From NCBI GenBank assembly GCA_021018995.1, contig CM037587.1:60734104-60798103 (forward strand): DNA of 64,000 nt. Reading direction: 5' to 3'. Positions within the stretch are counted from its first letter, which is position 1, and each line of letters opens with the position of its first letter. Below, one piece after another: positions 1 to 64,000 of this stretch. This DNA is from Chloranthus sessilifolius (Eukaryota; Streptophyta; Magnoliopsida; Chloranthales; Chloranthaceae). Under the pieces are notes generated by a model that ran no database searches, was not told the origin of the DNA, and saw only the letters and a list, made by a program, of their open reading frames with translations. The position numbers and the translations under genes are program-made.

Positions 1-123
1 CTACAAGACCTATCTGCCGCCTATCCGTCCTTGCTTATGCTTGTCAAGCCTTGTGTGTGGGACATACCCTAGCTGGTATATAAGATCCCAAACTTTTATC
101 GTGGTTGGATTTATATCATACAT

Positions 124-447
124 TCATGCAAGGTCTGGACCGGCTGACCTCTTTGTTAATCTGTGTTGGTGTGTTGGGGGGGACCGTGGATGATTGACTT
201 TTGCTATTGATGTGTCATCGGGGGTCTTCGTCATGTGGCTAGTAGATAGTACTAAATCATGAGCCGTCAGAATGCTTGCGACGTAGTCAGTATCCATATT
301 CTTAAAGGGTGAGTCGGCATACACCCTGACGATAGTGTCCTCATGGGGGAATTTGACGCATTGGTGATATGTGGATGCCACGACCTTCATGGATTCCAAC
401 CACTTTCTTCCTAGGATCAAGTTGTAAGTGCTGGAGGAATGTGACAT
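124..447 (-). pseudogene. E1 protease-region fossil
   Basis: The minus-strand reading contains YNLILGRKWLESMKVV followed by STYHQCVKFP. This matches the conserved stretch just after the aspartic protease active site of plant Ty3/Gypsy polyproteins (usual form YNxILGRxWL..MKAVPSTYHQxLKFP). The enzyme would process the gag-pol polyprotein inside virus-like particles. The active-site segment is expected just upstream on the minus strand, around 450-650, where the reading is degraded. It is a fossil without a complete domain. Confidence 0.75.
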
Positions 448-459
448 CTTTGGTTACCG

Positions 460-1962
460 GATCGAGACGAACTTGAAGCTTGATAGTTCCTTTGATGAAG
501 CGCCAGGAGCCATCATATGCGATGAGGGATAATGATGAGGGTCATACGTCCTACTCCGTATACTCGAGGGTCTTGAGTGTCGTCATTGGGCAGATATTTA
601 ATCTCGCACTTGTGTCAACTAACATGTGAGGAACTTAGAAACCTTTGATTTTTACCGTTAAGTATATAGGGGCTGAACTTTCGCGTAATGATTCCTTCGG
701 CATGTCAGCATCCGTAAAGGCAAGGGTTGGAGGTTGAGCAATGACTGAAGTGATTTAATGTAGCTCATCCAGAGTAGTATCCTCGTCCATGTGAGTTTCA
801 ACTAGTGCCTTTATTAATAATTGGTAATGCTTCGGTGACTTCTTGATGAGTTCAAATATTGATATCTGTGCTGGAACTTTCTCGAGATACCGTATGAGGT
901 CGTACTCTTGGACTGACTCCAGTGTTGGCTCTTTACCGGATCTGTGTGCTTTGTTGGCAGCTAGTTAAAGTGGCTGAGGTACTGGAGCTGGCGGTGGAGA
1001 AATCACGTGAGGTGGGGGAGACGGATTCATCTCCCCGTCTCTCGTTATCCTCTTTAGTGGTTGGTGCTCGCTTTCTCTCTCCTGGGGGAATGGTGGTGGC
1101 GGATAGTTAGTTCCTGACTTGAGGACTGGGCATGTTGGCTATTGATCCTTGAGCCATGTTGTGACTTGTGTTGACGAGCCTCCTGAAATATTTCTCACAA
1201 ATGGGGCAAAATTTGAGGAAAGGATACGTACAGGGGCTACGCCATTCCACAGAGGGAGGTATTGCGTATAGTCCTCTTCTAGAAATGTAGAGATCAATGC
1301 TTCCTCTTTTCTTGGTTCCTCATCTCACTGACCCATTTTGGCACTAGATTTGCATCCAACTATTGCTTCAGATTCTTGACCCGACGTATCATCGACCTGT
1401 GGTAAGTCTTGAGAAGCGGTTCCGTCGGCTTCAAGTTCAGAGTCAGAGAGAGGAAGTGGTAATGAAGCTAGTTTTAGGTCTGGGGGAGTCAAGGGTTCTG
1501 GTGGTTGTCTATGTAGGTTAGGTCTTCGACCCCTGAATGATTGGACTCGTGTGCGAGTGAAGTTTGGATATGGTGGAGGGTTTGGAGGTTTGATTCAAGT
1601 TATGAAGGTCGAAGGATGGAGTTGAACAATTGGGAGTCTTGGAGGCTTGATTAGGTTTACTGGGGTGTTTAGGGATCTATGTGAGTGATCAAGGTTGGGG
1701 GGAACGATTAATCGGCTGGGGAGGTCCACCATGGTGATGTGAGAGACCGGTCCTTGATTGTGGTTGGGCATGGGATTATTGATGATCCTTAGGTTCTACG
1801 AAGGCTAACCGTTATTCTGATTAGAATTTCGGAGGGACTCCCAGTCGATCTGATTCCGATCATTCATATCGTAAATTACGCCCCGTAAAACTCATCAATT
1901 TTCTAAATTGTCCTGTGAACTGATGGAATGCACATAATTTATTATAATTGAGCTGTGTCGGC
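460..1962 (-). pseudogene. E1 gag C-terminal and linker fossil
   Basis: This stretch separates the E1 protease fragment from the E2 insertion. It holds no long open frame. The position and base composition (many CAC, TCC and ACC codons on the minus strand) fit the linker between gag and protease in Tat polyproteins. No domain can be named. It is broken in several places. Confidence 0.45.
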
Positions 1963-3365
1963 TGCTCAGTCACAGAATATACTAATGAAATGCTATATAT
2001 ATATATATATTTAGATTAATGAGCAAATTAGAGCCGAAGTGTTAATCTTTACCAAAATGAACTCAAAAAGTAGCAAGAATTACGATCGTGACAAGAAACA
2101 ATCCACTCGAATGAAGAACTAGTGGATGAGTAAGAAAAAAAAATATCAAACAAACGTAAATCTCGAACGAGCGAGAAAAGAAAGAAGAAATAGAAATCAT
2201 GATTCACAAATGTACGAAAGAAGCTACGACTGGAGAAACAAAAGTAAAATATCAAATGTTCTACAGAGCAGAAATCATACAAAAAGAAGAACAATCGTAC
2301 ACACAATTGTATGAAATAAAGCTAATATTGCTGATCACGTGAATTCTACACCACCATGCACATAATTAGAAGATCTCTTAGATTAGAAGTCTGACAACTT
2401 GCGGATCAGAGAAGATTGGCGAATGAACTTAGAAGATCTCTACTGCTAAAATAAAGGAGAAAAGTCTTGCACACATCTACCATATAGAGCAATGAAGAAC
2501 TAGGATTAGAAGTAGAGTTATATTAGGAATCTTTTGTTTAGAAGCTTTCTTTTATTATAATTAGAATAATGTAAACCGACCCCTTATGATCTATAAATAA
2601 GAGGGCTCGACATAGGAGTAGAGTTATTAAAGGAATTCTCAGCATCAATTGACGACTGAGGTTGGATTTTCTACTGATCGAAAGCAGAGTAGAGTAGTTT
2701 AGATATTCAAGGTTTTTCGAGAGCAATTGACGCCTGTGATTGGGAGCTGGAAGATTAGAGTAGAGAATCTATAGTTTCTCAGAAGCAATTGACTCCTGCA
2801 ACTGAGGGATGAAAGATCTTTTTATTGCTTTCTAGTTTAGATTTATTTTCATGCACTTTTATTGCTTTGTAAACATCTAAAAGTTTTTTATTTGAATTGA
2901 CGACTCAGATTGAGAATTTGTAGATTAGTGTAAAAGTTTTACTTTTCCATCTTAAATTTTATTGAGTTTAATTTACGCCCAAAATTTGGGAAGATTGTTG
3001 ACTAGTTTAAATCTGTGTTAAGAAATTTTAGCTTTTGATTGACGCCCAAATTCTAGAGGACTAAGATACGGTGTAACGGTACTTTATTTTGTAAACATTC
3101 GAGATCTGAAGGAATGTGATTGACGACCATGATCTGGAAGGAGGTGGATTTAAATTTATCTTCTGCAAATTAGTTTAAACAACCCATTCTTGTATTCATA
3201 TTTCTCCAAAAGTTTAGGTTCTTAAAAGACAAATTCAAGTTTTTAAACAAATGAAAATACATAAGAATAATCACCTTCCTCTTGGGAACGATACTATACT
3301 AGTGCTGCAATTTCCATTGTGTGCTTACAATAGGTTGAGACTTAGTACGATTAAAAGTCCGAACA
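1963..3365 (+). repeat. E2 5' LTR
   Basis: It begins TGCTCAGTCACAG and ends GTCCGAACA. It aligns along its length with 8100-9537. A TATAAATA box at 2592-2599 is followed by GAGGGCTC and would be the element promoter. The body carries several similar blocks containing ATTGACGCC or ATTGACGAC (for example near 2730, 3040 and 3120), a loose internal repetition also present in the 3' copy. Short open frames here are chance. Confidence 0.9.
2592..2599 (+). promoter_or_regulatory. TATA box of the E2 5' LTR
   Basis: TATAAATA followed by AGAGGGCTC lies about 630 bp into the LTR, a usual place for the U3 promoter. The 3' LTR has the corresponding site near 8768 in a diverged form (TACAAATA). Confidence 0.6.
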
Positions 3366-3371
3366 AGTTTT

Positions 3372-3389
3372 TGGCGCCGCTGTCAGGGA
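3372..3389 (+). other. E2 primer-binding site
   Basis: TGGCGCCGCTGTCAGGGA starts six bases after the 5' LTR. It resembles the common Athila-type site complementary to the 3' end of a plant tRNA (usually given as tRNA-Asp), which primes minus-strand DNA synthesis. The match to the family form is good but not perfect. Confidence 0.75.
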
Positions 3390-3668
3390 AGCAAATTTTA
3401 TTCTTTATTTATTTTTTGTTTGTACTTTGAAAACTAATATTTGTCTTTCTCTTTATATTTTTTTTTAATCACCTTTTTAATCTTTCGTAGGTTTATTCAG
3501 AGCGGCGAATCAAAGGTTTCAATACTTCTTCTGACAAGAGAAGCTAGAGGCTCAGATTTATTTTCTCTCACTATTTTCTAAAATAAAAATCATATAAAAT
3601 TAAAACAAAAATAAATAGATACAATAGTCGTTCTAGCCATCACACTCTATTTCTAATTCCATTTTACT

Positions 3669-4850
3669 ATGGTGGAGAAAGATTAATTTGTGTCTAAACC
3701 GTTGGGAGAGTATTATGCATTGACACCACTTACACCTCCGTCATATAGTCAATTACCCCCTGTGACCAACAATGAACCTTCGATTTCAAACCCAATGTAC
3801 TTCAATTACTTCCTATCTTTTATGGGTTTGGTGAGGAGAATCCATATATGCATGTAATGAGGTTTCTAGAAATCTGTACAATTGTTAAGATTAAAAACTT
3901 GTCAGAAGAAGCTACTCGTTTGAGGCTCTTCCCATTTTCCGTTAAAGAAAGGGTAAAGCAGTGACTAAACTCTTATCCCAATAACACAATTACTAGCTGA
4001 GAGGAATTGCAAACAAAGTTTATCACAAGGTACTTCCTAATTGGTAAAACGAATTGAATATGGAAGATTATCATAACGTTTCACCAATTTTTGAACGAAT
4101 CTTTTGAGAGAAGTTGGAAGTGTCTTAACGAGCTTCTGAACAAGTGCCCTCATCATAAGGTCCCATGCTGGTAAATAATCCTTGATTTCTACGAAGCCGT
4201 AATGAATAAATCCGACACATGATTGATGTTGCTTGTGGAGGAATGTTTCACACATTAACTTAAGAGGATGCTTGGGAACTTTTTGAGACCCTTAGCAAGG
4301 AACCAATGCAAAGCCATGCATCAAATGAGATTGATTCGGAGACCTTAAAAAATAAACCTCCTAAGTGGGGAGGATTTTATGAATTAAAGTCAATGATGAA
4401 TTGTCTCCCAAAGATAAAGCTTTGGAAGATAAAATTGCAGTCTCTGTTGGGTATAAAATTGCACCCAACATGTCAAAAAGGAGAAGCTTGTGGTTCTAAC
4501 CATGGCCCATCTCAGGAAGATCCTTAGCATCTTGCTGTACCTTTTTTCCCCACAAGAGTTGAAGACCATACTGCTGCCATCAAGGATGCCATGTTGTAGA
4601 CATGCGGAAATTGTCAGCGGCATGACCAGAACCAATCGAAGCCACTTCTCGTTCTTCAGCGATTTGTTTTTAAGTTAGAAGCCCAAGTTGTGCAACTAAC
4701 TATTTTAATCAAGAAGAAACAGAATAGCTATTCTTCATCATTGTCAGATGGCACCCCAAGAGAACATATTTTTATGGGAGGCACATCAACTCCTCGAAAT
4801 CTTAACTAAGTTCCTCCTGGATACTGTCGTGCTGCCGACTCATCCGTAGC
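3669..4850 (+). pseudogene. E2 gag fossil
   Basis: The plus strand carries a degraded gag. Around 3920-4045 the readable core has LRLFPFSVKERVKQ and later EELQTKFITRYF, the signature of Athila/Tat capsid proteins (LRLFPFSLKDRAKxWL...EELxxKFLxRYF). Gag would form the virus-like particle shell. The 5' part, from ATGGTGGAGAAAG at 3669, encodes a polar leader with many Pro and Thr residues. It is broken in several places and no protein product is expected. Confidence 0.75.
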
Positions 4851-7800
4851 AAAATCTTGTAACATATGTGCATTATTAGAAAACCTTGTTGAGAGAGTAC
4901 CCTACGAGCTAAGACTTGTTGAAACACATTTGATTGTAGGACCTCTCCTATGTAATATAATCACCTGAACGTATGGATTTACGACCTTTCGTGATTTATT
5001 AAAGCAGAATCGTAGCGACTACTAATCGACGTATCACAAAGTCTTAATACCATTTTAGAAAATTGTAAATGACAATTCTAGGGAACAGGCGAATCCAGTG
5101 ATTATTCTTATCGGTTACTTTGGCTTTTGAGTGCCCTTAAATTGTGAAGGAAACAAACAAGCATTGCACTTATGAGCACTAACTCTAACCTACCCCACCT
5201 AACCGACCTTTAATGCTTAGTCTTCAAAAATTAATTAGAAGCTACAGTTCAAAGCCCTAGCCTTCCCCTATAAAACCATGCCTTCACCAAGCAAACCCCA
5301 TCACTTTCATTTTTCCTTTAAAAAACCCTAAAACTTATGGCAAAAGAGCCTGACCAAAGCAACTTCACCAGCAGACTTGATTGAATTTTTGAGATATAAA
5401 GGGCTGAGCTCCTGGCTGCAATAAAGAAAGTTGAAAAACTAAAGCGCCAACGACCCATACCAAATGCTTAATCATCTACCAAAACTATCCATTACCCTAA
5501 ACCTAACCCAAATTCAAAACCTCATTCCAAAAACCCATCTTCCCTCACTTCTTAACCATTCTACCATCACAATCCACCCCGAGTGCAAGTTCCTTTACGA
5601 TGGTGGTGGGATGTAATTTTCAGGGTCATCTCCCATCTCTTCCTTGTTTTCCTCCACCCCTCTCCATTGCTCATCTTCTCCCCTTGCCTGCGTTACATTC
5701 TTTTCACATAGTCTTCGCAGGGGAGTATAGGCTGTGGGAGGATAGAGATGTGTTCACTTTCCATTCTTCAAAATTGCATTCCATTTCACCTGAGAGAGGT
5801 GTGTGATGTGCTCTGTTTGGGAGAGATGTCTAGAACATAGGGGGTGCGAATCCACCAAGGTGTGGATAGTCTTTAAAGGCGGAGGGACATAAGACTTTGA
5901 TTAAAGGTGGCACAATTTTGAACAAAAGTCAAGGGCCGATCTTTATGAAATAAATCTTTTGCCTCAGACGAGTGCTGCCGGTGTCGTCGTAGTTAGGGTG
6001 TGTCTAAATTTTTCTTAAGTTTAATCTTTTATGTAAGCACTTTTACTTCTTTTCAATGTAATTTGTAAATAGTTGGTGTGCTATATAAAAATATCTCTTG
6101 ATTATTTTTTTTGTTTCTAATATTCTTTTGATGATTATCTTTCTGTGTGACCCATGCCGGATGTGATTTCTCTCAGTTTTAGAGAAAATTTTGACTATTT
6201 CTGCAGATTATAAGCCTGGTACACACAGGTATGATCTAAAATTTTGAGTATCCCCTATTTTTAGAAACCAATGAAGACATTTTCATATTTTAGTTTGGGT
6301 GGGGATACACCTTTTTGTGTAAATTAGTTTTGCTTAGTCTTTAGTTGCTTTATTTTACTGTAGTTTTGCTTTTTGGTATTTTACTGTAGTTTGGGTGGGG
6401 ATACACCTTCTTAATGTAAACTTTTTAGACTTTCTTTTCTGAATAGCAAATCATTGTATGTGAGTTACGATAGAAAAAATTATGATTCCACAAACTTTAC
6501 AATCCATCGTAGTAAAAGTTCAACAATCAAATAATAGAGCAGTTACAATTCATGTCTAGCTCTCTTGAATACTGTATCAGATTAAATAGTTGAAACTATA
6601 CTTTGATTTAAACTGTAATATTTAGACTATAGTTTCAAAATTATATAACCAGTGAGCTTTTGAGCCATATTTCCTCTATTATTTTGAGAGAGACTACTTT
6701 CTATTCGAACTTAACTTTTCTTTGAACTTCTTGACTGCATTATAATGAAATTTCATATTGCTGAAAAATTGAATCAAATACTCTATAATTATGATAACTT
6801 GTCTTTCTAGAATTGTTTATTAGATACATCAAAACAATATGTCAGTCATGCTAGTGAATCATGGAAATGATAAAAGGCCATTCTTTTCATTCGTTAGAGC
6901 CAAAAAGCAAAAATCTCATAAATTTATTAACCCCTTGAACCCATATTAGAAGCCCAAACCGAATTTCTTTGTACCAAATTCTTATAAATTATTAATCATA
7001 TGTACTACCTGAAGCTTTCAACCTTTTTACTTATATTATTTTCTGCGAATTTAGTATGCAGAAGGGAAAAAGAGGAAGTGAAAGGAGTATAAGAATAATA
7101 GATAAGGGATATGCAACAAAAAGGGTATTCCTGATAAAGAAATAAAATGAAGAAAAATATGATAAATCAACAGAATTCATAAAATACAATTCTACAAAAA
7201 GAGAAGCAAGAAGCTTCCAAACTCAAGAAAATGGGATTTACTGAAAATAAAATACAAGAAAATGGAAAGTTATCCAACTTTTTGGATACTTACTGAAGCA
7301 GAAATAGAAAGAAGAGAAGAAGATGGAAGAAAGATGAGCTGAATACTCAGAATTTTCAAATCCTTTCTATCTTTCTTTAAAAACCTCTTAACCCAAAGCC
7401 CCATTACAAGCCAAAAAAAGACCTTGATTTATGATTTACAATAACATGAGCCTAGTAGAGATGTATATAATAAGTATTATGGAGAAACAGGAAAGCATAT
7501 GAATAGAATTGATTATCCATTTCATGAGATTTTCGTTTATGTCAATTATCCATTGAGCATTCATCATATATATAACATATAGAGAACCGAAAAATTTTAA
7601 TAGTTTTTTTGAGAGTATGCCAATAGTGAGAGTTTACATGAAAATGTTTTCTAAATTTGCAGTTTAGAAAAATCTATGATGAATAAACTTTTTATTTATA
7701 TGCACACACTCCACGCTTAATATGAATTGGAATTGTTGAGCTCTGATCAAGAATTACTGCTAAGATGGAAGCAAATGATGTCGGGATCATGCTTTTAAAA

Positions 7801-8086
7801 TTGTGATAATCATATAATGCTCAGCTATTACAGTTTGGTGAATAAAAATATAGTTTTGAAAATTTAAAATTTTTGCTTTTCTTTTAAGAAATTTTCGAAA
7901 AATCTAAAAATATTTAAAGTTTTTAGATACCTTCACTAAAAACCTTCATGAGACTACAACTCCTCCACTAGGGATCAAATAGGAGTTTAAAGGCTTATTG
8001 CATCTGCTAAATGCAATCGTGTTTCTTACGAATTAATTTTTAGATTAGTTTTTTCTTTCCTTGTTTGCTAGGGACTAGCAAAGCTT
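4851..8086 (+). other. E2 internal region without recognisable pol
   Basis: This lies between the gag fossil and the purine tract. No RT (YVDD-like), RNase H or integrase motif is visible on either strand. At 5265-5345 a TATAAAA-like box and CCATGCC are followed by an ATG at 5337, and a modest block of higher GC extends to about 5950, so this may be relic 3' ORF or captured sequence. The rest (6000-8080) is AT-rich and featureless apart from a repeated TTTGGGTGGGGATACACC near 6294 and 6389. Athila elements often have an extra ORF at this place, but no similarity can be shown here. Confidence 0.5.
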
Positions 8087-8099
8087 AAGTTTGGGGGTG
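8087..8099 (+). other. E2 polypurine tract
   Basis: AAGTTTGGGGGTG abuts the TG of the 3' LTR. The form AAGTTTGGGGGTG is usual for Athila-like elements and primes plus-strand DNA synthesis. It fixes the LTR boundary at 8100. Confidence 0.75.
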
Positions 8100-9537
8100 T
8101 GATTAGTCACAGAATATACTAATTTACCAGTCTTAATTTAGTGATGCTAGACCTTAATTTATTACTAATGAGATGCTATGTGCAAATATTTAAATTAATA
8201 AGCAAATTAGAGCTGAAGTGTTAATCTTTGTCAAAATGAACTCAAAAAATAGCATGAATTATGATCGTGCGAAGTAACGATCCACTCGAACGAAGAACCA
8301 GTCGATAAGCAAGAAAAAGAAATATCGAATGAACATAAATTTCGAACGAGTGAGAAAAGAATAAAGAAACAGAAATCGTGATTTATGAACATATGAAAGA
8401 AGCTGTGACTGGAGGAACGAAAGTAAAATCTTGAACGTTGAACAGAGCTGAAATCATATAAAAAGAAGAATAATCGTACACACGATTGTACGAAATAAAG
8501 CTCATGTTCCTGATCACGTGAAGTCTACACTGCCATGCATATAATTAGAAGATCTCTTGGATTAGAAGTTTGGCAACTTACGTATCAAAGAAGATTGGCG
8601 AAAGAACTTAGAAGATCTCTACTGCTAAAATAAAGGAGAAAGTCCTACACGCATCTACCATCCAGAGCAAGGAAGAACTAGGATTAGAAGTAGAGTTATA
8701 TTAGGAATCTTTTATTTAGAATCTTTCTTTTATTAGAATTAGAATAATATAAATTGACCTCTTATGGTCTACAAATAAGAGGGCTCGGCATAAGAGTAGA
8801 GTTATCGAAAGAATTCTCATTATCAATTGACGACTGAGGTTGGGTTTTCTTCCGATCAAAAGTAGAGTAGTTTAGATATCCAAGGTTTCTCGAGGGAAAT
8901 TGACACCTGTGATCGGGAGCTAGAAGATTAGAGTAGAGTATCTATAGTTACTAAGAAGCAATGGACATCTACAACTGAGGGATGAAAGATCTTTTTATTA
9001 CTTTCTAGGTTAGATTTATTTTTATGCACTTTTACTGCTTCGTAAACATCTAAAAGTTTTTTGTTTGAATTTACGACTTAGATTAAGAATTTGCAAATTA
9101 GTGTAATGATTTTACTTTTCCATCTTCAAATTTCTTTAGTTTGATTGACGCCCAAATTTTAGGAAGATTGTTGATTAGTTTAAATTTGTGTGAAGGAATT
9201 CTAGCTTTCGATTGACGCCAAAATTCTAAAGGACTAAGATACGGTATAACGGTACTTTATTTTGTAAACATCGGAGATCTGAAGGATTGTGATTGACGAT
9301 CATAATTTGGAAGGAAGATGATTTAGATTTATTTTCTACAAATTAGTTTAAACAATCCATTCAATTATTCATATGTCTCCAGTAGTTTAAGTTCTTAAAA
9401 GACAAATACAAGTTTTTAAACAAATGAAAATACATCAGAATAATCACCTTCCTCGTAGGAACAATCCTATACTAGTGTTGCAATTTCCATTGTGCACTTG
9501 CAATAGGTTAAGACTTAGTACGATTAAAGCCTGAACA
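8100..9537 (+). repeat. E2 3' LTR
   Basis: It begins TGATTAGTCACAG and ends GCCTGAACA, matching the 5' LTR ends. It is followed by TTGGC, the near-match of the left target-site copy. The small block TTGACGCC recurs as in the 5' copy. The left side of E1 resumes immediately afterwards. Confidence 0.9.
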
Positions 9538-11100
9538 TTGGCCAGGGGTGTGGTCGCTCTAGTGGAAATTTGATTAGGTTTTGATTGCTGAGGAGACAGA
9601 AGGTGTTAAGGATAGTGTTGGGTAACGAAGCTTAGTGCTCGCGGTTCAGTTGGTAAGTGGGACTTGCTTATTGGTTGAAGTTCTGTGATGGGGGTACATT
9701 GTTATAGTTCGGAGGGTTAGTAGTCCAATTCTGGGCTGTATTCTGGTTTTGGTTCTGATAGGTGTTTTGGTTAGGATATTGGTTTCAATTCTGATACTGG
9801 TTCTGGTTGGGATATCGTTGCTAACCCTGATTCTGGTATTGGTTTTGTCCGAGATTCTTCAACTGGAAATTCCTGCTTTCGAAGTTTTTCCCTTGACTGG
9901 CCATTGCGTTGATTTGCTCAGAGCTTGAGTTCTTCTTGTTGTTCTTCATCTTGGAGTCCCTGGAAGAAGCGCCTTTCGATACTATTATTGAGAGGGAGAG
10001 GTCTCCACTCTTGATGTATCATTATATGTGAGAAGCGCGTAGATGGAGGGTGACGAATTCTGGGCAGTCGCTTATGATAAGAGCATTTCCAAGGGGCTCT
10101 TTGATGTTATCAATGATGATATCGATTGCGTCCTTCTCCTTCATCTAGCTTCTGGTCTAGGCGGCAAGTCTTCTCCATCGGCTCATGAAGTCGATGAAAT
10201 CCCCATCAGGTTCCTGCTTCATCATCATTAAGTCACTAAGACTAGTTGTTTCCTGAATCAGGTGCTTGTGCTGGTCTAGGAACTGGTTGGCTAAGTCATT
10301 GAATATGTTGATCTTTTGAAGTGACAGGCCAGCGAACCAATCAAGAGCTTCTTCTTCTAGTGACCTTTGAAAGTAGTGGATGAGAAGCCCTTGGTTGTTG
10401 TGTAAGGGTCGATAGTCATTGCAGAATAACACCAGGTGGTGGTTCAGATTTCCCATGCAGTTGTACTTGTTGAACTTGGGAGGCTAAAAAACCTGCTGGT
10501 AGTTTAAACTCGAGGTCTCAACAGAATTTGTCGAATCTGAACAAAAATCTAGGACGTTCTCTCTTAGCCATGCAATCGTCTAGGACCTGAGTGAGGTCCT
10601 CCATTCTTACACTGGTGTCTTTCATGATCGTCTGAGGATGAGTTCGTTCTTGACGATTATTGCTGAAGAGGGTGCGAACGATTTGCCTTGGTGGAGACAT
10701 ACAGGTGATATAGTACTTAGAGTGGGTGGTGATCTACCCTGTAGTTCCTGGTCCTCCCAATTCTGTTGTTCCTCCATAGCCTTGTACATAGCAGTTAGGC
10801 TTTGGATTAGCTCTTTGGGTTCTTTTTCTCGTTTGTTTAATGTATTGATGTTGAGGTCCATGAGTTGTTGGGTAGTGAAACTTTGCCCGATGCCACTCTC
10901 TCTTCGTCTGTCATTGTTGTTAGTGCTAGAAGGTGTGAAAGGTATTTGCTGGTCTTTGCTGGCCATGTTGATCTCCGGGTGATTCTGAATAAAGTCATAG
11001 GATGGTTCATTTTCGTATGTAGGGTTATCGTGGAGGCTCCACAAAGGTAGGTCTTGATTTCCAGGACTCAGTTTACAAATCCCAGACATCTTCACTCTGT
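9538..11100 (-). pseudogene. E1 gag fossil
   Basis: The minus strand encodes a Tat-like gag. The N-terminal part (about 10622-11095) begins near MSGICKLSPG and is polar. The capsid core (about 10157-10456) has YFQRSLEEEALDWFAGL and FMSRWRRLAA, matching the Retrotrans_gag family (LF.QSFxRSLxGxAxxWFxxL...YxxRWRxLA). Downstream, at about 9700-9870, a run of Asn/Gln/Trp/Tyr-rich repeats (CCAGAATC-like units on the minus strand) leads into the E2 junction. The protein would form the particle shell. It is broken in several places. Confidence 0.8.
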
Positions 11101-11261
11101 AAGAGAGTGCTTACAGTTCACGGTGGCTCTCACACGGGTATGTGCAAAAAAGTGATAAAGTAGGAAAATAAAGAAAGAAAATAAAATTGAACTAATAAAG
11201 TAGGAAAAAAAAACTAAACGAAACAAACAAAGACTATTCTACCCTTGCGATCACTAGTCTA
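11101..11261 (-). other. E1 leader between 5' LTR and gag
   Basis: This short AT-rich stretch on the minus strand separates the LTR end from gag. A primer-binding site should start just below 11262, but no confident match to a tRNA 3' end was recognised. Nothing else is seen. Confidence 0.4.
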
Positions 11262-12193
11262 TTGGTACGCTCTCTTTCTGAGTCCCTTTCGGGTCCCGAA
11301 ATAAGTGGCCCAATTCGGTACACATGGACTCTGGTGGAAGCGATAGAATGATAGACTAAGAAATATTAAATACTGAAAAGAAAAAAGAAAATTTTAAATC
11401 GAGAATACCTGGGTTGATGCGATCGCCTGCAACAGATATTATCAACACTGCAACACGTCACTGATCACGTGGGGAGATGCAGGCTGAACTCCTTTACTGA
11501 ATGTCGATTAGCCAACTTCAACAGGTAGGGGTAGCCTAAAATCTATCTAGCCTAGTTTCCTATTCCTACTAAACCTATCTAAAAGGGGAGGGGTGGCTCG
11601 CTATGCTAAGGAGGATCGACCTCGTTCTCGGGTACCCTCTGTAAGCTCCCTAGGGCAAATCAAGGGCTAAGGCTATTTTGAAGGACTAAGAGGGGTTAGG
11701 GACCTAATTGGCTCTTGGGTAAGAATTTTGAGTAGGGGTTTCCTAAAGATCTTAGGCTAGGGGCGTTTCTCACGCCTATGCTTCCTTGAGAGTCAGGGCT
11801 AGCTGGCCAGCACTGCTAGCCTGACTACATGGGATTCTTAGAGAAGAGTCTGCGATTCTAGAAGTCTAGAACACAGTTCAACCCCTTTCATTGAGAACCC
11901 TAGAGAGAACCTCGAATTTTCTAAAAGGACTAAGCTTCAGAGAGGAAAGATTGCTATGAAAATTGGTAAGTTTGGGCGTGGAGAGGTCTTTTTATAGGTA
12001 TCAGGTTAATTATGCGCATGGGGACATGTGTGTAATTAACCAATTACGCGCATGGGTTCTGGTGCGCAATTCAATTACATGTATGAACTCATGTGTGTAA
12101 TTCCCTGGAAGTCGATCACTGACTGGGGAATGATCGGCTGACTGGCTCAGCTGGTGTCCCAGTTTCAGTCTACTTGGAACTGATTATGCACAA
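11262..12193 (-). repeat. E1 5' LTR (partial, cut by E3)
   Basis: Read on the minus strand, it matches the E5 LTR (49218-50615) from about 49715 to its end. Shared stretches include CAGTATTTAATATTTCT, GATCAGTGACGTGTT and GGAAACCCCTAC. The TATA-like TATAAAAA lies near 11989-11996. The distal part of the LTR is not here because the 5' end of E3 begins at 12194. The U3 carries inverted-repeat words around 12005-12110 (TTAATTATGCGCATG opposite CATGTGTGTAATTAA). Confidence 0.85.
12005..12040. repeat. Inverted-repeat word in the E1 LTR U3
   Basis: A left arm TTAATTATGCGCATG and a right arm CATGTGTGTAATTAA are separated by four bases, and most positions pair. Related half-words (AATTACGCGCATG, ATTACATGTATG) follow to about 12110. 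The same kind of words occur in the E5 LTR next to its TATA box. The geometry differs from the E3/E4/E7 palindromes. Confidence 0.65.
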
Positions 12194-12568
12194 TGTAGAC
12201 ACCCAAATTCGGCCCAAGGCCAGATCGGAACACATTTTGAGAGAGGTGCACTTTTTAGATTTTGATGGCATGTATGAAACCCTTAGAAACCTTTCTGAAT
12301 CCTTGGAAACCATCCCGAACCCTTAGGAATCAACCCTAACCTTCCCAAACTTGTTAGAACCCTTTCCCAGACTAGTGTAGAACCCTCCCGAGCAGTGGTT
12401 GGAAAGAGGAGTTCCACAATTTACATAGACCTCTTCAAGAGATGAGTTATATACCATTGGAAAGATAACTTCTCAAGCTTTCCAATAAGTCAAAAATCAC
12501 CTCAATCGGAGTTATATATCAAACGTTATGATCATTTAAAAATTGGGCTATTTTGGAGGAATTTTTGC

Positions 12569-12787
12569 CTGCGCAACTAATAGTTGCGCCAAGCCATTTT
12601 TTCCCAGAATTTGCCTGGCGCAACTAATAGTTGTGTCAGGCCTTTTCTCCCCAGAAATGGCCTGGCGCAACTAATAGTTGCGCCAGGTATAAATGGGTCC
12701 CCTGCTCCCCGCGGGCTTGCAACCTTTAAGAAATCTCGCCCACTGTTTTACTGTATATATGCTTGGCTCAACTAATAGTTGCACCAG
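12569..12787. repeat. E3 U3 palindrome cluster, word CAAC (4 copies)
   Basis: Four copies of a palindrome with arms TGGCGCAACTA and TAGTTGCGCCA around a single A: 12569-12591, 12615-12639, 12661-12687 (perfect, arms of 13) and 12763-12787 (diverged). They are spaced 45-100 bp apart and are embedded in otherwise unrelated sequence. The last copy ends about 280 bp upstream of the TATA box, as in E4 and E7. They could form hairpins in DNA or RNA, or act as protein-binding sites. Confidence 0.9.
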
Positions 12788-13068
12788 GTATATGAACAGT
12801 AACTGTGCTTTATTGCCTCGAATTTCGAAGCTAGGGTTTGACTTGTTGACCACCTCAGTCCTTGGGGTGTGTTTTGATAGCTTTATTATACCCTTTTAAC
12901 ACCTATTTGTAACCCATAAGTGATCTAAACTACTAACCTATCATCCACCATTAAAGCCCATCTTCACACTTCTCTAAACCCTTGAAACCCTAGGAAACCT
13001 TAGATGCTAGATTACCTAATTTCTAACCTTGATTAGCATCTAAGCATCCTTTTAACCCCTCATTTTCC

Positions 13069-13075
13069 TATAAAA
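13069..13075 (+). promoter_or_regulatory. TATA box of the E3 LTR
   Basis: TATAAAA followed by GGAGAGGCACCCC lies 875 bp into the LTR. The E4 and E7 LTRs have TATAAATA followed by GAGAGGC at the matching place, so this is the likely core promoter. Confidence 0.75.
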
Positions 13076-13814
13076 GGAGAGGCACCCCCCCTTAAAGAGG
13101 TTGTAAAAATTAGAGTTGAGAGTTTGCTTAAGAGAGAAAGAGCTTACAGTGAGAAGTTCTTCCTCTCTTTTGTTCCCCCATTTCCACACAAATTTTAGAA
13201 TTTAGGAACCCCCTTCCAAGCCTCATCTTTGATCCAAAAGCCTTAGTTTAGGTGTGTGCTATCCCTTAAACTCCTCTCTCTACCCCTTAGCTAGCAAGCT
13301 TTAGAGGTTAGAACTCCATTGCCTATCATATAAGTCATCAAGAGCTCATCAAAGCAAGCCAACATAAGGCTCCCCTGCGGTGTTACAATGGCCCGAGGGC
13401 TCCAACTCTCTCCTTTCTTCTCCTATCTCTTTTAGTCTTTTTCCATCCTTGTATTTGTGCTGTTATGCCACCGACTTTTCGGTAGGGACAAAGGGGCACA
13501 AATAGGATTTTAAGGCCCTTTGGGCAAGAGGAAGGCTCTTTTATTTCTTTCATGCTATTTGTGTTTCGGCCAAAAGTAGAGACCACATTAAGCGGGTTAA
13601 TTGGATGCCTGATACCTTCTCAATCGATAATCGAAGCCCCTACCAAAGAACCTTTTGTGTGGATCGGATTCAGAGTCATATTTTTAGCACTTCGGGGCTT
13701 ATAAAAATGAACTAGGTTTCCCGGGACACCAAAAGCTCCAGGTGGCGACTCTATATTTTTGTTAGTGAGCGCATCGCCGCAACGGGATCATAAAAAATCT
13801 CACGGTTGAACAAA

Positions 13815-13832
13815 TGGCGACTCTACTGGAGA
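13815..13832 (+). other. E3 primer-binding site
   Basis: TGGCGACTCTACTGGAGA starts two bases after the LTR end. It closely resembles the Tat/Ogre site TGGCGACTCYRCTGGGGA, usually attributed to tRNA-Arg. It fixes the LTR 3' end at 13812. Confidence 0.8.
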
Positions 13833-13939
13833 TAGCTTTTAGAGCTTCTCCTTGAAATTTGGCCATTTCTTTTTATTTTACTACCCATTTTTGCTATTTT
13901 TTTACTATTTTTTTTAATTTTCTCACCCCTACTTTTCCG

Positions 13940-14125
13940 TCATTTACATGCCTTAGCCGATCGGCGGGCTTACTTGTGCATAGTCATTAATTTTCTTTAC
14001 ATTTCCGTCATTTTTTGGTGCCTTAGCCAATATACGGGCTTACTTGTACATTACAATTTAATTTCTTTACGTTTCCGTCATTTAAAGTGCCTTAGCCGAT
14101 TGGTGGGCCTACTTGTGCAAACATA
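13940..14125 (+). repeat. E3 leader tandem repeat (3 units)
   Basis: Three units share CCGTCATT, TGCCTTAGCC, GGCGGGC (or a variant) and TACTTGTGCA, at about 13938-13981, 14006-14051 and 14077-14120. The same three-unit block occurs on the minus strand in the E4 leader (46745-46920), so it predates the split of the two subfamilies. No coding capacity is apparent. Confidence 0.8.
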
Positions 14126-14580
14126 TTCCGACAGTGGACGTCGGCCCGTAGCGGTGGCACGGGGTCATCACTCCCGACTTTTGGACTAAAGAAAACTTTC
14201 ATAAAAAAAAAGTTAAAAAAAAAAAAGAGTTAAAATTGAATCAAGAATAGGGAGCTTAATTAACTTGTTTTTACGGGGTAGATTTTCGAAGGGTTGGATT
14301 TAGGCACACATACAACCACTCGGGTCTTAGTATGGTGGCAGCCCCTAGTGGTGATGATCCAGAAAAGTCTCAGCCCACCTAATATCTGAGAAGGCGCTTG
14401 CACTGAAGGTATATCAGATGGGTTCCCATTCCTACAAAACTTAAAACCCTTGGAGAGCGCGTTAGCGAGTTATACCGGACTCAAACCTTTAGGCTTTGGT
14501 GAGGAGAGAACCGATCATATAAACAGTTAGTTCATGGAAGCTTAGCTTCCACAAAAAATAAAAAATAGACCCATTTCAGG

Positions 14581-14789
14581 CTGCTGTTCTCTGCTGTCAT
14601 AGAATTCAGGAGCTTCATTTTTACCTGGCACAAGTATTAGTTGCATCGGTGTAAAAATCTCAGAATTATAACTGGCGCAACTAATAGTTGTGCCAGCTTT
14701 AAATTTGATAACTTTTACCTTGGCGCAACTAATAGTTGCGCCAGTGTAAAAATGAAGCTCCTGAATTCTATGACAGCAGAGAACAGCAG
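14581..14789. repeat. 44-bp perfect inverted repeat in the E3 leader
   Basis: The arms 14581-14624 and 14746-14789 are exact reverse complements over 44 bases (the left arm starts CTGCTGTTCTCTGCTG). The 121-bp loop contains three of the CAAC palindromes. An RNA from either strand would fold into a long hairpin. Perfect pairing is striking in a decayed element and suggests a recent duplication-inversion, gene conversion or a small foldback insertion. Confidence 0.95.
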
Positions 14790-14838
14790 TGTAAAAAGGA
14801 GGCTTTTCTGACTTGGCGCATGTATTAGTTGCGCTAAG
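14622..14838. repeat. E3 leader palindrome cluster, word CAAC (4 copies)
   Basis: Copies lie at about 14625-14647 (diverged), 14672-14696, 14721-14743 (perfect, arms TGGCGCAACTA and TAGTTGCGCCA around A) and 14813-14837 (diverged). They lie 0.8-1.0 kb past the LTR end, the same offset as the E4 leader cluster. The word equals that of the E3 LTR cluster, not that of E4 or E7. Confidence 0.9.
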
Positions 14839-14839
14839 C

Positions 14840-15265
14840 CTGCCTGGATAGCAGCAGCCCTAAATTTGAGGCTTTCTCACCTCTCGAATACCCCGATTAG
14901 TATGCTTAGTGCCTTTGTTTGGGCTCCGCCATCTCCGACACCCAATACACCCTTGCCGGTCAAAAAAAGGTGACTTCTTTTTGGCTCATTCTGGGGGATT
15001 GGGTTATTCGCCTCGATTTCCATGGCTTCAATAGATCAAAGGTTTTCCTTTGATTCTTCTGAAGTACTTCAGAATCGTTGCCGCGGGTCTTAAATTAGGG
15101 TATGAAAGCCACCCGAGAAGGGAATTCTAAGGCCTCGAAACCTTTGTTTTCAAAAAAAAAATTTCCCCAAAAAAAAATTAAAAATAAAAAAACCTAAAAA
15201 ATTAGAAACCTTTGTGGTGCTAGCACAACGTCATCAGCTTGCCCTCCATCCTCTCGTAGGGGAAG
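14840..15265 (+). other. E3 leader, non-coding
   Basis: Non-coding leader between the palindrome cluster and the solo-LTR-like insertion. It aligns with the E4 leader on the minus strand (for example CAATAGATCAAAGGTTTTCC and GTAGGGGAAG). Nothing else is seen. Confidence 0.6.
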
Positions 15266-17927
15266 TGTTGTCTTTCCGGATGTGCTGATTTATTATGTGG
15301 TATTGGAAGAGAATTAAAATCACAGTAAAACAGAGGATAAAGATATGGTCGAAACGACAATCCTAAAACATCTTAGACCTACAAGATACAAGGCCTATTG
15401 TAGCATGTTTTAATAAGTAAGAGTTTGTCCTACAGAGAAATTGATCTAGAACCCAAAATGGGCTGTAATAGTAGGCCTCCAGATCTGGTTACAGATTTGA
15501 CAATCCTAAAGAAAGGGAGTTGGGTGTCACAACTACACTAAATTAACCCTCATAAAAGAGAAATAAAGTGCAGCCCTATCCTAAAGAAAGGGTTAAGAAG
15601 AAGATGGTGATGGTGTATGCCAAAATAAAATATAAAAAAGATGGGAAGGAAGTAGGTTAAGCTAGAGTTAATGCAGTAATGTAACTCAGATTTAGACGGT
15701 CTCTGCAGTGGTCCTTGCTGAGATGCTATTAATAATCTCAACAAGGTAGAAGAATCCAATTTAACCCATGCCATTTGGGGTGCTCTTAGGGCTATACTCT
15801 TTCCACTCAAATGGTCACAGAGTCTTTGATAGAGTCTGTCAAATCTCATTGATTAAACCAGAAATGATAACCTAATCCAAAGGAGTGGACTGATCATTTC
15901 CCCAACCAATGGATCATATCAGGCCATGAATACTATTGCAGACACTATGTAATGCCAGTGCTACAAGCTCCCCAAATGTGCAGAGATCTAACTAACATCC
16001 ATAGGTATTCCAATCCATAAAGTCCTAAGTGCTTTGCTAAGGCCAACGACTCACTGTGCCCACACAAAGGACCAACAATAGGTTGAATAAAGATTTAGAT
16101 TCAGCTAGTCATTGCTACAAAAGGCTTGTAATGACTTAGCCTTAAGGTACAATTACTATAGAGAAATCATATCTAACATCTGATATCGGTCAAGTAAAAT
16201 AGAGGGGAGCCAATTCCTGCACAAACCTCCTCACAAGGTTCTAGAAGCTCATGTGCAGAGGAGAAGAATCCTTCTCAGACATGTGGCTGGACACCACCTT
16301 AGGGTTATACTCTGTCCACTCAAATGGTCATAGGGCATCCGGTTGGTCTGTCCATGCCACAGAGATCTAAGAAAGAACATGTAAACTGCTATTGCCACCA
16401 TGGAGTCCCAGGGCTACGAGCTCTCCAGATCTGGCTATAGATCCGGCTTGCTATCAATGGGTCTATCAAACCAAGGAAAATCAGATGGTAAATAATATAT
16501 CTACTAAAAACTAAATGGGCTAGTCCCAAAGCATAGATCCTATAGATATCTAAGGAAACCACAAGATCTATAGATTCAATTAGTCATTAAAACAATAATC
16601 CATTGATAAAAGTAAAACTTACAATGAACTGTCTCAAGGCTGCAGCCTGTACACAACTGCTTATCCAAAAGACCCCAATGTATATAAAACATATTACATA
16701 ACTAAAATAAAACTAAACCTAACTGCTTACAAAAGGATTAGCTAGCCAATGTTTGGCTAAGAGAGAAGAAAAATAAGAAAAAGAGATGATCAAACCCTAA
16801 CCCTAGCATGCTAGAGCTCTCAGCCGATAGAGGATGAAGGAAAGATAAAAATACTAAGCTCTAAGTACAGCTTATATACTCTGTCCATAAGGCCTTGGCT
16901 CAAAAGAGAGTAACCCTAATTTTTCCAGCAGACGTGACACTATTACAACCCTTGAATGCCTTGAGATGTGCGCCTTAAAATCTGTGCCTCAAAAAGTGTG
17001 CCCTAATCTTGGGAAATTTCTAAAAGGTCCTTGAGTTAGGGTTGAGAAGTGGAGAGCCCGAGCTTCGCGAGGTTGGCATTTGCATTAATTCACTTGCATA
17101 GTTACTTTGCCTTCGCGGAGGAGCGTTTGGCTTAGGAGGTTTATTCATTCGCACAGTAGGGCTTCAGTTGATCGCGCAGTTGCTTTGCGTTGCAATGCTA
17201 TTGTGGAGGAGATTTTAGAACACATGGATTTCTCACGCAGTAGAGCATCAGAAGTTCTCTCTCGCTGGATACTCGCGCAGGTAGGCTCCTGCGCTCGCAT
17301 AGTAACTAGTTAGGCCTCAGAGTACGCGAGAGCTGTGCGAGGAAAATTCTGGGTGTCTCTCTCTTCCAAGGCTTCGCGAGAACTTTGCGAGGTGATAACT
17401 TATTCTTTATGCATGTGGACTCACTATGTTCTGTGTGCGGCTACTTTAAGGCTTGATTTTCGCTAGGACAAATTCTGAGGGTTTTAAGACGCAAGATCTT
17501 CGCGATGTCTTTACTGCTCTCCTCTTGACTATGCGAGGGTAGCTTCCACTGCATCCTTAGCTCCGCGAGGGAGCTCCTCAACTTTGCGAGATGAGTCTTT
17601 TGATTCTTTGATGCATTGCACTTACTGCAATTGCAGCTTCCTCCATTCTCATCTAACTTCTTTCATCTGCTAGACTTTTGGTCAATGATGACCAGTAAAT
17701 GAGTCACCATGGTGAGCATTATCAGGGTGTTCCATTAGGCTTTGGCTCAGCTGTCATCTTTACATATTTTCTTTCTCTTCTTTGGACCAATAAGCAGGGA
17801 TTTTGTATTTAGCTGCACAGTTTATTACTAACTACAAAACACACTTAACAAAAGATTATTAATGAGCTTCAAGGTCCAGCAAAGGCTAGGTTAAGAGGTG
17901 AAAAGTGATACTTTTCAGTGAATAATA
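15266..17927. mobile_element. 2.66-kb solo-LTR-like insertion in the E3 leader
   Basis: GGAAG at 15261-15265 and again at 17928-17932 flank sequence that is absent at the matching place in E4, where the leader runs from GTAGGGGAAG directly on to the gag start. A 5-bp duplication and a TG start (TGTTGTCTTTCC) suggest a solo LTR, although the other end (AATAATA) is not a standard CA. Inside, a block around 15776-15960 recurs at about 16290-16440 (TATACTCT, CCACTCAAATGGTCA). A TATATACT box lies near 16871. At 17041-17600 motifs such as TTCGCGAGG and TTTGCGAGG recur many times. No pol motif was found. Confidence 0.65.
17041..17600. repeat. CGCGAGG-type motif cluster within the solo-LTR-like insertion
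   Basis: Short variants of TTCGCGAGG, TTTGCGAGG and TCGCGCAG recur roughly every 30-60 bp. The E4 LTR has similar words near 48217-48250 (TCTCGCGTGG, CTCGCGAGG). They may be regulatory words of another LTR family. The ORF at 17107-17313 is not supported as a gene. Confidence 0.5.
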
Positions 17928-17987
17928 GGAAGGAGGAAAATTTCTGAGCCTCATCCAAGGCACCCATACCCAACCCATTCCCGAAGG

Positions 17988-19640
17988 ATGTCGTGGGTAG
18001 TGGACCCGGCTTACCCCGATCCCGACTCATCCCCGCCACACTCTCCAACCCACTCCCATTCGGGAGAAGCCTTCACATCCATCCCTATAACCTTATCCCC
18101 TTTTACCGTTACCGTCCCATTTGGCGCCCCCATTTTCCCAACCACCACTTCCCAAAAAATCGAAAATCCAATCCCCCATTCCCCATCTTTTTCCCAAGCT
18201 ACCTTTCCCCCCATGTCCATGCAAAGCCAACCACCCATTCCATCCACATCCCCTCAAAATCCAACACCTTTCCCATCCATAGTCATGACAAACCCAACCC
18301 CATTTTCCCAATCCCCTTCCATGCCCCATTTTCCACCTTCCCCATATAGGTCCAATCCGCCCTCATTTACCTATGTCACCTCCACCCTATCTGACCTTCC
18401 ACAAGTTCCCCCATCTACCCGGGTCATGCCCATTTTTACTGGGGCCATGCCCGATTTTTTCCAAACATCCACACCCCACCAATCATCATCCCTAAACATC
18501 CCTAATCTTTCCCCATCTTTTACCCCACCTCAACTCTCCAATCCACCCCATATCCCATCACATATCATGGTCATGCCCGATTATACTGGGGCCATGCCCA
18601 ATTTTCCATCCATACCCAATCATCCCCTAAATCCACCATCTACACCCGATCTTCCTTCCATGACCATGATGAAGGAGATGTTTCAAGCCTACTCCTTATG
18701 AAAGGCTTCCCAAATACCTCCCCTCATCCACACCACACATCCATGAACCCATCCCATAACTCAGCCAACCTCCATGCTTCACTCCCCCATGACCCCCATC
18801 AACCCCCCATAATTCACACCATCCAAACCCCCATCTCCCACATGCCCCAAGGCCCATTGGCCCAAAACCCCACCATTCACCAAGGCCCATTGGCCTAAAA
18901 CCCCACCACCTATGATCTCCAAGGCCCAATGGCCCAACACCCCATTACCCATACCCAAGGGCCCATGGCCCAAACCCACCAATGGCCCATGGCCCATACC
19001 CCTCAAAACCCAATAGGCCCAACCCACGTGCATCAAGGGCCCATGACCCAAGCCCATTTGGCCCAAGACCAAACCCTCCAAAGGCCCATGGCCCATACCC
19101 CTCAAAACCCAATGGACCAAACCCACATACCCCAAGGGCCCACAGCCCAGACTCATCTTGCTCAGGCCTATACCCACCAATGGCCCATGCCCCAAACCTT
19201 CCAAAACCCAATGGGCCATACCCATCAAGGCCTAATGGGCCAAGATTCCCCAAATCCCACAACCTTTACCCAAGCCCAAACCGACCTCGGGCCCATGGCC
19301 CATGGCCCAAGCCCCATACTCATACCCTCAACAATACCCCCAAAATCTCACCCAACCCCAACCTTCACAACCGGGTCAAACCCATGCCATACCTCAGACC
19401 CAATTTTCCTATGGGCCCACACCCCAAGGCCATATCCAAACCTTCTCCCATATCCAATGGCCCCATCAAGCCCCACCCCTAAACCAAACTACCATTCATC
19501 CCATCACCCCACAACACCTCCCTTACATTCAAGGGGATCACCCAACCCATATCCAATCCGATCCCATCCAGTCCATGCAACAACAGTTTGAGAATCCCGT
19601 CCTCACTGCACCTTACATAGATCAGCAGTAAGAGGAGGAC
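17988..19640 (+). pseudogene. E3 gag, proline-rich N-terminal part
   Basis: It starts at MSWVVDPAYP, which corresponds to MSWAVDLAYT in E4 (minus strand, 45632), so the start is conserved. The region is very rich in Pro, His, Ser and Thr. From about 18840 to 19290 it becomes a degenerate repeat of a 40-45-bp unit (GGCCCATGGCCC, CCTCAAAACCCAATGG) that translates to PMAHTPQNP-like units. Open frames in several phases and both strands are a result of this composition. Tat gags are known for extended disordered N-termini. No function beyond particle formation is inferred. It is broken. Confidence 0.75.
18840..19290 (+). repeat. Coding minisatellite in the E3 gag head
   Basis: About ten loose copies of a unit built from GGCCCATGGCCCA and ACCCCTCAAAACCCAATGG. 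E4 has a counterpart at about 44700-45000 (minus strand) with a different unit sequence (RPNGPNP-like), so the repeat has turned over independently in each element. Confidence 0.75.
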
Positions 19641-19814
19641 GAGATCAAAAATAGTGGAGCCTATGTCGGGGTAGTGACCACTGTTAATCCTCCACTTATA
19701 GCTACCCCACCGTTGATAGCACAGAGTGAGTCCAGACCGGCTGTTGAAAAAGTAGACCCCATATCCAAAGAATCAGAATAGTTAAGGGAGCAGCTGGACA
19801 AGATCCAGAAATAG

Positions 19815-20900
19815 TTGTTGAAGATGGGTGGTGCTGAAATCCATGCCATTGATTTTACAGATTTGTGTCGATTTGCCGAGGTCCCCCTGCCCCTCAAATT
19901 TAAAATGTTAATATTCGACAAGTACAATGGCACGGGCAACCCAATTGCACACTTTAAGTCCTATTGTAAGGACATGTGCCAGTACGGGGGGGACGAGAGA
20001 CTCCTAATAAAAGTTTTTCAGAAAAGCTTGATCGGTCCAGCTCTGAGATGGTTTACATCTCTTGCACTGTCCATGATGAAGACATGGAAGGACTTGACGC
20101 AGTTGTTCCAGGAATAATATGTCTACAATATTGATTTTGAACCGCGCAAGTTCGATTTAGCCCGGTTGAAGCAAAATCCCAATGAGACCTTCAACGACTA
20201 TTTGGGGCGTTGGAGAGCACTGGCAGCTCAAGTCAGAAACAGAATACCAGACGATGAGCAAATAGAGATGATTTTAAAGAACACTCTGTCAGTGATTTCT
20301 GATTTTCTTGTCTACCAATAGCAGTCCAGTTTTATTGATTTAGTAAGGAACGCCAACCGCTGTGAGGATGCCATCAGGAAAGGACGGCTCAGCAAGAATG
20401 CTTCAGAGGGACCTAGCGGGGTTAGAAGGTTTTTCGAACAGAGAAATGACAGGAGGGTTGGGGCAGAGGTGCAGAATGTGACTAATATCAAGCCCAAGAA
20501 AAATATAGTCCCCTTTCAGTTTAAGGCGACGCAACTAGCTCCCGTCAGACCAGGGCCAGTGCAGAGAGCAGGGAACAAACAAGGGGTGCAAATGACCCGG
20601 AAAAGGAGAGCCCGTTATGATCGTGTTTTTACGCCCTTGGAGCAATCTTTAAGTGTACTTTTGCCTTTATTAATTGAAAAGGGATTAGTAACTATGCTCC
20701 AACCACGACCTCCTCCTAATCCGATCCCATATACCCAAATACTCATTGCAATTTCCACCAGGGTCCGGGTCACCTGACTAATCGCTGCTTCCCATTGAAG
20801 CACGCGATCCAAGATTTAATTGATGTTGGAAAGATCATCCCCCTACACCCACCCAAGCAAACTAGCATGTGAACATACACCAGGTGCTTTTACCACCACA
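19815..20900 (+). pseudogene. E3 gag capsid core and zinc-finger-like part
   Basis: The capsid core shows KFKMLIFDKYNGTGNP, AHFKSYCKDM, then FQKSLIGPALRWFTSL and YLGRWRALAAQV, all typical of the Retrotrans_gag family in the Tat branch. Farther on, at about 20740-20880, the reading gives a Cys/His-rich FHQGPGH and a KHAIQDLIDVGKI-like segment, as in other Tat gags (zinc-knuckle-like, nucleic-acid binding). The order matches E4 (42869-44140, minus). It is broken in several places. Confidence 0.82.
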
Positions 20901-21816
20901 CCCTACTGGAACAGCAGGTCCCAAACCCACCATAGGGATGGTAGAGGAAATTGAGGAAGAGGATGAATTTGACCCCTCTGATTACATCAGCTACAGAGAA
21001 AATTTTGTGATCCTAAGGCAGCAAGACTGAGAAGAAATAACTATTGGGGTGATTGAGCCCCTGAATCTACCAGATTATTTTCCTATCCCTACACCAGCAG
21101 TTGAGCCCCTAGATCTTAGGGCCTATTTTCCACCATCCACCCCCATTAACTACGTACAAATAAATACGTATCAACCATATTCCACCACCCCCCATCAATT
21201 ACCCGATAAACCAATAAGCCCCCAATCCTCGACCACCAATAAACTATCAATGGCTTGCGCCGCGCCCACCCCATTACCCTTGGTTCAACCACCCGCAAAC
21301 TCTACCACCCATGTCAATTACCTAATGGCCCATCAAACCCCTGATCCCCTGCCATCACCTATCAGCTACCAATGGCCTACTTTTAGAAAATTTCTCCCAT
21401 TACCAGCACCCTCAAGCTTCACTACCCCCATTTGGCCCAATTTTCCCACCCAACCAGCTACCACCGGAATAAATCAAGTATTGCACATATGTCCTGAGCC
21501 TGTAGTGCAAGTGCCTCAGGTGCCGACAGCCATACCATTCTAGCTCTTAGGACCAACCAATGATCCACATCAGGTTCTACTAAGCTATGAGCAAACCAAT
21601 TCTAACGCCGACATCAGCAGCAGGTAGGAGGCAGTGGACTTCGTTACCAGATCGGGAAGAATCTCGAAACAGCCTGAGGAAGCTACAACAACAACAACAG
21701 CACCAGCACGACCAGAGGAAAAGAAGGACAGTGCAGTTCACCCATTTGAGAAAATGAGCCGGGAGCACATTCTCGAGACTCAATTAAGAAGGATGCCAGC
21801 CCATATCACTGTCTGG
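20900..21816 (+). pseudogene. E3 gag-protease linker
   Basis: Acidic and proline-rich linker (VEEIEEEDEFDPSDYI-like, then many Pro/Thr) that corresponds to 42380-43140 of E4. It ends with the segment just before the hAT insertion. No named domain. It is broken. Confidence 0.6.
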
Positions 21817-22640
21817 TAGGGGTGTTTTCGGGTCGATTCAGGTTAGTTTTGGGGCAAAACTGAAACCGAACCAATAGCTATCGATTTCTATTTTATGAAA
21901 CCGAAATCGAATCGATAAGGTTCAAAATCGAAACCGAACCGATAGGTATCGGTTTGGTCAGTTTTTAGTTTCTAAACCTCAATTTTTATTTGTACTTTAT
22001 TAGGAAGCCATTGTCAATTCATAAGGGTCAGACCACTAAAGACTCTGGAGGTTGTTGCCTATATCGCTAATTCGTTATTAACCATCCAAAAGTAGGTGAT
22101 TGATCAAATAGCGAAGAATATTTCCAAGAAATTAATGCACCAATTGGACAGTCCAGATGGATAGGTATTTTCTACAAAATTTTATTTTAAATAAAAAATG
22201 ATTAACATATCATTAGAGAACAATTCAGGAAACCAAAATCCCAAATGCAAAACCCCAAAACCCAAATCAACACAAATACAAACTACAAAGGGAGTCCTAA
22301 GAAAACCCAACATCACAAATTCAAATACACTATATAGAAATCACAATTAAACAAAATGGGGTCTTAAAACCCCATAAATACACATCCTTTAAGCCCATTA
22401 CCAGATTTCTTTGTTTGCAACCTAAGTTTGTATGCATTATGCACTTATGTAGCCGGGTAGCACCACTATCGGTTTCTTATCAATTCGATTTTGGTTTTTT
22501 AACGTTAAAACTGAAACTGAACTGATAACTATTGATTTCTATTTTTCGGAATCGAAACCGAACTGATATGTCCCAAAACTGAAATCGAACCGAAATTCGA
22601 GTCGGTTTCGGTCGGTTTGGTCGGTTTCTGTACAACCCTA
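21817..22640. mobile_element. Non-autonomous hAT-like DNA transposon (824 bp)
   Basis: The ends are TAGGGGTGT and ACAACCCTA, an imperfect terminal inverted repeat of hAT type. The flanking 8-mers CTGTCTGG (21809-21816) and CTGTCTAA (22641-22648) agree at six of eight positions, as expected for an old 8-bp target duplication. The subterminal regions contain many copies of CGAACCGA and TCGGTTTCGG words in both orientations, a common arrangement of transposase-binding repeats in plant hAT elements. E4 lacks the insertion at the matching place. There is no transposase ORF, so it would depend on an enzyme from elsewhere. Confidence 0.85.
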
Positions 22641-22687
22641 CTGTCTAAGATCTTTTGATGACATCCCCACTTTATTTCTAAGATCTA

Positions 22688-23320
22688 ATGGGGGCGTTAA
22701 AGAATGCACATGTGTCCCAACAGGTGAGCGCATACGAGGTCGGGCAAATAATCGGACACGTGATGACACCCAATGCCATTTCATTTTCGGACGCAGATCT
22801 ACCTGAGGAGAGAAACTATCATGCTAAATCCCTCAATATTACTGTTGAATTCAGGAGCATGATAATTCCCTTCGTTCTAATTGATAACGGGTCGGCTCTG
22901 AATGTGTGCCCGTTGAGGATTGCCACCAAGATCGGCGTGGACCCTTGTATGCTAAGGCCGACAAAGACTAGCGCTTGGGGATTTGATAATACAAGAAGAG
23001 AAATAATGGGAGAGGTCAATCTGAAATTAGTAATTCGGCCCATGATCTTTTCTATACCTTTTTCAAGTGATGGATATCAAATCTTCCTTTAATTTGCTGA
23101 TAGGATGCCTGTGGTTACATGAGGTTGGGGCGATACCTTCTACCCTCCATCAAAAGTTAAAATTCATATCCGAACAGAAGGTGATCACCATCATTGGTGA
23201 AGGGCACGATGAGAAAGACAAGGGCACCCACAATATTAAAAATCCTAAGGTAGTGGATGTGTCACATACTGACAAAGACACTGACTTCCACAGTTTCAAA
23301 TATGAGGTGTTGCAGTAGGC
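22688..23320 (+). pseudogene. E3 protease fossil
   Basis: The reading has LIDNGSALNVCPL, the Tat form of the retropepsin active site (family form V/LLIDNGSS or DTGS). Upstream it contains MGALKNAHVSQQVS and downstream a degraded RPWLHEVGAIPSTLHQ-like stretch, the typical segment after the active site. The enzyme would cleave gag-pol. E4 has the same domain at 41860-42351. It is broken. Confidence 0.82.
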
Positions 23321-24560
23321 CCGAAACCCCCGAAAAACATCATGTCAACAACCGACGGTGGAATGGAAGCAGCGGTGGCCATGGTCCAGAAATGGGGCTA
23401 TCAGAAAGGCAGAGGGCTCGGGCCTAGACTGTAGGGCGGAAGAGAGCCAGTTATTGCCAAGGGGCAGAAAGTTCGATTCGGGTTAGGTTATAAGTCCTAA
23501 GAGGAAGAGGTCCGAGAGGCTAAAGAGAAAGCCAGGGTCGCTGCAGCTGTAAGAGCTTGAGGAATCAACATAGAAGAGAAACCTCGCCCTAGGCCGCACA
23601 TTAGGGAATCCTTTGTCAGTGCTGTGGTCGTAAAGATCGATCAAAATAGGGTAACCCATTTGACCCCACATAAACCCACAGCCCTTGTTCGTTCCATCAA
23701 TCTCAACATCTCCCTTCCCAACCTTGAAATAGATCTAGCTGCCCTTTCCCTATTTGAGGAGCGACATTCCGTACTTGAAAAAACTCCTCCTGTGGTAAAC
23801 CACCATAGGACTTTGCTGACGTTTGAGGATGAAATCTCAGACAAACCTATGATCAATATGATGGAGGCCAGTCTAGAAGAGTCACATTCGTCAGCCTCCT
23901 ACATCTAAAAAGGTAAAGGGGCAGCAAGTCAGGTATGCAATTGGGCATCTTTGTCCCAAACTCTGAAAGCAGAGAGTGGCCTACAATTTGGCACCTGTTT
24001 CCCAAAAAAATACAACCTATAAAAAGTGAGACAAGTCCTTGGTAGGCCATACCTTGTATATATAGCAACCCGCTTTGCCAAGGGTCCGTCTTCGAAGAAA
24101 ACAAAAATCTCAAAAACATTGGAAAAATACAAAATCTCAAAAACATTGAAAAAATACAAAATCCCAAAAACTTTAAAAAAATATAATGTCTAAAAATATT
24201 ATCATTTAAAATTCCAAATAAAGTCTCACAAAAAGATACCTTAATTGAAATACCCGTCCTACGTAAAATCGACCCCTTTCCTATAGAAATACAAGAGGTA
24301 GGTGTTATGAGTCTGGACGAGGATGTCCCTTTAGAGGAGCTCCCCAATGAGCTCCTTGATCGGTTTGCCGAATTTGAGCATGGCCCTACCCCCATTGTTG
24401 AAGAAATCGAGGACGTTAATCTAGGGATTGAGGAGAGTCCCTGTATTACCAAAATCGGAACGTCACTATCTCCCGAGAAAAGAAAAAGCATGATCAATTT
24501 CCTTTGATCATACCAAGACGTTTTTGCTTGGTCATACGAGGACATGCCTGGTCTGGACAC
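23321..24560 (+). pseudogene. E3 protease-RT linker with G-patch-like segment
   Basis: Around 23370-23480 the reading contains KWGYQKGRGLGP, a G-patch-like motif that Tat/Ogre polyproteins carry between protease and RT; E4 has the fuller KWGYQKGKGLGPQLQG. The remainder is polar linker with FADEFEHGPTPIVEEIEDV-like acidic sequence near 24370. The G-patch is a nucleic-acid-associated motif, but its role in Tat elements is not established here. It is broken in several places. Confidence 0.7.
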
Positions 24561-25500
24561 CAATTTAGTCAAGCATGAGTTGCCTCTCTACCCTGATATG
24601 AAGCCGATTAAGCAAAAGCTGCGACGTCTCTGACCCGAGTGGATGTTGAAAGTCAAAGATAAGGTCATCAAGCAGTATGACGTAGGGTTTCTCATGGTAT
24701 CTAAGTACCCGCAGCCAATATCGTGCTTGTGCTGAAGAAGGATGGAAAGGTTTGCATGTGTATTGACTTTCGCAATCTGAACAGGGCGAGCCCGAAGGAT
24801 GATTTCCCATTACCGCACATCGACATCTTGGTCGATAACACTGCTTAGCATAGGATGCTTCCTTTTATGGACGGATTCTCGGGATACAACTAGATAAAGA
24901 TGGCAGAGGCAGATCGAGAGAAGACTACGTTTATCACACCTTGGGGCACCTTTTGCTATCGAGTCATGCCATTTGGGCTGAAGAACGCCGGCGCTACGTA
25001 CCAGAGAGCTATGATCACACTGTTTCACGACATGATGCATCGAGAAATTGAGGTGTATGTCGACGACATGATCACCAAGTCACTGGAGCGAAGCGACCAT
25101 CTGGTAAACCTTCAGAAGCTGTTTGAGAGACTGAGAAAGTACATGTTATGTTCGAATCCACATAAGTGCGCATTTGGCGCCATGTTAGGAAAGCTATTGG
25201 GATTCATCGTCAGCAAGAGAGGGATCGAGGTTGATCCAGTCAAGGTTAAAGCCATCACTGAAATGCCACCACCGTCTACTGAGAAGGAAGTTAGAGGGTT
25301 CTTGGGTAGAATATAATATATGAGTCGATTCATTGCATAGTTAACTCCAATCTCCATGCCGATCTTCAAGCTACTAAGGAAGGACTTGCCCGTTGAATGA
25401 AACGACAATTGCTAGGTAGCATTCGATAAAATCAAAAGCTACCTCCTTAACCCACCTATGTTGGTACCATAAGAGAGCAGGCCATCTACTATCTAAGCAA
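24561..25500 (+). pseudogene. E3 reverse transcriptase fossil
   Basis: Motifs in order: LPHIDILVD, FMDGFSGYNQI, TTFITPWGTFCYRVMPFGLKN and the catalytic box YVDDMI near 25060. These are standard Ty3/Gypsy RT palm and fingers motifs. The enzyme would copy element RNA to DNA in the cytoplasm. The thumb part (LGFIVSKRGIEVDP and KAITEMPPPS) follows. It is broken in several places. Confidence 0.9.
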
Positions 25501-26430
25501 GAAGGTTACTCATTATGAGACACGCTATTCTTATCTAGAGAAAGCATGCCTGGCTCTTGTATGGGCTACTCAGAGGATCCACCAATACTTGCTATCTCAA
25601 GCTATTCTACTTTTGGCCAGAATAGGCCTGTTGAAATACCTGTTCGAGAAACTGGCTCTCATTGGGCGGACTGCACGGTGGCAGCTTTTATTATCTGGGT
25701 TTGACATCACCTACGTCACTCAGAAGTCGATTAAGGGGCAGGCACTCTTCGATCATCTTGCTGACAATCCTTTGTTAGATTATAAACCTTTAAGAACTAA
25801 ATTCCCTGATGTGGACATCCTTTTTATGACGAAAGATGATACTGAAGAAGCAGAGGAATCATGGGTAATACACTTTGACAGGGCAACTAATGCTGAGGGT
25901 CAGGGAGTTGGTGCCATTCTGATTTCGCCGAAAGGATCCCACGTACCCGTCTCTATCAAGCTTAACTTCCTTTGTACTAACATGGCTGAGTACGAAGCGT
26001 GTCGGTGGTCTGCAAGCAGCTCTCGATCTAAATGTAACTCACCTCCAGATGTTTGGTGATTCACAGTTAATCATATGCCAGACAAATGGTGACTGGAAGG
26101 GAAAAGATGAGAAACTGATCCCTTACCATGAGCACCTTGAGGATCTGATAGCTTGCTTCAAAGATGTGACATTCTCATATGTCTCCCGGATAAAGAATTG
26201 CTTCGCCGACACACTAGCGACGCTGACATTAATGATAGAAGTCTCGTATGGTGCTGAGATGAAGCCAATCATGATTGAGCAAAAGAATGAGCCGGCCTTC
26301 TGCCTCCAGATTGAGGAACCTACCAAGCCTGATGATGAGCCACCTTGGTTCTCAGATATCAAAAATTTCCTCGAGACTCCAACTTTCCCTGAGGGTATAT
26401 CCAAGACGAACCGATGAACCATTCAACATC
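25500..26430 (+). pseudogene. E3 RNase H region (RT-linked and second domain)
   Basis: An RT-linked RNase H remnant (YSYLEKACLALVWATQR-like) ends near 25760. A second RNase H with WVIHFDRATNAEGQGVGAIL and FGDSQLIICQTNGDWK covers about 25850-26240. Two RNase H domains, the second of archaeal type, are a known mark of the Tat branch. The role is removal of the RNA strand after copying. It is broken. Confidence 0.8.
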
Positions 26431-27597
26431 TAACGGCAGGCTACGTCATTTGTGCGGAATGCCTTTACAAGCGATCCTATAATAACATCTTACTCAGGTG
26501 ACTTATAGAAAGCGAAACGATCAATATCATGAAGGAGATCCACGAGGGAGTATGCAGAGCCCACGTCAGTGGTCACATGCTTGCTATGAAAATTCTACGG
26601 CAGGGTTACATTTGGACCACTATGGAATCAAATTGCAGCAAATATGTTCAGAAATATTACAAGTGTTAGGAACACTCCAGTTTGATACACGCTCCTGCCA
26701 TCGATCTTCACTGCATGACCACTCCTTGGCCATTTGCTACCTAGGACCTTGACGTTGTCGGAATGATTAATCCAAAAGCATCAAACAGACATTGGTTCAT
26801 CCTCGTCGGCATTGAATACTTCACCAAGTGGGTAGAAGCGGCGTCATATGTCAACATCATGGCCAGTCATGTCGAGAAGTTTCTCAAGAACAATATTGTG
26901 TGCCAATTCGGAGTACCTAAGGATATCATCACAGACAATGGCACAAACTTTGCGAATAAGCGCATCCAAGCCTTCTGCGAGCAATTCAAAATCAAGCACC
27001 ATCACTCATTACCTTATCGGCCTCAAACTAATGGATTCATGGAAGCTGTGAATAGGACGGTCATCTGCATCCTTGAGAAGATGGTCATCACTTACTGAGA
27101 TTGGAGCGAAATGCTGCCGTTTGTTTTGTGGGCCTATAGAACATCAATTCGTACAGCTACAGGGGCAACACTATTCTCCCTTGTGTATGGAACTGAGGCC
27201 ATCTACCGGTTGAAATTGAAGTACCCTCACTCTGAATCCTTATGGAATCAGGCTTATCCGAAGCAGAGAAAGAGAAATCTCGCTTTGACCAATTGAATCT
27301 ACTAGACGAGAAAAGACTCCTAGCCTTGTGTCATACTCAAGTCTACCAGGGGTGAATTGCACGCGCTTACAATAAACATGTCCACGGTCGAGATCTATAG
27401 GTAGGAGACACTGTACTGACGAAGAGCTTCCTATCCCTCCATGCCGACCCGAGAGGGAAGTTCAGGTCGAACTGGGAAGGACCTTATGTCATCCGAGAAG
27501 TGCCTCCAGGATACACCATCCGCCTCTCCACCATGGACGGAGATCATCTTCCTGAGCCCATCAATGTTGGATATGTCCAACGGTTCTACGCTTAGTC
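26430..27597 (+). pseudogene. E3 integrase fossil
   Basis: A zinc-finger-like H2C2 part (CAECLYKRSYNN, EIHEGVC) precedes the catalytic core: WFILVGIEYFTKWVEA, TDNGTNFANK (second Asp) and HHSLPYRPQTNGFMEA (third acidic residue). The C-terminal part ends with YVQRFYA near 27590. Integrase would insert the element DNA. E4 has the same order on the minus strand (37390-38540). It is broken in several places. Confidence 0.87.
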
Positions 27598-28222
27598 TAT
27601 CACGATAAGGTAAGTATTGGTGAAACAGATACGTAACTGCTTAAGAACCACCCAAAAGAGGCCATCATTCTAAGCACAGTAGCCAAAATGCATTCCTAAA
27701 AAAGATGATATCCTTTGCTACCCATTTTGAGCCTAGGCCTTTTTTCAGTGAACCACTTCCCTGGGAAAGAAAAAGTGTGTACATATAAAAAAAAAAGAGA
27801 GGAAGTAAAGTTACCATCAAAATCGAAAAAATCATAAAAGCAAAACCTCAAAAAGAGATTGCCTGAAAAGGAGCAAAAAGAACAAAAATATATATATATA
27901 AGAATCACGGGGCATGTACAGTAAAATCCCCTAAGGAAGAAGAATGTTGAGAAAAACTGAAGCCATATCAAGAAGATCCTATTTATCCCAGCATACCTTC
28001 AAATCCTAACTTGACCCATGGCCAAGCTACACCCTGAAGGAAGCCCTCTTTTTAGGTTCACAAGCAGTCATAGGATCTGTTAAGTCAATACGAGCCGAGT
28101 TGTGAGACGACACCAGACCCCGTTTAGCTGGCTATGACGGAATCGATGTCTATGTCGTGGCTTTCGAAAAAAAAATGAAAGAAATAAAAATAAATAATAA
28201 AATAAAAATATAAGATCAAAGC

Positions 28223-28367
28223 AAGATGGACGTAGTGAAAACTCGAAAAGGCGCTACGGGTAAAAACAACGAGTTTGTGCGGACTAGGTGAAAACTCGAA
28301 AGGGCGCTTGGGGTAAGAGAGCTAAGCCCATGGACGTGGTGAAAACCCGAAAGGGTGCCACGGGTAA
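28223..28367 (+). repeat. E3 three-box 3' UTR repeat
   Basis: Three boxes with GAAAACYCGAAAGGGCGC-like cores begin near 28237, 28289 and 28341. Boxes 1 and 3 start GATGGACGT or CATGGACGT and end ACGGGTAAAA; box 2 differs (ACTAGGTG..., ...TTGGGGTAAG). The same order and the same variant middle box occur in E4 (36608-36760) and E7 (63718-63860) on the minus strand. Confidence 0.85.
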
Positions 28368-28774
28368 AAAATAAAAATAAATAAAAATAAAGAGAGAAAA
28401 AGAAAAGAAAAGAAGAAAGGTTTGAAATGATTGATTGATATTTGAGGAACCTTTTTGTTGCTCTCCCTGTTGCCCGTTTTCCGACTGGGCCACTCATGTT
28501 AGTTTAAGACGGGTCCCGACCAGATTTCTCTTTGTGAAACTGCTTTGTCAAACGTATGACTCAAGGTAAGGAGAAAGGTTTGACTCAATCCAAAGGGATT
28601 AACGTTTCGGCCTTAGTGAAACTGTTGAAACTCACTCAGGCCTGACCATATGAAAGGGTTTAGCTATGCTCAAAATGGGACCCGTGACTTCACCTCACTG
28701 ATAAGGCATCATCAAAAAAAGAAGAAGAAAAGCCAAAAAAAAGAATAAAAAAAATCAAGAAAAATCCAAATACA

Positions 28775-29070
28775 AAAAATGTATGTATGTATTTATGCTC
28801 TTTCTCATGTACATAGTTATAACATCTTGCTTCCATCTCAAAAATAAAGAAAAAGAACAAAAAATATTTTAAAAATAAAAATCTAAAAAATTATACTCTT
28901 TCTCATGTACATAGTTACAACATCGTACTTCCATCTCAAAAATGAAGAAAAAGAACAAAAAATCTCTGAAAAATAAAAATCCAAAAAATTCTACTCTTTC
29001 TCATGTACATAGTTACAGCATCGTACTTCCATATCAAAAATAAAGAAAAAGAACAAAAAAATCTTTGAAA
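28775..29070 (+). repeat. E3 3' UTR tandem repeat, about 107 bp, 3 units
   Basis: Three units, each with CTCTTTCTCATGTACATAG, CATCKTRCTTCCATMTCAAAA and GAAAAAGAACAAAAAA, are followed by AT-rich dinucleotide runs. This repeat holds the same position as the private repeats of E4 (78 bp) and E7 (about 61 bp). Tat 3' UTR repeats are known seeds of satellite DNA. Confidence 0.8.
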
Positions 29071-30664
29071 AAAAAAAATATATATATATATATAAATCTT
29101 AAAAAAAATATATATATATATAGGTAAAAGTTTGTTTCTCCTTCTGTTAATTAGGATGCATTTGTTACTTATATAAATAAAAAAGGGACTGACGTTTTCT
29201 CGAGAATGTGTAGGAATATCACACGGTCCAAAGCCTCAAAGCGGACAACTTCTTAGCGATGGACAAATCAGATAAAGCATCTCACCACTGACGCTAGGTC
29301 TATTAAAAAAAAGAAGAGAAAATTATTTTGAAAAAGAAAGAAATATATCTGTGTTTTTTTCATTTGAACTTTTTGTAACGCACAACTACGCACATACATG
29401 TTTTCAATGCGGTAAAATGTCGATATTTTATCGACAACACAGCTGTCCAAAACTAATGTCCTAGGTCTGAGGTTCGCCTTGGATCCATGGATCCTACTTC
29501 AAAGTAGGAGCAACGATGTCAATCTCGGTCAAACAGTCAATGTTTCAATCAAGATGATTCCACTGCTAAATCTTTGAGCTAAGCACTCTGTCTTTGATTC
29601 ATATGAATGTGAGAGTCTAAGCTTCAAATTTGTCACGAACCTTTGGGAGGTGGACTCGTGGTCCGCGTAGTCTGGGCTCGCGCCCTATAGGGTTTGAGAT
29701 CCGGATAACTCCGTTGGAAAAGGTCAATTGTTGGTTGAGACCAACCTGTTGAGAACGAGATTACGTATCAATCAAATTATGTACAACCATGCATCCAGAA
29801 GGGTTCATTTCTCCTTTATTTTTTGCAGGCTTAAAACTTGTATTGGCAGCAGTATCCCTGTAAAGTGTACGCCATGTGTTTGGGTATTCGTATGATGGTC
29901 GTTTGTTCCTCTAAATTATACCCGGGCAAGTCCGGGTCGGGGCTTTCGTCGCCTTTGTTGCTTATCGCCCCTAATGGGTGCATGATTATGCATAGTTAAA
30001 TGATGTTTATGATCATTATTGACAGAGGCCAGGATTGGGTGTCCCTTTTGGGAGATACCCAATGTATGGTTAGATCTGTTCCAGATTAGTTGAAGCTGGA
30101 TGCTCTAGGTCATGTTGAACCGGGGCACGTTTTCAAAAATGGCACGTACTCCCCAAAAAGTGCGACCTCTATTTTCTCTGCTCGGATAGTCATGCTAAAT
30201 AAACTTCAGGATTGATGGGTTTGCCCAAAGATTTCGAACCGCTGCCTCAGGCAGGGGCACCCATGAACAGTCAGATGGGGCAATCAAATGCCTCGTAGGA
30301 TTGGACGCAAACTATGGAGCCTTGCGTATGTTTACTTCATGCCGATCTTTGAATGTGGGTCGATCACCCCTCTTACATGCAAAGCTGTTATATTCAGAAT
30401 GAATCTTAAATATCAAATACCTTCAAATCATCTCGAGAAGTGAATGTTTGTCCTGACATACAGGGCTTTCGCAACTCGTTCCACCTCGATTATGCCCAAT
30501 AATATCGCTAAGCGCTTGGGGATCGATTACCTTGAGAAATGAATGTTTGGCCTGGCATATAGGGCTTTCGTTTTCTCACCATGTTACTCATTTAATGTTT
30601 GAAGTTTGTTCTAAATGCAGCAGACCCGTCAGTAATGCCTTGGGCCTCTTCGGATGTCTCTTAT

Positions 30665-30700
30665 CTTTGGCATTCGATTATTAGTGATTGGATACCAAAG
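30665..30700 (+). other. 36-nt hairpin at the E3 polypurine tract
   Basis: The arms CTTTGGCATTCGAT and ATTGGATACCAAAG pair with few mismatches around TATTAGTG. The 3' arm overlaps the first bases of the polypurine tract. E7 has the same hairpin (54574-54609, 14 of 16 arm positions paired). Conservation suggests a role in plus-strand priming or in RNA 3' structure. Confidence 0.7.
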
Positions 30701-30709
30701 AGGGGCATC
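30695..30709 (+). other. E3 polypurine tract
   Basis: CCAAAGAGGGGCATC directly precedes TGTAG at 30710. The same tract precedes the E7 LTR (54565-54579, minus strand) and a close relative precedes the E5 LTR (49203-49217). Confidence 0.85.
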
Positions 30710-30766
30710 TGTAGCAATGATTTCTCGCCATTGACACATCTTGGTACTGTTGCTTGTGTTTCTCTC

Positions 30767-33080
30767 AGGATGTTGAGTGAGGAGGAACACGGGCAAGAGG
30801 AGAGGTAAGAGGAAGAGGAGGGACCGAAAGTGGCCTATGGTCCCCGAGGGAGCAATTTTTCATGGTGCAGCGCTCCTCCCGTCCCTGGTATGAAATGTAG
30901 GGTGAGGCAGCCCATACCGATGTCCTTCACCAACAATATGCCCATATTTCAAATTTCGAGATCGCTGACAAGGTACAAAAATACTCTTTGTTGTTGCTCT
31001 TTGCTCAAGCTTGCTATACTTTCCGGACTTGACATCTCTTTATTTTTAATGCAGGACTTGCCCTCGATCATGTTCCGCGGGGGCTAGTTTGACCTCCAGC
31101 GTTTCTACCTCTACCTCCCTCCGGTCATGAAGTTTCTTCTTGCTTAGGCTGATTTCAGGGATTTCATCTCGTGTCCCACCATGAGAGCTGATTCAGCCTA
31201 TCCTAGGGCCTTGATTGAGTGCTTTCGTCCTGAGACCATGCCATTTCACATGGCCATGGCGAAGATGACCCCTTACCCGTCGATTAGTCGATGATTATAG
31301 GGATTTGGATGGGGGGATCCCAGTGACTAATCTTCACGTGCCTGGTCATGGTTTAATTGATCGAGGATTATCCCACCTCCCAAGATATACATGGCTCTGA
31401 GGATTAGTTGTCTTGGCTGACCAATTTGTTTGATGCGAACTAGCTGGTGGATCTAGGACAGTCGGACGCGAATATCTTCATTGAGCTCGAGCATGCCGTG
31501 AGTTTGGCTCGCATCTCACTCCTTTTCCTATTGGGAAAGACCCTCTTCGTAAATGCCAGTGACGGTCGAGTCTCACTGTCCCTGCTTAGTCTTATGGGAA
31601 ACTAGGACAATGTTCATTGATATGACTGGGGCGGGGCTGGATACGCCATGCTGATATCTAGCCTAGCACAAGTCTCAGTTGGGGATTCGAGTTCTGTTTT
31701 GGCTTTTGGCCCGCGATCGAGGTAATCATCTGACTCTCTCTTTTTTCCCTTGGTTCATTGGCCAGCCATTTATCTTATTTCTGACGCATCTTTTATGTAT
31801 ACTGCTCCTTTCAGGATTGGGGATATTTGCACTTCAAGCCTAGCCGCCCCCTTTTTCACTTTGATGCATACGCATACCCGCTTAAGTACAATTAGAACAA
31901 GAACCGCCGCAGGGATGTCAGTATGAATCACCTGGAGATGGGCCTGAGGTCCTAGTTTGACTTGCTGATCCCAGAGCAGGTACGACTATTTCTCTCTCTT
32001 CCTTTTCTGAGTTTCCCCCTTTTGTTATGATATCTATTTGGCTGATTAGATGCTTTTCTGTCTGGGCAGGTCATCTATGACCCTTACATTGGTTCTCCCT
32101 TTTGGGATCGAGCTATTGTGGGTTCATCTCACCTTTTCGTTGATCACTGCATCATTTTCTTTTATGGGGACTGGGCCAGGGCATATTACCTGGGAGAGAG
32201 AGTGGTACATCAGTTTCGAGATCACTTTATTGTGCCGCAGGCTCCTCCCACGACTGTTCTGATACCTGTGGGTACAGTTGAGGAGCTTACTGTCGGATTT
32301 CTCCATCAAGGGGTCCCCATCGATGATCTCCTCATGCCTGGGGGATACCAATTGTGGTATGAGTCCTTACCCTATCGGTCCATCCTTCCCCGTTTCGTAC
32401 CTGACACCAACTTCCTGGCCTTTGGAGATTCACAATATCAGGTAGTTCTCCCTTCTCTTTTAGATCGGTTTCTTATGGTCTTGATTCAATTTTTATCTCT
32501 ACTGACTGAAACTTTACTTCTTTTCTCAGTTCGGCCAAGGAGGCGATTCTGATGACAATGATGGGAGGGCAGTAGGTTCTGCTGAGGCTGCGGGTGCTGG
32601 TCCTTCAGGTCCCTCTGGAACGATAGTTCGACTACTGAGGTTCAGGGGGCCTTCAGATGCCTTGATGATGCCTTTCTCTTGGCAAGTCGGTCCCCCTCCT
32701 GAACTGATTCCTGGGGTAAGTCTTCCTTTTCTGCGTGTTTGCCCCTTTGGTAGAGGCATGCCTGTGTTTACGCCTGTGGCCCCTGTCTAATATCTCTCTT
32801 TTTGTGTGTGGAACTATGAATCGGCTATGAACCAGGCCGAGTACTACAGCAATATTTCTGGTCTGCGAGATGTGAAAGTGGTGAGTATCATGCTGATTGG
32901 TTTCGATCATTGCCTTACTATCTTTATCTTTCGCTCAATCTTGACTGATGACTTTAGGTATGACCTGTAGCATGTTCGTGAAAAGGAATCACGCTCCCTA
33001 CTTAGCCGATTTTCTCAAGCGTGGACCCGAGTGGGAGATGTCCGTACATATCAGAGTTCTTCACACCGGTGTAAGAAGCC
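30767..33080 (+). pseudogene. Plant-mobile-domain (MAIN-like) extra gene in E4, antisense to gag-pol
   Basis: The plus strand aligns with the E7 copy (57643-60046) throughout. Readable pieces include LPSIMFRGG, then RPETMPFHMAMAKM, the plant mobile domain core (usual form RPETHTFHLPxGEMTxTLxDV), and, in a later exon, AYYLGERVVHQF and LLMPGGYQLWYESLPY. Intron-like breaks fall at the same places as in E7: GTACAA near 30973 with a TTTTTAATGCAG acceptor before 31055, CAGGTACGAC near 31980, and a GGGCAG acceptor before 32070. The plant mobile domain is found in MAIN-like nuclear proteins involved in silencing and genome stability, and in several transposon types. It is broken in several places. 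The 5' side is cut at the E3 junction inside a likely 5' UTR intron. Confidence 0.78.
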
Positions 33081-33896
33081 CAAGGGTACTAATAAGGATT
33101 AGGCCATGTTTTTGGATTTTTGAACTTTGAGACGGTTGGGACATATATATATATTTGGATGTTTGGGATTTATGTAAGGGATGATGTGACACTTTATTAT
33201 TTCTTGGATGGTTTTTCAGTGCATATTAGTGCTTTTTTCTTTTGATTGAATGTTCCATCTCCCTTTGGCTTGCCATAGTGAATCGGATTGCTTGCAGGAT
33301 GGGCTTGATTTTTACAGAAAGAATGGCCTTTGGGGACACATACTTTGTTAACACTTGACCGCCATTTTCATGTCTATGCGGGTCTTTCTTGCATAGGGAA
33401 TTGCATGTAAGTTCGATGCAATTAGAAATTTGGATCTCTGTATGTGGTCTAGTATGCTTTTTAAGTAAATGGCAGGAAGTGCAGGCGAGCTGGCTAGGGG
33501 ATCAGCAAAAACAAACTCCCCCTAACCCTCACCTTTTCTTGTGGGGGGGGGGCATAAGTGGTTTGGCGTGTGTATTACACATGCCAGGCAATTCTAGGAA
33601 GAAAAATGGCTTGCGTGTGTGATACACACGCCAGGCATGCCTTGGGATAGAAATGGCTTGGTGTGTGTAATACACACGCTAGGCCAATCCTGGAAAATTT
33701 GTTCTGGCATGTGTATTACACATGCCAAGTGCCTTCTGATGAAAATGGGGTTTTTTAAGCCTGAGAATGCTCTCTTTTCCTTTTCTTTTGATCTAGACTT
33801 GGTGCTTTTTGCTGCCACTTTTCTCCTTGCTTGCCCAAGGGTGGGTCCATCATCCTACATCGAATTTGTATCTTTGGAAAAAATCTTTGTATGACA
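33081..33896. other. Spacer between the two E4 extra genes
   Basis: Non-coding stretch that includes the palindrome cluster (33564-33727). It would hold the 3' end of the plant-mobile-domain gene and the promoter of the DUF7745-like gene. No clear TATA box was found. The E7 spacer (60047-60719) has the same layout. Confidence 0.65.
33564..33727. repeat. E4 inter-gene palindrome cluster, word TGTG (4 copies)
   Basis: Copies at 33564-33586, 33611-33633, 33659-33681 and 33705-33727. The basic arms are TGGCGTGTGTA and TACACACGCCA around one T or A. The last copy has arms TGGCATGTGTA and TACACATGCCA, which pair perfectly: a compensating change in both arms. The last copy ends 170 bp upstream of the DUF7745-like start. 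The word equals that of the E4 LTR and leader clusters. Confidence 0.9.
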
Positions 33897-35376
33897 ATGG
33901 ACCCGCATTTCGACCCCACCTCTCTTGGAGGTTTTGGGACCGTTATACTTCCCTCTTTGGGCCCGGGGCCCAGTTTTTTAATGAAGTGGCTTGAGAGTTT
34001 GAATGAAAGCGAGCTCGTGGATTTGGATTGGCTTGGGTTGACCCCCTCTCATCTTTTCTTGAAGTTCCTCCACTGTGGGACCTTCTTCATGCGGCGACCT
34101 CTTTTTGGGAAGTAAGCACCCCGATTTGGGAATCGTGAGTTGATTCCTATGCTTGAGGAGCTCTCCAACCTATCGAGCTTGAAGCTTCATAGAGGCCTCG
34201 CCAAAGTAGTGCCAAAACTAGGCTATGCTAAAGCCGCCCATGCAAATTTGGGCTTGAAAAAGGTCGATTATGTGAAAAGTCTCATTGGTGGACCCACCAG
34301 GTATTCAGTGAAATTTCGGAGAGAACTTTTTAGCGACGAGAGCTTGCAGAAATTGCTGATTAGAAATATTTATAACGTGAAGGCTTTTGCTCTCTGTCTC
34401 ATCTCTGAGGTTCTTTTCTATACTGGGGGAGAGAGCTTCTCGCTTGTACTCTGATACATCTTGGCAGAATTAGAGGGGGGCTACTCTGTGATGTATCTGA
34501 CCTTGGCGGAGCTTTATCGTTGCCTCAACACCTTTGCCTTGGGCAAAGTGGCATGCCTTAGGGGATGCCCGCTTCTATTTCAGGTTTAGCTAGGGGAGCA
34601 CCTTGCCATTTTGGGGCCTGTGCCTCATTTCTATAAGTCTATGGTGAGGTGACCCGTAGCTTTTTGGGCAGATGCCACATGCTTCCACAAGGAGATGCGC
34701 AGGGGCTGAAGCTTTGGTTGGCTGAGGCTGAGTTGGTGTGGAGGCTTCCCTGGTTAGACCGAACTTTCTCGATGGTCCGCTTTAGAGATCATGAGGGCAT
34801 GACGCTTCTTGGCTTGACCGGCAGCACCTACTATTTCCCATTTCGGGTGCGGCACCAGTTCGATTGCTCTCAGCACGTGCCTTGTGCGGTAAAACCTTCC
34901 CTATGCAACTTGATCTTTTCTTGGGGTGCTCTGGGGACATGGATAGGATAGCTGCTCTCTAGGAGATGCGTCAATCGACGCTCATGTGTGATCTAGAGTA
35001 GGGGAGTTTGGTTTTATCCTCCCCAGAGTATGACGCTTGGCTGCTATCCGAGAAGTCTTCTATTGGTCACTCGAATCAAGCAGAGAGCAGTGATTTAGGG
35101 GGACCTTGGCCGAAGAAGGAGTCGACACTTCGAGCCCACATTGAGCTGCTGACGGATGAGAAGCGAATTCTACAAGAGCATATAGAGAAGCAAAAAATTA
35201 GAGCAGAAGTAGCAGAAGCCAGAGCCGAAATAGCTGAGTGTGAGGTCATTCGTCTGGAAGGAGCCTTGAGTGATGCTCTTGGTGCTACCGATGCTTCCCG
35301 GAAGTGGTATTGGAGTCTCCATGGTCGCTGGATGACTGAGCGGGATGTTTGGAAGGATGATTTACACCTACCCTGA
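33897..35376 (+). pseudogene. DUF7745-like extra gene in E4, antisense to gag-pol
   Basis: The ATG at 33897 corresponds to that at 60720 in E7. Readable blocks: PMLEELSNLSSLKLHRGLAK and KVVPKLGYAKAAHANLGLKK, FRRELFSDESLQKLL with NVKAFALCL, then LWLAEAELVWRLPWLDRTF and GSTYYFPFRVRHQF, and a C-terminal coiled coil (RAHIELLTDEKRILQEHI). The block PTLEExxxLTGL, plus the coiled-coil tail, is typical of DUF7745 proteins common in plant genomes and in Tat extra ORFs; function unknown. The stop is at 35374-35376. It is broken in several places. Confidence 0.65.
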
Positions 35377-35696
35377 AGCATGAGTTGGGTCATTGATTCC
35401 ATCTTGCACATATCTTTTGCATAGATCAAAACCATAGAAAGGGGTATAAGAAACCCTTGTTCAGATACATCCTTTTTGGTGTATATATTTTCTTCATATT
35501 TTTGTTGTTTTTGTACTTTTGTAAAAAGGAAAGAAAGGAAGCTAGACATCACACCAATTATTTTTTGGGATGTGGTGTAAGCAGCATACAAGTTTGTAAA
35601 AAAAAGGAAGCCTATTATCTTACAAAAAGTGTTGTTCCTACTCTCTTCGATTGATGGATTTCTTTTAAGATGGAAAGTGCATAGTATGGGTAGGTA
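35377..35696. other. E4 stretch between DUF7745-like gene and tandem repeat
   Basis: AT-rich non-coding sequence, likely the 3' UTR of the DUF7745-like gene on the plus strand. Nothing else is seen. Confidence 0.5.
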
Positions 35697-36215
35697 AATG
35701 GGAAAGGGAAATCCGTTATCTTTGACAAAAGTGGTCTCCTTGCCTTGTGGTGGTGCACACAGTGTGGGCCTAAAAATGGAAAAGGGAATCTATTATCTTT
35801 GATAAAAGTGGTTTCCTTGCCTTGTGGTGGTGCACACAGTGTGGGCCTAAGAATGGGAATGGGAAATCTATTATCTTTGATAAAAGTGGTCTCCTTGCCT
35901 TGTGGTGGTGCACACAGTGTGGGCCTAAGAATGGGAAAGGGAAATCTATTATCTTTAATAAAAGTGGTCTCCTTGCCTTGTGGTGGTGCACACAGTGTGG
36001 GCCAAAGAATGGGAGAGGGAAATCTATTATCTTTGATAAAAGTGGTCTCCTTGCCTTGTGGTGGTGCACACAGTGTGGACCTAAGAATGGGAGAGGGAAA
36101 TCTATTATCTTTGATAAAAGTGATCTCCTTGCCTTATCGTGGTGCACACAGTATGGGCCTAAGAATGGGAAAGGGAAATCTATTATCTTTGATAAAAGTG
36201 GTCTCTTTGCTTCTT
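35697..36215 (-). repeat. E4 3' UTR tandem repeat, 77-78 bp, 6 units
   Basis: Six units share GGTGGTGCACACAGTGTGGG and AAATCTATTATCTTTGATA. GCACAC recurs at spacings of 77, 78, 78, 78 and 78 bp. A 78-bp period is a multiple of three, so long frames in both strands (for example 35745-36269) are artefacts. It lies at the same place as the private repeats of E3 and E7. A GTGCAC palindrome sits in each unit. Confidence 0.92.
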
Positions 36216-37389
36216 TTCCCCTTTCCCTCTTTTTTTTTGTTTTGGTCTGATGCCTTAATCACAGGGTGAGATAACGGGTCCCCCTTTGAGCACGATTGAA
36301 CCCCCTTACGTGGTTAGATCTGGATGAGGATCAACAGTTTTACCAAGGCCGGAACATCTATCCCATTAGATTAAATCGACCTTTTCTCCTTAACCTGGGT
36401 TATACGTTTGACTGTGCAATGTTGAAGTCATACTTGGTCCGGGCCTAACTTGATCTAATATGAATGACCCAGTTGGCAACTAGGTAGCAAAGGAGGGTGA
36501 TCGAAGGATTTCTTCTCATCTTTTCCTTTTTCTCATTTTCTTTTTCTTTTTCAACTTTCTTACTCACAACGCCCAAGGCGGGTTTTCGTCGTGCCCATTC
36601 TTGCTCTTTTTTTACCCGTAGCGCCCTCTCGAGTTTTCACCACGTCCATGGGTTTGCGTTTTAACCCCTGGCGCCCTTTTGGATTTTCACCTGGTCTGCA
36701 CAAACTCCCTCTTTTTACCCGTAGCGCCCTTTCGGGTTTTCACCATGTCCATCATGCTTTGAGCTTGTATATATTTTATTTCCTTTTCTTTTTCTTTATT
36801 TTTCAAAGGCCACGACATGGACGTCGACTAAGTCATAGTCGGCTAGATGGAGTTCATGGTTGTCTCAAGGCTTGGCTTGTGCTGACTTAACAAATATTGT
36901 GATTGCTCTTAGACCTCGAAGAGGGCTTTTTCTCGAAATGTATCGTGGCCATGGGTAAGGTTAGGACTTTGAAGGCATTCTGGGCTAAAAAAGGTTTCCT
37001 TGACTGGGTTCTTGTTACCGTAATACACTTCTTCCTTTGGGGGAGGTTTACTGTACATGCCCCATGATTTTTCTATCTTTTTTCTTTTTCTATTTTTTGT
37101 TCTTTCTGCTTTTCAGACAATCTCTTTTTTAGGTTTTGCTTTTTCGATTTTGGGTTTTGAGGATAACTCTTTTTCCTCTTTTTTTTGGTTGGTATATGTA
37201 CGCACATTTCCTTTTCTTGGGAGGGGGTGGTAAAAAGAAAGGCTAATGGCTCGATGGGTGTAGCAAAAAGGTATGATTTTTAGGGGTGTTTTTCAGGTTA
37301 CTTGACTTTGAAACGATGGCCTGTTTTGAGGGGTCCTTAAGCAATAATGTATCCGTCTTATCAATGCTTACCTTGTCATAGGAGACTAT
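36216..37389 (-). other. E4 3' UTR
   Basis: On the minus strand this matches E3 27600-28710: the block with GTATAACCCAGG and the three-box repeat (36608-36760). It also contains T-rich runs and a CCCCATGATTTTTC segment that mirrors 27905-27920. No gene is seen. Confidence 0.75.
36608..36760 (-). repeat. E4 three-box 3' UTR repeat
   Basis: Read on the minus strand: boxes near 36760, 36705 and 36650 with GAAAACYCGAAAGGGCGC-like cores. The middle box is the variant (ACCAGGTG..., ...CAGGGGTTAA), as in E3 and E7. Confidence 0.85.
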
Positions 37390-38540
37390 GAGTAGAACCA
37401 TCGGACGTACCTAGTGTTGATGGGCTCAGGAAAGTGATCTCCGTCCATGGTGGTGAGGTGGATTGCATATATTATGAGCACTTCTCGGATGATGTCTTGA
37501 ATTTCCCTCTTCAATTAGCGTGGAGGGATGGAAAGATCTTCTTGAGTACAGTGTCTCCTACCTTCATATCTCGATCGCGAACACGTTTGCTGTAAGCGCG
37601 TGCGATTCACCCTTGATAAACTTGGGTATGACACAAGGCCCCCAAGGCCAGGAGCCTTTTCTCGTCTAGCAGGTTCAGCTGCTCAAAGCAGTACCTTTCC
37701 CTTTTTGCTTTAGGCAAGCCTGATTCCATGAGTATACAGAGTGAGGATACCTCAACTTCTACTGGAAGAATGACCTCAGTTCCATACACAAGGGAGAATA
37801 GTGTTGCCCCTATAGCGGTACGAATCGATGTCCTGTAGGCCCATAATGCAAACGGCAACATTTGGCTCCAATCTCGATAAGTGATGACCATTTTCTCAAG
37901 GATGCGGATGATTGTTTTGTGAGCAGCTTTCATGGCTCTATTGGTTTGCTGTCGATATGGCGACGAACAATGGTGCTTGATCTTGTATTGCTCGCAGAAG
38001 GCCTTGATGAGCTTGTTCGCGAAGTTGGTGCCATTATCGGTGATGATGTCCTTGGGTACATCGAAGCGACAGACAATATTATTCTTGATGAATTTTTTGA
38101 TATGCTGGGCCGTGATGTTGGCTTAGGATGTTTCCTCTACCCATTTGGTGAAGTATTCGATGGCGACCAGGATGAATTGATGTCTATTGGAAGCCTTTGT
38201 ATTAACCTTCCCGACAACATCGAGGCCCCAGGTGGCAAATGGCCATGGAGTGGTCATGCTGTGTAGGCAGGAGCATGTATCAGACTAGAGTGTTTTTGAC
38301 ATTTGTAGCACTTCCGAATGTGTTTTCAACAATCATATTCCATGGTTGTCCAGAAGTACCCCTGCCGTATAATCTTCTTAGTGAGCACGTGTCCGTTGAT
38401 GTGGGCACCGCATACTCCCTCGTGGATTTGTTTTATGATGTTGGCTGCCTCACTTTCAGTTAAGCATCTGAGCAGGATATTGTTATACGATCGCTTATAG
38501 AGACACTCACTGCAGATGACGTAATTTGCAGCCAAGCGAT
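37390..38540 (-). pseudogene. E4 integrase fossil
   Basis: The minus strand encodes, in order, CSECLYKRSYNNILLRCL (zinc-finger part) with IHEGVCGAHINGHVL, then a degraded catalytic core with the NGTNFAN-like segment, followed by LPFALWAYRTSIRT, a usual Tat segment after the catalytic domain. Function as for E3. It is broken in several places. Confidence 0.85.
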
Positions 38541-38583
38541 GGATGGTTCACCTATCCGTTCTGGATGCATCCTAAGGGAATGT

Positions 38584-39100
38584 TTAAGTCTCGAGGAAGT
38601 TCTTGATGTCTGATAACCATGGCGGCTCATCAATAGGCTTTATGGGTTCCTCAATCTGGAGGCAGAAGGTAGGCTCATTCCTCTGTTCAATCATGATCGG
38701 CTTCATCACAACACCATATGGGATTTCTACCATTGATTCCAAAGTTGCTAATGCATTGGCGAAGCGATTCCTTATTCGCGGGACATATGAGAATGTAACA
38801 TCCTTAAAGCATGCTATCAGATCTTCGAGGTGCTCATGGTAGGGGATTAGCTTCTCGTCCTTCATCTTCCACTCGTCGTTTGTCTGACATATGACCAACT
38901 GAGAGTCGCTAAAAACTCTGAGATGAATTACATTCAGGTCCAATGCCGCTTGTAGGCTAGCTGTGCAGGCTTCGTACTCGGCCATATTGTTGGTGCAGGG
39001 GAAATTGAGTTTGATGGAAACCGATATGTGTGATCATTTTGGCGAGATTAGAATAGCGTCGACTCCCTGACCCTCAGCATTTGCTGCGCCGTCGAAGTGC
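38584..39100 (-). pseudogene. E4 second RNase H fossil
   Basis: The minus strand reads MHFDGAANAEGQGVDAIL near 39034-39100, then MAEYEACTASLQAALDLN and VFSDSQLVICQTNDEWK. The first and third acidic positions of the RNase H fold are visible (FDGAANAEG, FSDSQLV). This is the additional archaeal-type RNase H of the Tat branch. It is broken. Confidence 0.82.
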
Positions 39101-40510
39101 ATCACCCAGGATTCTTTCATCTCTTCGGTATTGTCCTCTGTCATAAATAAGATATCCTCATTTGGGAACTCAGTTCTCAAAGGCTCATAATCAGGTAAGG
39201 GACTGTCGGCAAGATGATCGGCTAGTGCTTGCCCTTTGATTGACTTCTGAGTGACATATGTGATGTCAAATTCGGATAAGAGTTGCCAACATGCAGTCCG
39301 CCCAGTGAGAGCTAGCTTTTCGAACAAGTACTTTAACAGATCCATTCGTGCTAGCAGTAGAACAGCTTGATATAACAAGTAGTGGCGGAGCCTCTGTATA
39401 GCCCATACGAGAGCCAGGCATGCTTTCTCCATATAAGAATAGTGTGTCTCGTAATCAATAAATTTCTTGCTGAGATAGTAGATGGCCTGCACCCTTCTTC
39501 CTGTTTCATCATGCTGCCATAGGACACATCCCATCAAAACTTCCGTTGTGGAGAGATATATTAGGAGTGGTCTCCCTGGCTTGGGCGGTACTAAAACTGG
39601 CAGGTTGAGAAGATATCCCTTGATTTTATCAAATGCCGCCTGACAGTCGTCGTTCCATTCAACGGGTGAATCTTTCCTCAGTAGTTTGAAAATCGACGTA
39701 CAGATAGGAGTGATTTGGGCGATGAACCAGCTGATATACTGTATCCTGCCCAAGAATCCTCTAACCTCTTTCTCGATAGATGGTGGCGGCATTTCTGTGA
39801 TGGCTTTTACTTTGATTGGGTTAACCTCGATACCTCTCCTGCTGACAATGAAGCCTAATAGTTTCCCTAACATGGCACCGAATCTGCATTTATGAGGATT
39901 TAGATGAAGCCTGTATTTTCTCAACCTCTCAAACAGATTTTGGAGGTTTATCAGATGGTCACTTCTCTTTGCTAACTTGGTGATCATGTCGTCGACATAC
40001 ACCTCTATTTCTCGATGCATCATGTCATGGAATAGCACTGTCATTACTCTCTGGTAGGTTGTGCTGGCATTTTTTAATCTGAATGGCATGACTCGGAAGT
40101 TAAAAGTTGTCCAGGGAGTGATGAATGTTGTCTTCTCTTGGTCTGCTTCTACCATCTCGATTTGATTGTACCCGAAAAACCCATCCATAAATGAGAGCAT
40201 CCCGTGCTTAGTAGTGTTATCGACCAAGATGTCGATGTGTGGCAATGGAAAGTCGTCCTTTGGGCTCGCCTTGTTTAAGTTTCAGAAATCAATGCACATG
40301 CAGACCTTTTCATCCTTCTGTGGCACTAGGACGATGTTCGCTAGCCACTGAGGGTACTTGGAAATCATGATAAATCCTGCGTCGTATTGTTTAATGACCT
40401 CGTCCTTTACTTTCAACATCCACTCTGGTCAAAGTCACTCAACTTTTGCTTGACTGGCTTGATATCAGGGTTGAGTGGCAACTCATACTCGACCAAATCA
40501 GTGTCTAAAC
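39100..40510 (-). pseudogene. E4 reverse transcriptase and RT-linked RNase H fossil
   Basis: The minus strand holds MPHIDILVD, SFMDGFFGYNQIEM, TTFITPWTTFNFRVMPFRLK and the catalytic box YVDDMIT near 39990. The thumb has LGFIVSRRGIEVNP and KAITEMPPPS. The RT-linked RNase H contains YETHYSYMEKACLALVWA. The open stretch 39034-40245 is the longest in E4. The N-terminal RT end (PLNPDIKPVKQKL-like) runs on to about 40510. It is broken. Confidence 0.92.
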
Positions 40511-41660
40511 CAGGCATGTCTTCGTATGACCATGCAAAAATGTTATGGTATGATCAAAGGAAATCAATCAGGCTTTTTCTTTCTTCGGAAGACAGCGCCG
40601 TTTCGATCTTGGTAATTCTAGAAGTCTCCTTGGTCCCTAGATTGACGTCCTCGATTTCTTCAATGATAGGGGTAGGACCATGCTCAAAGTCAGGAAACCG
40701 TTCAAGGAGTTCATTGGGAAGCTCCTCAGTGGGGATCTCCTTGTCCAAACTCGTGACTCCTACCTCTTCTTGTATTTCTACAGGAAAGGGGTCGATTTCA
40801 TGTGGGACGGGCTTTTTTATAAAGGCATCATTTTCTTTGACTTTACGAGGAATTTTAAAAGACAATATTTTTCAATTTTGCATTTTTCCTATGTTTTTGG
40901 AATTTTTGTTTTCTCTAGAAATGGGCTCTTGGCAAAGTGAGTCCCTATATATACATAGTATTGCCTGCCAAGGGCTTATCTCACTTTTTATAGGCTATTT
41001 TTTTTTAGAAAACGGGTACTAAATTTCAGGCCACTCGCCGCTTCCAGGGTTTGGAACATAGATGCCCAATTTCATACCTGTGGTGTCGCTCCTTTACCTG
41101 TTTGGATGGAGGGAGTTGGCTGATGTGATTCCTCAGAGTCAGCCTCCATCATGTTAATCCTGGGTTCGTTTGAAATTATGTCCTCAAACATTAGCAAAGT
41201 CCTATGGTGGTTTACCATAAGGGCGAATTGGGTAGATATGGAAAACTTTTTCTCAAAAAGGGACAGAGCGGCTAAGTCTATTTCAAGGTTCGGAGGGATA
41301 ATTTGGAGATTGGTGGGGTGGGCTGGGGTTGCTGGCTTATGCGGGCTTAACTGTGTTGCCCCATTTCGATCAATCTTCACAATCCCTGTGCTCACGAAGG
41401 TGTCCCGAATGTGAGGTCTAGGATGGATTTCTTTTTCTAGGTTCATCCCCTTGGCTTTTGTTGCAGCGATGGCTCGGGCCTTTTCCTTAGCCTCTCACAC
41501 TTTTTCTTCTGTGGGCTTGTAACCTAGCCCAAATCTGACTTGCTACCCCCTTTTACCTTGACGGGCTCTCTCCTGCCTTGTAACTGGGGTCCCAACCCCT
41601 TTCCTTTCTGATAGCCCCATTTATGGAGCATGGCCACGACTACGACCATTCCGCCTCTGG
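40511..41660 (-). pseudogene. E4 protease-RT linker with G-patch-like segment
   Basis: The minus strand reads MLHKWGYQKGKGLGPQLQG at about 41580-41640, a good G-patch-like motif as seen between protease and RT of Tat elements. Then come polar linkers with FPDFEHGPTPIIEEIEDVNL (about 40620-40690). It corresponds to E3 23370-24560. It is broken. Confidence 0.78.
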
Positions 41661-42351
41661 TTTTCAGGGTGATACTTTCTGGGGGCTCCGGGGCTACAAC
41701 TAACACCTCGTATTCAAAGCTGTGGAGGTCAGTATCTTCGGTTGTGTGCGGTATATCCAGCATTTTGGGGTTCTTGATGCTGTGTGTGGCCTTCTCACTT
41801 TCATCATGCCCTTCACCTATGATGGTGATGATCTTTTGTCTAGACAAGAACTTGAGCTTCTAATGCAATGTTGAAGGTATTCCGACCTCATGTAACCAGG
41901 GGCGCCCTAATAACAGGTTGAAGGAGGACTTGATGTCCATTACTTGGAAAGGTATGGAAAAGGTCATTGGCCCAATTACGAGCTCAAGGTCAACTTCTCC
42001 CATTATATCTCTTCTCGTATTATCAAAACCTCTGGCTCTGGTTTTTGTCGGTCTCAACATGCAAGGATCTACCCCTATTTTGGTAGTTGTTCTCAGAGGG
42101 CATATATTTAGAGCAGACCCATTGTCAATTAATACTAATGAGATTATCATGTTTCTAGATTCTACAGTGATATTGAGGGACTTGGAATGATTATTTCCCT
42201 CTTTTGGTAAATCAGCAATTGAAAAAGAGATGGCATTGGGAGCCATCACCTGCCTGATTATCTGCCCGACTTCATCCGGGCTTACTTGAAGAGATACATG
42301 TGCATTTTTTAATGCCCCCATTAGAGCTTGGAAATGAAGTGGGGATGTCAT
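41660..42351 (-). pseudogene. E4 protease fossil
   Basis: The minus strand from 42351 reads MTSPLHFQALMGALKN, then LIDNGSALNICPL (active site, with Asn at the place of Thr in the usual DTGS), VIGPMTFSIPFQV, and LLLGRPWLHEVGIPSTLH. This is a more complete reading than the E3 copy. The C-terminal part reaches about 41660. The enzyme cleaves the polyprotein. It is broken only downstream, in the linker. Confidence 0.88.
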
Positions 42352-42868
42352 TAACAGGAGTATGTGCTTTCAGCTGAGTCTTAAGTATGTGCTCTCGGCT
42401 CATCTTTTCAAATGGTTTTACATCAGTAGTATCCTTCTTCCCTTCTGGTCGGGTTGGTGCTAGTGCTGGTGTGTCTGGTTACTTGGAGATCTAATAAGAC
42501 TGGGTGACAAAGTCAATTGCCCCCTATTTGCTGCTGTTGGCATTGACGTTTGTCTGTTCGTAACTGAGCGAGACTTGGTGAGGATCATAAGTTAGTCTCG
42601 GGATCTGGAACGGAATGACTGTCGATATTTGATGTGCTTATACTGATTGCTTGGAAAAGGTGAGCAATACCTGGTTAACCTCTATAAGCGACGGGCGGGT
42701 GGAAGAGGTGGGTCAAATGGGATTGGCGAGGATTGTGGGTGACTGTGATGGGGGTGATGTGACGTGGGTGGGCCATTGATAACTAATGGGTGATGGCGAG
42801 GGATGGGGGGCACAATTGGCTATTGGGTAGTTGGTAGGGGTGGCCGTGTACAGTCGGTAGGAATTAAT
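42352..42868 (-). pseudogene. E4 gag-protease linker
   Basis: Pro/Thr/Ser-rich sequence matching E3 21150-21816, with no hAT insertion. No domain can be named. Confidence 0.55.
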
Positions 42869-44140
42869 TTATACATAATTGACAAGAGCTGGCAATAGGA
42901 AATATGCCCTAAGATCTAAGGGTTCCGCTTGTGGCGTGGGGTTAGGAAAATAATTAGCCAAATTCAAAGGCTCAATTACCCCAATGCTTCTATCTTCTTG
43001 ATTTCTCTGCAGCAGCGCAATAAAATTTTCCTGGTCGCGGATGTAATCTGACTGGTCAAATTCCAACTCTTCATCATCCTCTTTTACCATGCTGACAATG
43101 GGTCTTAAACTCGCCCCTCCGGGAGGGTATGGGGGTAGTGACACCTGGTGTATGTTGGCATGCTGGTGGCTTGGGGGAGTTCTGATAGAATGATTTTACC
43201 AACCTCTATCAAATCTTGTATCGTGTGTTTCAAAGGGAAATAACGATTAGTTGGGTGGCCCGGTCCTTGGTGGAAGTTGCAATGAGTGTTAGGATCATAA
43301 TTTCTCGAGATCGGATTCGGCGGGGGTCGTGGCTGGAGTGCTGTGACCAGACCTTTCTCAATTAACAGAGGTAACAAAATGTTCGGTGACTGCCCCAAGG
43401 GCGTAAAGACTTGATCAAAGCGGGCTTTTCTCTATTCTGGTGTCATCTATGTCCCTTGGCCATTTCTGATTCTCTGCATTGGCTCACTTCTAGTTGGGGT
43501 TGGCTGGTCTACCCTGAATTGGAAGGGAATTGTGCTGACATTGGGTTGCATATTATCGACTATTTGTACATCCATCTCAGTTCTTCTTTTGTTTCTTTGA
43601 TCAGCAAATCTCCGGACATGGCTGTTAGCTATTTTATTCAATCGGCCTTCTCTTATCGCACCTTTGCAGCGATTGGCATTCCTAACCAAATCAGTAAAAC
43701 TAGATTATTGTTGGTATACTAGGAAGTCTGAAATGACTGGCAGAGTGTTCTTTGAGATCATTTCGATCTACTCATCGTCGGGTATCCGGTTCTTGACCTG
43801 AGACGCCAGTGCCCTCCATCGCCCTAAGTAATCACTGAATGCTTCATCGGGCTTTTACTTTAATCGAGCTAGATCAGATTTCCTAGGTTCAATGTCTATG
43901 TTATAGACATACTATTCTTGGAACAGGTGGGTCAGGTCCTTCCACGTTTTAATCATGGAAGGTTCTAAAGATGTGAACCACCTTAAAGTTGGACCCATAA
44001 GGCTCTTGTGAAAAACTTTTATGAGTAGATGATTATCTCCCCCATATTGGCACATTTCCCCACAGTAGGACTTGAGATGTGCAATGGGGTTCCCCATGCC
44101 ATTATATTTATCGAAGACTGGCACTTTAAATTTCAAGGGT
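42869..44140 (-). pseudogene. E4 gag capsid core and zinc-finger-like part
   Basis: On the minus strand: KFKVPVFDKYNGMGNP, AHLKSYCGEM, VFHKSLMGPTLRWFTSL (capsid core, 43912-44136), then a Lys/Arg-rich stretch, and NFHQGPGHPTNRY with LKHTIQDLIEVGKI (zinc-knuckle-like, about 43190-43310), then DDEELEFDQSDYI (acidic linker). The order matches E3. It is broken in several places. Confidence 0.84.
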
Positions 44141-45632
44141 AAGGGGATTTAAGAGAAAAGGCATAAATAAAAAAAGTCTGTGGCTTGGATCTCAGCTCCA
44201 CCCATCTTCATTAACTGCTTCTGGACCTTGTTCAGTTGTTCTTTCTGCTGCTCGGACTCTTTAGATGGTGGGGCTGCTTTTCAATGATCGGCCTTGATTC
44301 GCTTTGTGCTGCCGGGGGGGGGGTGATTATGGGTGGAGGATTGATGCTGGTGAGTGCCCTGGCATAGGCTTCGCTATTCCTGATCTCATCTTCCTTTTAT
44401 TGCTAGTCTACATATGGTGTAGTGAGGGTGAGATTTTCCTGTTGGTGGTGAATGGACTGAATGGGGGTTGGGTGGGGCAAATGTATATGAGGGAAATTTT
44501 GCGGGGTGATAGGATGAGTGGAAGTTGAATTTTGGGGTGGGGCCTGATGAGGCCATTGTAGGGGAATGTTTGGTAGTGACTTTGAGGTGCATGATGAGCG
44601 AATTGAGGTTGATGAAGGGTGGGTGTCAAGTTCCCGCCTTGGGCCGGATAGGAGGGTTGAGGGAATTGTGAAGGGTATGGGTATGAGGACCCAAGGTTTG
44701 GGCCTTGTTGGGCTTGGGTATGAGGTATGGAGCTTGAGTGGGTTTGGGCCATAAGGCCTTTGGAGGTCTAACCCGTTGGGCTTTGTTGGGTTTGGGCCAT
44801 AAGGCCTTGGTGGGTTTGGCCCATTTGGCCTTGATGGGTCTGGCCTATTGGGCCTTGATGGGTTTGATCCATTGAGCCTTGATGGGTCTAGCCCACTAGG
44901 CCTTGAGCTCCATTCCAATGGTCCCATGGTGGGTGAGGGCCCTGAATGGTATGGATGATAGGGGTTGGGCCATTAGGCCTTGGTGGGTTTGAGGTAGAGC
45001 AGCATGGAGACTTGGGAGTGTGCATGATGGATTGGAAGATACGTGGTGAGGATGAGGGGAGATGTTTTGGGAGGCCTTCCAATTAGTATAGGCCCAGACC
45101 ATCTCATCCATCATTTCCATTGGAGAGGGATTGGATGGAGGTGGTATATATGAGGGAATGTGGGTTATGGATGAAGTGGGTGTGTGGGAAAAATCGGGCA
45201 TGGCTCGGTAAAATTGGGCATGACCTGGGTAGATGGGGGGATATGTGGTGGATTGGAGAAACTGGGTGTGGCATGGGAAAATGCGGGTGGATTGGGTATA
45301 TGTTGGGAGGATGAAAAATGCGGCATGGTGGTAAAGGTGGGAAACCGGGTCGAGTTTTGGGTGGATGTGGATGAAGGATGGGATGGATTTGGAATGGCCA
45401 TGGATGGGGAAATGGGCACGGTTTGAGCAAATGAGGGGGAATGGGGTGTCAGATTTTGGGTGGTTTGAGCAGTGGTTGATGGGAAAATGGGTGCACTGAA
45501 AGGTCCGGTGACGGAAAATGCGGATTGGGTGAGGGGGATGGAGGTAAAAATCTCTTCTGCATGAGAATGAGTTGGGGAATGTGGCAGGGATGAATTGGAA
45601 TCAGTGTATGCCAAATCCACTGCCCACGACAT
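44141..45632 (-). pseudogene. E4 gag, proline-rich N-terminal part
   Basis: The start MSWAVDLAYTDSN is at 45632 (minus strand), the counterpart of MSWVVDPAYP in E3. Proline-, serine- and histidine-rich sequence follows, with a coding minisatellite at about 44700-44930 (RPNGPNP-like units, CCTTGATGGGTYTGGCCCA on the plus strand). Frames in all phases are due to composition. It is broken. Confidence 0.75.
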
Positions 45633-46090
45633 GGCTTGGTGACGGGTGGGGTACGGGTGCCTCGGATAGGGCTCGTAAAGTTTCCTTCTTCCCCTACAGG
45701 ATGACGAAGGGTAAGACGATGCCGTTGTGCCGGCACCGCGAAGATTTTTCCTTTTCGATTTTTTTTTGGTTTATTTGAAAATTTTGTAAGTGGATCTTTA
45801 CAATGAAGGATTTCAGGGCCCTTGAATTCCCATTTCAGGTAGTGTTTGTACCCTAAATAAATCCTACCATGGGATCTCAATGTGCTTCAGAAAAGTCAAA
45901 GGGGAACCCCTTGATCTATTGAAGGCACGGGAACCAACGCAAACAATTCGATCCCTTGGAGCGAGTCAATAAGAAGTTACCCTCTTTTGACCAATGGGGG
46001 CATATTGGGTGTAGGACAGTGCGGGACCTAATCAGAGGTGCTAAACCACTAACAAGCCTCAGACTCGGGCTGTACTACTCAGGTTAGGCT

Positions 46091-46255
46091 TGGCGTGTGT
46101 ATTACACGAGTGAGGCCAAATCTGGTCAAACTAAGCTTGGTGTGTGTATTTCATGCGCCAATGCAAATATGGGGAAATCTAAGCTTGGCATGTGTAATAT
46201 ACACGCCAATGTAAATCTGGGAAAAAGTGGTTTGGCGTGTATTTTACATACGCCA
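46091..46255. repeat. E4 leader palindrome cluster, word TGTG (4 copies)
   Basis: Copies at about 46091-46113, 46138-46160, 46187-46209 and 46233-46255. Arms are variants of TGGCGTGTGTA and TACACACGCCA around one T or A, with one or more mismatches each. The cluster is 0.83-0.99 kb past the LTR end, the same offset as in E3. Confidence 0.85.
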
Positions 46256-46744
46256 GGCATAAACAGTGGGGGTAAATAATCTTGACAGCAAACCAACAAG
46301 CCCGAATTCAGTCTATTTTTTTAGTTTTCTGGAAGCGATGATTCTGGAGATTGATTTCTCAGTTGCAGCAGGTCTCTCCTCACAGAATCTTAGGGATACA
46401 AGGTCGATTCAGGACTACTAACACTCTCCCTTAAGGGTTTTAAGCTTCATAACATGATAGGTTACCCACCCTATATACCTTCGGCGTAAGCGCCTTCTCA
46501 GATACTTGGTGGGGTGGTTCTTTTTTGGATTATCACCACTAGGGGCTGCCGCCATACTTAGAACCGGGATATTTATATCTTTGCCTAAGATTCCCAACCC
46601 TTGAAAAATCTACCCTCGTAAAACTCTAATTAAGTCCCCCTCTTGGTTCAATTTTAATTTCAGATTTTAAGGGAGTTTTCTTTAAGGTCAAAAAATGGGT
46701 GGTGATTGTCCCGTGCCGCCTCTACGAGCCGGCATCCACTGATG

Positions 46745-46920
46745 AAATATGATTGCGGAAATGTAAAAGCTCACGCAACCCTGCCAAATGGCTAAGGCAT
46801 GTAAAAAGTACAAGTAAGCCCGCCAATCGGCTAAGGCATGTAAATGATAGAAAATAAAGGGAATATAAAGACGATGCTCAAGTAGGCCTGCCAATCAGCT
46901 AAGGCACGTAAATGATGGGA
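46745..46920 (-). repeat. E4 leader tandem repeat (3 units)
   Basis: On the plus strand GGCTAAGGCATG or a variant recurs near 46791, 46840 and 46900, with AAGTAAGCCCGCCAATC or similar before it. It is the reverse complement of the E3 leader repeat (13940-14125). Confidence 0.8.
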
Positions 46921-47061
46921 AAGTAGGGGTAAGTAAAAGCAAGACTGAATCGTAGGGGTGAGTGGAACAAAGAAAATAAATGAAAATAAGAAGAAACACA
47001 AGCAAATGTTAGTAAAGAAAAATAAAAAGGCCAACTTTCAAGGGGAAGCTCTACTAGCTAC

Positions 47062-47079
47062 TCCCCAGCAGGGTCACCA
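47062..47079 (-). other. E4 primer-binding site
   Basis: On the minus strand TGGTGACCCTGCTGGGGA, starting two bases after the LTR end. It is a variant of the Tat site seen in E3 (TGGCGACTCTACTGGAGA). Confidence 0.8.
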
Positions 47080-47801
47080 TCTGTGCAACTGTGGATTTTT
47101 ATCAAATCCGTCGTGACGATGGGCTCTTACGAAAAATATAGAGTCTCCACCCGGAGCTTTTGGAGTCCCGGGAAACTTCAAATCAATATTGAATGCACCA
47201 AAGTGCTAATATGGCACTTATTCATCGGTCGACGCCAAAGGCTCTTAGGTAGGGGGGCTTCGGTTATCGATAGGGAAGGTATTAGGCACCCGATCAACCC
47301 ACTCAAAAGCGGTGTCTATTTATGGCCAAAATAAATAAAAAACATAAGAAAGAAAAGAGCACTTCCTCTTACCCTAAGGCACTTTGACCATATTTGTGTC
47401 CCTCGGCCACTACCAAGATTTCGGCGGCGTAACGGCACAAATTCAAGGGTAGAGCAAAATCTACTAAGGTAGAGGAGTAGAGGAGAGAGCTGGAGCTCTT
47501 GGGTCCTTGTTGCACCGTTGTGGACCTCTGCGTAGGTGCACTTGGTGGGCCTCTGATGGCTTGAATGCTCTAAGGATGGGTTCTAGCTTCTAGGGCTTGA
47601 TGGCTAAGAGGTAGGAGAAGAGAGCTAGGGAGTAGTTCTCACTTAAACTAAGGGATCTTTGATAGAAAATGGGGTCTCAAGGGGGTTTTAGAATTTTGGA
47701 ATTTGTATGGGAATGGTGCACCAAAGGGGGAAAGGAAGCTCTTAATCTTTTCTCTCTTTGGAAATTTTTTTCAAGCCTTTGTAAAGGGAGGGGTGCCTCT
47801 C

Positions 47802-47809
47802 TATTTATA
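47802..47809 (-). promoter_or_regulatory. TATA box of the E4 LTR
   Basis: TATAAATA followed by GAGAGGCACCCC on the minus strand. It lies about 280 bp downstream of the nearest palindrome, as in E3 and E7. Confidence 0.75.
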
Positions 47810-48090
47810 GGAAAAAGGTAGGTTAGGAGGGTACTTAAGTGCTAATTAGGGTTAGCAATTAGGTAATCTTCTAATCTAAGGTTTCCTAAGATTTTGAGAG
47901 CTTGGAAAAGTGGGCAATGGGCTTCCATGGTAGATGATAGGGTGAGGTCTCAAATGACTAGAGGGTTGCAAATAGGGTAATAGTGGGTGCAACAGTCCTA
48001 ATGAAACCTACCCTAAACATTGAGATGGTCAACAAATCAAACCCCAAAAGTAGAATTCGAGTAAAAACCCACAGTTACTGTAGCTAAGCC

Positions 48091-48189
48091 TGGCGTGTGT
48101 ATTACCCACGCCAAGCATGGCTACAGTATCTGGAAGTCTAGAGCCCGCATGGGGATTAGCCATGCTTGGCGTGTGTAATACACATGCCA
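48091..48189. repeat. E4 U3 palindromes, word TGTG (2 copies)
   Basis: 48091-48113 (one arm mismatch) and 48167-48189 (TGGCGTGTGTA, A, TACACATGCCA). Offset from the LTR start is 400-500 bp, matching E3 and E7. Near 48217-48250 are further words TCTCGCGTGG and CTCGCGAGG. Confidence 0.88.
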
Positions 48190-48588
48190 AGTATGCATAG
48201 ATCCTTGTGAGGTTCTCGCGTGGTTCAATGCATGCCTCGCGAGGTTCAAACAATGCCTATTTTTTTCCCAAACTTCAAATTGTTGTAACTTTTGATATAC
48301 AACCCGGATTGAGGTGATTCTTGACTTGTTGGAATGCTGGGGACCTGTACTTTTTAATGATATAAGATTTAGTCTTATTAGAGGTTCCAGCCATCCCTAG
48401 TACATCTCTCTCCAACCATTTCCCGAGAGGGTTAATTAAGCGTTTGAAGAGGTTTCTACAGGTTGGGGGTAATTCCTAAGGGTCTGGCAAGGCTCCTAAG
48501 GGTATGGGAGATGCCATCGGAAGCTCAGGGGTGTGCCTCTTTTGAAGTATGTTTCGATCGGGCCTTGGGCCAAATTTGGGAGTCTACA

Positions 48589-49217
48589 CGATGGATCTGC
48601 TCAGTGACGTCTCTGAAGCCACGTTTTCCAAAATTTTACCGAATTAATCTTAAGTTAAAATCCCAAAATTTAAAAAACCTCTATCTATCAAACTATCACT
48701 TCCTCACATAACTCTAATTCATTCTTTCCCTTGAGAAACTAAACACTGAGTATACTCAACTTTGATAAATCATAAATGTCCACTGGAAAGGGACCCCTAA
48801 CGTGTCGTTGGTGTGAGCAATGATGCGCCCGGTCTGACATGATCTGTGAAAGCCTTCACTATCATATTACATTGTATTATCTGATCACTTTACCTTATTT
48901 CTAGACATTCCTATGACACCACTCATACCTCGTTTGTGTCAATTTCCCTTCATTTGACTGTGATATGTAGCAGGTGACGATATCCGATGGGATGGGATAT
49001 GCACACATGGTTGAGGATACACCTCTCGATTGTTACAATATGGATCGTGAATGCCTCCCTTTAGCTTGCATTGATAGATAAGAAAGCCAAGCATTTTATG
49101 TTAGCTCCTTGGTTCACACTTGCGATCTCTCAAGGAGATGAGAAGGCACCCTAAAAGGGGGGTATCTACTTCTTCAACTCATTCTTGTTCTCCAAGAATG
49201 CGCCGAAGAGGGGCATC
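48589..49217 (+). other. E5 3' UTR end and polypurine tract
   Basis: Non-coding tail of a plus-strand Tat element. It ends with CCGAAGAGGGGCATC (49203-49217), the Tat polypurine tract, directly before the LTR start TGTAGACATCCC. Gene parts of this element are not present; the E4 LTR abuts it on the left. Confidence 0.75.
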
Positions 49218-49439
49218 TGTAGACATCCCATTTTCGCCTTCTCAGAGTATACAAATCGGTTTGATCAACCTTTGACCTTGCCCACGACCCCCAAAAAGGA
49301 ATCAATCCTCTCCAAAGGTCTTAGAACCCCTCAAAACTCCATTCGGGACTCATACGCTGCATAGACAATGTATAGGGGAGTACTAGGTTGAAATCTCAAT
49401 CCATAGAATCGAACCCGACCCAACTAGGGAGGTTCTTCA

Positions 49440-49895
49440 ATTTTGCACAATCACCCACGCACGTAATTGATTGCACGCATGAATTCATGTACATAATTGT
49501 TCCAAATTAGACTAGGGTACACCTTTCGTAGACCGCCTGAAGACCTGAATTATGCGCCTGCCCCTAAGCGCTCAATTCAATTACGCACACCACTGGATGC
49601 GTGTAATTGGTCCAAATTAGACCAAGTCTTTTAATCACAAGACCCCCCGAATTCCCCGATCACGCGCAAAGATCCATGCACATAATTGGATTATGCGCAT
49701 GAATCCATGTGCGTAATTAGTTCCAAGTGAACTGGAACTAGGACATCGACTGAGCCAGTCAGCCGGTCATTCCCCAGTCGCTTACCGACTTTCAAGGAGT
49801 TACGCACTTGGAACCATGACGGAATTTAATTCCATGCAAGGCTTTATGCGTGTAATTGGTTAATTACACACGTGCCCCTATGCGTAAAATTAGCC
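49440..49895. repeat. E5 U3 inverted-repeat words
   Basis: Words such as CGCACGTAATTG, TGCACGCATG, CATGTACATAATTG, ATTATGCGCATG and GTGCGTAATTAG recur six or more times in both orientations. They pair into imperfect hairpins of about ten bases per arm. The geometry is not the 11-1-11 type of E3, E4 and E7, but the location in U3 is similar. Confidence 0.65.
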
Positions 49896-49902
49896 CGATA
49901 CC

Positions 49903-49910
49903 TATAAATA
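49903..49910 (+). promoter_or_regulatory. TATA box of the E5 LTR
   Basis: TATAAATA follows ATACC and precedes GATCCCCCACCC. E1 has TATAAAAAGACC at the matching place. Confidence 0.7.
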
Positions 49911-50615
49911 GATCCCCCACCCAGCGACCAAATTCACACAATTCACTAGTATTTCTTCTCTTTCTGAAGCTTCTCTCTTTTAGAAAATTTGACGTTCTCT
50001 CTAGGGCTTCCAAAGAAAGGGGTTGAGTTGCTTTCTAGGCTTCTAGAATTACAGACTCTTCTCTAAGAGTCCCAAGTAGCTTTAATTCTTGAAGGAGTAT
50101 CAAAGGAGAAGTGCTTAGCCTTAGATCCCTTAGGAAACCCCTACCCAAATTCTTAGCCTAGAGCTAATTAGGTCCCCTAACTTCTTCCAGTTTTAGCCTT
50201 AGCCACCCGATTTGCTCACGGGAGCTTACGGAGAGTACCCGGGAACGGGGCTGATCCTCCTTAGCATAGCGGTCCACTCCCCTCTTTTTTTAGATAGGTT
50301 TAGCAAGAATAGGAAACTAAACTAGATAGACGTTAGGCTACCCATAGCTGCTAAAGTTGGTCGGCCGACGTTCAGTAAAGGAGTCAACCTGCATCTTGTA
50401 AAGCGTGATCAGTGACGTGTTACAGCGTTGATAAATATTTGCAGTTGGCCATCGCTTCAACCCATGTACTCTCTGTTTAAAATTCACCTTTTCCTTTTCA
50501 GTATTTAATATTTCTCAGTTTATTATTCTATCGCCTTTCGCCAGAGTCCACGTGGACCGAATTGGGCCACTTATTCTGGGGACCGAAAGAGACCTAGAAA
50601 AAGTGCGTACCAACA

Positions 50616-50865
50616 CCTACGCCTAAAATTGTTTCTTGTTTTGAATTAGATGATGGATATTATTTTCCGTCCAAATCTTCCATACAGTAGATATTGAGAT
50701 CATGGGTGTACCATTAGGCAGATAGTATTTGATTCCATGTGGCTAACATCCCAAAACATGTACTAAAAATCATGTTTGGGTCACATCATTTTCAGATCAC
50801 GTTTTGGGATGTCTCTCACGTGGAATAAAAAATTGACCATTTGATGATACGACCATAGTCTTAAG
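50616..50865. other. Unassigned stretch between E5 and E6
   Basis: AT-rich, no gene. It contains an inverted repeat of 15-base arms (ACATCCCAAAACATG about 50747-50761 and CACGTTTTGGGATGT about 50799-50813), with 14 of 15 positions paired. Origin unknown, possibly a small DNA-transposon relic or old intergenic DNA. Confidence 0.5.
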
Positions 50866-51240
50866 TGTTGCGCAGAAGGTCTCAAATTAACCAACGATCT
50901 CACAATAAACGATCAAATAAGAATGTAAAAAAAAAAAGAAAATCAAACACAATCACACAAGAGACAATATTTACGTGGTTTGATAATTTGCCTCTGTCCA
51001 CGGGCAACGATGATTCACTATACTGATGATTCCAAAAGAATACAAGAACACTCAAGCCTCACCAAACCACTCTACAAAACCCTACAATGATATCTCAGCT
51101 CACTTAATTCATCCAAGAGCTTTTTCCCTTATATAGAAGATCTAAATCCTACTTCTAATCTAAGATAAACTAGCTTTATAAAGCCTAAAATAATATTTAT
51201 CCACCTGGCTCTAAGCTTCACCATGTACTCTTTCCTCCAA
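50866..51240 (-). repeat. E6 3' LTR (approximate)
   Basis: On the minus strand it ends CTTCTGCGCAACA at 50866, after GTGAGATCGTTGGTTAATTT. TATATAAGGG near 51134 looks like the promoter. CCACGTAAATATTGTCTCTT is a usual 3' feature of Copia LTRs. The start on the minus strand is uncertain, near GTACATGGTGAAGC at about 51225-51240. Confidence 0.65.
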
Positions 51241-51299
51241 TCATTGTTAAACTTGTATCACCGCTGCCACCAACACGCCGAGGGCACTCAAACTAGCTG

Positions 51300-52538
51300 A
51301 ACATTGATCAAATCTAAATCATGTTTAGACTTGACCATCAGTACCACCTTTGTCATCATATCTGTGAGATTGTCCTTCGTATTCACATTCTGTAAAGATA
51401 TCTCGTCATCTTCGATTACTTCCTGTATGAAGTGATATCGTATATCAATGTGCTTTGTACGAGCATGACATACATGATTCTTTGTTAAGTAAATAGCACT
51501 CTAGCTATCGCAGAATACATCAAAACTTTCTTGTGCAATCTCCAAATCACCAAATAAGCCCTGAAGCCACAATACTTCTTTCACTGCCTCTATTACTGTC
51601 ATATACCATGCCTTCATACTAGACAAAGCCATTGTATCTTGTAACATTGACCTCTAGCTAATCAGATCACCTGATAGTGTAAACACATATCCCGTTATAG
51701 ATCGACACTTATCCAAATCACCCGTGTAATATGAATCAACGTAACCACATAACTGATGATCTATACCACTATGAAAAGCCAACTCAACATCCATAACACT
51801 ACATATGTACCTTATAATCCATTTCACCGCCTGCCAATACTCCTTACTTAAATTAGCCATATACCTGCTAACCACACTAACAACTTTTGTAATATTCGGT
51901 CGTGTGCACACCATAGTGTATATCAAGCTACCAACCGCACTCTCATAGGGAACATGAGTCATGTACTCATGCTCCTCACTCGTAGTAGGCAACATGCTAG
52001 CTAAAAGAAGAAAGTGAGCTACCAATGGAGTACTCACCACCTTTGAGTTCTCTGTCCCATACCGTGAGAGTACTTTCTCCAAATAACTCTTCTGTGTCAG
52101 ACTCAACTGCCCTTTCTTTCTATCTCTCTGAATCTTCATCCTAAGAATTTTTCTCGTTGTGCTAAGGTCCTTCATCTCAAACTCCATGCCAAGTTTAGAT
52201 TTCAACTTGTTGATCTCCACCATGCTCTTTACAACTATGAGCATGTCATCAACATACAAGAGAAGATAAATATACGAGCCATTTGCTAGCCTCTTAAAGT
52301 AAACACAGTTGTCATATTCACTTCGAATATAATTTTGACTCATCATGAACATGCCAAACCTCTTGTGCCACTGTCTTAGAGACTGTTTTAACCCGTACAA
52401 TGACTTCTTTAGTTTGCACACTAACAACTCTTCTCCAGGAGAGTTGAATCCTTTGGGTTGGTTCATATAAATTTCCTCCTCTAAATCAACATATAGATAT
52501 ACCATTTTCTCATCGAGTTGCTCCAACTCTAAGTCCAA
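51300..52538 (-). pseudogene. E6 Copia RT and RNase H fossil
   Basis: Minus strand: LEQLDEKMVYLYVDLEEEIY with MNQPKGF, CKLKKSLYGLKQSLRQW, the catalytic box YLLLYVDDMLIV, and SLTQKSYLEKVLSRYG. Then the RNase H part with YESAVGSLIYTMVCTRPNI, and near 51400-51480 CHARTKHIDIRYHFIQE. All are standard Copia motifs. RT copies the element RNA and RNase H removes the RNA strand. An open stretch of 294 residues is preserved at 51654-52538. It is broken downstream. Confidence 0.93.
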
Positions 52539-53672
52539 CTATACAATAATTGATAAAAAATTCGGATTGAAGTGTGTTTTACAATCGGTGAAAATACCTC
52601 ATTACAATCAATACATTCCTTTTGTGCATAGCCCTTTGCTACCAATTGTGCCTTGTGCCTTGTATCACTACTTTTCAGAGAACCCTCTTTATTCTTATAA
52701 ACTCACTTGGATCTATTCGCGCTCTTACCCTTAGGTAGCTCTAGCATATGCGATCATATCCTCATAATCACAGTAAATTGGTGCTCTAGCATTCCTTTTT
52801 GGTCTCTCAGGTCTCTCACCTACTAAGGATTGCTCTAGCTCCCCCTCAACTCTTTCTTCACTTAAAATTTCTATACATTTTTCTGATGTAGTACTTGTAG
52901 GAGTTTAACTCCACCTCAAACTGATCTTCTGCTACCTCTCCAATTTTCATGCTATGTTTACTTGATGTTCATTGTGCGACCGTGGATCCTCTCGAACCCG
53001 TCGCGGCGATGCGCTTGCCTAGGATAAAATGTAGAGTTGCCACCCGGAGCTTTTGGTGACCCGGGAAACCTTCAAATCGATATTTTGAGCACCGAAGTGC
53101 TAAATATGACTCTGATTTACCGGTCTTTGCCAAAGGCTCTAGGGTAGGGGCTTCGGTTATCGATCGGGAAGGGTTTAGGCACCCGATCAACCCGCACGTA
53201 GTGGTCTCTATCTATGGCCAAAATGAAAATAAAAAGGGCGGAGTTTCTCCTTGCCCGAAGGCAATACGGTCCTATCAAGCTTTGAGCCAAACCGAAATTT
53301 CGGCGGCGTAACGGCTTGAATCCTTGGACGGAGGAGACACCAAGAAGGTAGAGGAAGAGAGGGGTGAGCCGGAGCTCACAGGCCCTTGTTGCACCGTGAA
53401 AGATCTTCACTTTGGCGTGCTTCCGATGGCTTAAATGGTGTGAAAATGTGTTCTAATGCTAGGATTCAATAAAGTAGGGGTGTAGAGTGAAGCTAGACGC
53501 TAGGCTTTAGCTAAAGGGAGTGATCTAATGGTGGAAATGGATTGGAAAAGATGAACTAAGCTTGCTAGAATTCTGGGAAATGAGTGCACTTTCTCTCACT
53601 AGGGTTCTCTCTTGGGCTCCAAATCTTTAACCTCCAATTTCTTCCAACCCTTAAGGAAGAGGGAGGCCTCTC

Positions 53673-53680
53673 TATTTATA
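53673..53680 (-). promoter_or_regulatory. TATA box of the E7 LTR
   Basis: TATAAATA followed by GAGAGGCC on the minus strand, 280 bp downstream of the nearest palindrome. Confidence 0.75.
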
Positions 53681-53960
53681 GAGAAGGGATGGGTTAGGGG
53701 CTTACTTAAGAGCTAATTGGTTTAGCAATTAGGTAATCCCCCATCTAAGGTTTTTTTGGGTTTTCAAGGTCCTAGGGTTTTGGGAAACTAGTTTCAATGG
53801 CGGATGATGGGGTGAGACCATGGGTGACTTAAGGGTTGCCAATAAGCTCAAAGGGGGTGCAACCAATCTCAAGACACCCACCTCAACCCAGGGGATGGTC
53901 AAAGGGTCAAACTAGATGGAGGAAATTAGAGCTACTGATGACAGTTACTGTAGCTAAGCT

Positions 53961-54178
53961 GGGCGTATATATTATATATGCCCAGTTTAGGAACAGTAAT
54001 TTTCACCAAAATCAGGGGAGTTTTGAGAAGATGAAACCCGTGGTGGGCCCCACCTATACTGGGCATACATATTATATACGCCCGGCCAAATTTTCCCCTA
54101 AAATAGGTAGGCGTATATAATATATACGCCTGAACAATCTGGGGTAAAAATGACTGGGCGTATGTAATATCTACGCCT
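53961..54178. repeat. E7 U3 palindrome cluster, word TATA (4 copies)
   Basis: 53961-53983 (GGGCGTATATA, T, TATATATGCCC), 54061-54083 (GGGCATACATA, T, TATATACGCCC), 54109-54131 (perfect: AGGCGTATATA, A, TATATACGCCT) and 54156-54178 (diverged). Spacing is 25-77 bp between copies. Offset from the LTR start is 386-604 bp, as in E3 (375-593). Confidence 0.9.
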
Positions 54179-54564
54179 GCGCAAAATTCATGATTTTATG
54201 TGAAACTTAAAACGGCCATAACTTTTGAACCGTAGCTCCAAATTGGGTGATCGTTGGCTTGTTGGAAAGCTGGAGAAGCCCTCTTTCTAATGGTATATGG
54301 CTCATCCATGGTACTGGTCTGTGTGAAATTATATAGCTCTCCTCCCTTCAATCGCCAGAGGGGTTTAAGTTAGGTTTGGGAAGGGATTCTAGGGTGTAGG
54401 GGTGACTTCTAAGGATTGGGGGAATGGCTCTAAAGGTCTTAGGGTGATTCCTACTAGTCTAGGTAGGTTCCTAAGGGTTCAGGGGGGTGCCATCGAAAGC
54501 ACATGGGTACATCTCTCCCGAAGTACAAATTGATCGGGCCTTGGGCCGAATTTGGGTGTCTACA

Positions 54565-54579
54565 GATGCCCCTCTTTGG
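54565..54579 (-). other. E7 polypurine tract
   Basis: CCAAAGAGGGGCATC on the minus strand, identical to that of E3. Confidence 0.88.
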
Positions 54580-54609
54580 TATTCGATCACTAATGATCGG
54601 ATGCCAAAG
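54574..54609 (-). other. 36-nt hairpin at the E7 polypurine tract
   Basis: Plus-strand arms CTTTGGTATTCGATCA and TGATCGGATGCCAAAG pair at 14 of 16 positions around CTAA. It overlaps the polypurine tract and is the counterpart of the E3 hairpin (30665-30700). Confidence 0.75.
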
Positions 54610-56500
54610 ACAAGAGACATCCGAAGAGGTCCAAGGCACGTTTGATGGGTCCGCCTGGTTCAACTCAATTCTCAAACATTCATGGGGATGGTGAGTGTAC
54701 GTAAGCCCTCTCATTTCGAGATATCGTCCGTACCTCAAAGCTAACAGTCCCCAAGCGCATTGCGACATTACTGGGCATAACTGTGATGATCACAAAAAGT
54801 GTAAGCCCGCTAGCCGAGATATCATCCACTTCCTGAGGGAAATTATAGATTTGTGATGTTTGAGTATTAATCTGAACTAGACAGCTCCATGAAATGGGAT
54901 GATCGATCTATGCTTCGGAATTGATGCGAAGCATACAAAGCGAAGACCTTCAAACTGTGTCCAATCCTATGGAATGTCGACAGCTCCATTGGATTGGGCA
55001 CGGGTGCCCTTACGTAGGAAAGGCTCAAAGTTTCTGGGTGAACCCATCAACCTCGAGGTTGCTTTAGCATGATTGACCCGAGTGGAGCGAATATTGATGT
55101 CGCAACACCTCTTGGGAATGCATGCTCATTTTCTGAGTAATTTTTTTTATGTCATTTTCAGAATTTTCTTTTGTTTCGAGGCCTCCAAGCAGAGCTCAAT
55201 GACCTTTGATAACTTTATTTTTGCACAACTCTTTAAGTGGATCAAATGCCAGTTGATACGCTTTAAGAGGCGTGCCAGATAGGTGCACCTTGGGGATGCG
55301 TACGTTCCAGTGGTGAGGTGCTCCTGATTCGCACGGACCGGAGTGCTTTAACTCGAGACAAAGCTAAAGATCGAGCTAGAACCGAACATCCCTCGAAAGA
55401 GATGGCTAATTTCCAGCCTCCGTCCCTAATGAAATCATATCTTACTAATTATGCACAAACAGACACCCATCAGGGGCGGTAAGCAGCAAATAGGCGTGAA
55501 TGGAAGCCTCGACCCTAAGGTACAATTTATGAGGACAACGACCATCCTGCGGATACCCAGACGCAAGTGCGTACATTCAACAGGGACACCGTGCCTATCT
55601 GAGTTTTAAGCACTGTAAAAGGAAATAAAAAGGAAAAGTGCCCTTTGGTACTATGTTTGCACATAGTTTGGTTGGTTGTAATTTCATTTTTGGCGGGTCA
55701 GTTTCGACTGACAATAGACTCTTCGAATGGTCTGAAGTTGGGGGCACTCTTGGTCAATATCAATCCGAAGGTGGATGACCAGAGTGAATGTGTGGAAGGT
55801 GGGGTCAACCCACTCAGGGTTTTCACTAAGCAGCAACAAGTTGTCATTTCTTCTCCTTTTCTTCCCTTTTTTTTTCTTTTTTTTGTTTTGATTGAGACTC
55901 CGGGCATGCTCAAGCTGCCTTTATTTTTGCACGTATCCTTGGGCGAATCAACTTGCCATGTCGATATACCTTAGGGACGTGTGCATTCCGGTGATGGGTT
56001 CTTGGTTTGCCTACCGGATCAGGCCTTGACTTCTTCTGGGGGAGATCTGGGGCTAAGTGTATGCTCCCGGTGATGAATGAAATTCATTTGCCTGCCGGAT
56101 CAGGTGCAAAGTGTCCTTGCATGAGATGGGGTTCGAGAACTTTCGGGTGAACCCGATCATTCCGAATTGATTTAACACGGCTCTCGGGGTGGGGCAAACA
56201 GACGTTGCGACGCCCTTGTGAGAACCAGCGTTGTATATTTTTTTTCTTTCTCTTTTATTTTTTTTTCTCTTTTTGATTTTGTGGGCGTATTAGGTGGGCG
56301 CCTACGGATCTGGAACCGTTTGTTGTAATACAGTCCCTTTGGGCCAATCGAAGGAAACTCGAAGGGTCATTTGGGGATGCGTGCACCATGGCCGACGACA
56401 CGTGGGCCTCGAAGGGGGTCCGGATCGAGGTCCATAGCATACAAGGGGGCCGTTGGGCCTTAAAATCGAAAAAGGGAGGTCGGGCAGTTTAAAAACTGCC
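54610..56500 (-). other. E7 terminal 3' UTR
   Basis: Non-coding. It matches E3 29800-30660 on the other strand, with blocks such as ATTGCGACATTACTGGGC and GCACGGGTGCCCTTACG, and a duplicated segment (near 55030-55300 and 56125-56230) with TTTGGGTGAACCC or TTCGGGTGAACCCGAT. No gene is seen; short ORFs are not supported. Confidence 0.6.
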
Positions 56501-56510
56501 ATTTTTGGTC

Positions 56511-56579
56511 GGGCGTATATAATATATACGCCTGACCAAAATCTGACGAAAAATGGTCGGGCGTATATATTATATCGCT
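56511..56579. repeat. E7 palindromes upstream of the plant-mobile-domain gene, word TATA (2 copies)
   Basis: 56511-56533 (GGGCGTATATA, A, TATATACGCCT) and 56559-56579 (one arm shortened). They lie about 60-200 bp upstream of a likely 5' UTR exon and 1.06 kb upstream of the coding start at 57643. The same word is used in the E7 LTR and inter-gene cluster. Confidence 0.85.
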
Positions 56580-57642
56580 TTCTAAATCTGGCGATTCTGG
56601 CTGCGAGCCCGAGCACAAAAGGGGCCCCCCTTTTCAAATTCTCTCCTCCTCCCTCCTTTCTTCTTGAGTCCAGGACAACCCCCTTATGGTTTTTTTGTTT
56701 TTGATTTGGCTTGAATTCCATTACTGGCGGTCGCGGGTGTGGATCGAAAGGCGCTTACCCTCCGCCGCTCTTCGTTTTTCTCCCCCATTGAAGGTAACCA
56801 TTACCTTCCCTTACTTTCTCTTTGTATTTTGATAACATTATTGTTTTTCTTTTTCTCTCTCTTTTTTTTTTCTTTTATGGTGAAATGCTTTTTCTTTTTT
56901 TCATTTCCATTTAAACATATGTGATGCCTATGTTCCTTTTCTCTCGGTTTTGTTGTTTTTTTTTTTTTTTTTCCTTAGGCCTATTTTTTTTCATCTATTA
57001 TTTATTCATCTCATCCTATTTTCTCTTTCTTTTTTGTTTTCGATGGATTAGCGCATCTTATTTTTTTGGATTAGCACACTCGCACATGGTTTTGTTTGTT
57101 TTTTTTATACACACATCTCTTTTTTGGATTAGTACCCACACACACATGATTTTTTTGTTTTTTTTTCTTTTAGTACACACACACATCTTTTCTTTCGGAT
57201 TAGTATATACACATGAGTTTTTTTTTTGTTTTTTAGTACACACACGTCGTTTTTTTGTTTTGGATTAGTATACATACACACATGTTGTTTTTTTTTTTTT
57301 AGTTTAGTACACACACACACACATCTCTCTTTTTTTTTTTTGGTTTTGGATTAGTATTCATACACACGTCTTTTTTTTTTTTTTAGTTTAGTACACACAC
57401 ACACACACATCTCTCTTTTTTTTGGTTTTGGATTAGTATTCATACACACATGTTTTTTTTTTTTTTTTTTTTTTAGCACACACACACACACATCTCTTTT
57501 TTTGGTTTGGGATTAGTATACATACACACATGGTTGTTTTTTTTTTGTTATTATTCTTTGGATTAGTGCATATACATATTTTTCTCTTTCTTCTTTTTTT
57601 GTTGGCAACCCCTCATATGCCGATGCGTCTCATGTTTTCAGG
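56580..57642 (+). other. Likely 5' UTR exon and T-rich 5' UTR intron of the E7 plant-mobile-domain gene
   Basis: CCCCCATTGAAGGTAACC at about 56780-56795 looks like a donor site (AAG/GTAACC). A very T-rich stretch runs to CATGTTTTCAG/GATG at 57641, a good acceptor two bases before the ATG. The intron would be about 855 bp and contains the GGATTAGTAY minisatellite. In E4 the same acceptor (TTTCTCTCAGGATG) is present near 30765. Confidence 0.55.
56990..57560 (+). repeat. CA- and T-rich minisatellite in the putative intron
   Basis: About ten loose units of 45-65 bp, each made of a T run, TTTGGATTAGTAY or TTTAGTACACAC, then (CA)n and CATCTCT or CATGTT. Open frames in both strands are artefacts. 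It is likely unstable in length. Confidence 0.85.
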
Positions 57643-60046
57643 ATGTCTGCTGACGAGGGACATGATCAGCAAGAAGGGCCGGAAATGGCCTACGGCCCCC
57701 GTGGGGAATAGTTCATTGTGTCTCAGCGCTCCTCCCAGCCTTGGTATGAGATGCAAGCACACCCATATGTCCAACTTCGGGATCATTGGTCAGGTAAACA
57801 GATGGACCCCCTCCTCCTTTCCGCTTTTATTTTCCTTTGATGCCCTCATTATACCTCCCTGCCCCTATCTGATTGATGCCTTTTTCTTGCAGCCCCTGCC
57901 GCACATTATGTTCCGAGGCGGTTGGTTTGACCTCCAACGCCTTGTGCTTTACCTTCCCCCAGTGGTGAAGGACCTACTTACTGCTGCCGGTTTTGGGGAC
58001 TTCATTTCGTGCCCCGCCGTAAGAGCTGATACGGCCTATTTAAAAGTGTTGATAGAGCGTTTTCGCCCCGAGACGATGACATTCCACATGGCCGTGGCAG
58101 AGATGGCCTTCACTCCGGCGGACTGGTCTATGATCATTGGGGTTCGTATCGAAGGTGTGCCCGTGGTAACTACTCGCACACCAGGTAGGGAGGAGGTGAT
58201 TCAGCTGCTAGGGGCCTACCCGTCCTCAAGGAACGTTCGGGGCTCGGAGGTCAAGCTATCTTGGTTGGTTGATCAGTTTGGGCCTAATGAGTTGGTGGAC
58301 CAGGGGCAGCCCGACATGGACATTTACATCAAGCCTGCGCGCGCACTTATACTGGCCCGCATCTCCTTACTGTTCCTCCTGGGCAAGACTCTCCTCTCCA
58401 ACACCAGTGGAGGGCGAGTCTCTTTGTCCCTGCTCAGCTTGATGGTGAACTGGGAGACCGTGCATCGATTCGATTGGGGCGGCGCTGGCTATGCCGTACT
58501 TATGTCCAACCTAAAGCGGGCTGTTCTTGGGGAGTCTAGCTCCATTGTGAATTTCTGGCCTGCCGTCGAGGTATTTTATCTTTTGTTTTTAGTTTACTCA
58601 ATTTTCTTTTATAGCATACCTGTCCTCATCTGGATGCTTTCTCAGGTCTGGGGGTACCTTCACTTTCAGCCGGGTCGCCCTCTGCTTCAGTCTGACATTG
58701 CTACGTTCCCCCTTATGAGTAACTGGCATGTGGGTCACCGTCGGGACGTAGGTATGAAGCATTTAGAGTTAGGACTGTGCTCTCAGTTTGACCTGTTGAT
58801 CCCAGAGCAGGTAAAACAATTCCTTTTTTATAAATTTGGTAGCTCAGCTTCTGTGTGCTAGGGGTTCTGATCAAATGTGCACCTCCCCTTCCGATTTTTT
58901 CTTCTTTTACAGGTCATCCTCGACCCTTACATAGGATCCCCCTTCTAGAATTTGGCATCAATGGGCCCTTCTCGTCTTTTGCTGGACCGTCGTATCATCT
59001 TTCTCTACGGGTCCTGGACTAGGGCCTACTATTTAGGGGAGAGAGCGGTTCATCAGTATCGCCCTCTCTTTGTCGTGCCCCAAGCTCCTCCCGCCGATGT
59101 GTTGGCCCCAGAGGGCTCCATTGATGAGCTCACTGCTCACTTTCTTCATCATGGGGTTCCTATCGATGACCTTCTCCTGCTTGGGGGGTATCAGTCTTGG
59201 TACGACTCCCTGCCCTATCATTTCTTGCTGCCTCGCTTCGTGCCTGGTGCTAACTTTTTAGCTTTTGGCGGGCCGTGATCTCAGGTAATGCCCCTTTTCT
59301 TCTTTCATTCAGCAGCTTTCATGTGGTTACTTTGATTGACCTGTCACCCTTAATGATAAAACATTTCTCTCTACAGTTTGAGCAGGGCGGTGACTCAGAT
59401 GAGGGGGAATAGGAGGCCGTTCCCTATGATGCAACAGGTGTTGGACCTTCCGATCCTTCCGGGGCTGGTGCCTCTGGCATGGCTTCAAGTGCTGGACCCT
59501 TTGACCCTTCTGGTGCCGGTGCTTCTGGTAGCTCGCCCGTCGAGGTCCAGGGGACCTTCAAGCGCCTGGATGATGCCTTTTTGTCACGCGTGTGTGCCGA
59601 CGTGGCTGAAAAGGCATGGATTTCTGCTGAAGCTATCCAGGTCCCACCTCCCGAGCTGATTCCTGGGGTAATCTCTATCATGTTGCTCTGTTCTTTTTAC
59701 CCTTTGAATTATGCTGATGGCTTGTGTGACTAACACCTCCTTTTTCTTACTGGCCAGGATTATGAGTCGGCAGTGAGTCAGGCCGAGTACTACCGTAACC
59801 TCATTGGGCTTAGGGAGACCGAAGTGGTGAGTGAATGCTGGCCTAACCTAGTCATTTTCCTAGTTTACTTTCCGCCTGTTTCTCTATCTGATGGCTTTTG
59901 GTGTGCCTCTGCAGCGTGCTCGTGAAAAGGAGTCGCGCTCCTTGCTTAGCCGTATCTCTCAGGCATAGACTCGGGTGGGGGAGACCCGTACCTTTCAAAG
60001 TGCGAGCCGGCGCCAGAAGAAGTCGAAGGGGGCTGCCCAGGACTAG
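57643..60046 (+). pseudogene. Plant-mobile-domain (MAIN-like) extra gene in E7, antisense to gag-pol
   Basis: The ATG at 57643 begins MSADEGHDQQEGPEMAYGPR. Six GT-AG introns can be proposed at about 57794-57892, 58571-58645, 58811-58912, 59285-59376, 59668-59757 and 59827-59914; the stop is at 60044-60046. The largest exon (57893-58570) has FRGGWFDLQRLVLYLPPVV and RPETMTFHMAVAEM, the plant mobile domain, with IIGVRIEGVPV next to it. The exon after 58913 has YYLGERAVHQYR and LLLLGGYQSWYDSLPYH, and the end is Lys/Arg-rich. The domain occurs in MAIN-like nuclear proteins and in transposons. Introns are kept because the gene lies antisense to the element transcript. A few interruptions are present. 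The E4 copy shares exon borders. Confidence 0.82.
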
Positions 60047-60439
60047 TTTATTTCCTACAAATTTGACATAATAAAACAGCTTAGACTTGGCTTTATTTGG
60101 GGATATGTAATAACAAAAAAAAAATTTTGTTTGGATGGTTTATAATTTTCATGGTTTATGTGAATGTTTTATTTGGGTATTCCTTTTCTTCGGTGGTTTC
60201 CTTCCCCTTTTCCTTGCTTGGGATGAACTGGCACCTCTCCAATGATGAGGTTGATCATGCAGGTGACCCTTCGTATGTGACCTACGGGCGGCGCGCCACC
60301 CGGGTGTTTCTCACGGGTGTGGCATGGCCGCCCATGTGCGCTCTTGCGACGAAAAGGTGGTCAACATAATTACGTCCCTCCTTGGGAAAAGAAATAGACC
60401 AGTGAAGGGGGGGGGGCCTTACCAGCCTCGGCTTAAATC

Positions 60440-60569
60440 AGGCGTATATATTATATACGCCAGGCCAACATTCAACAATCAATAGCCAGGCGTATATATT
60501 ATATACGCCTGACCAATCCCCAGCAAAATTTGTTCAAAATTTGCCTTGGCGTATATAATATATACGCTT
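60440..60569. repeat. E7 inter-gene palindrome cluster, word TATA (3 copies)
   Basis: 60440-60462 (AGGCGTATATA, T, TATATACGCCA), 60488-60510 (perfect: AGGCGTATATA, T, TATATACGCCT) and 60547-60569 (TGGCGTATATA, A, TATATACGCTT). They end 150 bp upstream of the DUF7745-like start. E4 has TGTG-word copies at the matching place. Confidence 0.9.
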
Positions 60570-60573
60570 TTGC

Positions 60574-60580
60574 TATAAAG
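60574..60580 (+). promoter_or_regulatory. Likely TATA box of the E7 DUF7745-like gene
   Basis: TATAAAG lies five bases past the last palindrome and 140 bp upstream of the ATG at 60720. Position and form fit a plant core promoter. Confidence 0.5.
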
Positions 60581-60719
60581 CCCGTACCACCTTATAACTT
60601 GTCTCCTCTTTTACTATGGTTTGACTGTTTTGCCCCTCCTTTTATTTTCTTTCTCTCCCCTCTTTTTCTAGCGGGCCCATCGCCATATATTGATCGATAA
60701 AGAACCTCTTTGCACGCCG

Positions 60720-62204
60720 ATGGACCTGCCTTCAAAAGGAGGCCCAAGCTTTTATACGGGGACCGGTATACTTCCCTATTTGGACCCGGGGGCCAGCTTT
60801 TTGCAAAAATGGCATGATAGTTTGGCCGAGAGCGAGCTTGCTATTCTGAATGGCCTCGGGTTGTCCCGTCTTTCTTCTCTCCTCGTTGTTCCTCTGTTGC
60901 CCGACCTACTACAGGTGGCTTTGGCATCATGGGACACTAGGGCCCATGTTTTTAAATTTAGGTCTAGAGAGCTGACCCCAACTTTGGAAGAGTTAGCCTC
61001 CCTCACTGGCTTGAAGATGCATCGAGGCCTTGCCAAAGTAGTGCCCAAACCGGGGTATGCAAAGGCGGTCCACGTGGTCCTTGGCTTGAAGAAGGGTGGA
61101 TATGAGAAATGTTTCGCCGGAGGGCCCACCAGGTGTTCGGTGAAATTCCTGAGAGAACTTTTCGGTGACTCGAGCCTTGAAGTTGCCTATTCGAGATCCT
61201 TCAATGTGAAGGCCTTTGCTCTTTATTTGTTGTCGGGTTCTCTTCTTCACCGGGGTGAGAGCTTTTCCTCTCGGGCTATGTGATGTTTTGACCGAAGGAG
61301 GTCGCTCATTGGTACACCCGGTCTGGCAGAGATGTATCGAGGCTTGATGTGACCTCGGGCAGTTGGGATTTTCAGTGGGAGCACGCTTCTTGTTCAGATC
61401 TGGTTAGGAGAGCATTTGGCTATCATGGGGCCTGTGCCGAGATTCTGCTTGATTAGAGGGGATGTGGCTCGGGGTTTTCTGATCCGGAGTTCGAGACTGC
61501 CTGGTGGGAGCGTCGAGGAACTGAGCCTGTGGCTATCTGATGCAGAGCTGACCTGGCAGCTTCCCTGGACGGACGGCACCTTTCCGATTGTCCGCTCTCG
61601 GGATTGTGAGGGCATCACACTTTTGGGGCTGACCGGTAGCACATACTACTTCCCATCTCGGGTGCTCCGCCAATTCGAGTATACTCAGTATGTGCCGTGC
61701 ACCGCGAGGCCACCCCTGTGCTCTCTGATATTCTCTCGTGGTTCTCTTAGTGATCTTGTTCTCATAGCTGCCCTCTGAGAAACCCGCCAATCGGCGCATA
61801 TGTGAAGCTTGGTTCTGGGGGGCGTTGTCTCTCTGGGTTACGAGGGTTGGCTGGTATCTGAGGAATTACCTACTCCTAGCCCAGCTTTGGTAGATGTGGT
61901 AGAGACAGGGCCCTGGCCATGTAAGGAAGCGATGCTTCGGACCCGGATCGAGTCCCTTTCCGTAGAGAGGTTGGCTTTGATCGAGACTTTGGAGAAAGAA
62001 AGGGTCAGAGATGATATTGCGGAGGTGAGAGCTGCTACAGCCGAGAGCGAGGTTCTTCGGTTGACTGGTCTTTTGACTGAGTCCTGGTGAGCTTCACGGA
62101 GATGGCAGAAGAGTCTTCATGGTAGGTGGATGTCTGATCGAGATGCCCGCGAGGACTCCCTGCTTGCAGAGATTAGCGCTTTGAAGCGTGCTCCCGGCCC
62201 TTGA
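60720..62204 (+). pseudogene. DUF7745-like extra gene in E7, antisense to gag-pol
   Basis: The ATG at 60720 begins MDLPSKGGPSFYTGTG. Blocks: SRELTPTLEELASLTGLKMH, KVVPKPGYAKAVHVVLGLKK and CSVKFLRELFGDSSLE, then LWLSDAELTWQLPWTDGTF and GSTYYFPSRVLRQFEY, and a C-terminal coiled coil (RTRIESLSVERLALIETLEK) ending with a basic tail; stop at 62202-62204. No intron is obvious. DUF7745-type proteins are common in plant genomes, are often tied to Tat elements, and have no known activity. It is interrupted in several places but better preserved than the E4 copy. Confidence 0.68.
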
Positions 62205-62439
62205 CCTGTTCCTGCACATATCATAGATCATATACACAGGGGGGAAAGCCCCCTATCAGAGATCTCTTTTTGGGTTATCTTTTTCTATTTTTTGGGTTAT
62301 CTTTTTCTATTTTTGGGTTATCTTTTTCTATCTTTTTGGGACGTGACACTCAGCGGGCAACACTTGTAAAGGAAGGGAATGAAATCTATACATGCGCTCT
62401 TGTTTTTCTTTTTGTAATCCTGCACTGTAAGACTTTTTA
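62205..62439 (+). other. Region after the E7 DUF7745-like gene
   Basis: Contains three near-copies of TTTTTGGGTTATCTTTTTCT (62267-62335) and AT-rich sequence. No gene is seen. Confidence 0.6.
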
Positions 62440-63380
62440 TGGGATTTTTTCTTTTTTTCACCTGGTGGGGTTTCTCTTTTTTTTGTTTTTGGAATTTTCT
62501 CCTACACAGTGTGAGGTTTTTTATGGAAAAGAAAAAACTATTTTCTTTTTTGGAATTTTCTTCCTCACAGGGTGAGGCTTTTTATGAAAAAGGGAAATCT
62601 ATTTTCTTTTTGGAATTTTCTTCCTCACAGGGTGAGGCTTTTTGTGGAAAAGGGAAATCTATTTTCTTTTTGGAATTTTCTTCCTCACAGGGTGAGGTTT
62701 TTTATGGGAAAGAAAAATCTATTATCTTTTTTGGAATTTTCTTCCTCACAGGGTGAGGTTTTTTATGGGAAAGGGAAATCTATTATCTTTTTTAGAATTT
62801 TCTTCCTCACAGGGTGAGGCTTTTTGTGGAAAAGGGAAATCTATTTTCTTTTTGAAATTTTCTTTCTCACAGGGTGAGGTTTTTTTTTTATGGGAAAGGA
62901 ACATCTATTATCTTTTTTGGAATTTTCTTCCTCACAGGGTGAGGTTTTTTTATGGGAAAGGGAAATCTATTATCTTTTTTGGAATTTTCTTCCTCACAGG
63001 GTGAGATTTTTTTATGGGAAAGAGAAATCTATTATCTTTTTTGGGATTTTCTTCCTCACAGGGTGAGGTTTTTTATGGAAAAGAAAAATCTATTATCTTT
63101 TTTAGGATTTTCTTCCTCACAGGGTGAGGTTTTTTATGGGAAAGGGAAATCTATTATCTTTTTTGGGATTTTCTTCCTCACAGGGTGAGGTTTTTTATGG
63201 GAAAGAAAAATCTATTATCTTTTTTGGAATTTTCTTCCTCACAGGGTGAGGTTTTTTTATGGAAAAGGGAAATCTATTATCTTTTTTGGAATTTTCTTCC
63301 TCACAGGGTGAGGTTTTTTTATGGGAAAGGAAAATCTATTATCTTTTTTGGGATTTTCTTCCTCAGAGGGTGAGGTTTTT
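62440..63380 (-). repeat. E7 3' UTR tandem repeat, about 61 bp, about 15 units
   Basis: Each unit has CCTCACAGGGTGAGG (arms of six around AGG), TTTTTTATGGGAAAGG and AAATCTATTATCTTTTTTGG or variants. Units recur about every 60-64 bp. ORFs in this stretch are artefacts of the repeat. It holds the same place as the private repeats of E3 and E4. The motif AAATCTATTATCTTT is shared with the E4 unit. Confidence 0.93.
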
Positions 63381-64000
63381 TTTTTTGGGGCCAAACCAGT
63401 GGGTCCTATTTTGAGCATGGTCAAACCCTGTGGGTGAGGCACAGGTTTTTTCCTTTAAACATGGGAAGGTTAGCTGCCCTGGGATTGGTTCAGCCCTTTG
63501 TCTTTCCTTTTGGTCATGCGTCAGACGCTGCGATAGAGACGACATACTTGACTAGGATCCGATCCAATTTCCAATAGGAGTGACCCATCAAAGGGGAGAA
63601 GAGGCTTGAGGGATCCAAACTGAAATAGGCGGGCTAGGACAGATCTTCTCCTAATCTCTCTTTTCTTGACATTTTTTGCTCATAGCGCCCAAGACGGGTT
63701 TAGCCATACATCATCCTGTTTTACCCGTAGCGCCCTTTTGGGTTTTCACCACATCCATGGGTTCGCTCTCTTACCCCAGGAGCCCCTTCAGGTTTTCACC
63801 TGGTTCGCGTGAGTTCGCTGTTTTTACCCGTGGCGCCCTTTCGGGTTTTCACCACGTCCGTCTTGCTTTGAACTTGAATTAATTTTTTCTTCTTTTTTTT
63901 CTTTTCTTTTTTTTCTTTTTTTTCTTTTCTTTTTTTTTTCTTTTCTCTCAAGAACCAGAAAGCCACGACATGGGCGTCGATTCCGTCATAGCCGGCTGAA
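63381..64000 (-). other. E7 3' UTR (proximal part)
   Basis: On the minus strand it matches E3 28100-28700 and E4 36250-36850: the three-box repeat (63718-63860), the TTTGACCATGCTC block near 63415, and CACGACATGGGCGTCGA near 63962-63978. pol lies beyond the window edge. Confidence 0.8.
63718..63860 (-). repeat. E7 three-box 3' UTR repeat
   Basis: On the minus strand three boxes with GAAAACYCGAAAGGGCGC-like cores. The middle box is the variant (ACCAGGTG..., ...CCTGGGGTAAG). The order equals that of E3 and E4. Confidence 0.87.

Follow-up and report, generated by a model that had tools for sequence, protein, structure and literature searches.

Three Tat-type elements of Chloranthus sessilifolius, designated E3, E4 and E7, carry 26 full copies and one half copy of a 23-nt palindrome in which a constant frame, TGGCG-N4-TAWTA-N4-CGCCA, encloses a 4-nt word (reverse-complemented in the second arm) that is particular to each element: CAAC in E3 (8 copies), TGTG in E4 (10 copies) and TATA in E7 (8 copies). 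The analysis covered a stretch of 64,000 nt (the window; GCA_021018995.1, CM037587.1:60,734,104-60,798,103, forward strand), in which the copies form eight clusters. A new finding concerns their places: some clusters sit in the LTR, others in the 5' leader, and the remainder upstream of two antisense PMD (plant mobile domain) genes behind pol. On balance, we interpret the palindromes as candidate operators for a dimeric regulator of the element's own promoters, the likeliest candidate being the PMD protein that the element encodes.

The palindromes were counted in two classes. Under the strict definition (10 or more of the 12 frame positions and three or more of the four word pairs), the window contained 20 sites versus none in each of 25 dinucleotide shuffles, which rules out a chance origin and bears out the first-pass annotation, where this palindrome had been reported in 27 copies, the total obtained when the half copy at 56564 is added to the 26 full ones. 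The loose class (a minimum of nine of the 12 frame positions and two of the four word pairs) comprised 28 sites, 26 inside the eight clusters and two strays at 4195 and 55268; the same shuffles yielded one to four such sites in 21 of 25 cases and none in four. A frame-free scan for perfect 9-bp arms with a loop of 3-6 nt detected eight distinct places in 64 kb, seven of which were these palindromes and the remaining one an A/T-rich repeat at 62527. The centre TAWTA is symmetric, its middle base being A in 16 of the 26 copies and T in the other 10. The outermost bases, described before as variable, were T and A in E3 (7/8 copies each) and E4 (10/10 copies), and A/G and C/T in E7 read in gag sense (7/8 each), where their pairing is not constant. 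Start-to-start steps inside the clusters measured 46-48 nt in 13 of 18 cases. A frame scan of IMG/VR viral contigs returned 85 stretches with one site each; as only two of the 85 had four complementary word pairs, these were taken as chance, and the E7 palindrome pattern had no match in viral contigs.

The word followed the element. The own element's word was found in both arms of 17 of the 26 copies, in one arm of seven and in neither arm of two, and hence in at least one arm of 24; another element's word was found in none of the 52 arms. Word identity was 0.89 for copies of the same cluster and 0.87 for copies from different clusters of one element, including clusters kilobases apart, and 0.28 and 0.29 between elements, with a frame identity of 0.81-0.85 in every comparison class. 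Only full copies entered these word and frame counts; the half copy at 56564 served for a single spacer. Perfect sorting of the eight clusters by element is given by 2 of 560 arrangements, a count based on one word per cluster as assigned by the analyst. Thus, the earlier claim of one word per element was confirmed, as was the joint change of both arms, since 241 of 286 arm pairs were Watson-Crick across the differing words. Simple decay was rejected as the origin of the word: TATA occupies both arms in six of the eight E7 copies, and the E3 word differs by transversions too. Between the E4 and E7 words, all differences are transitions.

The 5' LTR of E3 (12194..13812, plus strand) starts with TGTAGACACCC, a start common to E3, E4 and E7, and ends in CA. 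It is directly followed by a PBS-like sequence (13815..13832, plus strand), a putative tRNA-Arg primer site; a primer binding site antisense to tRNA-Arg is a trait of the Ogre clade. Pol remnants of E3 (24714..27202, plus strand) comprise RNase H and integrase, identified by Pfam, and RT, identified by similarity to E4; no 3' LTR was found after the E3 polypurine tract, which stands with the first five LTR bases at 30697..30714 (plus strand). E4 has its 5' LTR at 47082..48588 and its pol at 37610..40281, both on the minus strand. Pfam assigned the pol domains, in order, to RT with RT_RNaseH (39037-40281), a second RNase H (RVT_3, 38587-39033) and integrase (rve, 37610-38122); two RNase H domains together with RT and integrase are the Tat criterion within Ty3/gypsy, as stated in PMC9289625. 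E7, with its pol outside the window, was placed by its LTR and its 3' region; the 3' LTR lies at 52973..54564 (minus strand) and the polypurine tract AAAGAGGGGC at 54577-54568. An antisense extra ORF behind pol, a frequent though not universal Tat trait, is present in E4 and E7.

For the pol genes of E3 and E4, a dN/dS of approximately 0.05 (opposite strand, 0.15) points to divergence while active, though synonymous sites were near saturation; an ancient inverted E3/E4 duplication that decayed in place was rejected on this ground. All three elements, studied in this one window, have broken reading frames. A search with the E4 RT piece turned up no relative among viral contigs or among phage records, and one short match of 31% identity in a bacterial genome. 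The window contained 57 stop-to-stop ORFs of at least 110 amino acids; the Pfam scan covered 28 distinct ORF pieces, some shorter ones included and one being part of another.

Clusters A lie in the LTRs, with four palindromes in E3 (12569..12786, plus strand), two in E4 (48091..48189, minus strand) and four in E7 (53961..54178, minus strand). Clusters B, with four palindromes each, lie in the 5' leaders of E3 (14626..14836, plus strand) and E4 (46091..46255, minus strand). Clusters C are found upstream of the antisense PMD2 genes, with four palindromes in E4 (33564..33727) and three in E7 (60440..60569), and cluster D of E7, one full and one half palindrome (56511..56586), is located approximately 1 kb upstream of the antisense PMD1 gene. 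Places were homologous with alignable flanks for clusters A in all three elements, B in E3 and E4, and C in E4 and E7; the E4 copies at 33.6 kb belong to the E4 region behind pol that is colinear with E7. A TATAWA box outside the palindromes and within 40 nt was present at two of the eight clusters. In cluster A of E3, TATAAAT (12688..12694, plus strand) starts two bases after the third palindrome, with the fourth palindrome downstream, and is the only such box near an LTR cluster; neither cluster A of E4 nor that of E7 has a separate TATA box within the same distance. In cluster C of E7, TATAAAG (60574..60580, plus strand) follows the last palindrome after four bases and precedes the first in-frame ATG of PMD2 (60720) by approximately 140 nt. 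The E7 words themselves contain TATA.

The antisense PMD genes flanked by some of the clusters were absent from the first-pass annotation. The PMD1 gene of E7 (57437..59278, plus strand) comprises an ORF (57437-58861) that matched the plant mobile domain (PF10536, E = 6.6e-24), a domain reported in 57% of Ogre elements (PMC6317226) and not exclusive to them, and a later conserved piece (58949-59278) with a counterpart in E4 and no Pfam match. A presumed GT-AG intron (58571..58645, plus strand) has flanks, though not a body, conserved in E4, where the presumed intron lies at the same place (31722..31814, plus strand) within a PMD1 remnant interrupted by stops and frame shifts (30818..32459, plus strand). 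PMD2 of E7 consists of two ORF pieces (60672..61778, plus strand) that matched successive parts of the PMD profile weakly (E = 0.0052 and 3.7e-5, neither reaching Pfam's cut-off), and E4 retains a broken PMD2 remnant (33858..34988, plus strand). Thus, two elements in the window bear PMD genes; E3 has none within the window, so that its reader is unseen. PMD1 had no relative in viral contigs and no PDB match by sequence. AlphaFold2 modelled the PMD1 ORF piece alone with a mean pLDDT of 38.7 and a pTM of 0.24, so no fold supports binding.

dN/dS was lower on the coding than on the opposite strand, at 0.20 versus 0.33 for PMD2 and 0.15 versus 0.29 for the stretch following the PMD1 ORF. PMD1 itself was saturated (pS 0.75, pN 0.22) and gave no ratio (opposite strand, 0.33). 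The same treatment of non-coding LTR sequence yielded 0.47 and 0.44; all these values derive from tblastx alignments, which favour well-scoring frames, with stop-containing codons left out.

In the proposed mechanism, a dimeric regulator would act at the LTR, the 5' leader and the two antisense genes behind pol. The outer frame and the TAWTA centre would provide the contacts common to all lineages, while specificity would lie in the contact with the 4-nt word. The reader would be a protein acting in trans and evolving along with the sites, its specificity changing together with them, so that each lineage's own word is expected at all clusters, as seen here. PMD1 or PMD2 may regulate its own gene and the LTR, by activation or anti-silencing, for its own family only. 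The sub-cut-off PMD2 matches, the missing PMD gene of E3 and the small share of clusters with a TATA box weigh against this reading. The role could also fall to a different protein of the element, since the gag-side ORFs had no Pfam match. A complete self-recognition circuit, in which an antisense-encoded dimeric PMD reader and its operators, placed ahead of the element's own promoters, change together and each lineage controls only itself, is a tentative extension to which we give somewhat less than an even chance.

The reader could also be a host transcription factor, with each lineage having adapted to a different host paralogue, for example within a dimeric family whose members recognise a common half-site. 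We consider this rather unlikely. It would account for the same dyad and the same positions, for the TATA boxes beside two of the eight clusters, and for E3 keeping its sites in a copy with no PMD gene; a new word at every cluster with the frame kept is, however, in our view easier to explain if the reader is element-owned, and the sites flank antisense genes besides the LTR. A hairpin with a 9-bp stem and a 5-nt loop, functional in RNA or single-stranded cDNA, is highly improbable. The palindrome can fold, and arm pairing is kept while the word changes. The loop, however, has a symmetry that a hairpin does not need, no Rfam family reached the gathering score within the window, and among the imperfect arm pairs of the gag-sense strand (A-C 21, G-U 10, other 14, of 286 pairs) G-U was not favoured in sense RNA; read as antisense RNA, the same counts favour G-U, and an antisense hairpin is less opposed. 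The first-pass annotation had left the choice between a dimeric factor and a hairpin. Of these, the dimer with shifted specificity fits, as words and not spacers are common across clusters, whereas the hairpin gains nothing in the gag-sense strand.

Neutral homogenisation, in which the 47-nt unit or the palindrome was copied between the clusters of each element by slippage, recombination or gene conversion and has no function, was evaluated with the spacers. Limiting these to neighbours 44-60 nt apart gave 15 spacers and 105 pairs. The units did arise by duplication, as their spacer skeleton is common and 13 of the 18 steps measure 46-48 nt, and VANC target motifs likewise stand in tandem repeats. 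Spacers were somewhat more alike within a cluster (identity 0.63, 10 pairs) than otherwise. Between clusters of one element, however, their identity was 0.55 (21 pairs) and no higher than across elements (0.55 and 0.56, 74 pairs), and over the same step word identity fell from 0.87 to 0.28 with the frame at 0.84-0.85. Recent array copying therefore fails to explain the word: copying would bring the spacers along unless the tracts were under approximately 25 nt, or old. Spacer identities near the shuffled level (0.48) are compatible with old copying followed by spacer decay, in which case the words would still be kept by selection. We regard homogenisation without function as distinctly unlikely.

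Literature searches, like the first-pass annotation, found no description of such palindromes for Tat elements. Palindromic, element-specific repeated boxes are known in Sireviruses, another superfamily (PMC2829016), so the kind is not new. According to that account, the Sirevirus RM boxes are likewise palindromic, present in several to many copies, element-specific on a conserved core, and found both in the LTR's upper half and again upstream of an additional gene; here, clusters A lie in the LTR, clusters C precede PMD2 and cluster D precedes PMD1. In contrast, the RM boxes belong to Ty1/copia elements, whereas the pol here is of the Ty3/gypsy type with a dual RNase H in E4, and the extra gene is ENV rather than an antisense PMD gene. 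The RM core is CGG-CCG in 12 of 13 elements (PMC2829016), whereas the element consensuses here contain GGCG and CGCC but lack CGG-CCG; RM boxes are not known to us to combine an invariant 23-nt frame with a 4-nt word that is swapped between elements. RM boxes are further described as forming CpG islands and preceding a TATA box; the CpG observed/expected ratio here was 0.40-0.85 in six clusters (1.23 and 2.04 in the other two) and a separate TATA box stands at two of the eight.

The VANDAL/VANC anti-silencing system (PMC5735166, PMC10398659) is similar in that short element-specific motifs in non-coding tandem repeats diverge between relatives. These motifs are read by the element-encoded VANC protein, whose binding was demonstrated by ChIP-seq and EMSA (PMC5735166); here, an element-encoded reader is a proposal, and its binding is what we infer from the sequence pattern. 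VANDALs are class II DNA transposons (PMC8616336) with another protein, and the term palindrome does not occur in the VANDAL/VANC account of PMC5735166. No VANC match was obtained among the 28 Pfam-scanned ORF pieces, though Pfam may lack a VANC model. Retand and other Tat elements (PMC11963269, PMC7264820) share antisense genes behind pol, with a suggested regulatory role, and tandem repeats between pol and the 3' LTR; they mainly encode a TRP28 domain (PF04195) in place of PMD, and no palindromic promoter boxes are known to us from these accounts.

The Arabidopsis PMD proteins MAIN and MAIL1 (PMC7156037, PMC9899485) combine the same protein domain, a promoter motif common to the genes they affect, which speaks for a PMD reader, and control of transposable elements. 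They differ in being host proteins, and their DOWN motif, which reads CATGCAGTTT in the promoter of MORC1, lacks a palindrome of the present kind. Direct binding of this motif is not established in these reports, and chromatin contact of MAIN/MAIL1 is stated as not known (PMC9899485), which counts against PMD as the reader.

Both the role of the antisense extra genes in Tat elements and the action of PMD proteins are stated to be open (PMC7264820, PMC11963269, PMC8616336). The palindromes offer concrete candidate target sites for PMD proteins, with a variable word that would discriminate the own family from a foreign one. The self-recognition circuit, if true, would imply a DNA-binding function for the PMD family, the host proteins MAIN and MAIL1 included. 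If PMD binds its own word only, these elements would join VANC as a second example of private DNA codes evolved by plant transposons, and would hint at how separately controlled elements of this sort can share a genome.

A scan with the frame GGCG-N4-TA-W-TA-N4-CGCC, requiring a match at 9 or more of the 12 frame positions and complementarity in two or more of the four word pairs, identified 28 sites in the 64 kb, comprising 26 in eight clusters and two strays (4195 and 55268). At this loose cut-off, shuffled sequence gave one to four sites in 21 of 25 cases and none in four. The strict class (at least 10 of 12 frame positions and at least three of four word pairs) comprised 20 copies in the window versus zero in each of 25 dinucleotide shuffles, bearing out the first-pass annotation; the 27 copies counted there correspond to the 26 clustered full copies plus a half copy at 56564. 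Seven of the eight distinct places retrieved from the window by a frame-free scan (perfect 9-bp arms, 3–6 nt loop) were these palindromes. The data derive from a single window and from three Tat-type (Ty3/gypsy) retrotransposons whose reading frames are broken, and the consensus sequences, in which W, R, and Y mark positions where copies split, were TGGCGCAACTAATAGTTGCGCCA for E3, TGGCGTGTGTAWTACACACGCCA for E4, and RGGCGTATATAWTATATACGCCY for E7. Inside clusters, 13 of 18 start-to-start steps measured 46–48 nt, or approximately 4.5 DNA turns.

The 4-nt word of the copy's own element (CAAC in E3, TGTG in E4, TATA in E7) was present in both arms of 17 of the 26 copies, in one arm of seven, and in neither arm of two. 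With own words in at least one arm of 24 of 26 copies and words of other elements in none of the 52 arms, the earlier claim that copies agree within an element and differ between elements was confirmed. Pairwise comparison of the palindromes (325 pairs; eight word and twelve frame positions) gave word identities of 0.89 for copies in the same cluster, 0.87 for copies in different clusters of an element, and 0.28–0.29 for copies of different elements; frame identity was 0.81–0.85 in all comparison classes. Over the eight clusters, the words sorted perfectly by element, as do 2 of 560 arrangements. The spacers (n = 15), which served as control for word identity, had an identity of 0.63 when taken from the same cluster and 0.55 when taken from different clusters of an element; spacers of different elements gave 0.55 and 0.56, and shuffled spacers 0.48. 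A weak common skeleton, read by eye, is roughly AGCCATTTTTCCCAGATTTGGCC in gag sense. If arrays had recently been copied within an element, their spacers would be alike as well; such copying is therefore not behind the common word. Old copying may have occurred, with the words then kept alike while the spacers decayed, and the near-shuffled spacer identity would allow such a course. For clusters A, B, and C, the flanking sequences could be aligned between elements; therefore, the same ancestral places now carry different words.

E3 lies on the plus strand and E4 and E7 on the minus strand, the latter running out of the window at 64000. The LTRs, each approximately 1.5–1.6 kb, start with TGTAGAC at 12194 (E3), 48588 (E4), and 54564 (E7, preceded by a polypurine tract) and end at 13812, 47082, and 52973, respectively. 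In E3 the LTR is followed by a PBS-like sequence, a candidate site for a tRNA-Arg primer, which is present in decayed form in E4. Among the ORF pieces scanned, the gag side gave no Pfam match. The pol order in E4 is RT, RNase H, second RNase H, and integrase, the second RNase H being a Tat feature according to the accessible text of PMC9289625. Behind pol, tandem arrays with a common core of approximately 26 nt occur at 35697–36210 (E4, 78-nt units) and 62486–63381 (E7, 61-nt units). Most of this region, PMD genes included, is missing from E3, for which no 3' LTR was found beyond its first five bases; at 30697–30820, E3 stops at this point and meets the E4 3' region in a tail-to-tail junction, at which the 3' LTR is absent from both. 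A 0.9-kb segment (76% identity) is located directly upstream of the E3 5' LTR (11262–12192) and, in the same relative orientation, approximately 1.1 kb upstream of that of E4 (50613–49708). A Ty1/copia-type reverse transcriptase fragment (51654–52538, minus strand; RVT_2, E 3.2e-34) separates the 5' end of E4 from the 3' LTR of E7. Direct repeats at 1980–3365 and 8163–9537 (87% identity, approximately 4.8 kb apart) probably represent the LTRs of a further element; the strict palindrome class has no member within or between them.

Cluster A is located roughly 370–600 nt into the LTR of all three elements, cluster B in the E3 and E4 5' leaders (the window does not reach that of E7), cluster C between the antisense gene pair in both E4 and E7, and cluster D approximately 1 kb upstream of PMD1 in E7, the corresponding part of E4 being missing. 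Two of the eight clusters have a TATAWA box within 40 nt that is not part of a palindrome: in E3 cluster A, TATAAAT follows two bases past the third copy, with the fourth copy beyond it, and in E7 cluster C, TATAAAG lies four bases past the last copy and approximately 140 nt ahead of the first in-frame ATG of PMD2. The E7 palindromes contain TATA themselves. Another palindrome, ACAGTWACTGT, of odd length, has exactly three copies in the window (12796–12806, 48071–48081, and 53941–53951), one per element just past cluster A, and is perhaps another control site.

The two plant-mobile-domain (PMD) genes lie behind pol, antisense to the element. E7 PMD1 (57437–58861, plus strand) matched PF10536 (E 6.6e-24) and is followed by a conserved piece without its own Pfam match (58949–59278) that has a counterpart in E4. 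E7 PMD2 (60672–61280 and 61353–61778) gave weak matches to successive parts of the PMD profile (E 0.0052 and 3.7e-5), which fall under Pfam's cut-off. Both E4 counterparts are broken; E4 and E7 share 43–52% identity in three PMD1 blocks and 51–61% in three PMD2 blocks. A GT-AG interval inside PMD1 (58571–58645 in E7, 31722–31814 in E4) has conserved flanks, poorly alignable contents, and, in E4, stop codons, suggesting a spliceosomal intron, which would survive in a retroelement if transcription of the gene runs antisense to the genomic RNA. An ACACAC-rich, T-rich array (57109–57546, units of approximately 65–82 nt) between E7 cluster D and PMD1 is perhaps part of a leader intron. The dN/dS values, which are biased by frame choice, were 0.20 on the coding versus 0.33 on the opposite strand for PMD2, 0.15 versus 0.29 for the sequence that follows the PMD1 ORF, 0.05 versus 0.15 for pol of E3/E4, and 0.47 and 0.44 for the LTR by the same procedure. 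In PMD1, synonymous sites were saturated (pS 0.75, pN 0.22), giving no coding-strand ratio and 0.33 on the opposite strand. Such a ranking would be expected for genes formerly under selection.

The dyad symmetry centers on a single base pair, the central W being A in 16 and T in 10 copies. Together with W in both orientations, the near-regular spacing, and the single word per element, this symmetry points to candidate sites of a dimeric DNA-binding factor. Of the two forms initially proposed, a dimeric factor or a hairpin, the former fits these features, whereas a hairpin in sense RNA is disfavored by the imperfect pairs on the gag-sense strand (21 A-C, 10 G-U, and 14 others of 286); this count opposes an antisense-RNA hairpin less. 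The factor would most likely be encoded by the element itself, because all clusters seen in one element carry the same word. PMD1 or PMD2 would be the best candidate reader, with putative binding, since among 28 distinct pieces they were the sole non-pol genes recognized by Pfam above or near threshold, and sites lie upstream of both. An ORF without Pfam recognition could instead be the reader; structure prediction for PMD1 yielded no fold (pLDDT 38.7), and two PMD-bearing elements were available for comparing reader with word.

Titles and abstract openings among the matches listed, from the open literature with subscription papers mostly outside, described no palindromic boxes in Tat/Ogre elements, in line with the initial view that they are undescribed for Tat. 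The term palindrome is absent from PMC7264820 and PMC9289625; in the accessible parts of PMC11963269, it appears only in a cited title, and in PMC3212565 it refers to satellites. PMC6911290 deals with palindromes as insertion targets. As far as the accessible parts of the following sources go, Sireviruses have an architecture of the same kind, in which repeated motifs that are palindromic and specific to the element stand in the LTR ahead of a TATA box and again upstream of the ENV gene, but differ in their CGG-CCG core and superfamily (PMC2829016). Of Ogre elements, 57% are reported to carry a PMD (PMC6317226), and production of PMD proteins by elements has been proposed as a means against silencing (PMC8616336). 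Arabidopsis MAIN and MAIL1 influence genes carrying the DOWN motif, which in the accessible text bears no resemblance to the Tat frame (PMC7156037, PMC9899485). The model for the element-encoded reader proposed here is provided by the VANC proteins of VANDAL transposons, described in the available text as element-encoded readers that co-evolve with tandem motifs (PMC5735166, PMC10398659); in the Tat elements, PMD1 or PMD2 would act as such a reader of the palindromes.
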